Assembly: GCA_035771165.1 (NCBI GenBank)
Contig: JAWNZC010000100.1
Location: forward strand, 3,964,501-4,028,500
Direction of reading: 5' to 3'
From: Paragorgia papillata
Lineage: Eukaryota; Cnidaria; Anthozoa; Scleralcyonacea; Coralliidae
Length of the DNA: 64,000 nucleotides
A model generated the notes under the pieces. That model was not told where the DNA came from. It ran no database searches and saw nothing but the letters and a program-made list of their open reading frames with translations. Position numbers and translations under genes: made by a program. Of this stretch, positions 1 through 64,000 are shown piece by piece (position 1 is the first letter of the stretch; every line of letters begins with the position of its first letter).

Positions 1-1779
1 ACAGTCCTACAAACTACAAAACTCATCCATAATTTATAGAATGTTGCATAATTTGGAAACAATTTTTTGTAAGTATAAGTTAGTGACTGAAACGGAGGTC
101 ACTAACCGACTTAGTTTATTCATGACACAGACGATATCTGTCGTTATTTAACAAGAAAATGGTATTCTATACGTAGTTTTAAAGCGATATAGTAGGTCAT
201 TTAATATGCCACGTCAGTAACCTATATATTAACCGCGGCACATCAAAGATAATTTATGCATGAATAACCTAAATCATAATAATGTTCAATGTGGCCTTGA
301 GGAGGGTCAAATATATTTTACAATGGATGTCCATAATAAATATATTTTCTATAGATTCACCAGGCGGAAAGCGTAATCTTCGCAACGTAAAGTCGACAGA
401 AGAGTTGGTCAGTATGAAATCGAGAAGTTATCACGAGATACATCATTTGTTCACATCATAAACTGTTTCTTAGCAGAGAGGTATGCGGTGCTTTGAATTA
501 ATTATGTTAGATTTGAAAACCACGTTGGTTTCCATAACAAATAGCAAGTTTCCGGCAAAAGATTATTTTAGGCAGGAGTCCGCTGATTACTATGTGGGCT
601 CAAATGTCCAAAATTTCTGGCCATGCACGTTACAAATATTTACTAGTTACATCAGCAATAATGCCTTTCTTAGAAAATAATATGTGTTGCTCTTCGACTA
701 GCTTCGTACAATTATATGGCGGCGAAATATTACAAACACGGTCGGATAAAAAATACTTTTTTCCATCGTTCAAACTCACTGCTTGTACGTTAACGCAAAA
801 AAACCGGAGCTTTGATTGTCCCCGATTTAATTGTCGCGCGTTGGTTATATTAGAGTTAAACAACAAGTTAACACACACACACGCAACACGATAGCAATAT
901 ACCTCCTGCGCATAGACAAAAATTAATCTCTTTTTTTTGTTGATTTAAGGGTTAGAGTGATTAAATAAAGTTCACCTTTTCTTACATTACTTCATTGGCT
1001 GATAGATCGATTGAGAAATTGATGGATTGATCAATTAACTAATTTGTTATTTGATCGATTTGTTGGTTGAACGATTAACTTGTTCTAATAGGCTAATACT
1101 AAAATTAGTTTTTATTACTTTTAAATATCTTGGTAAAGTTGCAATTTAAATAATACCTGTTTTTCAAAAATATCATAAACTAATAATTGGAAATAGGCCA
1201 TTGCAGCGTGTCTGTCTTTCTTCTTTAATTCTGAAAAAACTTTAATTTGTATTTAGAGATAAACAATTTAGTTAGCCAAAAAAGCTTTTTAAAGCTGTTC
1301 TTTTGCTAGAAATAATCGCCGCGTTATATGTTCAAATTTTGCATTTAAATTGTAGTGTTGCACAGAGGACTCGACATATAATAAAACATCCCTTTTGCTA
1401 TACGTTTATAACTTTTTCAGCAATGTAAACCTTTCAATTCTGTTTCAGAAATGTAGTGGTAACCACAACCTTGAACTTTTAAAAACTATTGAAAAACAGA
1501 ATTTCTAATGCCGTAGAAAGTGCGGCGCATCTTACTTCAGCTTGTCAATTTTATTTTCGGAAATAGCTCAAACATTTGAGACAAGAAATAATCTTTGTTT
1601 ACCTTACTGATCAAAAAAATTAAATTTGTTGCTTAATGAATATACCAAGTACTCAATATATTGGGAATATTTTGTTGTCAAATTATATAATTTGTAAATA
1701 ATGTTGTAACTGTGCAGGGGCGGGGATTTAGCGTTTGTCAAATAAGTCATACGACTAAGGTATAAAAAAATTCGCAAGA
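1..1779. other. AT-rich intergenic stretch
   Basis: I see no recognisable gene, RNA or repeat family here. Short open frames near 0.5-0.9 kb occur on both strands over the same bases, have no family resemblance and look like chance. Around 1.0 kb there is a run of weakly periodic ATTGAT/GATCGATT words. Confidence 0.5.
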
Positions 1780-2210
1780 AAAAATAATTATCGTATCGTT
1801 CTTCCCTCCGTCTCGAGATCGCCGAGATAATCGACTAGGTGAGACTGCCGACCGGCATGTTAACCTGTGCCGCGCGGTTTACTTCGTTCTTTCTCGACGG
1901 ATTTGAGCCTATTGTATCAGCCGCTGTGATTGGTTGAATTTATAAATTAGCCTTTATAGCGACCTATGATTGGTTTGCCGAGTGTTTGCCGGATGTATTT
2001 GTCTTTCTGGACGGATTTAGACCCGTTGTATCGCCCTTTGTGATTGGCTTAATTTTTCAATGGCTCTTTATCAAGAGCACGGATTGATTTAGCCGCGTTT
2101 TACTTTGTAGTTCTCGACTGATTTGTGGACTGATCAGTGATCGATTCTGATTAACTTGCGCTAGGCAGGTCGTATCACAGTCACTATAAGCGGATTCTTT
2201 CGTTTCGAAC
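1780..2210 (+). promoter_or_regulatory. Promoter-like block with repeated inverted CCAAT boxes
   Basis: This block is richer in GC and CpG than its surroundings. It contains three ATTGG words (CCAAT on the other strand) near 1930, 1970 and 2042, inside a degenerate roughly 110-bp tandem duplication (units near 1897-1945 and 2008-2060 both read GACGGATTT...TTGTATC...TGTGATTGG). CCAAT boxes bound by NF-Y are typical of TATA-less animal promoters. It lies directly upstream of the candidate exon at 2211. That it is a promoter is inference. Confidence 0.35.
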
Positions 2211-2300
2211 ATGGCTTTGCCAAATACAAACGTGATAGATCTTGATGTATTCACTTTGAAGGACAACGACGAGATTGTGTTGCGAGAGATTTATAAAACG
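2211..2300 (+). CDS. Candidate first coding exon, unrecognised protein
   Basis: An ATG opens a short charged reading frame (MALPNTNVIDLDVFTLKD at the N-terminus) that runs 30 codons to a strong 5' splice-site sequence, ACG|GTAAGTTT, at 2300/2301. It sits just downstream of the CCAAT-rich block. I do not recognise the peptide and found no convincing second exon before the BEL element at 4.09 kb, so if the gene was real its remainder may have been displaced. Chance resemblance to an exon is possible. Confidence 0.3.
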
Positions 2301-4093
2301 GTAAGTTTAATACAGCCGTCGATTCAAGGGTCAACAAGCGAAGGATGCTTTGCGCAAAGGAGCATTTTACCAAGATTGGCAAGACGCTTCAAATTAATTT
2401 TGGCACTGAGATATACGTGGTAATTAATATACGCCGACAATGACAAGAAACCTCGTGCTGCTCTCAGGTAAATAGATTTTTCTCCCTTATATTATTTTGT
2501 AGTTTCTTTAAGTTCGTTCGACGTATAAAGACATATAAATTCTACACGGAATTTTAATACTACGACAATAACAACCTTCGCCACGATTGAGACCACATGG
2601 CATGTCTTCAAATGAATGGTGACCTTTAATTTTGTTAGAATCTTATTTATTAATATATTTCTAGCTGTCCTTTGTTTTCTATTCTTAATATCTACGTGTT
2701 TGTAGCGCAAGTACCTCAAATTCATTCAGGGTTTTCCCTTCTTGTATTTGTTAATGGTTTGAAAACTTAATTGAATATTAATATGATTTTGAGACGAGCA
2801 TTGTAGCAAGAATTGAAATACAAGCTAAAGGATTTTAGTAATACCTCCTTGTAAACAAGCCCTTAATATAGAGACTGAGTCAGGCCTACAACGTTTTTGA
2901 ATTTGATATTGTATTTAAATGTTTTAGGTCTGAGGCATCTGGGAATTGCCTATACAGCTCTGTTTCGAGCTCTTGCATAGAGTGAAATGGTCTAACCTGC
3001 AGTATGGTTATCAGTTTCACATAAAATGAAGTCACGAATCTTATTAAATATTTGAAGTAGATGTATTGTATCTGTTGTTTATTTCTTGGTTAAAATAATT
3101 AAATCTGCTATTTTAATTACTGACATATAAATTGTAAAATTGTTTCTCAAATGAAATACAGGAATAGAAAAAAATTTCCATTGGGACAATATAAATTTTG
3201 GAGATGATGGTACTTAGAAAATGCAAGTTGACATCTGAGATTTCCCTCACTGTAGTGCCCTCCGAATGCCGAAAATAACATTTCAGACGCAAAATTGAAA
3301 ATTTTTCTGCGGGAGCATGACCGCCCACCCCCGCCTAGAACCCAGATATTTTGGACTGAGGTGACAAAAATCCTAGATCCGCCCCTGCTCTGATGCTTTT
3401 TTTAATAGTATTTACCCAGGAAGCCTTCTCGCGCAAAGCGATTTTCAGTAGGCTCCTGAAAATTAAAAATATATATATAAACTAAAAACATATTACTGTA
3501 AGTCAAGGTTGTATAAATTCACAAGCATTAAAATGTACGAAAACTATAAAAACTCTCTTTAAAATTTGTTTAACTTTAGCCGTAAAACATGGTAGAGAGA
3601 GAGTTTCTCTTATAACAAAATCTACATTGTTCCAGTCAGTGAGAGCATGGAATTTAAATTTTTGCTTTCCGCATTTGGTGGCAGGCTGAGGGAGATGTAA
3701 GTCATTTTTGCGAGTCACTTTGTCTGCTTTGAAACACTTATTTGATACACTTTCTTTTCAAAACAACGCTGCCCGCTGTTAGGTTTATATCTCAGTAAGA
3801 ATTGTTTAGTTACCAATATAGTTGTTTGAAAACACAATAAAAGGTCGTAGAAAGTCGGTAGAAATAACCATGACCAATCTTACTACGTGATTTGACTGTT
3901 AAATGAGAGAAGCAAACCAGAATCTTAAACCTTTCGACAATGAACTTCCTCGAAATTTATTGTTCGGAAAATAAACCAGCAGTAACATAATACTCTGTAC
4001 ATAGTCCTCATATCCAATGCGCTTGCTGTGTAAGTAGGAGAGCAACCGTCCGGGCAGAGAACACAGGGCAAACCAGCTTTATTCTATTTTAAC
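2301..4093. other. Non-coding stretch
   Basis: No gene or clear repeat family recognised. Open frames here are short and overlap on both strands. A short TATATATA run occurs near 3470. Confidence 0.45.
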
Positions 4094-4372
4094 TGTTTTG
4101 AATGTGATGACTATTGACATTTTACTGATTTTAGTTCTATTTTAGCCGCGCGAGGACTGAAGCCTAGGCCGCGCGAGGACTGAAGTCTAGGCCGCGAGAA
4201 AACTGGGACACACTAGTGAACGAACGTATCAAAAACGTTTTTGGTTGTTTTTCTGTTGAAAAGACTATACTGTCATCTGTCATTGTACATTGATAGCTTC
4301 TACGCCTTTGTGAAGCGAGTAAAATCGAAATAAAGCTTAAAATACAGTCGTCTAGCCGTCATACCATTAGCT
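4094..4372 (+). repeat. 5' LTR of BEL element 1
   Basis: Direct repeat of 10396-10669. It starts TGTTTTGAATGTG and contains a short internal duplication (GCGCGAGGACTGAAG). A candidate polyadenylation signal AATAAAGC lies near its 3' end. The shared sequence ends at ATTAGCT, just before the primer-binding-like TGG. Confidence 0.85.
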
Positions 4373-4499
4373 GGTCCTTCGGAGCCGAATAAGAGAACTA
4401 AAGGGAAAAGATTAACGGGTCTGAAAGATGCCTGAGGTGAGCAACATCGAGAAATGTTGAGCGAAGAGAAATGTTGCAAAATCAAGCGTGACAAGAAAT

Positions 4500-5160
4500 G
4501 CAAACCGCATCAAAGAGTTAATCGCTGACAAGGGCAGCACTTCCAAGGTACGTCAGTATGCTAAGGGTCTTGAAGAGGCGAGAGAAAAGGCTCGTAACTT
4601 AACTAAATAATTTGTTGAAGTCGACGGTAATTGTCTTGAGGAGTTCGAGTTCGATGTAACCGAATGCCTAGGTGACGTGTCTGACTATCTTCTTGAGGCA
4701 AGTAAAGTTGAGTCCCCGAGTAATCAGGAACATTCAACCAGTTTCTCAGAAATTTCAGCCAAAAATTTTAGCAAAGATGCCAAACGATCCTGACATCTTT
4801 TGATAAAACAACGCATAGCAAAATGTGCTTGATGCGATAGCGATGGCAAGCATGCAGAGGCAGAATGTCCGCCATTTTAGCCGTGGATGTCAATAAACGC
4901 TGGGACATAGTTAAGTCTAAAAGGTTCCGCTTTGGGTAATAATTCCATGTCCTAAATAACCCAAGTACTTCATGAAAGCCTGACCCCAACACACACCCTA
5001 ATCCTAACCAATAAATTCGTGAATATAGGACATGGATTTATAACCCTGCTTTGGCTGCTTGAGGCGTGGTCATCAGCGACGCCAATGTACTAAGTCTTCT
5101 ATGTGCGGAGTCGATTCCTGTGAGAAACGTCATCATCAGTTGCTTCACGTCGCGCCTAAG
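4500..5160 (+). pseudogene. BEL element 1 gag remnant
   Basis: Fragments of a Gag protein remain in frame patches. The first, at 4500-4790, is a charged helical stretch containing NRIKELIADKGSTSK and GLEEAREKARN, broken by a TAA. Near 4830-4865 a cysteine-rich piece (CDSDGKHAEAECP) remains. At about 5048-5150 there is a zinc-knuckle array (CLRRGHQRRQC followed by C-x4-C-x3-HH). CCHC knuckles are the nucleic-acid-binding module of BEL/Pao Gag. The order and position between LTR and protease fit. Intervening sequence near 4880-5030 is not recognisable. Non-functional. Confidence 0.6.
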
Positions 5161-5207
5161 GTTCTAGGCCGGCGGCTGTGGGTCAAAAACTAGCCTAGAA
5201 ATGAAGT

Positions 5208-6476
5208 TTCGCTGGACACATTTAAAGAATAAGATTTCTTTAGTGAAAATCCATTTAAATGCGATGCAGATGCCCAATCAACTAATTGGCCCCGGAGTTA
5301 ACAACCAGTTTGGTCAAAAGGGGGGGTCCTAAATAATGACGTCATCTGTTGTTGAAAAAAGTATAAATTTTGGAAATCTGCAAGTTAAACATTTCTGCCA
5401 GATAGATCTATATAAGTGAAAAAAAAACCTCAATTGCACTAATTACTTTCAGTCATTCGTTACAGAAATATCGTACACCAAAGTTTTTGAAAATTGCTGA
5501 CTAAGCATTTTTTGTTTGTTTTATATGTCCAAATGGTTCATTTCAAATCCTTTATTTTTCTACCAGTGTAGTTCCTGTTAACAGATCATCTCTTAGAGAA
5601 CGGCTTAAAAGATTTGCATAGCACTAGTATCTTTAATTCGGCACTCCAGTGTGTGCATCAAAAGATGGTAAATTTCTTTTAAAAATGTGGAGTAAAATTT
5701 GGAGAGCAAGCAAAAATTAGATTTTCTGCCACATCCTAAGCATTCAATTAATCATCCAGATCCTTAAAAATTAAGCGTACTTTTAAAATGCCACTTCAAT
5801 CAATAGTATATCAAAGCAAAAGAACAACTAAACGCTTATTTTTTAGTAGAATGACCTTCTGAGGTGCCTAAAAACTGGACAATTAAAATAGTTGTGGCAG
5901 AAATGAAGAAATGATTAGCAACGTTTCTTGTTTTCCCCTGGACGTTTAATTTTAACTTGATTTCCACAGTTGGTCGATTACCATTTTAAGAGAAAATCTA
6001 TCATCCTTTAATGGACAGACTTGAGTGCTGAATTTAAGGTACTAGGGCAAAAGAAATATTTTAGACCATTCTCTTAAAGATGGTCTCTCAATAGAAGCTT
6101 TGCTGGTAGAAAAAATAAACGAGTTACAATGAACCATTTTGAGATACAAAATAGATAAAAAATGTTTAGTCAGCATTTTTCAAAAAATTTGGTCAACGAT
6201 ATTTCCGTAACGAATGACTGAGAGTAATCAGTCCAATTGAGTTTTTTTATCCACTTATCTAGATATATCTGGCGGAAATGTTTAACTTGCACATTTCCAA
6301 AATTTATATTTTTTCCAACTACATTTGACGTCATTATTTAGCACACCCCCCTTTTTGACCAAACTTGTTGTTAACTCCGGGGCCAATTAGTTGATTTCAC
6401 AACTGCATCGCATTTAATTGCATTTCCACTAAAGAAATCTTATTATTTAAATTTGTCCAGCCAAACTTAAGAATAT
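5208..6476. mobile_element. Fold-back (long-palindrome) DNA element inside BEL element 1
   Basis: The left sequence (from AAGTTTCGCTGGACA near 5208) is repeated in inverted orientation at the right end (TGTCCAGCCAAACTT near 6460-6476). Pairing continues inward for roughly 500-600 bp per arm. Matching stations include AATTGGCCCCGGAGTTAAC (5285 and 6383), the TGACGTCAT block, and TTTTCTACCAG with its inverse near 5560 and 6110. Arms differ by many substitutions, so it is old. Only a short middle (about 5730-5930) is unpaired. No ORF is present, so this is a non-autonomous element; superfamily unknown, no clear target duplication. Confidence 0.75.
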
Positions 6477-6579
6477 CGAGGCACAGCCACAGGCCTATTC
6501 CTCTTGTTGACGAGGTAACGCACGAAGGCAAGGTCCGCTGCGGTAAAGCGCAAGCAAACGTGGCGAGTACCAGCAAATT

Positions 6580-9500
6580 TGCACTAAAAACCGTTGTTGT
6601 CCCGTTTGTTAGTGACTCTGGGTAAGTGGTTATGGGGGCCGTACTCTTGGACTCCGGGAGCGAAACGACGTTGATCCGAACCGGGTTTGCAAATCAACTA
6701 GGTATTCCAGGTCCAAAACAAAATCTCGCTGTTGAGGCCGTTGGGGGGATTCGTACAACCGTTAAGTCACAGCGCGTGCGACTGCCTTCTGCGCCGTCAG
6801 TAACGAAAGAGAATGTACGCACATGGACTATTAGGAACATTTGCGCCCCTATGCAGGCTATTAACTGATTGGAGATTAAGCAAAAGTATGAACATCTGCG
6901 CGACGTTTCAGTCGAGTCAGTAGGTGAGATTACGGTGGATGTGTTGATAGGATTAGATACCGGAGCCTTAATGGCACCGTTGGAGGTCAGGCGTGGAGGA
7001 CATACGGAGCCGTACGATGAGTTGGCGCCTTTGGGTTGGGTGATCACCGGTCCAATTCCAACTGTCAGTGGTCCAAGAGAGCAAAACCTACGCCTGCAGG
7101 TGTCAGAAGCTGACGAGGATGCCAATCACCAGCTATTCAAGTTATGGGAAATAGACATCTTCGGAGTTCGTGGCGAGACAGCTCCATCGTGTACACACAG
7201 CGAACAGAGAGCGGTCGATGTACTGAGTCAGACATGTCGCCAGGTAGAATCAGGTTACGAACTTGGGCTTCTGTGGAAATTAAAGCTGAAAGACCACTGT
7301 TACCAAACAACTACGAGGCAGCCTTGAACCGTTTGAAGTCCGTGGAACGCCGTTTGCAGAACGATCCTAATCTAGGAGAGAGTTACTGCAAGGCTACGAA
7401 TGCATATTTAGAGAAGGGTTTTGTACGTAAACTGTCTCCAGAAGAACGTGCCATAGACGGGGAGTAATGGTTGCTACCACGCCACCCTGGGATCAACCCA
7501 CACAAGCCGTTGCCGAGAGTTGTCTTCGATACCGCTGCAAAGCATGGCGGTGTGTGCCTCAACGACTGCCTTGGGGGCCTAGTCTTCACAACGATCTTCC
7601 AGGTATCTTGTTGCGGTATCGCAGGAGACCCGTTGCACTCGCGGGTGAACGTTCTGACATGTTCTGTCACGTTCGTTTGAGACTGGAAGCCTACAGGTAT
7701 CACCGGGATTTACGGCTTGATATGGACCCGACGAGACTGCCAGATGTGTACGAGATGAACTGTTTGGTGTTTGGAGACAAGTCATCACCGTGTGAAGCAA
7801 ACTTTGCCGTGATAGGTACGACGGAAGACAACAAGGAGCAGTGGCCAGAAGCAGTTGCAGTAGTAAAACGTGATATTTTCGTGGGCGACCTTTACACTTC
7901 CTGTGCCAGTGCACCGGAAGCGGTGACTTTACGTAAAGATGTTACAGACCTTATGGCCAAAGCAGGTTTTCCAATGCGCAAGTGGCTTTCCTCATCACCC
8001 GAAGCGTTATCGAAAATACCGGAAGCTGAACGAGCTGTTCCGAATGGAAACCTTGAACTGGGAGTAATGCCGTCTGGACGAGCTCTTCCTGTCAGATGAG
8101 ATGCGCAATCAGACACTCTTGGATTTGCATTTCCTCATATTGACCGTCCACCAGCACAACGCACGGAACGTCCCACTTGGATAGTCGAGCCCGTTCACTG
8201 TGCGAGCAAAGATCATGCTGCAACGCACGTGGTCCCGAGGCCTAAACGGGATACACCTTTGCCAGCCGACCTTGCAGCTCGAAGACGTGGACAAAGGAGC
8301 TTGTATTTTCTCCGAAGACGCATGTGCAGCCGCCGCTTACATGCGCGCTACCTCGACTGACGGAGAGACATTGTGTCATATGCTTATGGCGAAGACACTT
8401 CTCATGCCTCTGAAGACGATATCAATCCCGCGAGGAGAATTAATGGGTTGTCAATTGGCCGTGCGCCTCGCGAAGACGACCTGCGAGCGCAGCTAGATTT
8501 GAATATGCGTAAAGTTGCGTACGTGTCAGATTCAACAACAGCGCTTTGGTGGATCCATGGAGAGACACGTAATTTCGAACATATCTGATAATGATCCTGT
8601 GCAATGGCATCACGTGCGGACGAAGTTGAATGTAGCAGACATCGCGACCAGGGGGGCTGCAGTCAGCGATCTTCACTCAGAATCGTGGTGGATCAAAGGG
8701 CCAGAGTTCTTGAAGTCCGACATGTTAGAATGGCCAGTTGACAATGTACCCTTGTCTGCACCTCCAACAGCGGAAGTTAAGTTGAAGAAGAAAGTGTTGA
8801 GAGCGCAGGTGTCAGTGAGAGAGCTTCTATATCCCGCTGCCTACTCCAGTCGGAACAAACGTCTTCGTGTTACAGCTTGGATACCACGGTTTCGTCATAA
8901 TCTACGAAACAAAGAGCAACGTAGGTCAGGAGCTTTGGCCGTTGAGGAATTGAAGGAAGCCGATATGTATTGGATCAAGTGGGCGCAACAGGATCGTTTC
9001 CCAGTCGAGATAGAATCGTTGTCCAAAGGACGTTCTGTTGCACGCACCAGCCGCACTGCTAGTCTCGACACACAACTGATAGGCGAAGTCCTGCGCGTTG
9101 GTGGAAGAATCGAGAAAGCCGAAGTGCCGTGGGAAGCCAAACACCCGATTATCCATCCTAGATCACAAACACGATATTATATGTCTTATTGTAATCGACT
9201 GTCATCGTAAGCTGATCCATGCTGGAGTCTAGCACGTTTTCAATCACGTAAGAAAGAAGTTCTGGATCTTACATTGTCGTTCTGAGGTAAAGCATTGCAC
9301 CATCAAATGCCCACTCTGTCACCGTCGTCGTGTTCAACCGGTGACTCCGAAGATGAGCGACTTGCAAGCAGCACGCCTTAGTGGTATCTGTGAGATAATA
9401 GGTTACTCCGTCCTGTGTCTTCACATTACAGTATCAGTACGCCGTTCAAGCATGGAAGATTGGATTACACCGGGCCATTCTCAGTCCGCGTTGGTCGCAA

Positions 9501-10360
9501 CAAAGTAGAAAAGCGATACATAGGTCTGTTCACATGTCTGCACATGCGTGCAGTACATCTTGATGTTGCCCACAGTTTGGACGCTGATTCATTCATTATG
9601 GCACTCATTCATTATGACGTTTTCAAGCTCGCCGAGGAAATCCAGTCCGCCTTCTGAGTGACAATGGTACCAATTTTGTGGGGGCCGAACGTGAATTGCG
9701 CGAAACTTTGGCTGAACTTGACCAACATCGGATTGTTTATGAGATCAGTGCACGCGAAGTCCAGTGGAATTTTAATCCACCTGCTGCGCCATGGTTTGGT
9801 GGAGCCTGGGAGTCTCTGCTTAAGTCAACCCAGCGATCATTGAAGGAGATGTTTGGGAACGTGCTTACGGTTCATGAAGTCTTTCTTACCGTGATCGCCA
9901 AAGTCGATACTCTTCTGAATTCCCGTCCGCTCATGTATGGCTGGAGTAGTACTTCGCCGACCGATGTCAATGCTCTCACTCCCAACTAATTTCTTCATGG
10001 AGGTGCGAGCGCAAACCTCACGCCGGGAGAGTTTGTTGAACAAGATATGGGCCTACGTCGGCGATAGCGTCACAGTCAGTTTCTGGCGGAGCAGTTCTGG
10101 TGTCGCTGGAGGCAGGAGTACGTCCTGCACCTGATTGAACGCATTAAGTGGCGCACGATACGGCGCAATCTTCGCAGAGGAGATCTCGTTTTGATTGTGG
10201 ACAACAACGCGCGGAGGGGTCAGTTGCGACTTCGACGAGTTGTGGCGTCAATAGCCAGTGCGGATGGTCTTTTGCGATCTGCGGAAGTCGTGACCAACTC
10301 GGGAACTTTCACACGTCCGATTGGGAAGTTGGCCTTACTGGAAGCACACAATGAAGAAGA
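6580..10360 (+). pseudogene. pol: BEL element 1 pol polyprotein remnant
   Basis: Successive frames carry recognisable BEL/Pao Pol pieces. At 6626-6868 is the retropepsin-like motif LLDSGSETTLI. At 6869-7327 the spacer has PLGWVITGP and LFKLWEIDIFG. At 7270-8099 is the reverse transcriptase, including VVFDTAAKHGG and the active-site block IFVGDLYTSC. Peptidase A17/RNase H pieces follow at 8109-8680, with a connection region to 9210. The integrase zinc-binding region lies near 9250-9400, the integrase core at 9440-9990 (DYTGPFSVR, FGGAWES) and the C-terminal tail DLVLIVDNN near 10190. At least eight frame changes separate these pieces. The second catalytic aspartate of the usual YVDD motif is glycine. 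Cannot encode a working polyprotein. Confidence 0.85.
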
Positions 10361-10395
10361 AGGACGTTGACCCGGGTTCACGCCACGGGTGGGGG

Positions 10396-10669
10396 CGTTT
10401 TGAATGTGTTGACTATTGACATTTTACTGATTTTAGTTCTATTTTAGCCGCACGAGGACTGAAGCAAAGGCCGCGCGAAGACTGAAGTCCAAACCGCGCG
10501 AAGATTGGGACACACTTGTGAACGAACGTATCAAAAACGTTTTTGTTGTTTTTCTGTTTAAAAGACTATACTGTCATCTGTCATTGTTGATAGCTTCGAC
10601 GCCTTTGTGGAGCGAGTAAAGTGAAAATAAAGCTTAAAATACAGTCGTCTAGCCGTCATACCATTAGCT
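10396..10669 (+). repeat. 3' LTR of BEL element 1
   Basis: Matches 4094-4372 with scattered substitutions and small indels (for example it lacks the ACAT present in the 5' copy near 4286). It begins GTTTTGAATGTG after a G-rich purine tract and ends at ATTAGCT. Confidence 0.85.
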
Positions 10670-10846
10670 ATACATTATAATACAGTATGTATTATGCAAA
10701 CTATTACAATTAAACTTATTGAGACGTATATGTCACCTGTAATAACCATTAGGGACTAGCCCAGGCAGGTAACAATGAAACTATACGCCATAATATTTGA
10801 AAGTTCGTGAAGCCAAAACATGAAACAAATACAGTACAAAGTACAG

Positions 10847-11209
10847 GCCATCAACCTCGTTCCCAGGGCCTTTTTAAATTGGTAGGGCTGGAAAAGGCCC
10901 GAGCATCGTTAGTGTATTTTCATTGGTTGATTACTTTTCTTAAATATTTCTCGTGAAGCATATTTATGCATAGTTTTGTGCCAGTTATTATCAAATAGCT
11001 TCAACGGGACCTCCAACGCGAACAATGGGACCGCCATTACAATGATCTTCTCCCAAGGGAATGCCATTACTCAGAATGATTTTTTATACTAAACAAAATT
11101 TCTAATTTATTACACCCAGTATTTCCAGGTGGTGTTACCAGCCGATCGATGCCAGGGCCTTTTCCCGCCCTCCCAATTTCATAAAGGCCCTTTTTGAGGT
11201 TGACAGGCC
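10847..11209. mobile_element. MITE with about 60-bp inverted ends
   Basis: The left end (GGCCATCAACCTCG ... GGGCCTTTTTAAATTGG) is repeated inverted at the right end (CCAATTTCATAAAGGCCC ... GAGGTTGACAGGCC). No coding capacity. Non-autonomous DNA transposon of unassigned superfamily. Confidence 0.6.
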
Positions 11210-11336
11210 ATGAGACAAAATGAGGTGATACATTAAATTACTAGGTATTTTCATAGAGATTGACAACGTGGCCCTGGAGTTAGCGTTTAACAGAGTAGTT
11301 TTAACAGAGTCGTGATAGACTCGTCAATATAGCATT

Positions 11337-11515
11337 TCACATTTTGGGGCGTTGAAATCTAATACTAAATTTACCATAATTTGTTGAAATTTTTGGAAAG
11401 CAGTATGACAATTTATAGAGCAGACGAGTTCTATATTGGTGCTTACGATTTACCAAAGTAAAGATATCATCAAACATATCTGGAAGTTCACCTTGGTGAT
11501 AAGAATGCATAAATA
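11337..11515 (-). pseudogene. LINE reverse transcriptase C-terminal fragment
   Basis: On the minus strand the frame reads LPDMFDDIFTLVNRKHQYRTR followed by a degenerate KISTNYGKFSIRFQRPKM. This resembles the C-terminal tail of cnidarian LINE reverse transcriptases, which usually read like LPxxFDDxFTLNxxxHxYxTR...GPKIWNSL. Only about 55 codons remain. It lies head to head with the exonuclease-like frame starting at 11523. Confidence 0.55.
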
Positions 11516-11522
11516 GTGCTGT

Positions 11523-12089
11523 ATGGAATACAATAATACTAGGGAGATTTCGCTGAATAATATAGTTGCCGTGATCGATATGGATGGATTTATAATCGGA
11601 AAAAGCTTTTTTGCAAACAGAGCTTGGCGTCCTAAAAGTCGGGAAGACGAAGGTCCTTCGTTCCTCTTTGACTTCAACATCTGGTGGAGTGAACTTGACG
11701 ATCGAGATCGGTAGAGCTGTCTTTTTGAAAAAAAGAATATTCACAAACTCCGTATGGGTGTACTATTAGGCACTAAAGCTATTCAAATAGATAACCTCCA
11801 GAATATCGTAGCCGAGTTTTATCGCCAAGTTCGAGTTAATAAAGAGTCGATAGTAGCGTACAAGGGCGGGCGTTTTGAGCACGACTTACTTTCTAAATTG
11901 AGAATTACATCCGTCAACTTAAAAAGTTTCGGCTGTCCAAAAGCTGAACATTTATTCGGTGCATTGACATGGCTGGATTCGTGTAGAAATCATCAGCCCA
12001 TTCTCTTCCTCAAATTGATTGTGTATACTAATTGTGATCAAGCTCTGAAGTTGATTGTGGGAGTCAATTTCAACGAATTAAATAACTAA
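11523..12089 (+). pseudogene. Exonuclease-like protein of a transposon-associated family, one in-frame TAG
   Basis: From ATG 11523 the frame reads NNIVAVIDMDGFIIGK and continues to a TAG at 11712-11714. The same frame then carries on from the next codon (SCLFEKKNIHKLRMGV, AYKGGRFEHDLLSKL, FGCPKAEHLFGALTWLDSC) to a stop at 12087-12089. I recall a family found in many invertebrate genomes with the same IDMDGF...AYKGG...ERDLL...VNLE.FGCPKA...WLETC layout. The spaced acidic residues suggest a DEDD-type nuclease fold. Both points are memory and inference. The usual C-terminal HCP..VEV block is missing, replaced by about 30 unrelated codons. A single TAG on an otherwise open 188-codon frame indicates recent inactivation, or readthrough. 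Confidence 0.5.
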
Positions 12090-12786
12090 TTCCTAACCCC
12101 CACCCCAACCCCAAACCACATTCCCCCGGAAACCCTAAACTTAACCACAACCCATCCTGCTCGTAAAAGAAAATATTTTCATCGGCTGCAAAACCATGTG
12201 AGTAATTTTGATTTGTTTTATTACTTGTTCCAACCTAATAACGAAGAACCTGCTTGACCTCGATCTGTGATTCTTGACCTGTAATTTTGTTGTATTTCGC
12301 ATTTTGTAATGTCGTGGGTATTTAAAATTGAATCGTTAACATTGGTAAGTTATTACAACGGATATTTTTACGAAGTACAGAAGATATCGAAGGTGATGAG
12401 CTCATTAAACGTTAGGGGAACTGCTGTACTTCGAAGACGAAATTTACTGACTTATCCGCCGGTTAATTAAAGCCTTTATTTTAGAATTTCTTAGTTGTTA
12501 AAACGTGCATGTTTAAAAGTTACATGTGGTTTACCATTCCTTTCCTATTGAAGGTATGTCAAGCGTAAACAATTTGTGTTTTAACCTTGTCAAGTGTATA
12601 AAATACTGTCATCTTGAAAATACTGAAATCTGCTAGGCGTTCTAAGCTTGCCTTAATTATCTAAGCAGTTGCCCTAAATGTTCGTGGAAAAATTTCATTT
12701 AGAACCACCACATGAAATAAATCTGAATGTGTAATTTCATGCCCGGTATTTGTATTACCGACGTTGTAAACACATATTATTATAAG
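12090..12786. other. Non-coding, with a C-rich patch
   Basis: 12095-12160 is a C-rich run (AACCCCCACCCCAACCCC, AACCCTAAACTTAACC) that could form G-quadruplexes on the minus strand. The rest shows no gene. Confidence 0.4.
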
Positions 12787-12941
12787 TAATACCATGACAT
12801 GAGGGAGATTAGTGATTAAATGTCCCCGAAAGCCGGGGGAGGTTTGTGGAAGTCCCGAGGGCGAAGCCCGAGAGACTTCCACAAACCTCCCGAGGCTGAG
12901 GGGACATTTAATCACTAATCTCCCGACATGTCGTGGTATTA
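12787..12941. mobile_element. Hairpin MITE
   Basis: Near-perfect palindrome: TAATACCATGACATG... at the left pairs with ...CATGTCGTGGTATTA at the right. Arms continue through GATTAGTGATTAAATGTCCCC and GGGAGGTTTGTGGAAGT. The centre is GCGAAGC. A further copy of the terminal word (TAATACCATGACA) follows at 12946. Non-autonomous fold-back element; no coding capacity. Confidence 0.7.
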
Positions 12942-13019
12942 GTTGTAATACCATGACAAGAGGGAAATCAGCCTAGTCCCGTCGTTTTAAAGCACAGTCG
13001 TATTTGATGAGACTGGTAT

Positions 13020-13394
13020 CTAGGTCTGACGTCACCGCTCAAGGTGCTCTCGTCCTGACAATTATTCCATGTAGTCATCTGATCCGTTGATTCAGCATGA
13101 ATATTGTCTTCGTCTTCAGATATCTCGCCTTCTGGTTCATCTTCTGTGACAGAGTTTTCGCTTTCTTATTCGTGTTCAGCAATAGAGTTTTTACTATGTT
13201 ACATGTTCAGAGTCCTTCTTTTCTTTGCGTGCTAGCAATGCATGCAAGCACTTGAGCGTTTTCGATAAGATTCTTATTACTCGTGCTACCTGCGGTAGAC
13301 CGACTCTAAGTTTTGGATCCCCTACTGTTTCTTCGGTGTTTTTGTAGGATTTGGGGGGGGGGGGGGGGGGTAAAAAATTGCAAAAATTGCGCAA
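13020..13394 (-). pseudogene. Remnant of an unrecognised acidic-tailed protein
   Basis: On the minus strand, after a polyG/polyC tract, the frame reads VGDPKLRVGLPQVARVIRI then KCLHALLARKEKKDSEH to a stop. A neighbouring frame continues with an acidic tail (TEDEPEGEISEDEDNI) interrupted by one TAA. The composition looks like a real, decayed protein rather than chance, but I do not recognise it. No start codon is visible before the homopolymer. Confidence 0.3.
13346..13370. repeat. Homopolymer G tract
   Basis: About twenty consecutive G bases. Other long G or C runs occur at 14826, 15759, 21727, 41419 and 48182, which suggests frequent slippage in this genome or assembly. Confidence 0.8.
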
Positions 13395-14821
13395 TACTTC
13401 CCATCAAGCTTTGCGAACCACCAGACCTGGTCTAACAACTACAAAACGCAAGAAATAAGAACCGAATAATGCCAAAAATATGTTGAACTATTTCCGTGTC
13501 TAGCCGTCTTGATATCACGTATGTGTCGCTTTACATTTGGAATTGGAAATTTGTGTTTCAAAACATGTTCAAATATTTTCTGTTTGATAGATTTAAAAAC
13601 ATTTTATATGAAAATGATCGCTTGAATCGGCCCAATCCAATACTCTAGGCTTTTTCTACTAAAAGTATTAAGATCCGTTTAATTATTTGGCTGCATTTAA
13701 AGAAACGAGCTAGCTTGTTTACCTCGCAACGACTTTATAGACCAAAGTACTTCATATAAGGCCATATATAGAAGACTTTGTTCGATTTGTCAAGAATTTA
13801 ATATGCTAGTCTTGATAAAGTGCGTACTGTACAGCTAGAAGTCGTAATTTTAATACTCGATAATCGACAATTACGTCGAACAGTTTCAGTGCGGTTCTTC
13901 ATGGCTTAGTGACTGCTTCTGAAAATGTTGTACTTTTTAACAAACACTTATGCGCCGGCTGTTCCGCACGTTTACTAGATGTGCACAGGCTACGCCAAGT
14001 TGCACAAATCAGTAGCCCGAGTGAACGTCTGAGCAGGCGTCTCGTAATTTTAAGTGCCGCAAGCTCTTTTACAAGCTAGAATATCTAACTCCGGTATATC
14101 AGAGATTTGGGCAACATAAGCAGATAATTATAAACAATATTCTAGAAAATCTACTATACTGGTATTAGCTATAGTTCCAAAGACCTCCATGCATGTTAAG
14201 GTGCCATGAGTTTTTAGCAAATTGTTTGGACGCTTTAGTTTAATCGATTGGTCAAAATATGTCAGTATTTGCCTGACACGTTGATAAGCTTGAGACGTTT
14301 CTTCTGTGCGGTCTATGACTTTACATGATTACGCTACTGTGAGACGATTTTTTAATACTAGCTCTGCGAGTTCCTGTAAAACTTGACCAAGTTACAGATT
14401 AAGAAATACGGCGCCTCTCTGAAGCAAACTTGTTTTCTTTCTTTTATAACAGTTCTGGGAGACCGCTAAGGTAGTTATATCATCTTTGTGAGGCGTGACT
14501 TTCTCCATGAGGTGTGCCGTAACGGTATAATCACTATAATGCATTTGGTAAATATTAAATGCACAATAGCAGATACATTTTACTTGTTCATACCCTGATT
14601 ACAGTAGTTTGCTCTCGTAAGCGGTCTCTCGCCGCTATAAAATTACGAGAGCAAAAACGTCTGGGACCAGGGTAACTTGTTCAGGGCTTGCCGACTGCAA
14701 AAGGTTGCGATGTTGTAACGACACAGATGTACATAAAAGTTGTAGAAAAGTAGTTGTTTTACAACAACATCTTCTTTAGAGGACGTCGTTGAAAGAATAA
14801 CGTAAATGCTACCAAAACTTT
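13395..14821. other. Non-coding stretch with one dispersed repeat
   Basis: No gene recognised. 13979-14044 (GCACAGGCTACGCCAAG ... AGGCGTCT) is repeated in the same orientation at 50768-50832 with a few differences, so it is a dispersed repeat. A small hairpin with CTCTCGTAA and TTACGAGAG arms lies at 14613-14655. Confidence 0.45.
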
Positions 14822-14839
14822 CCTAACCCCCCCCCCCCC

Positions 14840-14872
<33 letters not shown>
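14822..14872. repeat. Simple repeats (C)n(CA)n(TA)n
   Basis: Contiguous homopolymer C, then CA dinucleotides, then TA dinucleotides. The same C-then-CA arrangement recurs at 48180-48232. Confidence 0.85.
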
Positions 14873-14883
14873 TTAAAACATGA

Positions 14884-14958
14884 GTAGGAGCGGTTTATCA
14901 GAGTTAAAACACGAGCGCGTAGCGCGAGTGTTTTAGATCTGATAAAACGCGACTACGA
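14884..14958. mobile_element. Short hairpin MITE
   Basis: GTAGGAGCGGTTTATCAGA pairs with TCTGATAAAACGCGACTAC, and AAAACACGAGCGCG pairs with CGCGAGTGTTTT. About 75 bp, non-coding. Confidence 0.55.
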
Positions 14959-14999
14959 GTGTTTTGAATAGCTTCAAAAACGCCGACAATAGATTTGCT

Positions 15000-15167
15000 A
15001 ATTAGGATGACATTTTATATAAAATTTCACGTTCATTAGTATTCTTTATATAAAATTTCACGTTAGTTAATATTCATAGTAGTTTTATCAGGTATAAAAT
15101 ACTTGCACATGATCAAATACGTGCATATTAGTGGACAATTTGGTTCATGAATATTAATCAGTTTTTG

Positions 15168-15207
<40 letters not shown>
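15000..15207. repeat. Short tandem duplication and (TA)n microsatellite
   Basis: TTTATATAAAATTTCACGTT is present twice 36-37 bp apart (near 15012 and 15049). At about 15170-15205 there is an (AT)n run of roughly 36 bp. Confidence 0.7.
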
Positions 15208-15209
<2 letters not shown>

Positions 15210-15733
15210 GCGGAAGTAATTAATATCCAGCATGGCGTAACGCGTTGCGTAACGGCGTGGCAAATTAACGGATCAGTGTGTCGAACGGAAGCATTAGGTG
15301 ACTTAGACGTCACGTGATCTCAATTCTTTTATAATAACTGGTATTGGGATTATATTTCTATCAAACGGATAGTGGTGAATAGTTAAGTAAAGTTTCAAAA
15401 TATCATTTTCAAAACTTGGCATTGTCTTAAAGAAAATATCCATATTGTAGTTCATCACTTGACCAAAATAACAATTTCTTGCATGTTCAAAATCTTCTTC
15501 AAAAGCAAATTTTACAATCAAACCTCAAGAAACATGTAGAGGCGGTTTGATATCGAGCATGCCAATTTTTAGCAGAAGTGAATAAAATTTTAGCAAATGA
15601 AGTTTAGCATGATCAAAATATATTTTATTTTTGGCCGCTATGTTGGATGTCACATGAATTTGCCATCCAACGTGTGAAATGTTATAACTCCTGCTAAAAC
15701 TTGACATGAAGAACATCAAACCAACTCGTTGCA
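15208..15733. other. Non-coding stretch
   Basis: Short open frames on the minus strand have no recognisable similarity. Nothing else seen. Confidence 0.4.
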
Positions 15734-16222
15734 CAGGGGCCGCGGAAGCACCTGAAAAGGGGGGGGGGGGGGAGGGGGCACCGCCCAAAAGGGGAACTTT
15801 GGTTATTTTCAAAATAATTGTGTAATTTAAAACGTTACACGGTTGTAACTTCAATTTGATCACCACCATTTTGTTTTTAACATAATTTCTTGGTCAGCGG
15901 CATTTCTTTTAGAAATAGTATACCTCAAGTAGCGCCAATGTGCTGGAAAGTTACATTATATCATAATTTATAAATAACTATTTTACGTCACCCCTCGGGC
16001 AACGGCACAGTCACTCTTTCTACAGCAAATAGCAATGTCATACTTCTACGAAAAGGGTACATTAATTATTCCCAGTATAGGCATTATGCCGCGGTAAACC
16101 TTAACCGCCACATGCCACATTTATTAAAAGGGCATTTTCATTTCAGAAAAAGGGCACAGTTTCCAATTTTGAAAAAAGTGGGGGGCATCCGCCCCCAGTG
16201 CTCCTCGGTTCCGCGGTCTCTG
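15734..16222. mobile_element. hAT-like non-autonomous transposon
   Basis: Ends are CAGGGGCCGCGGAA and, inverted, CAGAGACCGCGGAA. The element is flanked by 8-bp duplications TCGTTGCA (15726-15733) and TCGTTACA (16223-16230), differing at one base. CAG-initial TIRs with 8-bp duplications are the hAT signature. It holds a G-run and no transposase. Confidence 0.7.
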
Positions 16223-16230
16223 TCGTTACA

Positions 16231-16709
16231 TGTTTCTTTCAAGTTGAGTGCAAAATTTGCTTTTGAAGATGATTTTTTACAAGCATGAAATTTTTGTTTT
16301 AGTCACGTGACCAGAAACACATGTAACGGCGATCAAGATAATGGAAGTTTTGAGAATAAAAATTACGAAATTTTACTTAAAATACCACCCTATATCCGTT
16401 TTGTAGAGTTATAATTCTATACCTGCTGTTTTAAAAAGATTGAAATCACGTGACCCCTTAGTGCAAGTCGCCTATTGTGCGCATGAAATAGGGTATATAA
16501 ACTCGGTGATTTCATATAATCATTACGATGTTAGGTCTACATCTGATTGCGTCTCTCTGGCTAAGTATGTTGGATAAATCTATTATTCTTTTTAGAGACT
16601 TTAGAGAAGGAATGGAAAGTTTTCTGAAAGCGACATTTTAGAAGAGACATGAATACTCGACGATCTAGAATACGTACTCACAACCGACCATCGCCTCCCC
16701 TGCACTCAA
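16231..16709. other. Non-coding, upstream of LINE fragment
   Basis: A TATA-like GTATATAAACTCGG lies at 16493 and an ATG frame starts at 16649. The first ~20 codons of that frame have no LINE similarity, so this is probably the pre-insertion target DNA. Confidence 0.35.
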
Positions 16710-17516
16710 TTAATGCTGTAAACGAGTGTATTGAAACGTCACAATCAATTAAAAATCTTGGTATCTGGCTAGATGATAGACTATCGATGAAAAAGCAAAT
16801 AAATATGATATGCAAATCGGCATTCTACCATCTAAAGAATATAGCAAGTATAAGGCGATTTCTATCACTACATCATTGTGAAATACTGATTCATGCATTT
16901 GTCACGAATAAATTGGACCACTGCAACTCTCTGTTAACTGGTCTGCCTAAATATCTTATTGAAAAACTACAATATGTACAAAATTCTGCCGCACGTCTAT
17001 TGACATACACACGAAAATATGATCACATCACTCCAGTGCTGAAAGAACTTCATTGGTTACCTGTTGCTGAAAGGATTGACTTTAAAATTTTACTGTTAAC
17101 TTTCAAGGCTATTAATAATATAGCTCCGAAGTACTTACAGGAACTTTTAATTCCATATGAAACAACTAGACCATTACGTTCTTCAAATAAACAACTCCTA
17201 GTCGTACCTAAATATAATATGAAATCATATGGTCTGCGAGCTTTTTCAGTTATTGCACCAACGCTTTGGAACAACCTCACAGAAGACATTAGATGTATTA
17301 CATCATTAGGCATTTTTAAGACAACAGTTAAGACATTTCTCTTTAATCGAGCTTTTGTTGATCCTTAGTTAATAATCTTTAACTTTACTTATTGTAATAG
17401 ATTCTAATATTTATATAATTTACTTAGGTCTTCTATTTATGTAAAGCGCTATTGGATACCTCTTAGAAATAGCGCTATATAAATGTATATTATTATTATT
17501 ATTATTATTATTATTA
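16710..17516 (+). mobile_element. 5'-truncated LINE, reverse transcriptase C-terminus and 3' tail
   Basis: The coding part to 17368 encodes the end of a jockey/CR1/L2-like reverse transcriptase. Visible blocks are KNLGIWLDDRLSMKKQI, LDHCNSLLTGLPK, LQYVQNSAARLL, LKELHWLPVAERIDFKIL and SYGLRAFSVIAPTLWNNLT. These belong to the thumb and C-terminal region of this LINE group; the upstream palm (YxDD) is absent. A roughly 95-bp 3' untranslated region follows, ending in AGCGCTATATAAATG and an (ATT)n tail (17490-17516), the typical 3' end of such LINEs. No stops in the retained frame, so a relatively young truncated insertion. A second, shorter copy of the same 3' end lies on the minus strand at 32116-32370. 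Confidence 0.85.
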
Positions 17517-18688
17517 CATGAAATCTCTGTTTGAAATAACTATGGAAAATAGGTACTAAAATTTGGAATGTTTTATTCTAATAATAAAATTTCTAAAATA
17601 CAATATATTTAAGAAAGCTAGGGCATTTTTTATAAATTAAACTTGATGATTGACTGATTAACTTTGTTTTTACCAAAAAGAAGCTTTCCTTCACATTTGG
17701 AAATAAGTTTGAGGAACTATACAAATAACAGAAATTCGTTACTCTATTAATGGCTCATTATGATAGCTGACATCATTGTAGATATTTTAAGCTGTTAATC
17801 TTTTTGGAAAAAAAACTTATAAAATGTCGTATAAGTTTTCGTTTACGTTAATAATATTTTTGTTAAAAAGATTTGAAAATTACCTTTAAGTTTTCAATAA
17901 AGTCGTTCTATTATAATATTTACAATATTGCTTCCTCCATCTCAGACTACTCGCTTGCCATGCTTTAATTAATATAACCGCAGAATAGTTCTTTGGGTTA
18001 CTTTTCGTTCTTTTCGATAGTGGTATAGAAGCAAATTTGAGGTATGCCACCCTCCTCCGGGCACTGCATAATTGGTTTCCCTGGGCTAGTTTATGCTCTG
18101 TGTTTGTGGGCTAGTGGGCTATAAAAAACACTTCAAAAAAGCAATTAAAATACGATTTTCATTTTCACTTACGATTATATTAGCCCTTACAAACAGCGCA
18201 AATACTTCTCAAATACTTGGCGACTCTTATCGACTCTGTGGCGATTGTGTCAAATATCTGGCGAGGGCTGTCCAGTATGACATAAATGCGGTTCAAGACA
18301 AGCAAGCAATCATATCAAGCAAGTAACACGCTGGCAACATGGCTGATCTACGTCAGCGGTAGTCACAAAAATGGCATCGCCTCAGCCATCTACGATCCTA
18401 CAGTTCTTAATTAGTTCAAACAGCAAAGAGAAAAGAATCCGATTTTTAACCAAATCATAAATCAACCAAAACATTTTCAGTCGCCGTAAACATTGCCGTA
18501 TTTGAAGTTTTTCTTTCTGTAAATGCAATTTTATATGATATAAATATGGAATACAATTTGATACTATGATTTTTTTTATTTTAATTTTTCAATTTTAGTA
18601 ATAACCGCTCAGGAACCAATCAGATTGCAGAGAAATCGCGTTAGGTGTTGCATTTACGTATTTTCAGCAATTTCTTTCCTGAATTGAG
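17517..18688. other. Non-coding stretch
   Basis: No gene recognised. A + frame near 18093-18326 has no recognisable similarity. Confidence 0.4.
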
Positions 18689-18712
18689 CTAAACAATTTG
18701 CAATTGATTTAC

Positions 18713-18970
18713 CTGCTCCGCTATTACATAGGACATCTCGGCATCTAAGAAGTGCAAACAATTGTATTTCGCCCATCCTCGATGCCTGCAACTGGCCAAG
18801 TACTGCTCGCTTCCTGTACAATCAACGCAATTTAGCTGTATTTCTCCACTACAATCTGGAACTTCCCAACCTCGAAGAGCTGCTCTAGCTCGAGGAAAGA
18901 ATTTAATAATCTTGCAAAATGCTACATTTACGACAACTTCAACGAGCTTAAATGCGACTTTAACTTGTTG
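18713..18970 (-). CDS. SRCR-domain exon (scavenger receptor cysteine-rich), partial
   Basis: The minus strand encodes EVVVNVAFCKIIKF, FPRARAALRG, then GEIQLNCVDCTGSEQYLASC and HRGWAKYNCLHFLDAEMSYV. This fits the SRCR pattern: xVxCRxLGF...AxxxxxFG...IxLxxVxCxGxExxLxxCxHxGWxxxNCxHxEDAxVxC. Six cysteines are visible. SRCR domains occur in secreted and cell-surface receptors and are greatly expanded in invertebrates. At the 3' end GAGCAG|GTAAAT at 18713/18712 is a good splice donor, so this looks like an internal exon. The initial WGxVC strand and last cysteine would lie in other exons, which I could not find. It may be an isolated or dead exon. Confidence 0.55.
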
Positions 18971-18989
18971 GAAACATTTAAGTGACATT

Positions 18990-19462
18990 TAAGGCTATTG
19001 TTGTTATTTCTGTTGGAACATGTGGAATATTATTAAGTTTCCCTAAGTAGTCAGTAAGGAATCAAATGTGTCATAGTTCATTTTTTAGCCATTTTAAATG
19101 ATTGGTGTTGACTAATCCTTCATCTGTATATAGTCGGTAGTTTTTAAATGGAATGAATTGTAGGATTTAATCTTAAAGTTTATACAGGCAAAATCCACAA
19201 TCTTTGAGGTTGATTGGTCATCTTTGTCATTGCTGTACTGTACATGAATGGTACACTGTTTTTTATCCTTTGAAGGTTTATAATCTGCAATGATATGCAG
19301 ACTTATCTATATGCAGACTGTTTGCACAGAGCATTTATTGTAATATGAGACATTCAACCATAGGCAGAGCCATCACCGTTTGACAAGCACAGTATTTTGG
19401 TTTCGACATGACTTTAGTTGCGACGAACATGCACAGAACATCCAGTTTAATCAAGTGAAATT
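18990..19462. other. Non-coding stretch
   Basis: Nothing recognised. Confidence 0.4.
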
Positions 19463-19665
19463 TGCCTTTCGCTTCGATTACATAAAGCTCCCTGGCAAGT
19501 CAAGGGATTGCCGATAACACTCTGGCTATCTCCTCGTCTTTCGCTTCAATTACATAATTAAAGCTCTGTCACGAGTCAAGAGATTGTCGATGACGCGTGG
19601 GCCGTCCCCTCGCCTTTCGCTTCGACTTGAAGTCCCATAGCCATGAGAGTCAAGAGATCGTTACT
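19463..19665. repeat. Three diverged tandem units of about 75 bp
   Basis: Units begin CCTTTCGCTTCGATTACAT (19463), TCTTTCGCTTCAATTACAT (19538) and CCTTTCGCTTCGACTTGAA (19614). Each later contains AGTCAAGRGATYG. Non-coding minisatellite-like block. Confidence 0.6.
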
Positions 19666-21130
19666 GGTTAAAGTACCACAGAAGCTAACCATTTTTGTTC
19701 ACTGCGAAACGACCTTGTCTGAATACAAGCAAGGCCAAAATGAAAGTGAAATTCAATCTGAAAATAACGCATTACCTATATGGACATTGGAATAGCCTTT
19801 ACGGGGGTCAAATTAAGTTTGGCATTTGGTGGCAAAGGCCCGAAGTTCGAAGAATATCCGGACCAAACTGTAGACCTAAACTACGTAGACGAAAGTCAGA
19901 GAACGAGAAACTACAGAGCATTATAACAGAGACTCGGAGTATCATAACAGTGTATTTAATGTATTTAAACAAAGACAAATACGCTGCGCTTTATACATGA
20001 CAGGTTGACTCATGACACAACGTGGCAGAAATATCCTGAATGTCAGACATTTATTTTATATCCAGGCTCGTCTTCCGCCAACAGGCAATGAATCATTTCT
20101 CCTACACCATATTTAATACTCTAAGTCGACAAAATCCCTGTTTCGAGAAGATATATTATCGCTCGCTCCTTGGCTCCGCCATGTTTGTAATCGAAATTCC
20201 AGCCCGCGCGTGCGCCGTAGCATGTTAACTAAAAAACCCGGGGGACACATCTTATATTCGAGACATATGAAATATTCAAGATATCGAAATCAAACTGCAT
20301 TACAATTTGAAACGTAAAAATCCCATCGATAACTCACTTAACGGTCTGCCCTCATTGTCCAGAAACTTCATATTCACTTTTCCACTGACAATAGTAAATT
20401 GAAGTCCAAAATACTATGAAATAATAATGTCGCGATCCCCCCGGATGTTAACAATATCGGTCACTGACTATTTCGTGTGAATTTTCGCCACTCTTCACAA
20501 TACTGCAAAGTTTAAACTTTGCACTAAAAATTGTTAGACTCATGCAAAGCCTGTTTATATAGAGATAAGTTACTCGGTCAGTCAAGTTACTTGGCACATG
20601 CAGCATATGTGTTACCAGATTATTACATATACAGTTTTTCCTACCATAGTGTCTATATGAGAGACAAGAGCGTCTTCCCCTGCTGAAAGCTAAGAAGTTA
20701 CTTGGCTTCATTTGATTATGTATTTTTATATATATTTTAACACTGCACCCAGAAAAACCTGTGGTTATGTTCTTACTCATCGCAAAAAATGGGAGTTGGG
20801 TCTTTTGGGTTTTTTAGTTATTTTGTTGTTTTTTTTGTTTTTTTTAGGGCGGGTGGGGGGTGGTGTTAGGTTGTAGTTATTTATTAAAAATTATTTAATA
20901 TCTGAAAATATTATTATAGATTTAGGGTAGGGTAGGTTATTGTATTTTTTTTGTTTTTTTTAAATTTAAACTTTTCTGGGATTGAAGGCAAGGTGCAATA
21001 ATAATAAACAAAGGACACGAGGGGTTTGCATTAATGTATATCTAAACATTTACAATAGTCGCATAAAATAATATATGTATAATGTATTAATATAATGTAT
21101 GTTGTCCATAATTTATGATATCACAGTCAC
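19666..21130. other. Non-coding stretch
   Basis: Short open frames only. A CpG-rich patch at 20160-20225 (CCCGCGCGTGCGCC) contains ACATGGCGGAGCC on the minus strand, a start-codon-like context with no long frame after it. 20800-20960 is T/G-rich low complexity. Confidence 0.4.
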
Positions 21131-21232
21131 TTAACACTTTGAGGCCTGGATTTCTCCCTGTGCTGAATAAAATCGTCTGGCGTTAGCCAGAATAAAATAC
21201 CAAAGACTCGTCGTCAGGCTTGAAAGTGTTAA
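21131..21232. mobile_element. TTAA-flanked MITE, copy A
   Basis: TTAACACTTTGAGGCCTG at the left pairs with CAGGCTTGAAAGTGTTAA at the right. The core AATAAAATCGTCTGGCGTTA is shared, inverted, with the MITE at 61071-61171. TTAA ends suggest a piggyBac- or Kolobok-type source. Confidence 0.6.
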
Positions 21233-21559
21233 AATATTTTCATACAAGAGACTGAAGTTATGATTGGGTTTATCTCTATAAAAAATCCTTGAATAAGTAT
21301 ATATAAGTTTGAAGAAGTTTTAATAACATAATTTTTTTGTTCAATTTTTGGTTCATTATAATAGCTGACATCATTGTAGATATTTCAAGCTGATAATCTT
21401 TTTTGTAAAAAAATCTTTAAAAATCTTTAAAAAATAAGATATGTACATTACAGTCACTAGCGAAATTTTGATTAAGATAGTCAGTTATAAAGTAAATGGT
21501 TTGAACCCAGGAGTATTGTAACATGTCTGAGAAAGTTTCCCGTCTAGGTTAGAGTAGTC
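21233..21559. other. Non-coding stretch
   Basis: AT-rich. A word near 21352 (TTCATTATAATAGCTGACAT) is close to one at 17755, so part of this is a dispersed repeat. Nothing else recognised. Confidence 0.4.
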
Positions 21560-21991
21560 TTGAAAAAGACTGTTTGTGGTGGTAGTGACTGACGTTTCGA
21601 CAGCCTCAGCGGCGGTCATCTTCTATGTCACGATTGCGGTATGCGTGGAATCTGAGGTGGGCTTTGTCAGTGGAGGTGGGTGTTGTTTGTGGGTGGTGCT
21701 GTCAGTATTTGTTGGTCAGTGTTGGTGGGGGGGGGGGGGGGGGATTAAAAAAAAAATCTACTATTGTGTTTAGTTTGTCGGTGGTGTTCGGCAATGTGAT
21801 TAGTCCTGTCTCCGTTCTTTGCTGCCCGTTTGTGTTCAGCTAGTCTCGTTTTTAGGTTTCTGCCGGTTTCACCGATATACGTGGCCTGGCAGTCGGCGCA
21901 TTTAACCTTGCAAACTACACCTTGTCTGTCGTAAGGTTGTTCTTTGTCTTTAATGTTAGTCAGTACATTACGTAGAGTTGTAATTGGTCTG
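21560..21991 (-). mobile_element. Penelope-like element, 3' half with GIY-YIG endonuclease
   Basis: On the minus strand, an uninterrupted frame from 21991 to about 21757 reads TTLRNVLTNIKDKEQPYDRQ, GVVCKVKCADCQATYIGETG, then RNLKTRLAEHKRAAKNGDRT and NHIAEHHRQTKH. This is the GIY-YIG nuclease of Penelope-like elements, with the conserved Cys pair before YIGETGR, the catalytic Arg and AEH. It nicks DNA for target-primed reverse transcription. Downstream on the same strand (21620-21580) is GTCGAAACGTCAGTCAC in the layout seen at PLE ends. The frame is cut at 21983-21991, exactly where the upstream half at 47508 stops. The 3' untranslated region carries a G-run at 21727. Confidence 0.8.
21983..21991. 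repeat. Left 9-bp flank (target duplication) of the 25.5-kb insert
   Basis: ATTGGTCTG, identical to 47508-47516. Depending on where the element ends are drawn, the true duplication is between 5 and 9 bp. Confidence 0.75.
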
Positions 21992-21993
21992 TT

Positions 21994-22069
21994 AGCCTGC
22001 GTGCAGACTTCACCCGTTTCCGTTCCCCGAAGGGTAAAGTCTGCGCAACGGAGCCCGAAAGCTTGTTAT
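21994..22069 (+). repeat. Left terminal inverted repeat of the 25.5-kb insert
   Basis: Starts AGCCTGCGTGCAGACTTCAC and ends AAAGCTTGTTAT. It contains its own inverted pair (GCAGACTT ... AAGTCTGC), so each TIR can itself form a hairpin. Confidence 0.8.
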
Positions 22070-22149
22070 GCTGACTTAGTATTTCGCAACGCTATCCAGG
22101 CAAAACTTCCGGTTCGTTGGCGGCCATTTTTTATCGCCTAAAGGCCGGC

Positions 22150-22284
22150 ATGGCCGAATCTTGTGCCGTGTGTTCAGAGACGATTCGATTGTTAAATCCT
22201 GTGATAAAAATTTGGCAGGACGTTTTCTTTACCATCTCATGTCACTCACTACTAGACAGATTATACAATAACCCTTTTATTTAA
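22150..22284 (+). CDS. Exon-like frame with a CxxC motif just inside the left TIR
   Basis: From ATG 22150 the frame reads MAESCAVCSETIRLLNPVIK and then IWQ before probably non-coding codons to a TAA at 22284. CAVC resembles half of a zinc-binding pair. The start is 80 bp from the TIR edge, and a GC-rich GGCGGCCATTTT block precedes it, which would suit a promoter at the edge of a mobile element. I do not recognise the protein. The true exon end may be near CAG|GACG rather than at the stop. Confidence 0.35.
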   Translation: MAESCAVCSETIRLLNPVIKIWQDVFFTISCHSLLDRLYNNPFI

Positions 22285-24489
22285 TTTCTGACGTAACAAC
22301 CACAAACCACGCGATACGCACGATATATTATACTGCTAGAAATATCTTAACACAACAACCCCTCGCCCTCTTTTACACGAATTTTTGTAAAATTTATATC
22401 CTTCGGATAACCCCCTGATAAGAAAAACACCTTCGCGCTCTTTTTCATTGGGAGCCTGGAAATATCCGTTGGAACAATTCAAAATATAGTTTTAAACTTT
22501 TAATTAAAGTATAATATTTGAAATAAAAAAAGTTGTTTAACTCTAATGTTTAAAGAAAAAGGTAATAAATAACAAAGAAAATTTTCAAGACAATATTCAG
22601 AAAAAAAATTGAGATGAAGAAAAACGCAGGTCGCATCCACGGTTTGAACTCGACCATTCTGCGTGCAAACTGACGATGTCACCACCAGGCTACTGAAGCA
22701 AGCGTCGGAATATCAGTAAAATATTAGGGTTATATTTTACAGTTCTTTTTTTTTCATGTTCACAAATTACATTGCTAGATCATCTAAAAATATTTTGAAT
22801 TTTTCAAAGGCATTGGACATCTGCCTGGCTGCCACGGCTTTTTTCATTTTATGGCATTTCACATTCATTTAGAATAGCAAAAACAAATTTCGTCTAAAAA
22901 TCCTGAGTGTTAAAACTGTTTTCACCTGAAAAAATTGTTTTCATGCAGTCTTTTATATCTGTAATATTTCAACATGCAGCACTTGGCAGCATTTATATGT
23001 TTAACAGACGAAAAATTGCTCCTTCACCGATTTTTATGCCAAATTATAAACAAGCTACGCTAAGTTTTACAAGTGGTTTTACCAAAAGGAAATATTTAAA
23101 AGGAGATAAGACGGCAGCCAACAACGGGGCACGGGCATGCGAAAACATAACGGATACGTTACGTTTAAAATACTTTAAGGACACACGAAATCGAAAACAA
23201 AATTACTGTAACAGTGACAGAGAAACTCGAACAGCATTGCTACTAAAAGTTCGTGATTTAATACTGAAAGCGCCCGCTCTATAGTTTTACCGTAAGCTTA
23301 ACCTTTTCAGTCTTTTTCTTCGTTGGTTTTTCTCTCTTTCGAGTTTCGGTGTGACGGGTTTTCTTCAACTAAGGATGTTGTTCTGCTTTATACGTAGACG
23401 TTGATTTGTTTCTGTTCTTTCAAAAGTGATATACGTTTCCCAAAAGCTCCTTTCTCAAGTCTTTTTGTCAAGAATAAATTAAGTTGTTCAAATCTTGTTG
23501 TCAAGAACTATATTGTCCCCAGTGCCCCACAATCTTAACCGCGTATCGTCTGTCCACACATATATATATAAATAAATAAATAAATATTCAGATCACAGAA
23601 ATTCGTTCGGAAATCACGTTTGTCCACGCGTGTAAAACGACTCCACGCGTGTCGAGATTAGCACTCTCACCGGGCTGCGGGCCTTTCGCCCTACGCCCGG
23701 GCTCGGGGATAACGAAACGACATAATTAAACCTGTTTACGCCAACTATCGACATGGGATAGAGGAGCGAGAAATTCACCAATTTATAAAGCCGACCCGGA
23801 TGCCAGTACGTTACGGACTACACCAAAACTACACAGACATTCAGTAAGACTTTATTTCTATTTATAAACTTGTCTATTATACTTCAGTGTTACACGCGCC
23901 TTCTAACATCTGTATTTTCGTCTTAACATATTTACTGATCTCAACATCGACTCAAAATCGGCCCTCCTGAAGAAGACTGGAAAGTTGAAACGCGTCGAGG
24001 GTAATCCAAAGAACAAAGACCTACATAAATCCTTCCACGCTTCATTCTTCTCCCAAACATACATCAAACCGCAGGTATATTTTATGACCTATCGACTGAA
24101 ACTAGACACTTCACGTGAAACTTAACTGCTGTGGTAAAAAATGAGCGAAAAAAAACTGGCAAATTTATGAAACATACCACTAATAACAGTGCGTTGTAGC
24201 TGCTGTGGTGGAACACAAAGTATTATGCTCCAAATTAGTCCTCACACAAGTACAACGCGTTCCAAACAATTTTGAAAAATTCCAAAATAGTATTTTTCCG
24301 CAAAATTCAAAGAAAATAACCAAAATACTAAAATTATGTTTTCAAACAATGAAAAAAGGCTTTCTTTGCAAACAAATGCTCACACAATGTAATCGTTCGC
24401 GAAATCTCGTAAAAATAATAAATACTATAGGTTTGTATATAATAAGTATTATAGGGTTGTGGAAATCGAAATATAGTAAGGTTTGAGAA
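22285..24489. other. Mostly non-coding interior of the 25.5-kb insert
   Basis: A + frame at 22907-23284 (125 codons, Lys/Arg-rich) is unrecognised and may be chance. (AAAT)n lies at 23564-23588. 23940-24000 resembles retroelement ends (CTGAAGAAGACTGG ... GTTGAAACGCGTCGAGG). 24251-24287 (GTACAACGCGTTCCAAACAA...) is repeated inverted at about 46790-46826. Confidence 0.4.
22625..22705 (-). repeat. tRNA-derived SINE-like head
   Basis: On the minus strand TAGCCTGGTGGTGACATCG resembles an A box, and GGTCGAGTTCAAACC, about 30 bp later, is a near-canonical pol III B box. The tRNA cloverleaf is not complete, so a SINE head or tRNA pseudogene rather than a functional tRNA. Confidence 0.4.
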
Positions 24490-24504
24490 TTGCCGAAATT
24501 ATTG

Positions 24505-24595
24505 AACGTAGATTCTAACGTTTCGACCGAAAGCCCTTCGTCAGAGAGAAACGTTTCTTTCTGACGAAGGGCCTTCGCCCTATCCTTTCACTGTT
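24505..24595 (-). repeat. Retroelement terminal fragment with hammerhead-like core
   Basis: The minus strand reads CTGACGAAGGGCTTTCGGTC followed by GAAACGTTAGA; the + strand carries a second, inverted CTGACGAAGGGCC. The arrangement CUGANGA - stem II - GAAA is the hammerhead ribozyme core known from Penelope-like elements. Stem II pairing is poor here, so activity is doubtful. Confidence 0.35.
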
Positions 24596-24742
24596 TGCAA
24601 AATCTCACAAAAAATAATAAAGATTATAGGGTTGTCAAATTTTCTGACTACCCTATCCTTTCACTGTTTCCAAAATCGCAGAAAAATAATTAACATCATT
24701 ATGAACTTCCAACTACCTTATATTTGAAGTGCTTCTAAAATT

Positions 24743-24938
24743 ACAGTCGATTTCAGGTTACTTTTCACTGAAGTGTTCCGAAATTTTCTCCGACGTTTTA
24801 AACTATGCATTTAATTGGTTACTAGAAACTAAGTAGCCAATCAAATGTGTAGTTCACAATGAACCTGTGAACTGCGTAACAAACTAGTGAACTTGCTTCG
24901 GAATACTTCAGTGAAAAGTAACCTTAAATCGATTGTAA
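24743..24938. mobile_element. MITE with about 40-bp TIRs
   Basis: ACAGTCGATTTCAGGTTACT ... GAAGTGTTCCGAA at the left pairs with TTCGGAATACTTC ... CCTTAAATCGATTGT at the right. Non-coding. Confidence 0.65.
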
Positions 24939-25049
24939 GAAAAATTCACAAAAAAATTGACATTACAAAGTTGTTAGAATTTCTAACAACCCTAGCTATG
25001 ATTACATTAAGATTAATTAAAACTAGAATTTACATGCCGATTACATGTT

Positions 25050-28000
25050 TAGGGTAAATGTAACGGTGAAATTACGAGTGTTAACTATTTTTAAAACCAA
25101 TCAAAGAAGTTGCTAAAATTGCACCATTCAGAAGCAATTGACCCACTCATCCTGGGAAACTAGTTCAGCCCTGTTCAATAAGAAGGCCATGATAGTTTTG
25201 TTGCAGTAAGTAAGAGGTTTAGTTTCCCAGGGATTTTGATTGATTGTACCGATCGCGAGTAAGGTGACATCGACTCGCCCGTCATAGCGAGTACTCGCTT
25301 CGGCTCGTTACGCACGAGTACTCGCACTTCTAGCGAAACCAAACGTTGGCAAATACTCGCAACTCGCTAATCGCGAGCATTGCTAGTCAGTATCACCTAT
25401 AGGATCAGGAAACCACGGGACATTTATATGAAATAACTAATCAAAGCAATCAACTTTACTAACTGTAACAAATTAAAACGACGAAGGCTTATACAAGTTT
25501 TGTTAGACAGCATTTCAATACATGGCGACGGCTGTTATTGAAGTATAATATGCACTGTTATCGCGCGATGAACAACTGATCTAAGTTTGGCTTTAATCGA
25601 TGGAAATGATCGAGCAATCAAAGACAAGTTGTATGATGATATGATACATAGAAACAATTATTAAAGGCACGGCATTTCAATATACATCCATATGTTAAAG
25701 AATACTCGCAGTTTGTCATTAATGGCGTCGCTCCGTCGCTGACATTTACTTCCAGTTAAACATCCACATTAAATTTCCATAGTTGACATTTAGTGTGTAT
25801 CCAAATGTTTGTTTGATATGACGTTTTGTGGGAATTAACTATACAGTTGTATCCGCACTTGTTCTTGAGCAGTGTTTACGTTCTGCTTCAAAAATTATCG
25901 AAGCAACGGCGAGTGAGGTCATCGTTTGACTCGCAATAAGTGCATGGCTAGTAAGTTTTTCCGCGACTTTTTCCGTGCTGCGCGGCTTTACCTCATTTGA
26001 ATTGAGATGTGTCAAGTCGGCATGTAATATATTCATAACGTAGCACATTCATCACAACAGAATACCAAGCGATCAATTTCGTTTCAGAATTATAGCTGTG
26101 ACCCGAGCATTCGGTAAAACAAAGACTAGGTGAATCTATCACGCTGAAGCCGCAAAGCAATCACGTCAATATCATGTCAACATTTTAATAAATTCACCGA
26201 GTCTTTGTTTTACCGAATGCACGCGCTTTAAGATGGTCACAGCTATAATTCTGAAACGAAATTGATCGCTTGGTATTCTGTTGTGATGAACGTGCTACGG
26301 TAAAGCGGCGCCGCATGGAAAAAGTTGCGGAAAAATTTACTAGACATGCACTTATTGCATTATACTGCATATTGGTGGTTTATAAACGAGTTGTTGTCCG
26401 TTTTTCTTTTGATCAACGGGCATTCGTAATGCCTTTTTATATAAAATGCCATGTATTTCAAAATTGTTTTGGCTTTTTTTTCGCGAGCCAAACGATGACC
26501 TCATTCGCCGTTGCTTCGATAATTTTCGAAGCAGAACGTAAACACTGGATACAACTGTATAGCGTTTTGGTTAATTCCCGCAAAACTTCATAGCAAACGT
26601 TCATTTGAATACAGACTAAATGCCAACTATGGAAAATTAATATGGATGTTTAAGGCAACAATTTATTCAAATAAATTGCGGTTAATGCACAAACACTCTG
26701 CACGTGCGTCGTGCCCTCTGGGTGCCTGTAATCAGCTTTGGAGATAAGCCTCTTGAGCCTTTCATGCAACATACGTAACAAACCAAGTCCCCTCTGAGGA
26801 CAAAAATATACAGGTATAAAATGAATAGAATGCAAGATAAGTACTCGGTATTATCCCAGAGTTTTCCCCGTATTATTCCATATCATGACCCAGGTGCCTG
26901 GCACGCTCTATATTCACGTGTCGGTCCGAAAGTCCAGAGATATAGATTTAACTATCCAATCGCAAAACGCAAAGTATCCTTTCAATGAGCAAAGGTCATT
27001 TTGTGCACTACTTAAGCAGCCAAAACGCGCCAAAGATTATCAGTCTACTGGCAAGTGATCCAAAAACTAACACCCGCCCACCACTCCCTGCTAAAACAAA
27101 GCGATAAACATAAATGTGCAAAATATTAGGAAAGAAAAGGCAATCATTAGTTTTTCCCTTACAAAAACTATAAAGACATTTAGCTCTTGTGTTTGCCTAA
27201 AGACTTCGAAAATATGCATAGATTATAGGTAATGTGTATGTATTCAAAAACTACAAGTTGGAAATAAACTAAATATTGATTCAGGGAAGCGCTGTCCTCC
27301 GGACACCTCCTACCCCCACTGAAAAACTTAATCTGGCTCATTGCAAAGAAACGTGTCCTGAGCCACTTTTTCTCTCCCTCCCCTACACAGAGTAGCTGGG
27401 GTTCCGACTTCCGAGATCAACCCCAGCAGTCGGCGCTCCCGACTTGGGCACCCCCCTTGTTCTGTGGAGACTCATAGGCCTGGTATAATGTCACTTCAAA
27501 GCGGGTACACACTACCTAGCTTGATATTTACCAGCCAGAGGTTGGCACCCCCACCTCAACGTCTCAACGTCCAGATTTGTGTGATGCCACGATCATAGCT
27601 GCTGGACGATCTCCACAGCTAGGTATCCACACTTCTGGTCCCCCAGATGGATCCTTACCCCGACCCGGGCTTTGTGTCCGTCGGACTAGCTTTTCTCCTG
27701 CTTCCTTACTGCCAAATAAGTCTAGTAAGTCTTTTCTCTTCCTTTTTTCGGACCTCATGGTAGACAGAGGAGTGCAGTGCATTAACTGGAAGTAAAGTTT
27801 TGTGATTATTCGAAATCTATAATTTGGAAGACATGCATGTCAGCGACGGCGCGACGCCATTAACGACAAACTGTGAGTATTCTTTAACATATGGATGTAT
27901 ATTGAAATGCCGTGCCTTTAATAATTGTTTCTATGTATCATATCATCATACAACTTGTCTTTGATTGCTCTGTCACTTCCATCAATTGAAGTCAAACTTA

Positions 28001-28425
28001 GATTGTTCATAGCGCGATAACAGTGCATATTAATATACTTCAATAACAGCCATCGCCATCGGACGCTGAAATGTATTGAAATGCTGTCTAACGAAACTTG
28101 TATAATTTTTAATTTATTACGTCGTAAAGTTGATTGCTTTGATTAGCTCTTTCATATAAATGTCCCGTAGTTTCCTGAACCTATAGGTTATACTGACTCG
28201 CAATGCTCGCGAGTAGCGAGTATTTGCCAATGTTTGGTTTAGCTAGAAGTGCGAGTACTCGCGCGTAACGAGCCGAAGGGAGTACTCGCTATGACGCGCG
28301 AGTACTCGCTACTCGCGAGTCGATGTTACCTTACTCACGAGCGGCACTGTAGTCTCCCTACTGCGTTGTCTTACAAATAGTTGACACTCATAATTTCACC
28401 AACACACTTTCCCTATCTTAATGTT
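25050..28425. mobile_element. Large fold-back element, about 3.4 kb, with later insertions
   Basis: The left arm (about 25064-26130) pairs with the right arm (about 26200-28405). The outer pairing is 25250-25748 with 27835-28340: GAGTAAGGTGACATCG with CGATGTTACCTTACTC, then GCGAGTACTCGC repeats, then GGCACGGCATTTCAATATAC with its inverse. The inner pairing is 25745-26130 with 26200-26655: AGAATTATAGCTGTGACC with its near-inverse at 26235. The right arm is interrupted by an 1128-bp insert (26654-27781); the left arm by about 130 bp near 25095-25245. A short loop (about 26130-26200) remains. No transposase. Arms differ by many substitutions. Confidence 0.75.
26654..27781 (-). mobile_element. 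1.13-kb insert with TTAA duplication inside the palindrome
   Basis: TTAA at 26650-26653 and again at 27782-27785 flank a segment absent from the matching left arm (position about 25760). On the minus strand it begins TGCACTGCACTCC and soon opens a frame (27564-27753, MRSEKRKRKDLLDLFGSKEA) that I do not recognise. It could be the N-terminus of a transposon protein followed by deletion. TTAA duplications suggest piggyBac or Kolobok, but the ends do not show clear inverted repeats. Confidence 0.55.
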
Positions 28426-28734
28426 CTTAGGAAAATCTAATAAAAATAAGCTGATTACAGTACGGTGGACACTAAAATGTATGAATTTGTCAACAATGGC
28501 TAAAGAGTACTACTCTAGCAAGTATTGATATACTTATTCCTTCAGCAACACATTCGTTTTGGCTTCTGCGAGCAACAAACTGTTCATCCTCATTCCTAAC
28601 AAGGCATACCCCATTCCTCTCAAGGCCAGAAGCAGCAACAAATCCAGCAACTAAATAAAAGTGAAAAAAAGAGAGAAACACACATAAGAAACACATTTAC
28701 AATGTTATTAGTGAGTGATCAACCCTTCGCGGTT

Positions 28735-28830
28735 TGCAAATGCTACCCATTGGCACAGTGGTTAGCCAGACATCATCCTGACTGGGTCTCAATAGGGACT
28801 TTAAGATTCGCCGAGTACGGACTACGGACA
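28735..28830 (+). repeat. SINE-like fragment
   Basis: TTGGCACAGTGGTTAGCC resembles a pol III A box. GGGACTTTAAGATTCGC followed by TACGGACTACGG is repeated, inverted, at 42850-42885 next to another tRNA-like sequence. Both are probably copies of one dispersed family. Confidence 0.35.
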
Positions 28831-29074
28831 ACACAATTTCTCGGATAGGACTGGAAAGATTACTTCTGCGCATGTGTCTGAGTTTTACCGTCGTGAATCT
28901 GCTACGGTAAGTTTTCCAGAGATTTCTCGTAGTGTTGAGTACGTAAGGATTTCTCATCTATTTTAAATATTTGCATCAAGTTCTTGTTGAATGTCTAACT
29001 TTTACAATCTGTCAAGATTACTTTGGAACCAGTTTGAATTTATTTACATTTTTTTTTTCATTATATTTGTATAG

Positions 29075-29237
29075 GTAATAGCATGGCTTCGAGTGCAATT
29101 TGGGAAAAAACATGCACGAGTGAGTTTTTCAAAGACTATCAAATTAGCACGAGTCCGAAGGACGAGTGCTATTTGAGGTCTTTGAAAAACTCACGAGTGT
29201 ATGTTTTTCCAAATTGCACTCGAAGCCATGCTATTAC
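29075..29237. mobile_element. Near-perfect hairpin MITE
   Basis: GTAATAGCATGGCTTCGAGT at the left pairs with ACTCGAAGCCATGCTATTAC at the right. Arms of about 75 bp continue through GTGAGTTTTTCAAAGAC. The centre is CGAAGGACG. Few mismatches, so young or conserved. Ends about 5 bp before the left inverted repeat of the recombinase unit. Confidence 0.75.
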
Positions 29238-29242
29238 TTATT

Positions 29243-30941
29243 AATAATATACGTGAAAAAATTTAACAGGAAGTGATTCGCACGAGTCATGTGATAAAAT
29301 AATTTATTCAATCAACAAAATACATGCGCACTCGTGAACCGTGCAAGTGTTCTTGTCTCAAAATTAGATTCGAAAGGAACTGTTTCGTTATTTTAACACG
29401 TTTTTCAAGCCATAAACTGGCTAAACGATTAAAAAAAATGTTTAATCAGAGTCAGAATTACTTTCGATTATATGGAATCGCCGTTTCCTTGGTTGGTGGC
29501 TGGAGATGTGTTGTTGAGGTTGAATGTCACATTGCAGTTAGTGAAAGTATTCATCAGATTCTGGGCTTGAGAACTCGTCGTCGAATACTTAGACATGGTG
29601 CTGGCGATGGATGAACTGGCTAGTTGTTCATCTGCTGTGTTATTTCGTCTTGATATTGCCCAGGAAAGATGTCGTTGCTCTTCCTCATCTGCTTCGTCGT
29701 AGTCATCTAGTGACTGTATGTTCCTGTGGCCAGTAATCTTGGCGATGCCAGACCTTTCAAGATTTGCCTTTTTCAACTTGCCCACTACTGTTTTACGGGC
29801 ACTGTGGTTTGAAAATCGTTTATCACTAGCCTCAAGACTTGTGCCAGAGATGATATTTTTCATCATCGAGTTGATCTTGTTTACTCCCATCGGCTGGACT
29901 TTGTACCAAATTTGGTCGTCGGCTCGTCGGTTGGTTTTCACAGAGAGGTAAAATGGGCCAGTTTGTTGTAATTTCAGAGGCCTTCGGCTGACGTACTCCT
30001 GGAATAGAGCAACTGGACATCTTTCTCCTCCAGTCTGGAACATTCGGGTTGGAAATCTCTATGTTTGGAATTTAAGCCGCCTTGTCTGGTCTTCGTTGGC
30101 CCTTCTGTGTATTGTAGGAACTCGACGCCGTCGTCACCTTGAACAATACTGAAGTCTGCCATCTTCATTTCGTAATGCTCTTGCCTGCCCCGAAGACCAA
30201 AGTATTGGGTAAGTAACCACCATATTGTTTGCACGAGTGACTCAGGAGTTTTAGAGCCAAATTTGTCGGTCTTCCAGAGTATTTCTTCCTCCTCTCGCGA
30301 TAACTGTCGTGCTTTATTTGGTGGCTTGCCTCGGCCGCTTTGGCGTAGCAACTTAGCTTTTCCCTCTAAAACTTGCTTCGAAGTTGTAAACTCTCTGTCT
30401 CGTATGATGGAAAAGACATACCCCTTGTCCTTGAGATGTCTGTCAAGGGACGTCATCATTACTTTGAGGCTGTCTGGTTCGTAATCTTCGCCGTGTTTGT
30501 TTTTAACTTCAGCGTAAAAGCGCTCGAGCAAATTATTTAACTCCGCCGGCTCGTATTTCTCGATTTCATCTGGAATTCCCTTCTCAACACACCACTTTTT
30601 CCACACACTGAACCAAAACGACGTACTTTTGACCGTGTTTTCATTTTTAGAGCTATTCTTCAATTCCTGGATTGTGGTTTCTGTCGCCAAAGAAAATCTA
30701 CTTAAAACGCCGGCCATTGTTTTTGCTAGGAATTTGTTTGCTGTAATATTATTTGATTTTTCCGCTCCTAAGAGGTGTCATTTGATTGGCTTTTGTTGTC
30801 ATTTCATTGTTTTATGAGCCAATCAGAGCACTTTGTGTTCAAGAAATTTGCACTTTATTTCCTTTTTTCTGCACTGTATTTCCTTAAAATTGCACTGCTC
30901 TCAGCCAATCAGAATTGAGAAATTTTTTCATGTATATTATT
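29243..30941. mobile_element. Recombinase-bearing unit between short inverted repeats
   Basis: AATAATATACGTGAAAAAATT (29243-29263) is matched in inverted orientation at 30921-30941 with one mismatch. The only gene between them is the tyrosine-recombinase frame. Cryptons normally lack TIRs, so either the gene has been captured by a TIR element or the flanks are two separate MITE ends. The right flank near 30760-30900 has GCCAATCA-type words suitable for a promoter of the minus-strand gene. Confidence 0.45.
29468..30717 (-). pseudogene. Crypton/DUF3504-type tyrosine recombinase, one frameshift
   Basis: ATG at 30717 opens a 247-codon frame; a second frame (30043-29468, 191 codons) continues it after a one-base shift near 30040. 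The first part holds an N-terminal SAM-like region (FWFSVWKKWCVEKGI) and the first catalytic arginine in QYFGLRGRQEHYEM (R176 or R178). The second has HSAR (His80-x-x-Arg83 of that frame), ITGHRN (His106) and the nucleophile candidate Tyr115 in SLDDYDEA. The R..HxxR..H..Y set defines tyrosine recombinases, which cut and rejoin DNA through a 3'-phosphotyrosine. DUF3504/Crypton-derived proteins are widespread in cnidarians. All catalytic residues survive, so the single shift is the only obvious lesion; it might also be a sequencing error. The tail is Asn/Ser/Thr-rich. Confidence 0.8.
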
Positions 30942-31476
30942 ATGGCAGATAAACGAACCTGTAGCTGTGTGTGTCAAAAGGAGATTTTATAGCGCGAAAT
31001 AATAAGGAAGTTTAATAAGTTGTTTTTGTCATGAGCCCAAATTATGACAGGCTTCTTTTTACTTTCTAGGATTTCAATAATTTTACTCATATATTGGTAC
31101 ACTGTAGATGATATTTAACATCTTTTGAATTTTTACAGTGTTTTAATATTTTTGACTTGGTGTATTTAATAATAACTTATTAAAAAAATTCAAATAGCAT
31201 ATAATAATAAAGGCACGACTTAAATTACCTTGTGTACACTAGTTTCAACTATTCTAGTATATGCAAATTATCCGTGATAAAATGGTTGATAACTGTTATT
31301 CCTTTATTGTTTCCAGTAAAAATTCAGATCTATGCACTCAATCTTGTATAATTTCAGTTCTACGTTAAAGTAATTAAGTCTGTAACTTTAATTAAGCCTA
31401 AACTACCTTAAATCAGGTTTCTTCATGTTTGTAAACACTGTATTTTCTGAGTTAAAAATTGCTATATTATTTTTAG
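30942..31476. other. Non-coding, probably intron of the Myb/SANT-like gene
   Basis: AT-rich with no frame. It ends in a pyrimidine-rich acceptor (TTATTTTTAG at 31476) before the Myb/SANT-like coding sequence. Confidence 0.4.
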
Positions 31477-31653
31477 TGGTTCATTCCGTTGGGATGATGC
31501 AAAAGACACGAATCTTCTTACAGAAGTGAGAGTCATTGAACCATATTTACATAAAACAGGCAGTAAAGAAGCAGGCTAAAAGTGGACCACAATATCTGCA
31601 AACCTAAGCTCTCATAATGGATTTAATGACAGCCCAAGAGACCAGCGTAGTCA

Positions 31654-32047
31654 AGGCTCAAAATAACGGCCAAATTTTTAATGTGACCGATCAAATTTGT
31701 ATAACGCCGGTCATTTTGACCGGTCATATTAATTTTAATACTTCCATTTGAAGGAACTTAAAATGATTGTTTTGTACTGTTATAGACCCGTTTCATAATG
31801 TCTGATATATATTGTAGTGAACTACGCATGCATTTCCTTTTTATGACAAACGTTCATATCAGCACTAGCTTATATATATAGCGTAGAATATACTTTACAT
31901 GTGGGGGTTTTTTGTGTTGTGTTTGTTTTTTGTTGGGGGTTTGTTTGGTTGTTTTTTTGGTGTTTTTCTTTGTGTTTTTTTTTGTTGGTTTATTTATTTA
32001 TTTTTTTTGGGGGGGGGGCGTAACATGAAACGTTATTTTGAGCCTTG
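31654..32047. mobile_element. Short TIR element inside the Myb/SANT-like exon
   Basis: CAAGGCTCAAAATAACGG at 31654 pairs with CGTTATTTTGAGCCTTG ending at 32047. The left flank ends GTAGT; once the BEL element at 32050 is removed, the right flank also reads GTAGT, which suggests a 5-bp duplication. It contains T/G-rich low complexity (31899-32018) and no gene. Confidence 0.6.
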
Positions 32048-32049
32048 GT

Positions 32050-32590
32050 TGTTACGGCTAGCTTTCGATTTTGGCGACTCTATAACAGCCAGTATTGATC
32101 GATGCTATCACTCTTAATAATAATAATAATATACATTTATATAGCGCTATTTCTAAGAGGTACCCAATAGCGCTTTACATAAATAGAAGACCTAAGTAAA
32201 TTATATAAATATTAGAATCTATTACATTAAGTAAAGTTACCGATTATTAATTAAGGGTCAACAAAAGCTCGATTAAAGAGAAATGTCTTAACTGTTGTCT
32301 TAAAAATGCCTAATGATGTAATACATCTAGCTAATGTCTTCTGGGAAGTTGTTCCAAAGCGTTGGTGGCAACTCTTGGCACGTACGCTCTAATATCGATT
32401 GACGTGTACGGTTCGATGTTCCTTTAATGCCATTTAACATGAAATAAACGTTTATAAAGAGCGTACAACTTTTAACTCTTGACCAAGGTACAACCTTGTT
32501 CCGACTGTAGCGTGCTTTATCGCGCGCGCGGCCTTATGAGTAAAACAGGTAGCCTAAGAAAACTAGTGGCAGTTTGCACTACCACCTACA
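32050..32590 (-). repeat. 3' LTR of BEL element 2, interrupted by a LINE
   Basis: Positions 32050-32115 and 32371-32590 together match the 280-bp LTR at 39298-39577. The 255-bp LINE tail plus a 6-bp duplication account exactly for the extra 261 bp. Confidence 0.9.
32116..32370 (-). mobile_element. 5'-truncated LINE 3' end inserted in the LTR
   Basis: Inverse of the 3' part of the LINE at 17260-17516, including the (ATT)n tail (32116-32132), AGCGCTATTTCTAAGAGG and the last reverse transcriptase codons. It is flanked by ACTCTT at 32110-32115 and 32371-32376, a target duplication that dates it after the BEL element. Confidence 0.9.
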
Positions 32591-32750
32591 TGGCTCCCCT
32601 AAAATAGTTAACAACTATTTTACATTTAATTAACATCTATTAATATCAACTGTTCTTACGACTGAATAAATGTCTCTTAATATAACTGTTCTAAGATTGT
32701 TCCCTTTAACTGTTCGTCCGCATTTCACACGTGGCTCTCCGTCTGGGACT

Positions 32751-35700
32751 TCACCCGGTCTTCTCTGGCGCTTCTTCTCGCGACTCGACCAGTAAAACGA
32801 GCTTGTTGACTGGACGATCCAAGGTTGACCCACTTGATGTCTGGATGGTAACTGATCGGACTAGACCCTTGTCATCTTTGTTTGAACTGGTCACTCTCGC
32901 TAGAGGCCACTGGTTTCTTGCACTGTTGACATCCATCAGCAAGATCACATCTCCTACTTTGAAGTTTCTACGTATCCTTGTCCACTTTGGTCTCGTCTGC
33001 AGATTCTGTAGATATTCTTTCTTCCAACGAGTCCAGAACTCGTTGGATATGTGTTGTACTCGTCGCCATCGTCGCCTACAATACACGTCTTCGTCCTGAA
33101 ATTTCACGGGAGGCGATAATACCAGCTTTGTTTTACCGGTTAACAGCGCGTTGGGTGTTAGTAGTAGCGATGAAAAAGGATCGCTCAACGTTTCCACGGT
33201 TAGGGGGCGACCGTTAACAATTGCTTCCGCTTCACAAATAAATGTGCGCAGCGATTCGTCATCTAATCGCTGACCGTGCTGCTTGATGAGAGCGTTCATG
33301 ACGTTACGAACCGATCGAATCTGCCGCTCCCATACTCCTCCGAAGTTGCTCGCTGCTGCTGGGTTCTTGATCCAATCGATTCCTTCTTTGAGTAGCTCCG
33401 CCTTTATCTTGTTGTCATCCATCTCTTCAACTGCTTTTCTCAGCTCTCCTTCGGCTCCTACAAAATGTGTTCCTCGATCACTACGAAGCTCTCTGATGTT
33501 ACCTCTGCGACTTGTGAATCGACGAAGCGCTTGTATGAACGAATCCGTGTCCATTGAGTGTGCTATCTCAATATGCACGGCTCGGCTAGCCATGCACGTA
33601 AACAAGGCTCCGTATCGCTTGATTTCCTTCCTGCCTTCTTTGACGTACCACGGACCAAAGTAGTCCACCGCGCAGTACGTGAATGGTGGCACATCTTCCA
33701 GTCGTGACTGTGGTAGGTCTGCCATCTTTTGTTCGCCCGCACAGGTGTAGGCAAGTGACACACTCTGAAATAAACTGTCGAACCAATGCGTTTCCGCTGA
33801 TGATCCAATAACCGTGGGTACGTAATTCATTGAGGGTTATGCCTCTGCCACTGTGACGCGTCTTGGCGTGAATATGACTGACAATCAGCTTCGTTGAGTT
33901 TCCTGCCTTCGCTAGGATGACTGGTGTCTTCAGCTTATCTGCAAAATTGGCTCTTCTTATCCTTCTCCTCCGACTCTTAGAATACCTTCGGAATACACAA
34001 ATGGATCTACAGTATGAAGAGGGCTTGTCTTCTTCATGGCTGCTTTCTTCTTCTTATCTGATTGACGACTGCCAGACGTGGAGTCAGCTTGAATGTCCTT
34101 TAGACTCTTTATCTCAGCTGCAAATGCGTCAGCCTGCATGAGCTTAATGATCTCCACCTTGGCTTCTTCCAAGTATTTAACGGTTATCTGTGAACTTGCT
34201 GAGACTTTATCTCTACTCTCACTCTCGAGTTCGCCGTCTGTCGACTTGTCGTTATTGGCCATTATTCTCTCCTTCAGTTTCTTCTTATTGGCCATTATTC
34301 TCTCCTTCAGTTTCTTCTTATATCTTAGACAGATTGCCACTGCTGTTTTCATAGTCTTCCAGCTTGAGAAACGCTCCAGTCTGCTGAGCATATCGTTCTT
34401 CTCTGTCACCATGTTCGTGTTGACGTGAACCTTTACTTCTGGATCGGCTGCGCATATACGTGAAATTTCCTCGACTCGTTATTAATGTAGCCTAGGACAA
34501 CCTTCTGTCGGTCCAGTAGCATTCTTCTAAACCGTTGTAATCCAGCTCTTTCTTTAGCACGTCTGCTATCTTCACGGATACTACCGTGGCGTCCATCTCG
34601 AGTCTCGGAATGCTTACGGCCTTCTTCGGTGCTACTCTTGCTCTTCCCATCATGAACGAAAGTTGCACTGTCCCGTGTTCGTCTACTAGCCTGAGGTAAG
34701 AACACTGGCCATATCCTGTAGTAGATGCATCCGACATCGTATGAAGCTGAGCTGACTTGACTTTCCCAAAGTCTGACGGCTTCGATCTCCTTGGCACGTT
34801 TACGTCTTCAAGTAGGGAGAGTTCGTCCCTCCATTTCTCCCATCGCATACGAATCTCGTCACGGATTGGTTCATCCCAATCTTTAGTGTTGCAGATGTCT
34901 TGTAATATCTTCTTTCCTACCAACACTACTGGGGCGACGAATCCCAGAGGATCGTAAACCGAGCTTATCGTTCCTCTTCTCGTGCAGGGTAGATCCTTCA
35001 GCTGTATCTGGAACTTGAACGTGTCGGACTCGATACACCAGTGCACACCAAGCGCTCGTTCGGTGGGCAACTTATCCTGACCTAGGTCTAGGGCTTTGAT
35101 CTCTTTAGCTCTATCTTCTTCGGGTATCGATTCGATTACTTTGCGGCTGTTGCTAACGAACTTGGTTAGATTGAACCCGCCTTTCTTGCACATCGACTTC
35201 GCTCCCCGCACCACGTCTACCGCTTCTTCGTCTGTAGAAACTGATTTCAACATATCATCAACATAGAAGTTTCTTCTCAGAGTGTCCGCTATGTCAGATC
35301 CAAATTCTTTCTCGTAATCATCAGCTGTCCGCTTCAGGGCGAAGTTAGAATATCCTGGTGACGATGCGCCACCGAACAAATGGACGGTCATGCAGTAATC
35401 TACCGGTTCTTTTGCCAGATTCGCGTCGGGCCACCATAAAAAACGTAGGTAGTCTTGATCTGGTTTTGTCACATTGACTTGGTAGAACATCTTTTCCACA
35501 TCAGCCATTATGGCAACTCTTTCTTGTCTGAACCTTGTCAGCACGCCGGTCAATTTGCTTGTTAGGTCTGGTCCTTGCAAGAGATGATCATTCAGTGAAT
35601 CTCCTCGATACCGAGCTGAACAGTCAAACACAACTCTAAGACTGTCAGATTTCCTTCGATGATATACACGTGATGGGGCAAGTACCACACGTGACCTTCG

Positions 35701-36745
35701 CTTGCCGCTAGATTCTCGTCTTTTACTTTGGTAGCATATCCTTTGTCTATTATGCTGTTCATGAAGTTGACATAAACACCACGACATTTGTCGTCGGCTG
35801 AAAGTTTCTTCTTCAGACTCTTCAGGCGTTGTTCCGCTTGCGAACGGTTATTTGGAAGGTTAACGTTTTCTCCCTTGAATGGTAATGGCATCTCGTAGTG
35901 CGAGTCTTCACGATGTACAATTCCAGTTCCGACTTTCTTTAGGAACTCACGATCTTCCATTGACATTGCCAGTCCTTCCTCCTTTTCGGAAAAGTCTAGT
36001 ACAAACATTCTCTCTACGGTTCTAGGAGTTATTTCTTCCTTTATCTTTCTCTCTGCGACGATGCATCCTAATGATTCATTTTTATCTTGTAGTTGCGTTC
36101 CATTACAGTGGGTTGTACCATTGTTCTCCTGGCCTACTGGACCATTTATATACCAGCCAAGGATTGAACGTACTGCATATGGTTCAACGTCCTTTCCGTG
36201 AACTACTTCTCTTGGACGTAGAGCTTTCAGACAGTTAAGGCCAATCAGGAGACCAACTTCCACATCCTCCATATATGGGGTCAATTGCTCGCTTACTTTC
36301 TGCAGATGTTGAAACTTCCTCGCAACTTCCGGTCTTGGTATTTTTTCTCGGTCCATCGGTATCTGTTGTCTCACATAGCTTCTGGGAAGATCTAGACATA
36401 CGTCGTCTTGCTGATAGTTGACTGCTACTAGTCCATTTACCACCTTTGTGTTGATCTCTTGTGTACCATGCATGGTTGTTAGCACCAACGTTGTGTCACC
36501 ACCGTCAATACCAAGCTCTTTCATTGTTTCTTCCTTGATAAATGTTCCACCACTTCCATTGTCTAATAGGGCGTACACTTTAACCCTCTTCTCTGGTTTA
36601 CTCTTGTGGTATACCCACACATGTACTATACCCATATTGACGGGAACATCACCAGCTTCAGTGATACCACATACCGTGAATGCGTTGTTTACTCGCTCTT
36701 GATGGTTTTCCTCTACGTCATGTGTTTCTCCTTTCTCGTTTATTT
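32751..36745 (-). pseudogene. pol: BEL element 2 pol polyprotein, frameshifted
   Basis: Read from 36745: a retropepsin-like domain (ALLDNGSGGTFI, 36635-36500), spacer with LGWYINGPVG, and reverse transcriptase in a second frame from about 35665 ([24 protein letters not shown] with the complete catalytic YVDD). Peptidase A17/RNase H ([22 protein letters not shown]) shifts frame again near 34500 into [16 protein letters not shown]. The segment expected between RNase H and integrase is shortened. Near 34260-34330 an 11-residue unit, KKLKERIMANK, is duplicated. The integrase frame (33830-32751, 359 codons) is intact with D56 (AVDYFGP), D118 (RSDRGTHF) and E168 (NFGGVWE) and ends in a DVILLMDVN SH3-like tail. 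At least three frameshifts prevent a full Pol. Confidence 0.85.
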
Positions 36746-38911
36746 CTTATACGTATTTCCGTTTCTCTTGAACTTCGGCTTCCAATCGGAATCGTGCAGC
36801 ACTGAAGGATGTTTCTTCTCACACGTCTTGCACGTCATCTTATCGTTGCATTTGCTAGAAATATGTCCTGGTTTTAGGCATCCAGAACATAGTCCTTTAT
36901 CTCTAATGAAGTCCTTACGGTCGTCTATGATCTTATCGTTGCATTTGCTAGAAATATGTCCTGGTTTTAGGCATCCAAAACATAGTCCTTTATCTCTAAT
37001 GAAGTCCTTACGGTCGTCTAGGATCTTATCGTTGCATTTGCTAGAAATATGTCCTGGTTTTAGGCATCCAAAACATAGTCCTTTTTCTCTAATGAAGTCC
37101 TTACGGTCGTCTAGGGGCTTCTTATGGAATTCATCGCACTCGCTCAGATCATGCGGTGTAGAGCACAATTCGCACCTTTTGGAACTAGGCTTATTAGAGT
37201 TCTCTTCCCTTTCCTTGATCTTGGCATCAAAGCTTCTGGTACCCTTTCCTCTTCCATATCTGCCGCTGTTGCCAGATGTAACCTTGCCATCCTCTTCCTT
37301 CGACTTCTCTAGGAACTCTTCTGAAAACACTGGATCTGTAGCTAGGTCAGCCTGCTCAGTAATAAACTTGGAAAACTCACCAAAGCTCGCATTTCTACGT
37401 TGACTACTTCTTATTCTGCTAGCTCTCTCCGTCCATTTACTTCTTAGGTATAGTGGTAACTTCTCCCACAGCCGTCGCAGAACCTGAGCCGTATTCAAGT
37501 CATCCATGTAGGGCATGCCGGTCGTTGCATTCTTCGCTTGCTCCAATGCAATGGCAAATTCTTGCAAACCTTGCCCGTCCTTGGCCTTTACTAATGACCA
37601 GTTAGTCAGCCTGGTGATGTGTGCATTCGCAACCTTGAATGGATCGCCAAAATGCTTCTTTAACAGGGATTTAGCTTCGCCATACGAGTCTTTCGATTTC
37701 ATTTGAATGCATCCTTTAATTACCTCCTTCGCCTTACCGATGGTGTACTGGTCCAAGAAGTATAACCGTTCGATAGGGCTCTCCACTTTAGATTCTATGA
37801 GAGTTTCAAGTGCATTAGTAAATGTCGAGTAATCCATCGCGTCTCCAGAAAACATGGGGGGTTTATGAAATGGCAGTGAACTTCGGACTTGTTGGACCAT
37901 TATCATTTCAGAAATGTTAGACTGTATCTGTTGTATTTTAAGAAATTCCTGATACATGCTGTCACTTAATAGCAGAGAACTGGAGTCTTGGTTAATTGTT
38001 TCTTCAGTATTTTGTTGGGCGTCTCTGAAGTTCTGGCAAGCACTAGGTAATTCTTCTGGAGATCTTGTGGCATTATTATTTCCTGTAGCAAATGGTGTTG
38101 CACTCGGATTCATTGGAGAGGGACTCACATTTTCTTTAGAACCTGGCTTTACATGTCTGGAGCTAGAAACTATCACATCATTCAAAGACTCAAGGAGTTC
38201 ACCATCCTTCGGGATGTTAGGCTTTACTGTTGGACTTGTAAGGGAGATTGCTCTCATCGCTGCTCGTATTGGCTCTAACGGGCCCACTACACCATTACTA
38301 ACTGGAACTAGTTGAACTAGTTTGCTTGCGGTAGGGTTGTGTGGTAGACCTTGGGTGACAATTGGAGTAGAATACTGTACTTGCATTGAGTCAAGTTTAT
38401 TGTTCAAGTCATTGTCAATTTCTTCCCGTTCAAACTGCACATAAATTCGTTCTTCAGCCTTGGCCTGGGCTACCATTCGCTTTAGCTCAAGTTCCTCAGC
38501 AGCCATTTTCAAAGATTGACTTTCTTTTAAAAAGGCTGCCTTAATCTCTAGTGAAGCTGTTTTGGCTTTAGCTTGAATCAAGTATGATCGGCTAGAAGAC
38601 CCACATGCTGACGAGCGCTTGGAATGAGAGTACTTACCAAACTCTTCCTTTCCAGATGCCTTTGCTTCATTCAGGTAATCAACTATGCTTTGCTTAAATG
38701 TAAATATTTCTTTATCGTGCAAATCATACCACTCAATTGCGTGTTGTATTTCATCTTCATCATCTAAAGCCTTCAAGTAATTTTCATGTACATCTTGCAT
38801 CAGGACAAATAACTCGTCTAATTCCCTTGTTTCTATTCGCACTAGTTTTTGGTTTGAAAAGCCAGACAGTAGTGGTTTAATCTTGTTCATTTGTTTGGTG
38901 ATATTTGACAA
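36740..38911 (-). CDS. gag: BEL element 2 Gag, intact 723-codon frame
   Basis: Gag packages the element RNA. Residues 1-180 are helical and charged (YLNEAKASGKEEFGKY; EELELKRMVAQAKAEERIYV), probably coiled coil. Residues about 180-340 are Ser/Asn/Pro-rich linker. Residues about 350-510 resemble the DUF1759 capsid-like region of BEL/Pao (FSGDAMDYSTFTNALETLIE; SLLKKHFGDPFKVANAHITR). At about 575-700 lies a cysteine-rich tail: CELCSTPHDLSECDEFH, then three consecutive zinc knuckles of the form CxxCLKPGHISSKC, then CKTCEKKHPSVLH. The three knuckles sit in a 93-bp (31-residue) unit repeated in tandem. Gag ends at TAA 36740. Pol lies in the -1 frame and is open from just after its own TAA overlapping the last Gag codons, so a -1 shift would join them. 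Confidence 0.85.
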   Translation of the reverse strand: MSNITKQMNKIKPLLSGFSNQKLVRIETRELDELFVLMQDVHENYLKALDDEDEIQHAIEWYDLHDKEIFTFKQSIVDYLNEAKASGKEEFGKYSHSKRSSACGSSSRSYLIQAKAKTASLEIKAAFLKESQSLKMAAEELELKRMVAQAKAEERIYVQFEREEIDNDLNNKLDSMQVQYSTPIVTQGLPHNPTASKLVQLVPVSNGVVGPLEPIRAAMRAISLTSPTVKPNIPKDGELLESLNDVIVSSSRHVKPGSKENVSPSPMNPSATPFATGNNNATRSPEELPSACQNFRDAQQNTEETINQDSSSLLLSDSMYQEFLKIQQIQSNISEMIMVQQVRSSLPFHKPPMFSGDAMDYSTFTNALETLIESKVESPIERLYFLDQYTIGKAKEVIKGCIQMKSKDSYGEAKSLLKKHFGDPFKVANAHITRLTNWSLVKAKDGQGLQEFAIALEQAKNATTGMPYMDDLNTAQVLRRLWEKLPLYLRSKWTERASRIRSSQRRNASFGEFSKFITEQADLATDPVFSEEFLEKSKEEDGKVTSGNSGRYGRGKGTRSFDAKIKEREENSNKPSSKRCELCSTPHDLSECDEFHKKPLDDRKDFIREKGLCFGCLKPGHISSKCNDKILDDRKDFIRDKGLCFGCLKPGHISSKCNDKIIDDRKDFIRDKGLCSGCLKPGHISSKCNDKMTCKTCEKKHPSVLHDSDWKPKFKRNGNTYKK

Positions 38912-39297
38912 AGCAGTTTTTCGATCGTTCTTCGTTTTATCTACTGTATATTGCTTACCTTTCTCTGTAGGTACTTTCTTTCGGGCTCCGTCTTCGGTGT
39001 TTTCGTTGTATTCGGGTCTTGGGATTCGGGTCTTAGGATTCCTGTGGTTCGATCATCCGCTGCACTTCCTTTGTCTGGTCTCGCAGGCGCATTATCCTTT
39101 GCCAACGTAGCCAAAACATTTATTCCTTCGATTTCCAAGTCAGAGAGTTCTTTTCCAGCTTCCTTTCCGTAATCCTTAGCACTTTCTGGCATTTGTAGAG
39201 CTCCTGCACTTTCTTGGAAATCCTATAGGCCGGCGTTGGAATCTTCCAAGGTTTGTTGTTCTTCCATATTGTCGCCAAAGACAATCTAAGGTCGTAC

Positions 39298-39577
39298 TGT
39301 TACCGCTAGCTTTCGATTTTGGCGATTCTATCACAGCCAGTAATGATTGATGCTATCACACTTGGCACGTACACTCTAATATCGATTGACGTGTACGGTT
39401 CGATGTTCCTTTAATGCCATTTGACATGAAATAAACGTTTATAAAGAGCGTACCACTTTTAACTCTTGACCAAGGTACGACCTTGTCCCGACTGTAGCGT
39501 GCTTCATCGCGCGCGCGGCCTTATGGGTAAAACAGGTAGCCTAAGAAAACTAGTGGGAGTTTGCACTACCACCTACA
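39298..39577 (-). repeat. 5' LTR of BEL element 2
   Basis: 280 bp, TGTTACCGC ... CACCTACA. About 15 substitutions relative to 32050-32590 once the LINE is removed. It includes a CpG-rich GCGCGCGCGG block. Confidence 0.9.
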
Positions 39578-40191
39578 CTGGTAGTGTACGTGAAAGGTTT
39601 AATAAGCTTCTAAATGATTTTAAGGATAAAACTAGAGCAGAGTTGGCTGGCTCTGGAATTGCACCAGATCCATTGACAGAGAATGAAACATTATGAGAAG
39701 TAATTGTGGAAATTATGAAAAATGTAGATTTTGGGCACGCTTCTGCCAGCAAAATTTCACAAAATAAAGAGAGAGAGATGGCACTTAAACTCAGAGATCA
39801 AGCTATGATGACATGGAGCAAAACACAGAAGGAAAGTTCAGATGTGCTATGTTGTGAATCTGATGACTCAGATTCCAAAAGCAATACAACCCATGTAAAG
39901 AAAAGGAAGAGAAGAAGTGGTGCTGATGCCTTAGAGTACCTTCAGCAAAAAAGGTCTGTTGATGCAGAAATTAGAAGAGAGGAGTTGGCCTTTCGCAAAG
40001 AGCAAGTTGAAGTTGAACAACAAAAGCAGGAACAGTTACTAGAGCAATCCAAGCAACAAATGCAGTATATACAGGAGCAGGCTACTCTACAACAGCAACA
40101 ATTTAATGTGATGCAGCAGTAAATGCAACAACAGATGCAACTGCAAAGTAAAACTATGATGGCATTGGTTGAAAGGCTTGGTAAACAATAA

Positions 40192-40530
40192 GAGAAAACT
40201 TGCTAAATATAACTACCTTTGCAAGTATATGTTAAAGTTAATGTGTGAAAGACATTCATTTAGTTATCAGAACTGATCATTACATTTTGTAAAAAGAGAA
40301 TTTTTAAACATACGGGTGCACTGTTTGAACTTATCATGAGCCCGCATTACATAAAACTTTTGTATTTAAATAAAATGTTAGCAAATGTTAACTTGTTACA
40401 GTATGTCAATAAAGATAACATATTTGTATGTTTCTCAAAACTTGTAACTAATTATGTATTTTAGATTGGAAAAAGAATGTTACAAAAAAATGAAATGAAA
40501 TGTTTTACACACAAAGTAAAAACAGACTAA
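40192..40530. other. Non-coding, Harbinger intergenic
   Basis: Follows the Myb/SANT-like frame. Contains AATAAA-type signals near 40368 and 40406. Nothing else recognised. Confidence 0.4.
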
Positions 40531-40641
40531 GACCCGGTTTACACTAAAGCAAAAGTATCCGGATTCACATTGTTTTTTATTCCCATGAGAGGATGAAAAA
40601 CAGTGTGAATCCGGATACTTTTGCTCTAATGTAAAGGGGCC
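40531..40641. mobile_element. Harbinger-type hairpin MITE
   Basis: GACCCGGTTTACACTAAAGC ... AAAGTATCCGGATTCACA pairs with TGTGAATCCGGATACTTT ... GCTCTAATGTAAAGGGGCC. It is flanked by TAA at 40528-40530 and 40642-40644. A 3-bp TWA duplication is the Harbinger signature. It lies between the Myb/SANT-like and transposase genes. Confidence 0.7.
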
Positions 40642-40644
40642 TAA

Positions 40645-41106
40645 GAGTGTCCCATACTCCTATTCTGGGCAGTACTCCCATATATCAGGTTTACAGAGAT
40701 GTGCCGCTTGACAAGGTCTGCTTTTTGCCATTTTTAGTCTGGAACAGGATCTGGCTTTTTTATAATGCCAGGTATTTAGTCTGGCTCAAGGAATATTTTT
40801 CTTTCTTAAGGGTACAATTTTTTTGCCATTTTGTCAGAAACAGAGCTGCCAAAATATGCAATTTCTCAGTCTGGAACGTTGGTCAGAGTTTCCGATGTAT
40901 TGTAGGGATTCTGTGCTACACCTCTAACCTGGATTCTAGGGAGTACCGCCCTTGAGTCTCCTATACTCTATAGGGCAAGTGTACTGTAGTTACAATGTGA
41001 GTTACACTTTATCAGTTCTAGAAAAATTATTTATTTACTACATGTAACTAAAGTTTGCTTCAGATGCAATCATGCATGCAAAAAAGTTTGAATTATTCAC
41101 TCAAAG
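40645..41106. other. Non-coding stretch
   Basis: An open + frame at 40647-40955 has no recognisable similarity. Nothing else seen. Confidence 0.4.
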
Positions 41107-41557
41107 CAGTGGCGTAGCCAGGGTCTTGGGTTGGAGGGCAAGAACCTCAATCTCCTAGGGGGGTCCCCCAGAAAATATTTGCACGTATTTAAGAGAAATC
41201 TGAAAGCCATAAATAACATAATTTTGTTGGTATCAAACCAGAACATAGAATGATACATGTCAGAATATCTTTAGATTTCTTTATAAACAAGTCGTAAATG
41301 TAAAAACAAGTTGGAGGTGTTTTGTATAGACCCTTAGTATTGTAATTTATAGCATATGCATGCCTGCTATATATATAACACATTACTAGGCTTCTCACTT
41401 GGCCTTAAAGCAACTGTAACCCCCCCCCCCCACCCCCACCCCCTACAAGTTTCTCCATGGATTTAAACTTTTCATGAGAACGGTCTTGGAGACCATTGGG
41501 GGGGGAATCACCCTCACCTCCCCTACCCCCTCCCCGCCCCCCCTTGGCTACTGGCAC
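41107..41557. mobile_element. hAT-like MITE, degraded
   Basis: The left end CAGTGGCGTAGCCAGG is a common hAT MITE terminus; the right end CCTTGGCTACTGGCAC is its imperfect inverse. C- and G-runs inside. I do not see a clean 8-bp duplication, so boundaries are approximate. Confidence 0.45.
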
Positions 41558-41635
41558 AATAAAAAAAGCTATGCAAAGTAATTTTGTAGTGTTGGGGGAT
41601 CAACTTGAAAAAATTTTGAGGTACTGTTGCCATAA

Positions 41636-42735
41636 TTATAAGCAGGTGATAGCATTTCTCATCAACGCACCGACTATGTATTGTTTTCCCACCGCACTCA
41701 TTCCAATTCTCAAGTTGTTCTTCTGGTCAATAAATTAAAAATAATCTGAAACATCGCCAAAAAGCCACTCAACAGACACACGAAGCCTGCTCATTGCTCT
41801 GTTGAAATTCCTCATGTTTTGATTAAGAATAGGATCGTCACCTTGGTGGTAAGGGCACATGAGTTGTGGACGAAGAGGGTATGCTAAGTCTCCATAAAGG
41901 CAAAGGGTGTTCCCTGCTAGATCTAGTGCATTCAATTGAAGTGCAGTTAATAGATTTGAGCCAGCTAGCATGCCAGTGTCATGTCGTCTACCTTCAACTG
42001 GACCATACAAGTTGGCTATCAGCCCATTGGGAATTGCCACTGACTGAAACTTTAGGTTATGAACGCGCTTATGGCCATTATATACAATTCTCTGATTTTT
42101 ACCAGGACGTGCTATGGGACGAACAGTGCCGTCAAGAAAGCGAAAACAATTGGCAAGAGGGCATCCCATTCTTGTAATTGCTTGGCAATAACGTTCCAAA
42201 AACACTGGGGAAAGAAAATCTTGGTTCCATGAAGTTAAACGATGGCCATGTGAATCGTAAAACTAAAACCAGTCTAAGACAACATTGCTTAGCATACATA
42301 ACTCTGGAACAGGTCTGGCAAACCTGTGAATTAAATCGAAGTATCGGCATGGGTATGCAAGGCGTTTTAGAAGAATACAAAGGCCTTCTGTTCCACTACA
42401 GATCGTACCTTGAGGACATGTAAACTTGTCTGGAAATTGCAAGGCTAATGCCAAACCTGGAATATCTTCTTTTGCCACTCTAAATTCAGTAAGACATTCG
42501 CTTGTATCGAGTTCGTCGAGGCAAAATGAATCGTACTCCCAGTAGGGGTGGCATGGATTTTCAGACCAAAAATTCGAATAAAGAATAGCCGTCGAGGCAA
42601 AATGAATCGTACTCCCAGTAGGGGCGGCATGGATTTTCAGACTAAAAATTCAAGTAAAGAATAGCATTCTTCTTCATTTATCACTCCATCAGCCAAACAA
42701 AAGATTAGGTTGACTCTAACATGTTTAAAAGACAT
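41636..42735 (-). pseudogene. PIF/Harbinger transposase (DDE), broken
   Basis: From ATG 42735: MSFKHVRVNLIFCLADGVIN, EEECYSLLEFL, stop, then YWEYDSFCLDELDTSECLTE, FRVAKEDIPGLALALQFPDK, CSGTEGLCILLKRLAYPCRY, RFARPVPELCMLSNVVLDWF. A frame change near 42200-42260 leads to FLERYCQAITRMGCPLANCF, RFLDGTVRPIARPGKNQRIV, YNGHKRVHNLKFQSVAIPNG and GPVEGRRHDTGMLAGS, with LYGDLAYPLRPQL and VSVEWLFGDVSDYF. A TAA follows, then FIDQKNNLRIGMSAVGKQYI to the end at 41636. This is the HARBI1-like DDE nuclease (DDE_Tnp_4): catalytic D in FLDGT, D in YGDLAYP, E in SVEWLFGD. Lesions: a 76-bp tandem duplication (not a multiple of 3), one frameshift and one in-frame stop. Confidence 0.85.
42515..42666. repeat. 76-bp tandem duplication in the transposase
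   Basis: GTCGAGGCAAAATGAATCGT at 42515 recurs at 42591 and the two copies differ at only a few bases. It duplicates the codons for HPYWEYDSFCLD and shifts the frame. Confidence 0.85.
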
Positions 42736-42849
42736 GATTTCCAATATTTGACTACTGACAACAGTGTTGTCAGTGGTCAAATCTTAATGCGAATTTTGGC
42801 GCGCCCCAGTACACCAGACATAGTGTGTATCCCGGTCGACCGTAGTCGT

Positions 42850-42950
42850 AGTCCGTAGTCAGCGAATCTTAAAGTCCCTAATAGCTCAGTGATTACGGTG
42901 CCAATGTGTTCATTTGGAGACCTTGGACACGATTCCCAGTTGGGGCAGTA
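42850..42950 (+). repeat. tRNA-like SINE fragment
   Basis: TAGCTCAGTGATTACGG resembles a pol III A box, and ACACGATTCCCAG about 40 bp later a degenerate B box. It is preceded by GCGAATCTTAAAGTCCC, shared inverted with 28795-28820. Confidence 0.4.
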
Positions 42951-43571
42951 TTTATATTATTACCAATACACATTAGGTTTGGCCATAAACCAACAATAAA
43001 TATTTGCAATACAGAAGGCTAAAAAATACCTTGTGGAAAATTTATATCTAGTACCCATTCACCTGTGTGACTAAACAGATCCACCAGTTTCTTGCATGCT
43101 TCGATGTCAAAGTATTCAGTTTCACAGAAATGTGATTCTCAACCACCATGCTTTGTTCAAAGTTGAAGTGTGCCGGTAATATGCGCTGGCCAACAGCAGC
43201 ATGATATACTAAAAATCCACTGACCGATTCGACCATTCCTGTAATGTTACCTTTAAAACAAAGAGAATACCACAAATAAAACTTACAGGTAATAAACATA
43301 GAAACAATGTCTGCAAAAACATACTGTATGTAATATAAACATTGTGACGGAATGAACTATATGGGATTTACAAGGCGATATGGCCATTGTAAATTTACAT
43401 AAATATGTATATGTTTCCCAATTATTTTAGGAATTCAAAACTATTTTAGCTGAGTAGATTGAAGGAAATATTTATGCAAACCACAGCGATTCTGAATTCA
43501 GTTGATGAATGCTCCTCAAAAATAGATTTCCTTTGTTTTCTACAATGAATTATTTATGAGTCCCACAAGTA
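42951..43571. other. Non-coding stretch
   Basis: Nothing recognised. A minus-strand frame at 43048-43299 is unclassified. Confidence 0.4.
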
Positions 43572-43716
43572 TAGACCCCTTTCATGCATAAATTAAAAGG
43601 GCCAATTTGGAGGGCAAAACAAAATAATTTTCATAAATTATTCAATCTGTTGAAAGTCGGAACTTTTGAAGTTGTCCTCTAAATTGGTTGTTTAATTTAT
43701 GCATGCAAGGGGTCTA
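43572..43716. mobile_element. TA-flanked hairpin MITE
   Basis: TAGACCCCTTTCATGCATAA pairs with TTATGCATGCAAGGGGTCTA. Inner arms CCAATTTGGAGG and CCTCTAAATTGG also pair. The TA ends suggest a Tc1/mariner-like family. Confidence 0.65.
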
Positions 43717-43911
43717 TTATTGTACTTGTTTGTTGACAATTTGACTTCCAGATCTCTCCCTCAGTTAAATTATATTATATTTCAAAATAATAAGTACTTA
43801 TTTGATGGGACTGAGTAATATGAAGTGTTATACAGTGTTATACATAATAGTTCAGAGATGTCTATCGATTAACTTATAATGTGATTTATAATTATTTTAT
43901 CATTCTATTAG

Positions 43912-44807
43912 ATAAGGGAAACTTTTTACCAGTTGGCCATACCCGTGAAGATATTGATGCACTATTTGGGTGCTATTCAAAGCATCTTAAATTACAGGAT
44001 ATTTATACAGTTGATGGTTAGTTCTGTGGAACATGATTTGTTTATATAAAGTATGTTTGTACTTTTTGCTTTCTACTATCAACATCAAAACTCTATTTCA
44101 AGACTACACTAACCAAGATGATCAGATTTCAACATCTATTGATATTCCTAGATTGGTATACAAGATGTATAGAGTGACAATTGTTTAAAATAAAAAATTG
44201 TACAGTTCTAAATAAGACATACCCTATATATTATATATATATAGGGTACGTCTTATTTAGAACTATATATATATATTAATAGTTTTAATTGATGACTGTC
44301 CCTGTTACATTATAGATCTTTATAAGGATTTTGAACAGGCCACTGTTCGAAACAAGATGTACAACATTAAAGAATGGTTAGTAAGTATGATTGAGAAAAC
44401 TGATGATATATTTTTATTATTATTTACCTTTTAGATTTACACTGGTCCATACCAGCCATTAGCTGCTCGAGGTATCCAACAAGATGACAAATATCTTGGT
44501 GCACTAGCTCCTTGTGTGTTTGTAGCAGTAAATATAAGTAATTACAAAAAAATGCCAGTTGTTGGAAAGGTGCTTGAGGTTTGTGACAATGATTTTAAAA
44601 TACATTATTGGAAAGGTTCATATGCAAAGGCTTGGCAACCACACATGGTAAAGCGCATTAAAACGAATCAATGCCTAAGATTGATGACTTACCTGAACAG
44701 TCAGTCATCTTGTGTGCTTTTGAGCTTGATGAAAACAACAAACTCTATGAAAATAGCAGAAAGTTTTTAAAGCGTTGGTATCGAGATGAAGCAAAAAAGA
44801 ATGTTTA
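43912..44807 (+). pseudogene. Three exons of a protein with a VGHTREDID motif
   Basis: Exon A (43912-44016): after acceptor ATTAG, DKGNFLPVGHTREDIDALFG, CYSKHLKLQDIYTVD, donor GTTAGT. Exon B (44316-44380): DLYKDFEQATVRNKMYNIKE, WL, donor GTAAGT. Exon C (44435-44807): IYTGPYQPLAARGIQQDDKY, VGKVLEVCDNDFKIHYWKGS, YAKAWQPHMVKRIKT, then after a one-base shift near 44660 MPKIDDLPEQSVILCAFELD and KFLKRWYRDEAKKNV, stop. FLPVGHTHEDID..F recurs in large proteins common in transposon-rich invertebrate genomes; I believe this region is annotated as DUF7869, from memory. Upstream exons are absent. The HTHED motif suggests a nuclease-like metal site, which is inference. Confidence 0.5.
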
Positions 44808-45470
44808 ATTTGAACATGGCATAAAAATGATTTTACCCTTTATGTTGGCACTATAAGTCTATAACTGTATTTTATAGTTTATTGATGACTTATGCATGAG
44901 TTTATTCCATTTCCAAGTGCGATCATCCACCACCCACGGGCATTTGAGACAAACCAATATTTGAGTATGACAAGAAAGACATTTGAAAAGCTGTTTTGCC
45001 GATCATTTTTCAACTTCTTGTACCTACTAATTGGCTATTTATGTTTTCCACCCACATAGTGAGGCATTTGACCAAATATTTTTGAGAAAGCTAAATTTTC
45101 GGGGTTGGCCAGTGGGATGATTGCAGTTGAAATTGAATCATAGTTAAGATGTATATATTCATCTACAGTAACATATATACTGTAGTACGTATTAGACACC
45201 AATTAGCAATTCTATATTGTATTATATTAAATACTTACGAGTTTAACGTTATCGACCTCACTTCCAACGCCTTTAGCGATCGAAAAACTTGTTTCTCCAC
45301 GCCCAAGGTAGCAAATTCTCGAGCCCATAGCGGCTCTAGACATTGGCCGGCGGCTTTGAATACAAAGCTTAAGTACTTCATATTATTCGATATACAAGGC
45401 CTTTTTAAGGTCATTAGTTCAAAGAACATTTTGAGGGGATTATATTCATAGAGAGCTTGTTACTGAGAGA
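44808..45470. other. Non-coding stretch
   Basis: A minus-strand frame at 45235-45429 (MFFELMTLKRPCISN) is unrecognised. Nothing else seen. Confidence 0.4.
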
Positions 45471-45477
45471 ATTGCGG

Positions 45478-45810
45478 ATGTCAGAATTTCTGACAACCCT
45501 ATCTTGACAGTTCGCATTTTTTGACGTAGATTATTCTGCTGATCTCTATAGGATTGTCAGAATTTCTGACAACCCTATCTTGACAGTTCGCATTTTTTGA
45601 CGTAGATTATTCTGCTGATCTCTATAGGGTTATCAGAATTTCTGACAACCCTATCTTGACAGTTCGCATTTTTTGACGTAGATTATTCTGCTGATCTCTA
45701 TAGGGTTGTCAGAAATTCTGACAACTCTATCTTGACAGTTCGCATTTTTTGACGTAGATTATTCTGTTGAACGCTATACGGTTGACGAAATTTCTGACAA
45801 CCGTATCTTT
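45478..45810. repeat. 76-bp tandem satellite, about four copies
   Basis: ATCTTGACAGTTCGC recurs at 45501, 45577, 45653 and 45729, exactly 76 bp apart; a degenerate fifth start is at about 45805. Each unit contains a palindrome TTGTCAGAA-N-TTCTGACAA (9-bp arms). Related single palindromes occur near 24628 and 24975. Confidence 0.85.
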
Positions 45811-45937
45811 GTAGAAAGTTAACTGGATTTGTTCAGTATTGTCAAATGATTTTCGTAAGGTCATACAAATTTATAGTAATTATGGTTTTCCGATCTTGTC
45901 TAATTCTTTGCTTTGAAAGCAATTTACGATATTCTGT

Positions 45938-46430
45938 GAATAATTCCTTTTAGCATATACCTCGCAGGTGAATAGTGCTTTTCAAGCAATCTGATTGGTT
46001 CCTCTAGCTCGGCATATCCTGCACTATTCACCTGCGGGCAAAACAAAATGGCGGACAGTTTTCCTTTGTTTACCGAAGCAGGAGATTTTGTTGATAAACA
46101 AGGGTGATGTAGTAGAATAACGAGAAAAGTCAACAAAATTAAGTAGAAGAGTGTCCACAGGTATGTTTCTTTACAATTTTCTAGCCATTAATATATTCAA
46201 AAGCTGTAAAAACTGTTTTGTCGACAAATAATTGAGTACACCGAGTTGCTGGCGGCCGACGGCGACAGCCGTGTCTTGTTTATACTCTTGTATACAAATA
46301 CCGAAAAATATAAGAATGTTAAACTTGTTATTTCATTTATGAGGTATATGCTAAAACAATTATTCACCTCAGTGTCGGTGAATAGTGTGGATATTCACCT
46401 CCACTTCGGTGAATAATTGTTAAATATTAG
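45938..46430. mobile_element. TIR element with TTCACC ends
   Basis: TTTTAGCATATACCTC (45948) is inverted at about 46341 (GAGGTATATGCTAAAA). Several GGTGAATA/TATTCACC words lie near both ends. It contains a ATTGGTTCC / CACTATTCACCTGC promoter-like patch but no gene. Confidence 0.5.
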
Positions 46431-46900
46431 TTAAAAAACAGTTGTTTTGCTATAGATTGTTCTACATGTTTAGTAGTTTACAAAATACGACAAAGAAACT
46501 AAACATACGCATTTCATTTTGCATGTTATCGATATTTTTATTGGTTTAGGAGCAAAACCGAAAGAAGTTCTCACAAAATGTGTAAAATCGTTGGGAATTA
46601 ATACCAGTAACCTAACTAGATCTTTCACTATAGGAAAGTATGCGAACGTAATTTTAATAAAATTTTGCACGAAACGGTCTTTTTTAGTCCAAAAATTCTT
46701 ATAAATTACGTTTAGTTTGAAATATATTAATATTTTGCAAACGATTTCGGTAAATTCCGCAAAATTGGGCAAATTCTACTAAAAATCAGCTCTTTGGAAT
46801 TTCTCAAAATTGTTTGGAACGCGTTGTACACAACGCCAGTGAAGGTCTCATTACCCACCATTTATATAAAAAGTGCTTAAGCATTAAGCAATGCGCTTCA
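46431..46900. other. Non-coding, inside right part of the 25.5-kb insert
   Basis: AT-rich. About 46790-46826 is the inverse of 24251-24287. No gene. Confidence 0.4.
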
Positions 46901-47291
46901 TCAACAGCCTTCGTCCTGTTCCTTGTAAATTGCGGCTGCGTTGATCACACGTTCGTTCAAATAGTTAACTTCATCAAACATTAGCGATTGTAATGGGCTA
47001 ATCACTAGCAAAATAGCAAAATGCTTGCCCCTGAAGCTGTTTCTAGTAGAACATCGGCGATGATCGGGATTGATTGAAAGTGACTTGAAACACAAGCGAT
47101 TTCCCATATTAGCTTGTCGGTGCGCTAAAGTAAATATTCTTCCCCTGAAAGAAATTACGCAACGCCTGGACCTGCTCTGGGTACATCTTATGAACATTGT
47201 AGTAATAGCATGCCAATTTTAATGCTTCCTGGAAGTTTTCTTCGCTGAAGAATTCATTCAAACCACTGAGACCTCCGAACGAAAACGCCAT
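46901..47291 (-). pseudogene. RecQ-like helicase N-terminal remnant beside the right TIR
   Basis: ATG at 47291 (140 bp inside the TIR) opens MAFSFGGLSGLNEFFSEENF, ALKLACYYYNVHKMYPEQVQ, ALRNFFQGKNIYFSAPTS, a TAA, then YGKSLVFQ. This is the helicase motif 0/I region with a stop within the Walker A loop (PTxxGKS). A frame change follows, then LVISPLQSLMFDEVNYLNER and AAAIYKEQDEGC, matching motif Ia (SPLxSLMxDQVxxL...EQDE) of cnidarian RecQ-like proteins. It parallels the gene at 51531, whose ATG context is also preceded by ATTGGCT. Motifs II-VI are missing. It reads inward from the right TIR, as a cargo gene of the insert would. Confidence 0.65.
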
Positions 47292-47431
47292 TTTTGAATA
47301 CAGCAATGCTGTCAACAACGCGTGTTTATTTCCGGCGCTGTTGTTAGCCAATAGATGAATGATCCAAAAAAACTTGGAATAACATTTCATTGGGCGAGAA
47401 ACAATAAGAAATGTAATCCAATTTACTGCCG

Positions 47432-47507
47432 ATAACAAGCTTTCGGGCTCCGTTGCGCAGACTTTACCCTCCGGGGAATGGAAACGGGGGAAGTCTGCAC
47501 GCATGCT
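47432..47507 (-). repeat. Right terminal inverted repeat of the 25.5-kb insert
   Basis: Inverse of 21994-22069 with four differences in 76 bp. It is followed immediately by ATTGGTCTG (47508-47516). Confidence 0.8.
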
Positions 47508-47725
47508 ATTGGTCTGTGTGCTACGCGAATGTTGTAAGGTCGTAGGATACGCGAGATAATCTCCGACGTACCTTTGATGTAAGGTATCGTTGCTGTAACA
47601 GTTGTTTTATCGTCCGCTACGTTAGGTTCGTTGTTTTTGAAAACGTTGCGTTTGATGAAGACCGGGCTGTAGTTGCTTTTGTACAAAACACTTTTCGTTC
47701 TGTGTATTGATGTTTGTAATTGCAA
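47508..47725 (-). mobile_element. Penelope-like element, upstream half (end of reverse transcriptase region)
   Basis: Minus-strand frame TVTATIPYIKGTSEIISRIL followed by RPYNIRVAHRPI. The block (I/L)PYIKG-x-SE-x(2)-x-RIL...xxxV is the conserved segment between reverse transcriptase and GIY-YIG in Penelope-like elements. It stops exactly at the 9-bp flank, where the frame resumes at 21991. Upstream of residue ~45 of this frame I see no RT palm, so the element was already 5'-truncated. Confidence 0.75.
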
Positions 47726-48194
47726 TGTTTGACTAAAAAGCTAACAAGATAAAATAGAAATAAAATAGAATGAATTCAAAAATAAGGGAAACACGCTGGG
47801 CAAAAAATGTTGCAAAATTGGCCACCTTGCGTGTCACCTTTTTTGCCGTGGACGTTATCACTTTTGGGAGACTGGTGACGAAAATAATTATCAACAAACC
47901 TGCCATGATTAATGGATTGGTTTTCTCATTTTTTATATATTGATAAATATATACTTGATATACGTACTGTATAAACTAACTGTACACCGTACAATACAGC
48001 TATATCTTGCAGATACACCCGCCCCCCATCTTTTTGTTTGACTGTTATCCCACATTATAATTGATGGTGAGTACAAAATATATTTAGTTAGCTGATAGCC
48101 TATAAAACGTACCCCCAAAAAAATTTACTATTTCATGCAAACCTTGAAATGTGCTGATCTTCAATTCTTGCTGAGGTTTACACCCCCACCCCCC

Positions 48195-48234
<40 letters not shown>

Positions 48235-50499
48235 TATTAACAAAATTTGTCTAGTGTTTGTCAAAGTGGCTTTTGTTATATTTAAACTTGGTGCTATCCG
48301 GTGACTGGTATTTGGTAAATAGCTACCCGGCTAAATCTAGTATCTGGGAAAGTAGTATGATCCGGCACATCCCTAATACACAACACTAGTATTATTTTCT
48401 TATCTTGGAAGCTTGTGGTAGATTAAAACCTGACATACAGTGTTCACTGGAAAAACATCAAGATTGCGGTTTGGAATTATTCTTTATGTTTAATAAATTA
48501 AAATTAAAGGAAAAATTGTATGCCTTAATTTCCTTTTTTTGACAAAATAAGACAGGATAATTAATTAATTGTAAAGTTAAATCAAAATAAACAATCATGA
48601 TAACAAAGAAATATGTACAGTATGTCTCTGTAATACAGTAGGACGGTGTGTGTACAGATACTATAATTCTTAATTGATTTTTTATTGCATTTGTATAGTG
48701 ACATTCAACATTATGTATTCAACAACCTTCATTTGAACCAATGAATCATCATCATTTATATCTTGATGATTATTAATATGTGAATTATATAGAATATAAA
48801 CTAATTAGTAACCATTACAGTAGTAACCATTGAGGGCCTAGGCACCCTATATAGCCTCCTTGGCTGGCACATTAGGTTTTTGTATCCTATCCAATCAAAT
48901 GTTATCCTTGATTATTAAATATAATTTAATTCCATCAAAATGTTATTCCTAACAAAAAAATCAAGTGTAATCCTTGTTCCTCAGTGTGTGGAATGCAGTT
49001 AAACACATTCCTGAGTAGAGGCCTTTGATAATGTTGCCCTAGCCAGTTATGTGAAATAATTTTACATGTTATAGGTAGGTTCTCTAAGAGGTATAGGACA
49101 AAAAAAATAGTATTGCTTACAGTATATGTACACGTTTATAGTTTGTTTGTTTTTAATTACTAAATCACATGTCCCAGGAGCAGGAATGGACTTATTTCTG
49201 CAAAGTACTTTGAACACAAGCATGCATGTATCATATGGGAAGGAATAGTCCAAATTCAGACTTACATAAACATACTCTTATGTAGTCCTGGTTTCAATAA
49301 AAGGTATGTTAGTAGATATAGGATCAGTGAGCTGGTTTGATTAACCAGTGTTTATCATTTTATTTGTGTATTTGTGTTTCGGCATGCCAGACTGGCCTCT
49401 TAGCTTATATGAACATAATCATAAGATAAAGATTTAATGAAGTCACTAGTCTATGAAAGCAGACTATCCCTTGGCTTCTCCTTCCCAGGGGGTGGGGTGT
49501 CAAGGTTAGGGCAGTTGATATTGAACAATGACATGCACTACATTTTAATTTCCTTAGACTGTACATGTAAATCTTCAATAATTTTCAACCTTTGATGATA
49601 AACCAATTACATATAAGTTTTATTGACTGTTTGAACATATGCCTAATATTACAAAACAAATGGGCAGCACATCTTTTAATGCAAAAATAATACTAATACG
49701 TTGACACAATAATGTGCTGTTCAAATAAAATCCACTGACGTACCATTGTCCAGAAATAAAAGCAATGATCAGCTTACATGTACTGTAGGAGTTTTTAAAT
49801 CCGATAAATTTGCCAGTATTCTCTATGCCTGGGCGATGAATCGTTACTGCCTGAACCGCTTTCTGGACTCGCTGGTAAATCCTTTCTTTTTTCTAACCTA
49901 TTTCTTCCTTGTATTAAACAAAAAACATTTTCTTGAGACAAAGACAGGGAAAGAATATTCTGTGACTAAGGTTGACTGTCGTTATTGGGCTATACCGCTG
50001 CCTGCAATGCATGGCGAACATGACCGTTTTTCCCACCGTAAAGTTAATTACAAACTAAAATTTTCAACAGTTAAAAGTGTAGAATCCAGCGAAGTGGAAC
50101 TTAGTGTTGTGTAGCGCATTAAAGTGCAGTCAATTGCAGGGCTAGTGGATACCCTTCAAAGCAGGTGTAAGGATGGGGATGAGTTCTAGGGACCTAGACG
50201 GTTACCGGGACGGGGAGAGTGAGGATTCCGTGGGTAAAAAGTCCATGTCCAATACACACGAATTCGTGCGTTAGGATTAGCAGCTGGGTTATTTTGAACA
50301 TGAACTTACAACAATTACGTGAACGGGCACGGTAGCGTAGAATTGTACGGGAAAAGGAACGGAACGGGGCACAGGGAACAAAGTACAAAGAGGCACAATC
50401 ACACTAACAGTTACGGGTACAAGTACTCAACGCCTCAATATATACGTCCCCTACCTGTACCCTCCATACATGTGCATGTTAACATACACGTTTCTGCCG
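47726..50499. other. Non-coding stretch with simple repeats
   Basis: 48182-48232 is a C-run followed by (CA)n. A + frame at 49746-50114 (122 codons, aromatic-rich centre) is unrecognised and may be chance. No other structure seen. Confidence 0.4.
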
Positions 50500-50745
50500 A
50501 ATAAACATGGCCATGCTCGTAGAGGTAACAGTGGACTTGGATGTGGGCGAGAACACGGACATTGACGTGGACGTGGACGTGGCCGTCGCTGAAGGACAAC
50601 GTGCGGGACGAGGTATGGAGTAGCACAGGTAAAGTAGGTGTAGACTTGGATGTGAATTTAGACGTGAATGTGGTCTTGGACGTGAGCGTAAACGTGGACG
50701 AAAACGTTACTGTAAACTAAAACGTGGACCTGGTCGTTGACGCGC
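50500..50745. repeat. Degenerate GTGGAC hexamer repeat
   Basis: Repeated ACGTGGACGTGG, ACTTGGATGTG, ACGTGAATGTGG words spaced in multiples of about six bases. Open in several frames because of this, not because of coding. Confidence 0.6.
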
Positions 50746-50767
50746 GGACATGTACGTGTGGTCGTAC

Positions 50768-50832
50768 GAGCACAGGCTACGCCAAGATTGTATAAATCAG
50801 TAGCACGAGTGAACGCCTGGGTAGGCGTCTAT
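50768..50832 (+). repeat. Dispersed repeat shared with 13979-14044
   Basis: GCACAGGCTACGCCAAG ... AAATCAGTAGCACGAGTGAA ... AGGCGTCT, same orientation, a handful of differences. Confidence 0.6.
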
Positions 50833-51530
50833 GTTTGCTGGTGTGGTCGGGACAGAACGTCGCTCGAATGCTAGGTAGCAGTCCAACCACATATAGCCTT
50901 CCATATAAAAACGACGTCAATTCGACGTTGAAACGACGTTACCCTTCGACGTTGGAGTATAATAGTTAATCCCCCACCCCATGCAGGTACGGAAGAATAT
51001 GAAATAAGCCTGACAATCAATTTGGGGATCCCTCTCTTTCCTGGTCTGCATCAGGGTCGGAGGTTGGTCCGACGCGTCGCATAGTTGTTGTTTTTATCTT
51101 AATATTTTATTTTATTTTATTCTTTCTTTGTAGTTTTCGTTTTGTTGATTATTGTTTTTTTAGAGGTGGGCGCCTCAGCTCGCACAGGTCTTCGTGCCCC
51201 GTTTGCGCATTCTCCCTATTGGGTACACTATTTTCCTCAGTTATTTTACTTTTAACATTATTTTTTCTTTGTTGTTTTTCTTCTTATTTCCCCTCCCCCC
51301 CCCTTTTTTATCTAATAACTTAGTCTTACTATATAGTAAGTAATATTTACTTTTACTAATACCCAGTAAAGTTGTTAAGAAATAAAAATGCCCACGCAAG
51401 GAACAACGTCTGCGTCACGACAGCAAAAATTCCATACTGATGATGCTGATATGCCCAGAATCTGGGCATCTCCACTGATTGGCTGATGTATTTATTTAAT
51501 AAAAATTAGCATAATTTAACTAATTTAAAG
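50833..51530. other. Upstream region of the RecQ-like gene
   Basis: CGACGTTGAAACGACGTT words near 50920-50955. The 51470-51530 block has ATTGGCTGATG (CCAAT-like) and runs into the ATG; this could be a short promoter. No other gene. Confidence 0.35.
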
Positions 51531-52571
51531 ATGGCGGTCACCAACAGAGATATTGATCTTGATAGTTTTAAGCGATGTTTGACCGATATTTGTCCAAAAT
51601 TTAACGTTGAAAGTTTGAAACCAAGTCAGTTTAATGCTCTTTATAATTTTATGAAAGGAAGAGATGTTTTTGTCAATACGCCGACCGGCTCTGGAAAATC
51701 GTTGGTGTTTCAGATGGCTCCTTTGGTTGAGAAATGGTTAAGTTGCAATGTTTCAAGCAGTTTATGGAAGAATGATGCGATCATAATAGTAATCGCTCCT
51801 TTGGTTGCTCTCATGCAAGACCAAGTGAACCGGTTAAATTATTTAGGATTGAAAGCTGCCGATGTTAGTGCTGAACAGGACGAAAAAATGATGAAAGGAA
51901 TTGACAATGGTGAGTTCACTTATGTTTTTATGTCACCTGAATCGAGCGTGTCCATTAACAGATGGCGGTCCTTGTTTGAGAATAAGCACTATCAAGAACG
52001 ACTTATGGGGATAGCAGTGGATGAGGTGCATTGTGTTACGCAATGGGGGCTTTCATCTAATAATCAAACACAGGCTGCTTTCTTGCCCATATGAGGTAAT
52101 TGACAATCCCCACCGTCATAATATTGTCTTTGCAGTTCAAAAGATGGACAAACATGCCAGCATAGCTGATCACTTCAGATCCATTTTAGATGAGCTAAAG
52201 TCAAAAGGTAATGAAACAAAAAGAACAGTAATTTATTGCCAGACCATTAAACAATGTGCCATTCTGTTTAGTACATTCAATGTTGAGTTAGGCAATAACA
52301 TTTACCTTGATTGCAACAAAGACCCTAGAAAGAGACTTTGTGAAATGATGCACTCTTCTAGCCCTACAAGCATAAAGGAACATGTGTTGGAACAATTTTC
52401 AAACCGTAATGGACATTTGAGAGTTTTAATTGCTACAATTTCATATGGAATGGAAGTGGATTGCAAGAATGTATCAAGAGTCGTCCATTTTGGGCCATCC
52501 AAATCCATAAAATATTACATACAAGAGAGTGCCCGGTGCGGTTGGAATGGGGAACAAAGCTTGGCACTTTT
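51531..52571 (+). pseudogene. RecQ-like superfamily 2 DNA helicase, upstream part
   Basis: Residues 50-57 TPTGSGKS are Walker A (motif I); IAPLVALMQDQVNRL (88-102) is Ia; DEVH (164-167) followed by CVTQWG is motif II plus the RecQ aromatic loop. A stop falls at 52092-52094. A different frame then resumes EVIDNPHRHNIVFAVQKMDK (from about 52096), VIYCQTIKQC (motif IV) and VLIATISYGMEVDCKNVSRV (V); QESARCGWNGEQSLALF (VI) follows. Motif III (TATA) and its surroundings, roughly 50-70 residues, are missing, either spliced or deleted. RecQ enzymes unwind DNA 3'-5' with ATP. Here Met-Gly-Val of motif V is MEV, and the motif VI arginines read ARCGW rather than GRAGR. The frame is cut at 52571 by the 9.6-kb element. 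Confidence 0.75.
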
Positions 52572-52935
52572 CACGGGACGAAAAAATGAAATTGCGATAA
52601 ATTTGCACATTTGCAAATAATTTGCAAATTTGTTAAACTAAATTTGCATGTAATTTGCTAATGGCGTGTTTTGAATTTGCATTCCGATAAATTTGCAACG
52701 ACTTTGCATATGAATTTGCGCATTTGCAAATTAGTTACCAAATTTGCAAATAAATTTGCCTACGAGGGTAAATTTAAAGCAAATTTGAAAAGAAATTTGC
52801 ACGACTTTGCACAATAGTTTATTCAACTTTACTGTTTGTAACTTTGCAAAATTTTACTAATGAATTTGCTCACGTCAATTTTTAATGCAAATTCGTCATT
52901 AAATTTGCCAACTTTGACGCCGTTGCAAATTTATT
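52572..52935. repeat. Left subterminal repeat region
   Basis: More than fifteen occurrences of AATTTGCA or TTTGCAAA words in both orientations within about 360 bp. Another cluster lies at 53620-53715. Such subterminal repeats are transposase-binding sites in CACTA elements. Confidence 0.65.
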
Positions 52936-53739
52936 GTAAAACTGAAGTTTGGACCGTCTTCTATAAAAGTACAATTTTTAGGATGCTTTGATCAAAGCTT
53001 GACAAACTTAGTAAATGATCAGAATCTGATTAGGCTGAGCGCGTTCTTTTGAGATAAAAACGATACACCTGTATAAGAATATTTTGTCGACAATTAAAAC
53101 ATGGGCATCTCTTGTATAGTTGTTTGTTAGGAACCTCTATTGATCGACATTCTCATACAAGCGAAAACCTGTTTGCATGCACTACAGTTCACCACAGTTT
53201 AATAGCGCTTTTTTAAGCGTGAACATCGGTAAGCAGATACTAAAACTAGGTCCCAAATTTAAACGTATTGCAACGTCGGCTAAATAGAGATTTAACTGAA
53301 TTATGTGATGTTTTTTTTACATATGATACGAGCAGGTCTTTCACCAATCTCGATCCTATCTGAAAGAAGTAAAAATTAGAAAAACGAGTAATTACCTGCC
53401 TGTATAATCAGGTCAACCATTAAATGAGATATATGTTTATTATACATGTTGTGGTCTCACCAACACTTGATTACTCTAGTTCTTTGTCTTTTAATTTTTT
53501 TGTCTTTAGTTACTCTTGAAAAAATTAAGACTTCAAACCTAAATAGATCTGGTAGTTTTAAAATATATGTACGGCCAATTCTTATTAGCTATTATAAGTG
53601 CTAATTACATTTTGCTGTTTTGTAACTTTGCGAAATTTTACTAATGAATTTGCTCATGTCAATTTAAAAAGCAAATTTGTAGTTAAATTTGCACAACTTT
53701 CCCACCGTTGCAAATATATAGCGTAAAATTGAATAAAAC

Positions 53740-53740
<1 letters not shown>
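52936..53740. other. Non-coding interior of the 9.6-kb element
   Basis: No frame recognised; ends in another TTTGCAAA cluster (53630-53710). Confidence 0.4.
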
Positions 53741-53787
<47 letters not shown>

Positions 53788-53915
53788 GTAGTCAATCAAT
53801 CAATCATTCATTCATTCAAACAATCAATTAATTAAACAATTAGTCAATCAATCAATCAATCGATCAATCAATCATTGATCAATCAAACTAACTAATTAAT
53901 TAATTAATCAATAAC
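53741..53915. repeat. (AATC)n tetranucleotide array
   Basis: CAATCAATCAATC with drifted units (CATTCATT, AATTAATT). Confidence 0.85.
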
Positions 53916-55235
53916 AATTAATCAACAGTGCCTTGTTCATTCAGATAACAAAAACCGAAAACATGCTTTTTGTTCGACCAAAAAAATATAACCCTATGTT
54001 CTAGACTTAGAATGACAAAAATTGTAACGTATCCTACCAAGAGGATACCCTATATAGCCTGTATCCTAGAGCACCCGCGCTCATCGAGAAACAACACGAA
54101 TGCTTAAAACATGCTTATACACAAGCTTCTACAGAAAGGCATTTGCCTAAATATGAAAAAGTATGCTAAAAAACCTAAATACTTTTTGCGGCAGTGCTTT
54201 CATAATTCGATGTTTTTATCGATGCGTCATCGGAAGTCGTCGGATTAAAGTCGGAGCCTTGTTTCATAGTTTTATTGGCCAATCATATCTCAAGAAATTT
54301 CCCGCTAAAACACACTAATTCAAGCAAGAAGATGGCGGGTTGGTTTAGTCTCAATGGACACAAGGAAAAAATCCATCTTTTTATAGTGAACATCTACAAA
54401 AAAACGCCATCATTTGTCACCAAAGTGGTACCTTAGGAAACCTCTGTTGTTTATCCCGTACTATCTGGCTGAATATGTGGATTTTTGACGTCAAAAAAGC
54501 TTGTTAAACACTGCAGTGACGGCACTGTACAAACAAAAACTGAAAACGAAGATTGATCACGACAAACGACGCCAAAAAGTTGAAGAAATCACGTTGCTTT
54601 GATAAAAAGAGGTTAGTAAACTGAAGGAGTGTGAACTATTAGTAATAGTATTCTGTATCTTGGATTAAATTCCAGTATTCTACAGCGGGATAAATAGCAT
54701 TTGTATCTTCGAAGTCTTCGAAAAATATAAATTTTGACAGTGTTTGACCCATACATCAAATATCTAAGTTTGGCATGTAAAAACAAGTTAAATCGTTACT
54801 AGTTTTTGTATTTTATAAATGTATTTTGTAAGTTAAAACTTTTTGTGGTTACTTTTTGCAACCCTTTGTTTTATAAATAAAAGTTTATATAAGCTTATCA
54901 AGGCTTTCTCAATTCCTTTTTTGGGCCAGAACTTAACTATAGAACACCAAACACAAAGACAGAAAGATATTCTACCAACTAAATAAGACAAGTAAGTAAG
55001 TAGAAAGAAACAATTTGTTTATTTTTAAGTGCAGCTAATCTCATACCTATATAATACTTTTTATAGGTGATGCATTATTTAAGATGGTGTTTATACTATT
55101 GTACTCTATTGAATTATATTCAAATGTTTTGTTTGAATGTATTGCACTATTGTAAATATTTCTTTTATTATTTTGTATAGTTTTACAGTGTCTTAAAAGG
55201 TATAAACATTCTCTTTGCATTGTATTGCTGAGTGC
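53916..55235. other. Non-coding interior of the 9.6-kb element
   Basis: At 54340 AGAAGATGGCGGGTTGGTTT, after a GGCCAATCATA box, looks like a start context but the frame ends after about 35 codons. Nothing else recognised. Confidence 0.4.
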
Positions 55236-56480
55236 TGTATTGTATATTGTATTGTATTGTATTGTATTGTATTGTATTGTATTGTATTGTATTGTATTGT
55301 ATTGTATTGTATTGTATTGTATTGTGTGTGTTGTGTTGTGTTGTGTTGTGTTGTGTTGTGTTGTGTTGTGTTGTGTTGTGTTGTGTTGTGTTGTGTGTTG
55401 TGTTGTGTTGTGTTGTGTTGTGTTGTGTTGTGTTGTGTTGTGTGTTGTGTTGTGTTGTGTTGTGTTGTGTTGTGTTGTGTTGTGTTGTGTTGTGTTGTAC
55501 TGTATTGCTCATTGCATTGCAATGCAATGCAATTCATTGCATTCCATTGCATTGTAATATTGTATTATATAGTAAATTTTCAAGCATTTATCTTTTAAGG
55601 GCTGCTTATATCATACCTATTTAATACCTATTTATAATTGAATAAATCATGGTTATAATATTGTACTAATACTGTACTGCACTGCACTGTATTGTACTGC
55701 ACTGCACTGCACTGCACTGTATTGTACTGCACTGTATTGTATTGTATTGTATTGTATTGTATTGTATTGTATTGTATTGTGTGTGTTGTGTTGTGTTGTG
55801 TTGTGTTGTGTTGTGTTGTGTTGTGTTGTGTTGTGTGTTGTGTTGTGTTGTGTTGTGTTGTGTTGTGTTGTGTTGTGTTGTGTGTTGTGTTGTGTTGTGT
55901 TGTGTTGTGTTGTGTTGTACTGTATTGCTCATTGCATTGCAATGCAATGCAATTCATTGCATTCCATTGCATTGTAATATTGTATTATATAGTAAATTTT
56001 CAAGCATTTATCTTTTAAGTGCTGCTTATATCATACCTATTTAATACCTATTTATAATTGAATAAATCATGGTTATAATATTGTACTAATACTGTACTGC
56101 ACTGCACTGTATTGTACTGCACTGCACTGCACTGCACTGTATTGTACTGCACTGTATTGTACTGTATTGTATTGTATTGCACTGCACTGTACTGCACTGT
56201 ATTGTATTGTACTGTACTGTACTGCACTGCACTGTATTGCACTGCACTACACAGTACTTCACTAAATGGTATTTTATTTGTACTTTACTGTACTGTACTG
56301 TACTGTACTGCATTGTTTTTTATTGTTATTGCATTGTATTGGAGTGTTGTAAAGTTTTGTATTGTATAGTTTTCCAGTGTATTAACATTTATTGCATTGT
56401 AATGAGGACTGTGTCACATTGCATTGTATTGCGTTGCATTGTTTTGCATTGTTTTGCATTACATTGCATTGCATTGTATT
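55236..56480. repeat. TGTAT/TGTGT/TGCAC pentanucleotide arrays with a 420-bp duplication
   Basis: (TGTAT)n at 55245-55325 changes to (TGTGT)n to 55498. The following 90 bp (from TGCTCATTGCATTGC, 55506) recurs at 55926, exactly 420 bp later, together with a second TGTAT/TGTGT array. A third block (56090-56480) has TGTAC/TGCAC units. Open frames across it on both strands are consequences of the repeat. Confidence 0.9.
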
Positions 56481-57161
56481 ACATGCATTGTATTGGAGTG
56501 CATTGCATTGAAATACATTATTTTGAAAATATTACTGTAACTTTGCAAGTCTCTCTATTTCAATATCTTAAATTTTCATGTAATTTTTTAGGTTAGAACC
56601 AAACAAAAATACAGAAAGATATAATTTTATTCTACTAACTATTTAACAAGTAAGTAGAAAAATATGTTTATTTTAAATGTGACTTATTTATAAATTATTA
56701 AAGATGATTTTTATATAATGTTGTTCTGTATAAGTATATTGTAAAGTTTTTAGAGATGTGCCAGATCTGGGTATTGGTGCCCAGTGGGCAGTATCCAGTA
56801 AAATTCTGCTATCTGACAGTGTCTGGTATTTGGTAAAACAGTTTATAGTTTTAAAGGACTGCCTCCTTTCCCTTGCCTTAATTATTTTGTCTTGCCTCAC
56901 TTTGCCTAATTTCCTTCTCAGGTATTGTTATGCATTTGCATTGTAATTTGGATTGATTCGAATTACTGCATTGTAATTTTGCAAGTAAATTTATTTTGTA
57001 TCATAACTTTTCATGTGTTATTTCTAGACCAGAGTTTAACTATATTCCACCAAACATAGAGACAGAAAGATATTTACAAGGATAGACAAGTAACTACTGT
57101 AGAAAACAACAATTTATACCTATTTTATACACTATACATATGTATAAATAGATATCTATAT
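56481..57161. other. Non-coding interior of the 9.6-kb element
   Basis: Nothing recognised except words related to flanks of the preceding array (ACAGAAAGATAT, also near 54960 and 57061). Confidence 0.4.
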
Positions 57162-60100
57162 ATTGTCTTGTCTTGCATCTTGTCTTGTCTTGTCTTGTCT
57201 TGTCTTGTCTTGTCTTGTCTTGTCTTGTGTTGTCTTGTCTTGTGTTGTCTTGTCTTGCATCTTGTCTTGTCTTGCATCTTGTCTTGTCTTGCATCTTGTC
57301 TTGTCTTGCATCTTGTCTTGTCTTGCATCTTGTCTTGTCTTGCATCTTGTCTTGTCTTGCATCTTGTCTTGTCTTGCATCTTGTCTTGTCTTGCATCTTG
57401 TCTTGTCTTGCATCTTGTCTTGTCTTGCATCTTGTCTTGTCTTGCATCTCGTCTTGTCTTGTCTTGTCTTGTCTTGTCTTGTCTTGCATCTTGTCTTGTC
57501 TTGTCTTGTCTTGTCTTGCATCTTGTCTTGTCTTGCATCTTGTCTTGTCTTGCATCTTGTCTTGTCTTGCATCTTGTCTTGTCTTGTCTTGTCTTGCATC
57601 TTGTCTTGTCTTGCATCTTGTCTTGTCTTGCATCTTGTCTTGTCTTGCATCTTGTCTTGTCTTGCATCTTGTCTTGTCTTCCATCTTGTCTTGTATTGCA
57701 TCTTGTCTTGTCTTGCATCTTGTCTTGTCTTGCATCTTGTCTTGTCTTGTCTTGTCTTGCATCTTGTCTTGTCTTGCATCTTGTCTTGTCTTGCATCTTG
57801 TCTTGTCTTGCATCTTGTCTTGTCTTGCATCTTGTCTTGTCTTGCATCTTGTCTTGTCTTCCATCTTGTCTTGTATTGCATCTTGTCTTGTCTTGCATCT
57901 TGTCTTGTCTTGCATCTTGTCTTGTCTTGCATCTTGTCTTGTCTTGCATCTTGTCTTGTCTTGTCTTGTCTTGTCTTGTCTTGTCTTGTCTTGTCTTGTC
58001 TTGTCTTGTCTTGTCTTGTCTTGTCTTGTCTTGTCTTGCATCTTGTCTTGTCTTGTCTTGTCTTGCATCTTGTCTTGTCTTGCATCTTGTCTTGTCTTGC
58101 ATCTTGTCTTGTCTTGCATCTTGTCTTGTCTTGTCTTGTCTTGCATCTTGTCTTGTCTTGCATCTTGTCTTGTCTTGCATCTTGTCTTGTCTTGCATCTT
58201 GTCTTGTCTTGCATCTTGTCTTGTCTTCCATCTTGTCTTGTATTGCATCTTGTCTTGTCTTGCATCTTGTCTTGTCTTGCATCTTGTCTTGTCTTGCATC
58301 TTGTCTTGTCTTGCATCTTGTCTTGTCTTGTCTTGTCTTGTCTTGTCTTGTCTTGTCTTGTCTTGTCTTGTCTTGTCTTGTCTTGTCTTGTCTTGTCTTG
58401 TCTTGTCTTGTCTTGTCTTGTCTTGTCTTGTCTTGTGTTGTCTTGTCTTGTCTTGTCTTGTCTTGTCTTGTCTTGTCTTGTCTTGTCTTGTCTTGTCTTG
58501 CATCTTGTCTTGTCTTGTCTTGTTTTGTCTTGTCTTGCATCTTGTCTTGTCTTGCATCTTGTCTTGTCTTGTCTTGTCTTGTGTCTTGCCTTGCATCTTG
58601 CCTTGCATCTTGCCTTGCATCTTGCCTTGCATCTTGCCTTGCACCTTGCCTTGCACCTTGCCTTGCACCTTGCCTTGCATCTTGCCTTGCATCTTGCCTT
58701 GCATCTTGCCTTGCATCTTGCCTTGCATCTTGCCTTGCATCTTGCTTTGCATCTTGCCTTGCATCTTGCCTTGCATCTTGCCTTGCATCTTGCCTTGCAT
58801 CTTGCCTTGCATCTTGCCTTGCATCTTGCATTGCATCTTGCCTTGCATCTTGCCTTGCATCTTGCCTTGCATCTTGCCTTGCATCTTGCCTTGCATCTTG
58901 CCTTGCATCTTGCCTTGCATCTTGCCTTGCATCTTGCCTTGCATCTTGCCTTGCATCTTGCCTTGCATCTTGCCTTGCATCTTGCCTTGCATCTTGCCTT
59001 GCATCTTGCCTTGCATCTTGCCTTGCATCTTGCCTTGCATCTTGCCTTGCATCTTGCCTTGCATCTTGCCTTGCATCTTTCCTTGCATCTTGCCTTGCAT
59101 CTTGCCTTGCATCTTGCCTTGCCTCTTGCCTTGCCTCTTGCCTTGCATCTTGCCTTGCATCTTGCCTTGCATCTTGCCTTGCATCTTGCCTTGCATCTTG
59201 CCTTGCATCTTGCCTTGCATCTTGCCTTGCATCTTGCCTTGCATCTTGCCTTGCATCTTGCCTTGCATCTTGCCTTGCATCTTGCCTTGCATCTTGCCTT
59301 GCATCTTGCCTTGCATCGTGCCTTGCATCTTGCCTTGCATCTTGCCTTGCATCTTGCCTTGCATCTTGCCTTGCATCTTGCCTTGCATCTTGCCTTGCAT
59401 CTTGCCTTGCATCTTGCCTTGCATCTTGCCTTGCATCTTGCCTTGCATCTTGCCTTGCATCTTGCCTTGCATCTTGCCTTGCATCTTGCCTTGCATCTTG
59501 CCTTGCATCTTGCCTTGCATCTTGCCTTGCATCTTGCCTTGCATCTTGCCTTGCTCTTGCCTTGCTTCTTGCCTTGCTTCTTGCCTTGCTTCTTGCCTTG
59601 CTTCTTGTCTTGCTTCTTGTCTTTATCTCGTCTTGCGTCTCGTCTTGCGTCTCGTCTTGCATCTCGTCTTGCGTCTCATCTTGCGTCTTGTCTTGCGTCT
59701 CTTCTCGTCCTGCATCTTGTCTTGCATATCGTCTTGCGTCTCACTCTTTTATCTTGCGTCTTGTCTTACGTCTTTTCTTGCTTCTTGTCTTGCGTCTTGT
59801 CTTGCATCTTGTGTTGCATCTTGCCTTGCATCTTGCCTTGCGTCTTGTCTTGCGTCTTGTCTTGCATCTTGTCTTTCGGCTTGTCTTGCGGCTTGTCTTG
59901 CGTCTTGTCTTGCATCTTGTGTTGCATCTTGCCTTGCATCTTGCCTTGCGTCTTGTCTTGCGTCTTGTCTTGCATCTTGTCTTGCATCTTGTGTTGCATC
60001 TTGCCTTGCGTCTTGTCTTACGTCTTTTCTTGCTTCTTGTCTTGCATCTTGTCTTGCATCTCGTCTTGCGTCTTGTCTTGCGTCTTGTCTTGCAACTTGT

Positions 60101-60545
60101 GTTGCATCTTGCCTTGCATCTTGCCTTGCGTCTTGTCTTGCGTCTTGTCTTGCATCTTGTCTTTCGGCTTGTCTTGCGGCTTGTCTTGCGTCTTGTCTTG
60201 CGTCTTGTCTTGCGTCTTGTCCTGCGTCTTGTCTTGCGTCTTGTCTTGCATCTTGTGTTGCATCTTGCCTTGCATCTTGCCTTGCGTCTTGTCTTGCGTC
60301 TTGTCTTGCATCTTGTCTTGCATCTTGTCTTTCGGCTTGTCTTGCGTCTTGTCCTGCGTCTTGTCTTGCGTCTTGTCTTGCATCTTGTGTTGCATCTTGC
60401 CTTGCATCTTGCCTTGCGTCTTGTCTTGCGTCTTGTCTTGCATCTTGTCTTGCAACTTGTCTTGCGGCTTGTCTTGTGGCTTGTCTTGCGGCTTGTCTTG
60501 CGTCTTGTCTTGCGTCTTGTCTTGCGTCTTGTCCTGCGTCTAGTC
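57162..60545. repeat. 3.4-kb TGTCT / 12-bp minisatellite
   Basis: Three sub-arrays. 57162-58590 is TCTTG pentamers with CTTGCAT spacers. 58590-59550 is about 80 near-identical copies of the 12-mer CTTGCCTTGCAT. 59550-60545 is CTTGTCTTGCGT 12-mers with a higher-order marker (GTGTTGCATC) at 59811, 59919, 59991, 60099, 60255 and 60387, all spaced by multiples of 12. The + strand is almost free of A. Frames of 800-1100 codons are open in most of the six readings, which reflects lack of stops in the unit, not genes. Confidence 0.95.
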
Positions 60546-61070
60546 TGTTGTGAGCATGCACATTAACAAGTGTTGTATTTTTACGTGCAGTGTATGTTAA
60601 TCATAATTTTAAATAACATTTTTTTAAATGTCTTCTTTTCCTTTGTTGTATAGAAACTTCAACATCGTTAAATATTCGGACAACAAATTACGGGAAAAAA
60701 TGTCTTGTGGAGCCTCATAGCCAAGTTGTTCAGATAGTTATCTTGTTCAGTAGCTTTTTAATTATTTCATTCAATCGGATGGACTATATTTTTTCACTTC
60801 ACAACATTCTTCAAAATATAAAAATCTTTATTGATGTTCATACAATGTCATTCGCAAAAATCAATAATCTCTGTTTAGATATAGCTAATATTACATAGAA
60901 GTGACGTCTAAACAACTATGTGACGGAGAATATGTTTCTTATCAGATTGAATAGACCTACTGTAGTTCAGAAACTAATGGACAACTTGGCAAAAGAAAAA
61001 GAAAACAAAAAGGAAATGCTTTCAATCCAATACATAACAATGAACTGTTAATTGAAATTATTTTAAAAAT
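60546..61070. other. Non-coding interior of the 9.6-kb element
   Basis: Nothing recognised. Confidence 0.4.
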
Positions 61071-61171
61071 TTAACTCTTTCCTGTCGGAATTGGTGTTTA
61101 GTATTTTATTCTGGCTAACGGCAGACGATTTTATTCACCTCTAGGGAAGCCCTCGAACAGGAATGAGTTAA
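61071..61171. mobile_element. TTAA-flanked MITE, copy B
   Basis: TTAACTCTTTCCTGTCGG pairs with GAACAGGAATGAGTTAA. The core is inverse to that of 21131-21232. Confidence 0.6.
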
Positions 61172-61659
61172 TGTTAATTTGTCCGTGAGTAAGTAGGTTA
61201 GCATCAAATAGACATCGCGAAAAAAATAACAATTCTTAATTTGTTTAAATATCGTAAATGTTTGCATATGTTACCGTTACAGTTTGTTATTTATCTTTTT
61301 AAACTTTTTATATATATAATAAACATTTGTTAGGGATATTTATATGTTTATATTTATAGGAATTCTATATCCTGTAGGTAACGCGATCGCCTGGTTTCTA
61401 TTTTGTGACAACAAAGACAGAGGCGCGGGATCTATCCCTGCGGCCGCTCAAGGATTTTTGCGACCAGCAAAGACAAGTGACGACAAGAATTTTAAAATCT
61501 TCTTTTCTCTTGTCGGAAGGACCCTTATATACTTAGCTTCACTCTCCCCGGTCGCTACGACATTGTTGCGTCCAATTGAAAACCGGGCTTGATGTTTGCT
61601 CACAATAATTCAATAAATTAACAGTGTTATAAATGCAAAAAAAAAAAATTTGAACTACA
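61172..61659. other. Non-coding interior of the 9.6-kb element
   Basis: An open frame at 61344-61592 has no similarity I recognise; a tRNA-like GTAACGCGATCGCCTGG ... GGGATCTATCCCTGC is present but weak. Confidence 0.35.
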
Positions 61660-61842
61660 TAGACCTTATTCCAAAATGGTCGCCGAATTATTATTCGTTT
61701 ATGTGCATATAAATTAGCCCTTATGACCTCGGTTTAAAGTAAAAATTCTTTTGAATTTCCCACATGAAAACGAGTTCATAAGGGCAATTTTATATGTATA
61801 TAAAAGAATTTTAATTTGACGGCCATTTTGGAATAAGGTCTA
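61660..61842. mobile_element. TA-flanked MITE
   Basis: TAGACCTTATTCCAAAATGG pairs with CCATTTTGGAATAAGGTCTA (20-bp perfect TIRs), and GCCCTTATGA pairs with TCATAAGGGC inside. Nested in the 9.6-kb element. Confidence 0.75.
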
Positions 61843-61914
61843 TAAGTTTTTTACATAAGCAAAGTTAAATCCGCTATAAATTTGCATCTATGGAAAACAT
61901 GATCAATTACATAA

Positions 61915-62191
61915 GATTTGCACGTAGCGCAAAAACGTTAGCAAATTCCGCCTTTGCAATAAATTTGCAAACTTTGCAAACATTTGTGCAAAGTTTGAAC
62001 TTTGCAACAAATTTGCAATGACTTTGCACCGGCGGCTCTACGGCAATCGCCAAATCCGCACCGGTTGCAAAGTTGACGGCAATTTCCAACTTTGCATATG
62101 TGCAAATCTGGTCATACGCGTGCAAAGTTGATGTTTGCAACAACTTTGTCATTAAATTTGCAAATGTGCAAATCAATTTTTTCGTCCCGTG
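61915..62191. repeat. Right subterminal repeat region
   Basis: At least fifteen TTTGCAAA / AACTTTGCA words in both orientations over about 270 bp, ending in the TIR. Confidence 0.65.
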
Positions 62192-63029
62192 TTTGTTGTA
62201 TAATAGCATAAAAATTTGTGCAACAGATGCTGATATGAAGTTATATATCAATACTGAAACCTGTCGATGTGCGCAACTATTGCAGCATTTTCAAAATGCA
62301 AATGCATCAACACGTGAAGGCCATTTATTTTATGTTGTGATGTGTGTGTCAAAAGTTGTAACTGTAAGACTGATGGGTCTTGTGATGTGAAACTTCATCT
62401 ACCTGTTGTTGAGTTAAAAGCAAACACTTCAGAAAGAGTTAGGGAAGTCAGTGATGAACATAAGAAACAATTACCGTAAAAAACAAACTACAGTTTATTA
62501 TGAAAAGACTAATGATGAAAGCTGCGACTGGGGATATAACCATAAAGTCACTGTAGTTTCATGTCCAAATACCCTCCTAGAATTTGGTGATCTGCAAGTG
62601 TCACAAGTGCTCGAACATGTACATCTTTTATTTGAAATTTCAGATGTTATGAAGTATGCGGACATCTGGAAGAAAAAACATGCACATATGGTCCTAGAGC
62701 CTGTTTCGAATGTCTTTGGAGATAGACACATTGATTATCCGAAAGAGAATTATGAGAATGAGGAAGAGGAATCCGATGATGAAATGGACAACTGGGTAGA
62801 GATTTTACATGATCCTTCTTTTCTTAGTCTCTTAGACCAGAGTGAGTGGAATGTGGATTCGTTTTCCAGTGGTGACAATAACATGATGGAGTCCATTAAC
62901 AATTCTGATTGTCTACTGATTTTAGACAGTGTGATTGGCAACATTGGAAGTACAAGCCAAAAGTCTTCCTCTATGGTGGATGGATACATTATCTCTGACT
63001 GGACTTTATATCTGGTGTGGATATGGACA
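62192..63029 (+). pseudogene. RecQ-like gene, downstream part
   Basis: Continues the gene after the insertion: LLYNSIKICATDADMKLYIN, TETCRCAQLLQHFQNANAS, a one-base shift, then CxxCxxxxCxC (DVCVKSCNCKTDGSCDV), a probable zinc-binding cluster as in RecQ C-terminal regions. From 62560: SCPNTLLEFGDLQVSQVLEH, FEISDVMKYADIWKKK, then after another shift VSNVFGD and an acidic tail (ENEEEESDDEMDNWVEIL, DPSFLSLLDQSEWNVD). 62195-62782 is repeated inverted at 63030-63612; 62783-63029 is single copy. Confidence 0.65.
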
Positions 63030-64000
63030 ATCATCAGACTCCTCTTCCTCATTCTCATAATTCTCTTTCGGATATTCAATGTGTATATCTCCAAAGACAT
63101 TAGAAACAGCCTCTAGGACCATATGTGCATGTTTTTTTCTGCCAGATGTCCCCATACTTCATAACATCTGAAATTTCAAATAAAAGATGTACATGTTCGA
63201 GCACTTGAGACACTTGCAAATCACCAAATTCTAGGAGAGTGTTTGGACATGAAACTACAGTGACTTTATTGTTATCCCCAGTCGCAGCTTTCATCACCAG
63301 TCTTTTCATAATAAACTGTACAAGTTTGTTTTTTAATTGTTTCTTATGTTCATCACTGACTTTCCTAACTCTTTCTGAAGTGTTTCCTTTTAACTCAACA
63401 ACTGGTAGATGAAGTTCCACATCACAAGACCCATCAGTCTTACAGTTACAACTTTTGACACACACATCACAACATGAAATAAATGGCCTTCACATGTGGA
63501 TGCATTTGCATTTTGAAAATGCTGCAATAGTTGCGCACATCGACAGGTTTCAGTATTGATATATAACTTCATATCAGCATCTGTTGCACAAATTGTTATG
63601 CTATTATACAACAAAAGTGCCAAGCTTTGTTACCCATTCCAACCGCACCGGGCACTCTCTTGCATGTAAGATTCTATGGACTTGGATGGCCCAAAATGGA
63701 CGACTCTTGATACATTCTTGGAATCCACTCCCATTCCATATGAAATTGTAGCAATTAAAACTCTCAAATGTCCATTACGGTTTGAAAATTGTTCCAACAC
63801 ATGTTCCTTTATGCTTGTAGGGCTAGAAGAGTGCATCATTTCACAAAGTCTCTTTCTAGGGTCTTTGTTGCAATCAAGGTAAATGTTATTGCCTAACTCA
63901 ACATTGAATGTACTAAACAGAATGGCACATTGTTTAATGGTCTGGCAATAAATTACTGTTCTTTTTGTTTCATTACCTTTTGGCTTTAGCTCGTCTAAAA
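63030..64000 (-). pseudogene. Inverted copy of the RecQ-like gene (runs off the window)
   Basis: Reads leftward from 64000. It matches + positions about 52184-52571 and 62195-62782 at roughly 95% identity, without the 9.6-kb insert. Visible: SSSPTSIKEHVLEQFSNRNG, VLIATISYGMGVDSKNVSRV (motif V with the canonical GMGVD), QESARCGWNG, then the zinc-binding cluster CCDVCVKSCNCKTDGSCDVE and KNKLVQFIMKRLVMKAATGD, TLLEFGDLQVSQVLEHVHLL. It shares the one-base shift before the cysteine cluster (GHLFH...CCDVC) with the + copy. The 5' part lies beyond the window. Confidence 0.7.

Follow-up and report, generated by a model that had tools for sequence, protein, structure and literature searches.

The stretch of Paragorgia papillata DNA analyzed here (64,000 nucleotides, henceforth the window) contains a fragment of a Penelope-like element (PLE), which is split by an insert of 25.5 kb (21993-47508) with terminal inverted repeats (TIRs) and a target-site duplication (TSD) at its outer ends. 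The remains of a RecQ-type helicase gene lie close to the right TIR, and the interior is occupied by a second pair of inverted repeats and by several further mobile elements (Table 1).

Table 1. Features of the interrupted PLE, the insert and its interior (positions in the window).
Feature	Position	Strand	Remarks
PLE 3' part (linker + GIY-YIG region)	21763..21992	-	protein homologues
Left TSD TTGGTCTGT	21984..21992	.	10-mer ATTGGTCTGT starting at 21983
Left TIR	21993..22069	+	77 bp; internal dyad GCAGACTT...AAGTCTGC
Left outer arm of the element	22070..24249	.	no recognizable coding domain in six-frame Pfam scans
Inner element, left inverted repeat	24250..24286	+	37 bp, 1 mismatch; ACAA before it; probably nested
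Foldback (long inverted-repeat) insertion	25246..28347	.	weaker matching arms extend to 25050 and 28415
PIF/Harbinger-like element	28793..42880	.	34-bp inverted repeats 28793-28826 / 42847-42880, 2 mismatches
DUF3504 / QRICH1 / Phage_integrase (tyrosine-recombinase-like) gene	29471..30774	-	two overlapping frames; Pfam
Bel/Pao LTR retrotransposon	32050..39577	-	inside the Harbinger-like span; LTRs 32050-32590, 39298-39577
LINE-like 3' fragment	32115..32370	-	within the left LTR of Bel/Pao; ACTCTT each side
DDE_Tnp_4 ORF of the Harbinger-like element	41738-42259	-	Pfam
DUF7869 protein fragment	43920..44015	+	related protein sequence resumes at 44414-44815
76-bp tandem array, palindromic core	45479..45809	.	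related motif at 24625-24657
Inner element, right inverted repeat	46793..46829	-	ACAA after it
Broken RecQ-type helicase N-terminus	46885..47291	-	ATG at 47291; stop, frame changes, internal deletion
Right TIR	47432..47508	-	77 bp
Right TSD TTGGTCTGT	47509..47517	.
PLE preceding segment	47509..47719	-	single matches extend to 47761

The interrupted Penelope-like element and the ends of the insert

Joining the two flanks yields one minus-strand Penelope-like frame, which reads through ...PYNIRVAHRPI/TTLRNVLTNIKD..., and the linker and GIY-YIG protein is continuous over this empty site. Among the 120 homologues listed (of 732 proteins above the threshold), all cover the junction, and 117 do so without a gap within 10 residues of it (the other 3 do not). 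Thus a single PLE copy was interrupted by the insertion, as the preliminary description had proposed. This copy is itself a fragment: protein matches on the left end mostly at 21763-21781, with one at 21670, and those on the right extend no further than 47761. Many PLE protein matches run slightly into the ends of the insert.

The outer inverted repeats (pair I11) differ at 4 positions, i.e. they are 94.8% identical. They had been described as 76 bp long with four differences; the mismatch count is right, but each repeat extends one base further outward. The identical ATTGGTCTG reported outside each TIR is indeed present on both sides, and the flanks have the 10-mer ATTGGTCTGT in common; if the termini are read as symmetric (TAGC...GCTA), the duplication is the 9-bp TTGGTCTGT.

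We scanned the window, at spacings of 200-30000, for exact repeats whose immediately inward sequences matched each other in inverted orientation at 17 or more of 20 positions; the satellites at 53.7-60.6 kb were masked, and words occurring in more than 60 places as well as low-complexity arms were skipped. At 9 bp the insert gave the single pair in the window outside the satellites, and no pair appeared in any of five shuffled sequences (bases shuffled within 200-bp blocks). Other lengths gave 3 pairs at 10 bp (palindromic words within longer inverted repeats), 8 at 8 bp, 1 at 7 bp (the outer insert), 20 at 6 bp and 2 at 5 bp (one of them the outer insert); the scan was empty at 3 and 4 bp, which is uninformative on the inner and Harbinger-like elements, as words in more than 60 places were skipped. 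At the spacing of the insert (38466 positions) the sole 9-mer matches are the two overlapping 9-mers of ATTGGTCTGT. The TIR core had no match in viral contigs.

A similar arrangement could arise by chance or through misassembly, from a pair of PLE pieces of separate origin next to oppositely oriented copies of a dispersed repeat, and the window does hold other long-distance inverted pairs formed by repeats (I1, I4, I17 and I20). Such an artefact is, however, exceedingly improbable, given the exact duplication at both outer ends, unmatched by any other 9-bp pair of the scan, and the gap-free junction in nearly all listed homologues.

The helicase gene and the affiliation of the outer element

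The helicase gene begins ~140 bp inward of the right TIR and is read towards the interior of the insert. Seven protein homologues (51-57% identity) match back to the right end of the insert, and a further RecQ-like ORF in the window is among the listed tblastn matches of the gene (E 1.2e-13). When its pieces are joined by X, the translation matches the Pfam DEAD model with 27.0 bits, 1 bit above the cut-off of 26, while the unjoined frames match no Pfam helicase; matches to PDB are weak (best E 0.018). A RecQ motif was not found by eye in the joined translation of the sequence left of the inner element. Searches for relatives of the helicase gave 44 pattern stretches in genome contigs, of which 4 were confirmed (best segment 25-38% identity), and 38 in viral contigs, of which none was confirmed. 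Judging from their record names, we take the four confirmed relatives to be archaeal.

The RecQ-type helicase, recognized by its homologues, by tblastn and by the DEAD match of the joined pieces, and the 9-bp duplication together fit AcademH. AcademH is described as having TSDs of 9 or 10 bp and encoding a helicase, and AcademX as having TSDs of 3 or 4 bp (PMC10045372); RecQ helicase occurs in Academ (PMC3627910); and animals are among the reported hosts of AcademH (Kojima 2020; PMC10045372, PMC10799480). On both sides of the insert the repeat agrees with this range, whether read as TTGGTCTGT or as the 10-mer. We regard the outer ends as marking one insertion of a DNA transposon into a truncated PLE with a 9-bp duplication, and consider it likely that this transposon belongs to the helicase-bearing AcademH lineage of the Academ superfamily. 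The likeness to AcademH consists in the duplication and in a RecQ-type helicase gene within the TIRs; unlike AcademH, the outer element has no preserved transposase and only an N-terminal wreck of the helicase. The outer element is thus probably a decayed copy of a known kind.

The preliminary description saw no recognizable transposase of the outer element, and our Pfam scans agree: none, Academ included, was matched in the frames and ORFs scanned, where the coverage of Academ by Pfam is uncertain and much of the outer element has been lost by deletion. The six-frame searches took in 22070-25051 and 42882-47511 at E up to 1, and 25052-29472, 30775-32052 and 39578-41740 at E up to 0.1; elsewhere in the insert selected ORFs were searched, so that a transposase piece in a different frame may have escaped detection there. 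Nothing reached the gathering score in Rfam, and a tRNA search with the bacterial-code setting found none. As the helicase is broken and the transposase unrecognizable, this copy of the outer element is most likely dead.

Mutator, P and hAT had been named as long-TIR families with 8-10-bp duplications that usually encode a recognizable transposase. Taken together, the duplication of 9 bp and the helicase by the right TIR agree better with AcademH, although the likeness to Mutator in the duplication and the long TIRs holds. The outer element could be a non-autonomous Mutator-like element (MULE), its helicase being a gene piece that was captured or that inserted on its own: its TIR length and TSD lie within the range of MULEs, for which a survey gives TIRs of 14-500 bp and, in many entries, TSDs of 9 or 9-11 bp (PMC6446971), the likeness including MuDR and Rehavkus, and fungal MuDR-type elements that lack the MuDR transposase are also described as having 9-bp TSDs (PMC3627910). 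We consider this unlikely, since Pfam detected no MULE transposase domain among the frames scanned, where one could be masked by decay or deletion, the main text of the survey makes no mention of a helicase (PMC6446971), and the helicase begins near the TIR and reads inward, as the element's own gene would.

A RecQ helicase is also encoded by KolobokH and by one rhodophyte Kolobok (PMC9587614), and the outer element retains no transposase to decide between KolobokH and other groups. An affiliation with KolobokH, with another helicase-bearing group or with an undescribed superfamily with 9-bp TSDs nevertheless seems highly improbable to us: in the same source, Kolobok duplications are the 4-bp TTAA, against the 9-bp TTGGTCTGT of the insert, and KolobokH is reported from fungi only (PMC9587614). 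KolobokH and Mutator were ranked below AcademH.

For an AcademH element, mobilization would have relied on an Academ transposase, supplied by the outer copy before its decay or by another copy, that bound the TIRs and made a staggered cut; the RecQ-type helicase would have been its partner. The jumping element would probably have been ~3 kb as preserved, i.e. internally deleted already or later.

Nested elements and the size of the insert

The inner inverted pair (24250-46829) is flanked by ACAA on both sides, a match expected by chance in about 1 of 256 cases, and encloses 22,580 bp. The Harbinger-like element, with its ends read as 28794 and 42879, has AAT on each side (chance about 1 in 64); DDE_Tnp_4, inverted repeats and a 3-bp duplication are all present, the last as given for PIF/Harbinger in PMC2213677, the 3-bp match being weak when taken alone. 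The Bel/Pao element is flanked by TTGGT/CTGGT (one mismatch), and between its LTRs Peptidase_A17, DUF1759 and DUF5641 score above the cut-off, which RVT_1 and rve miss narrowly or by a wide margin. The LINE-like fragment is 95% identical to 17256-17504. DUF7869 was not found in the literature searched. The nested Harbinger and Bel/Pao elements are ordinary, decayed members of their groups and distinct from the outer element.

With ~22.6 of the 25.5 kb lying inside the inner pair, the outer element is left with ~2.9 kb, and most of the insert is probably foreign to it. The preliminary description was right in seeing one TIR-bounded insertion that cut one PLE and was swollen by nested insertions, the inner elements having their own boundaries; its view that the mobilized element itself was large finds no support, as the second inverted pair has a separate 4-bp repeat at its flanks and holds the further bounded elements. 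We infer that the interior load arrived after the jump of the outer element, and the ~22.6 kb was probably added stepwise, by the inner inverted-repeat element, the foldback, the Harbinger-like and Bel/Pao elements and the LINE fragment.

That a 25-kb element jumped with all its present cargo would agree with the intact outer TIRs and TSD around the entire span. The LTRs of Bel/Pao (90.9% identity over 66 bp, 95.9% over 220 bp) have diverged about as much as the TIR pair, so that ages do not separate Bel/Pao from the outer insertion. Such a giant transposon is nonetheless very unlikely, since the interior holds four further insertions with their own ends and flanking repeats (one repeat imperfect), and the inner pair alone accounts for the greater part of the span. 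We likewise hold it improbable that an AcademH-type giant moves ~25 kb between 77-bp TIRs, including the DUF3504 tyrosine recombinase and the Harbinger transposase, or that the insert belongs to a hitherto undescribed superfamily that carries a helicase and makes 9-bp duplications.

The locus appears to be a well-preserved, largely ordinary transposon nest. The probable AcademH insertion can be read against a clean empty site, with intact TIRs, a 9-bp duplication and a continuous target frame. The locus also illustrates that an element of ~3 kb can pass for one of 25 kb, and hence that nested elements should be stripped from TIR-bounded spans before giant transposons are called.

Ends of the outer element and the interrupted Penelope-like element

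An inverted-repeat search of the window confirmed that the terminal inverted repeats (TIRs) of the outer element are real and slightly longer than the preliminary description had it, namely 77 bp with four mismatches. If the ends are read as symmetric, TAGC...GCTA, the target duplication is TTGGTCTGT; because the 10-mer ATTGGTCTGT is common to both flanks, duplications of 9 and 10 bp are not separable with certainty. A duplication scan (exact 9-bp repeat with at least 17/20 inverted matches just inside, satellite block masked) returned the outer-element pair as the single 9-bp pair in the window outside the masked block, and none in five of five shuffled sequences. Other pairs did appear under the same scan at 10, 8, 6 and 5 bp, those of 10 bp being palindromic words within longer inverted repeats. 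The left TIR contains an inner dyad, GCAGACTT...AAGTCTGC, which, as a guess, may bind protein, and folds somewhat better than shuffled sequences (z -2.3, equalled by 1 of 200 shuffles).

Joining the flanks of the outer element yields one Penelope-like frame on the minus strand. A search with this joined query (135 residues) identified 732 proteins below threshold, of which 120 were listed; the top homologue among the matches listed is 77% identical to the query across 99% of its length, and the only one listed with a source name comes from the coral Porites lobata, which hints at an animal source. The alignment spans the junction in all 120 listed homologues; the 10 residues on either side of the junction are ungapped in 117 and gapped in three. 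Since these homologues align across the junction, 117/120 of them ungapped near it, there is strong evidence that a single Penelope-like element (PLE) copy was cut by the outer element; the continuous frame and the junction-spanning matches bear out the earlier proposal to that effect. The PLE copy is a fragment that lacks most of the C-terminal region known from P0001, since protein matches extend to 47761 on the right and mostly to 21763-21781 on the left (one to 21670).

Nested insertions

A second inverted pair, lying inside the outer element, encloses 22,580 bp, and subtraction of this inner block with its 4-bp repeat leaves 2,932 bp for the outer element. Judged by which element contains which, there are about six levels, from the PLE through the outer element, the inner element, the Harbinger-like element and the Bel/Pao element to the LINE fragment. 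Divergence between the LTRs is too similar to that between the TIRs to order the entry of the inner block and the insertion into the PLE. Protein sequence related to the DUF7869 protein continues to 44815, and two homologues were found for the fragments at 43920-44815 (+); the domain name DUF7869 was not found in the literature searched.

Features of the insert and of the surrounding window
Feature	Position	Strand	Remarks
Outer TIRs	21993-22069; 47432-47508
Inner inverted pair	24250-24286; 46793-46829		36/37 identical; ACAA directly outside both ends
Foldback	about 25246-28347		within inner element
Harbinger-like element			within inner element; 34-bp inverted repeats, AAT each side, DDE_Tnp_4 ORF
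DUF3504 gene			within inner element
Bel/Pao element			within inner element; LTRs; nearly matching 5-bp flanks TTGGT/CTGGT
LINE-like fragment	32115-32370		in left Bel/Pao LTR; ACTCTT at both bounds; inverted recurrence of 3' tail of ORF 16628-17504
ORF	16628-17504	+	resembles, by eye, the C-terminal part of a LINE reverse transcriptase; no Pfam match
DUF7869 fragment	43920-44015	+	Pfam: 25.5 bits as whole frame (just below cut-off 26), 32.5 bits as short piece
76-bp tandem units	45479-45809		palindromic core; near right end of inner element
Motif related to 76-bp units	24625-24657		near left end of inner element
Direct repeats	4095-10669		~275 bp, 91.7% identical, 6.3 kb apart; intervening ORFs resemble, by eye, those of a second Bel/Pao-type element
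Large satellite arrays	57166-60546; 55245-56510		12-bp unit TCTTGTCTTGCA and 5-bp unit (TATTG and kin)
RecQ-type helicase pieces	51510-52620	+	outside insert; DEAD + Helicase_C at 51510-52617 (Pfam)
RecQ-type helicase pieces	62190-64000		outside insert; partly arranged as foldback

The helicase and the affiliation of the outer element

Beside the right TIR, a helicase gene starts about 140 bp inside it (ATG at 47291) and is directed inward. A stop and frame changes disrupt the gene, and the residues that separate EQDE from AVDEAHC in its homologues are missing. It resembles the RecQ-like ORF at 51510-52094 (tblastn E 1.2e-13), and seven of 23 candidates are homologues with 51-57% identity. Pfam DEAD was matched with 27.0 bits (cut-off 26) by the helicase pieces joined with X, while before joining none of the frames matched Pfam; PDB matches were weak (Bloom, the best, E 0.018; Werner, E 0.095). 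Around the helicase pieces outside the insert the duplication scan detected no 9-bp TIR pair, and the sole 10-bp pair that it gave in that region, 62633/63169, consists of a palindromic word within the foldback.

According to published accounts, RecQ helicases occur in the Academ superfamily (PMC3627910), and duplications are of 9 or 10 bp in AcademH, whereas those of AcademX are of 3 or 4 bp (PMC10045372). The outer element shares both the RecQ-type helicase of Academ and the 9-10 bp duplication of AcademH, and is likely an AcademH member. No Academ transposase was recognised in the frames of the insert scanned with Pfam. The ends, duplication, target and helicase start are observed; by analogy to the family, the TIRs would be recognised by an Academ DDD/E transposase, with the helicase as its partner, and excision would be followed by reinsertion with a 9-bp stagger.
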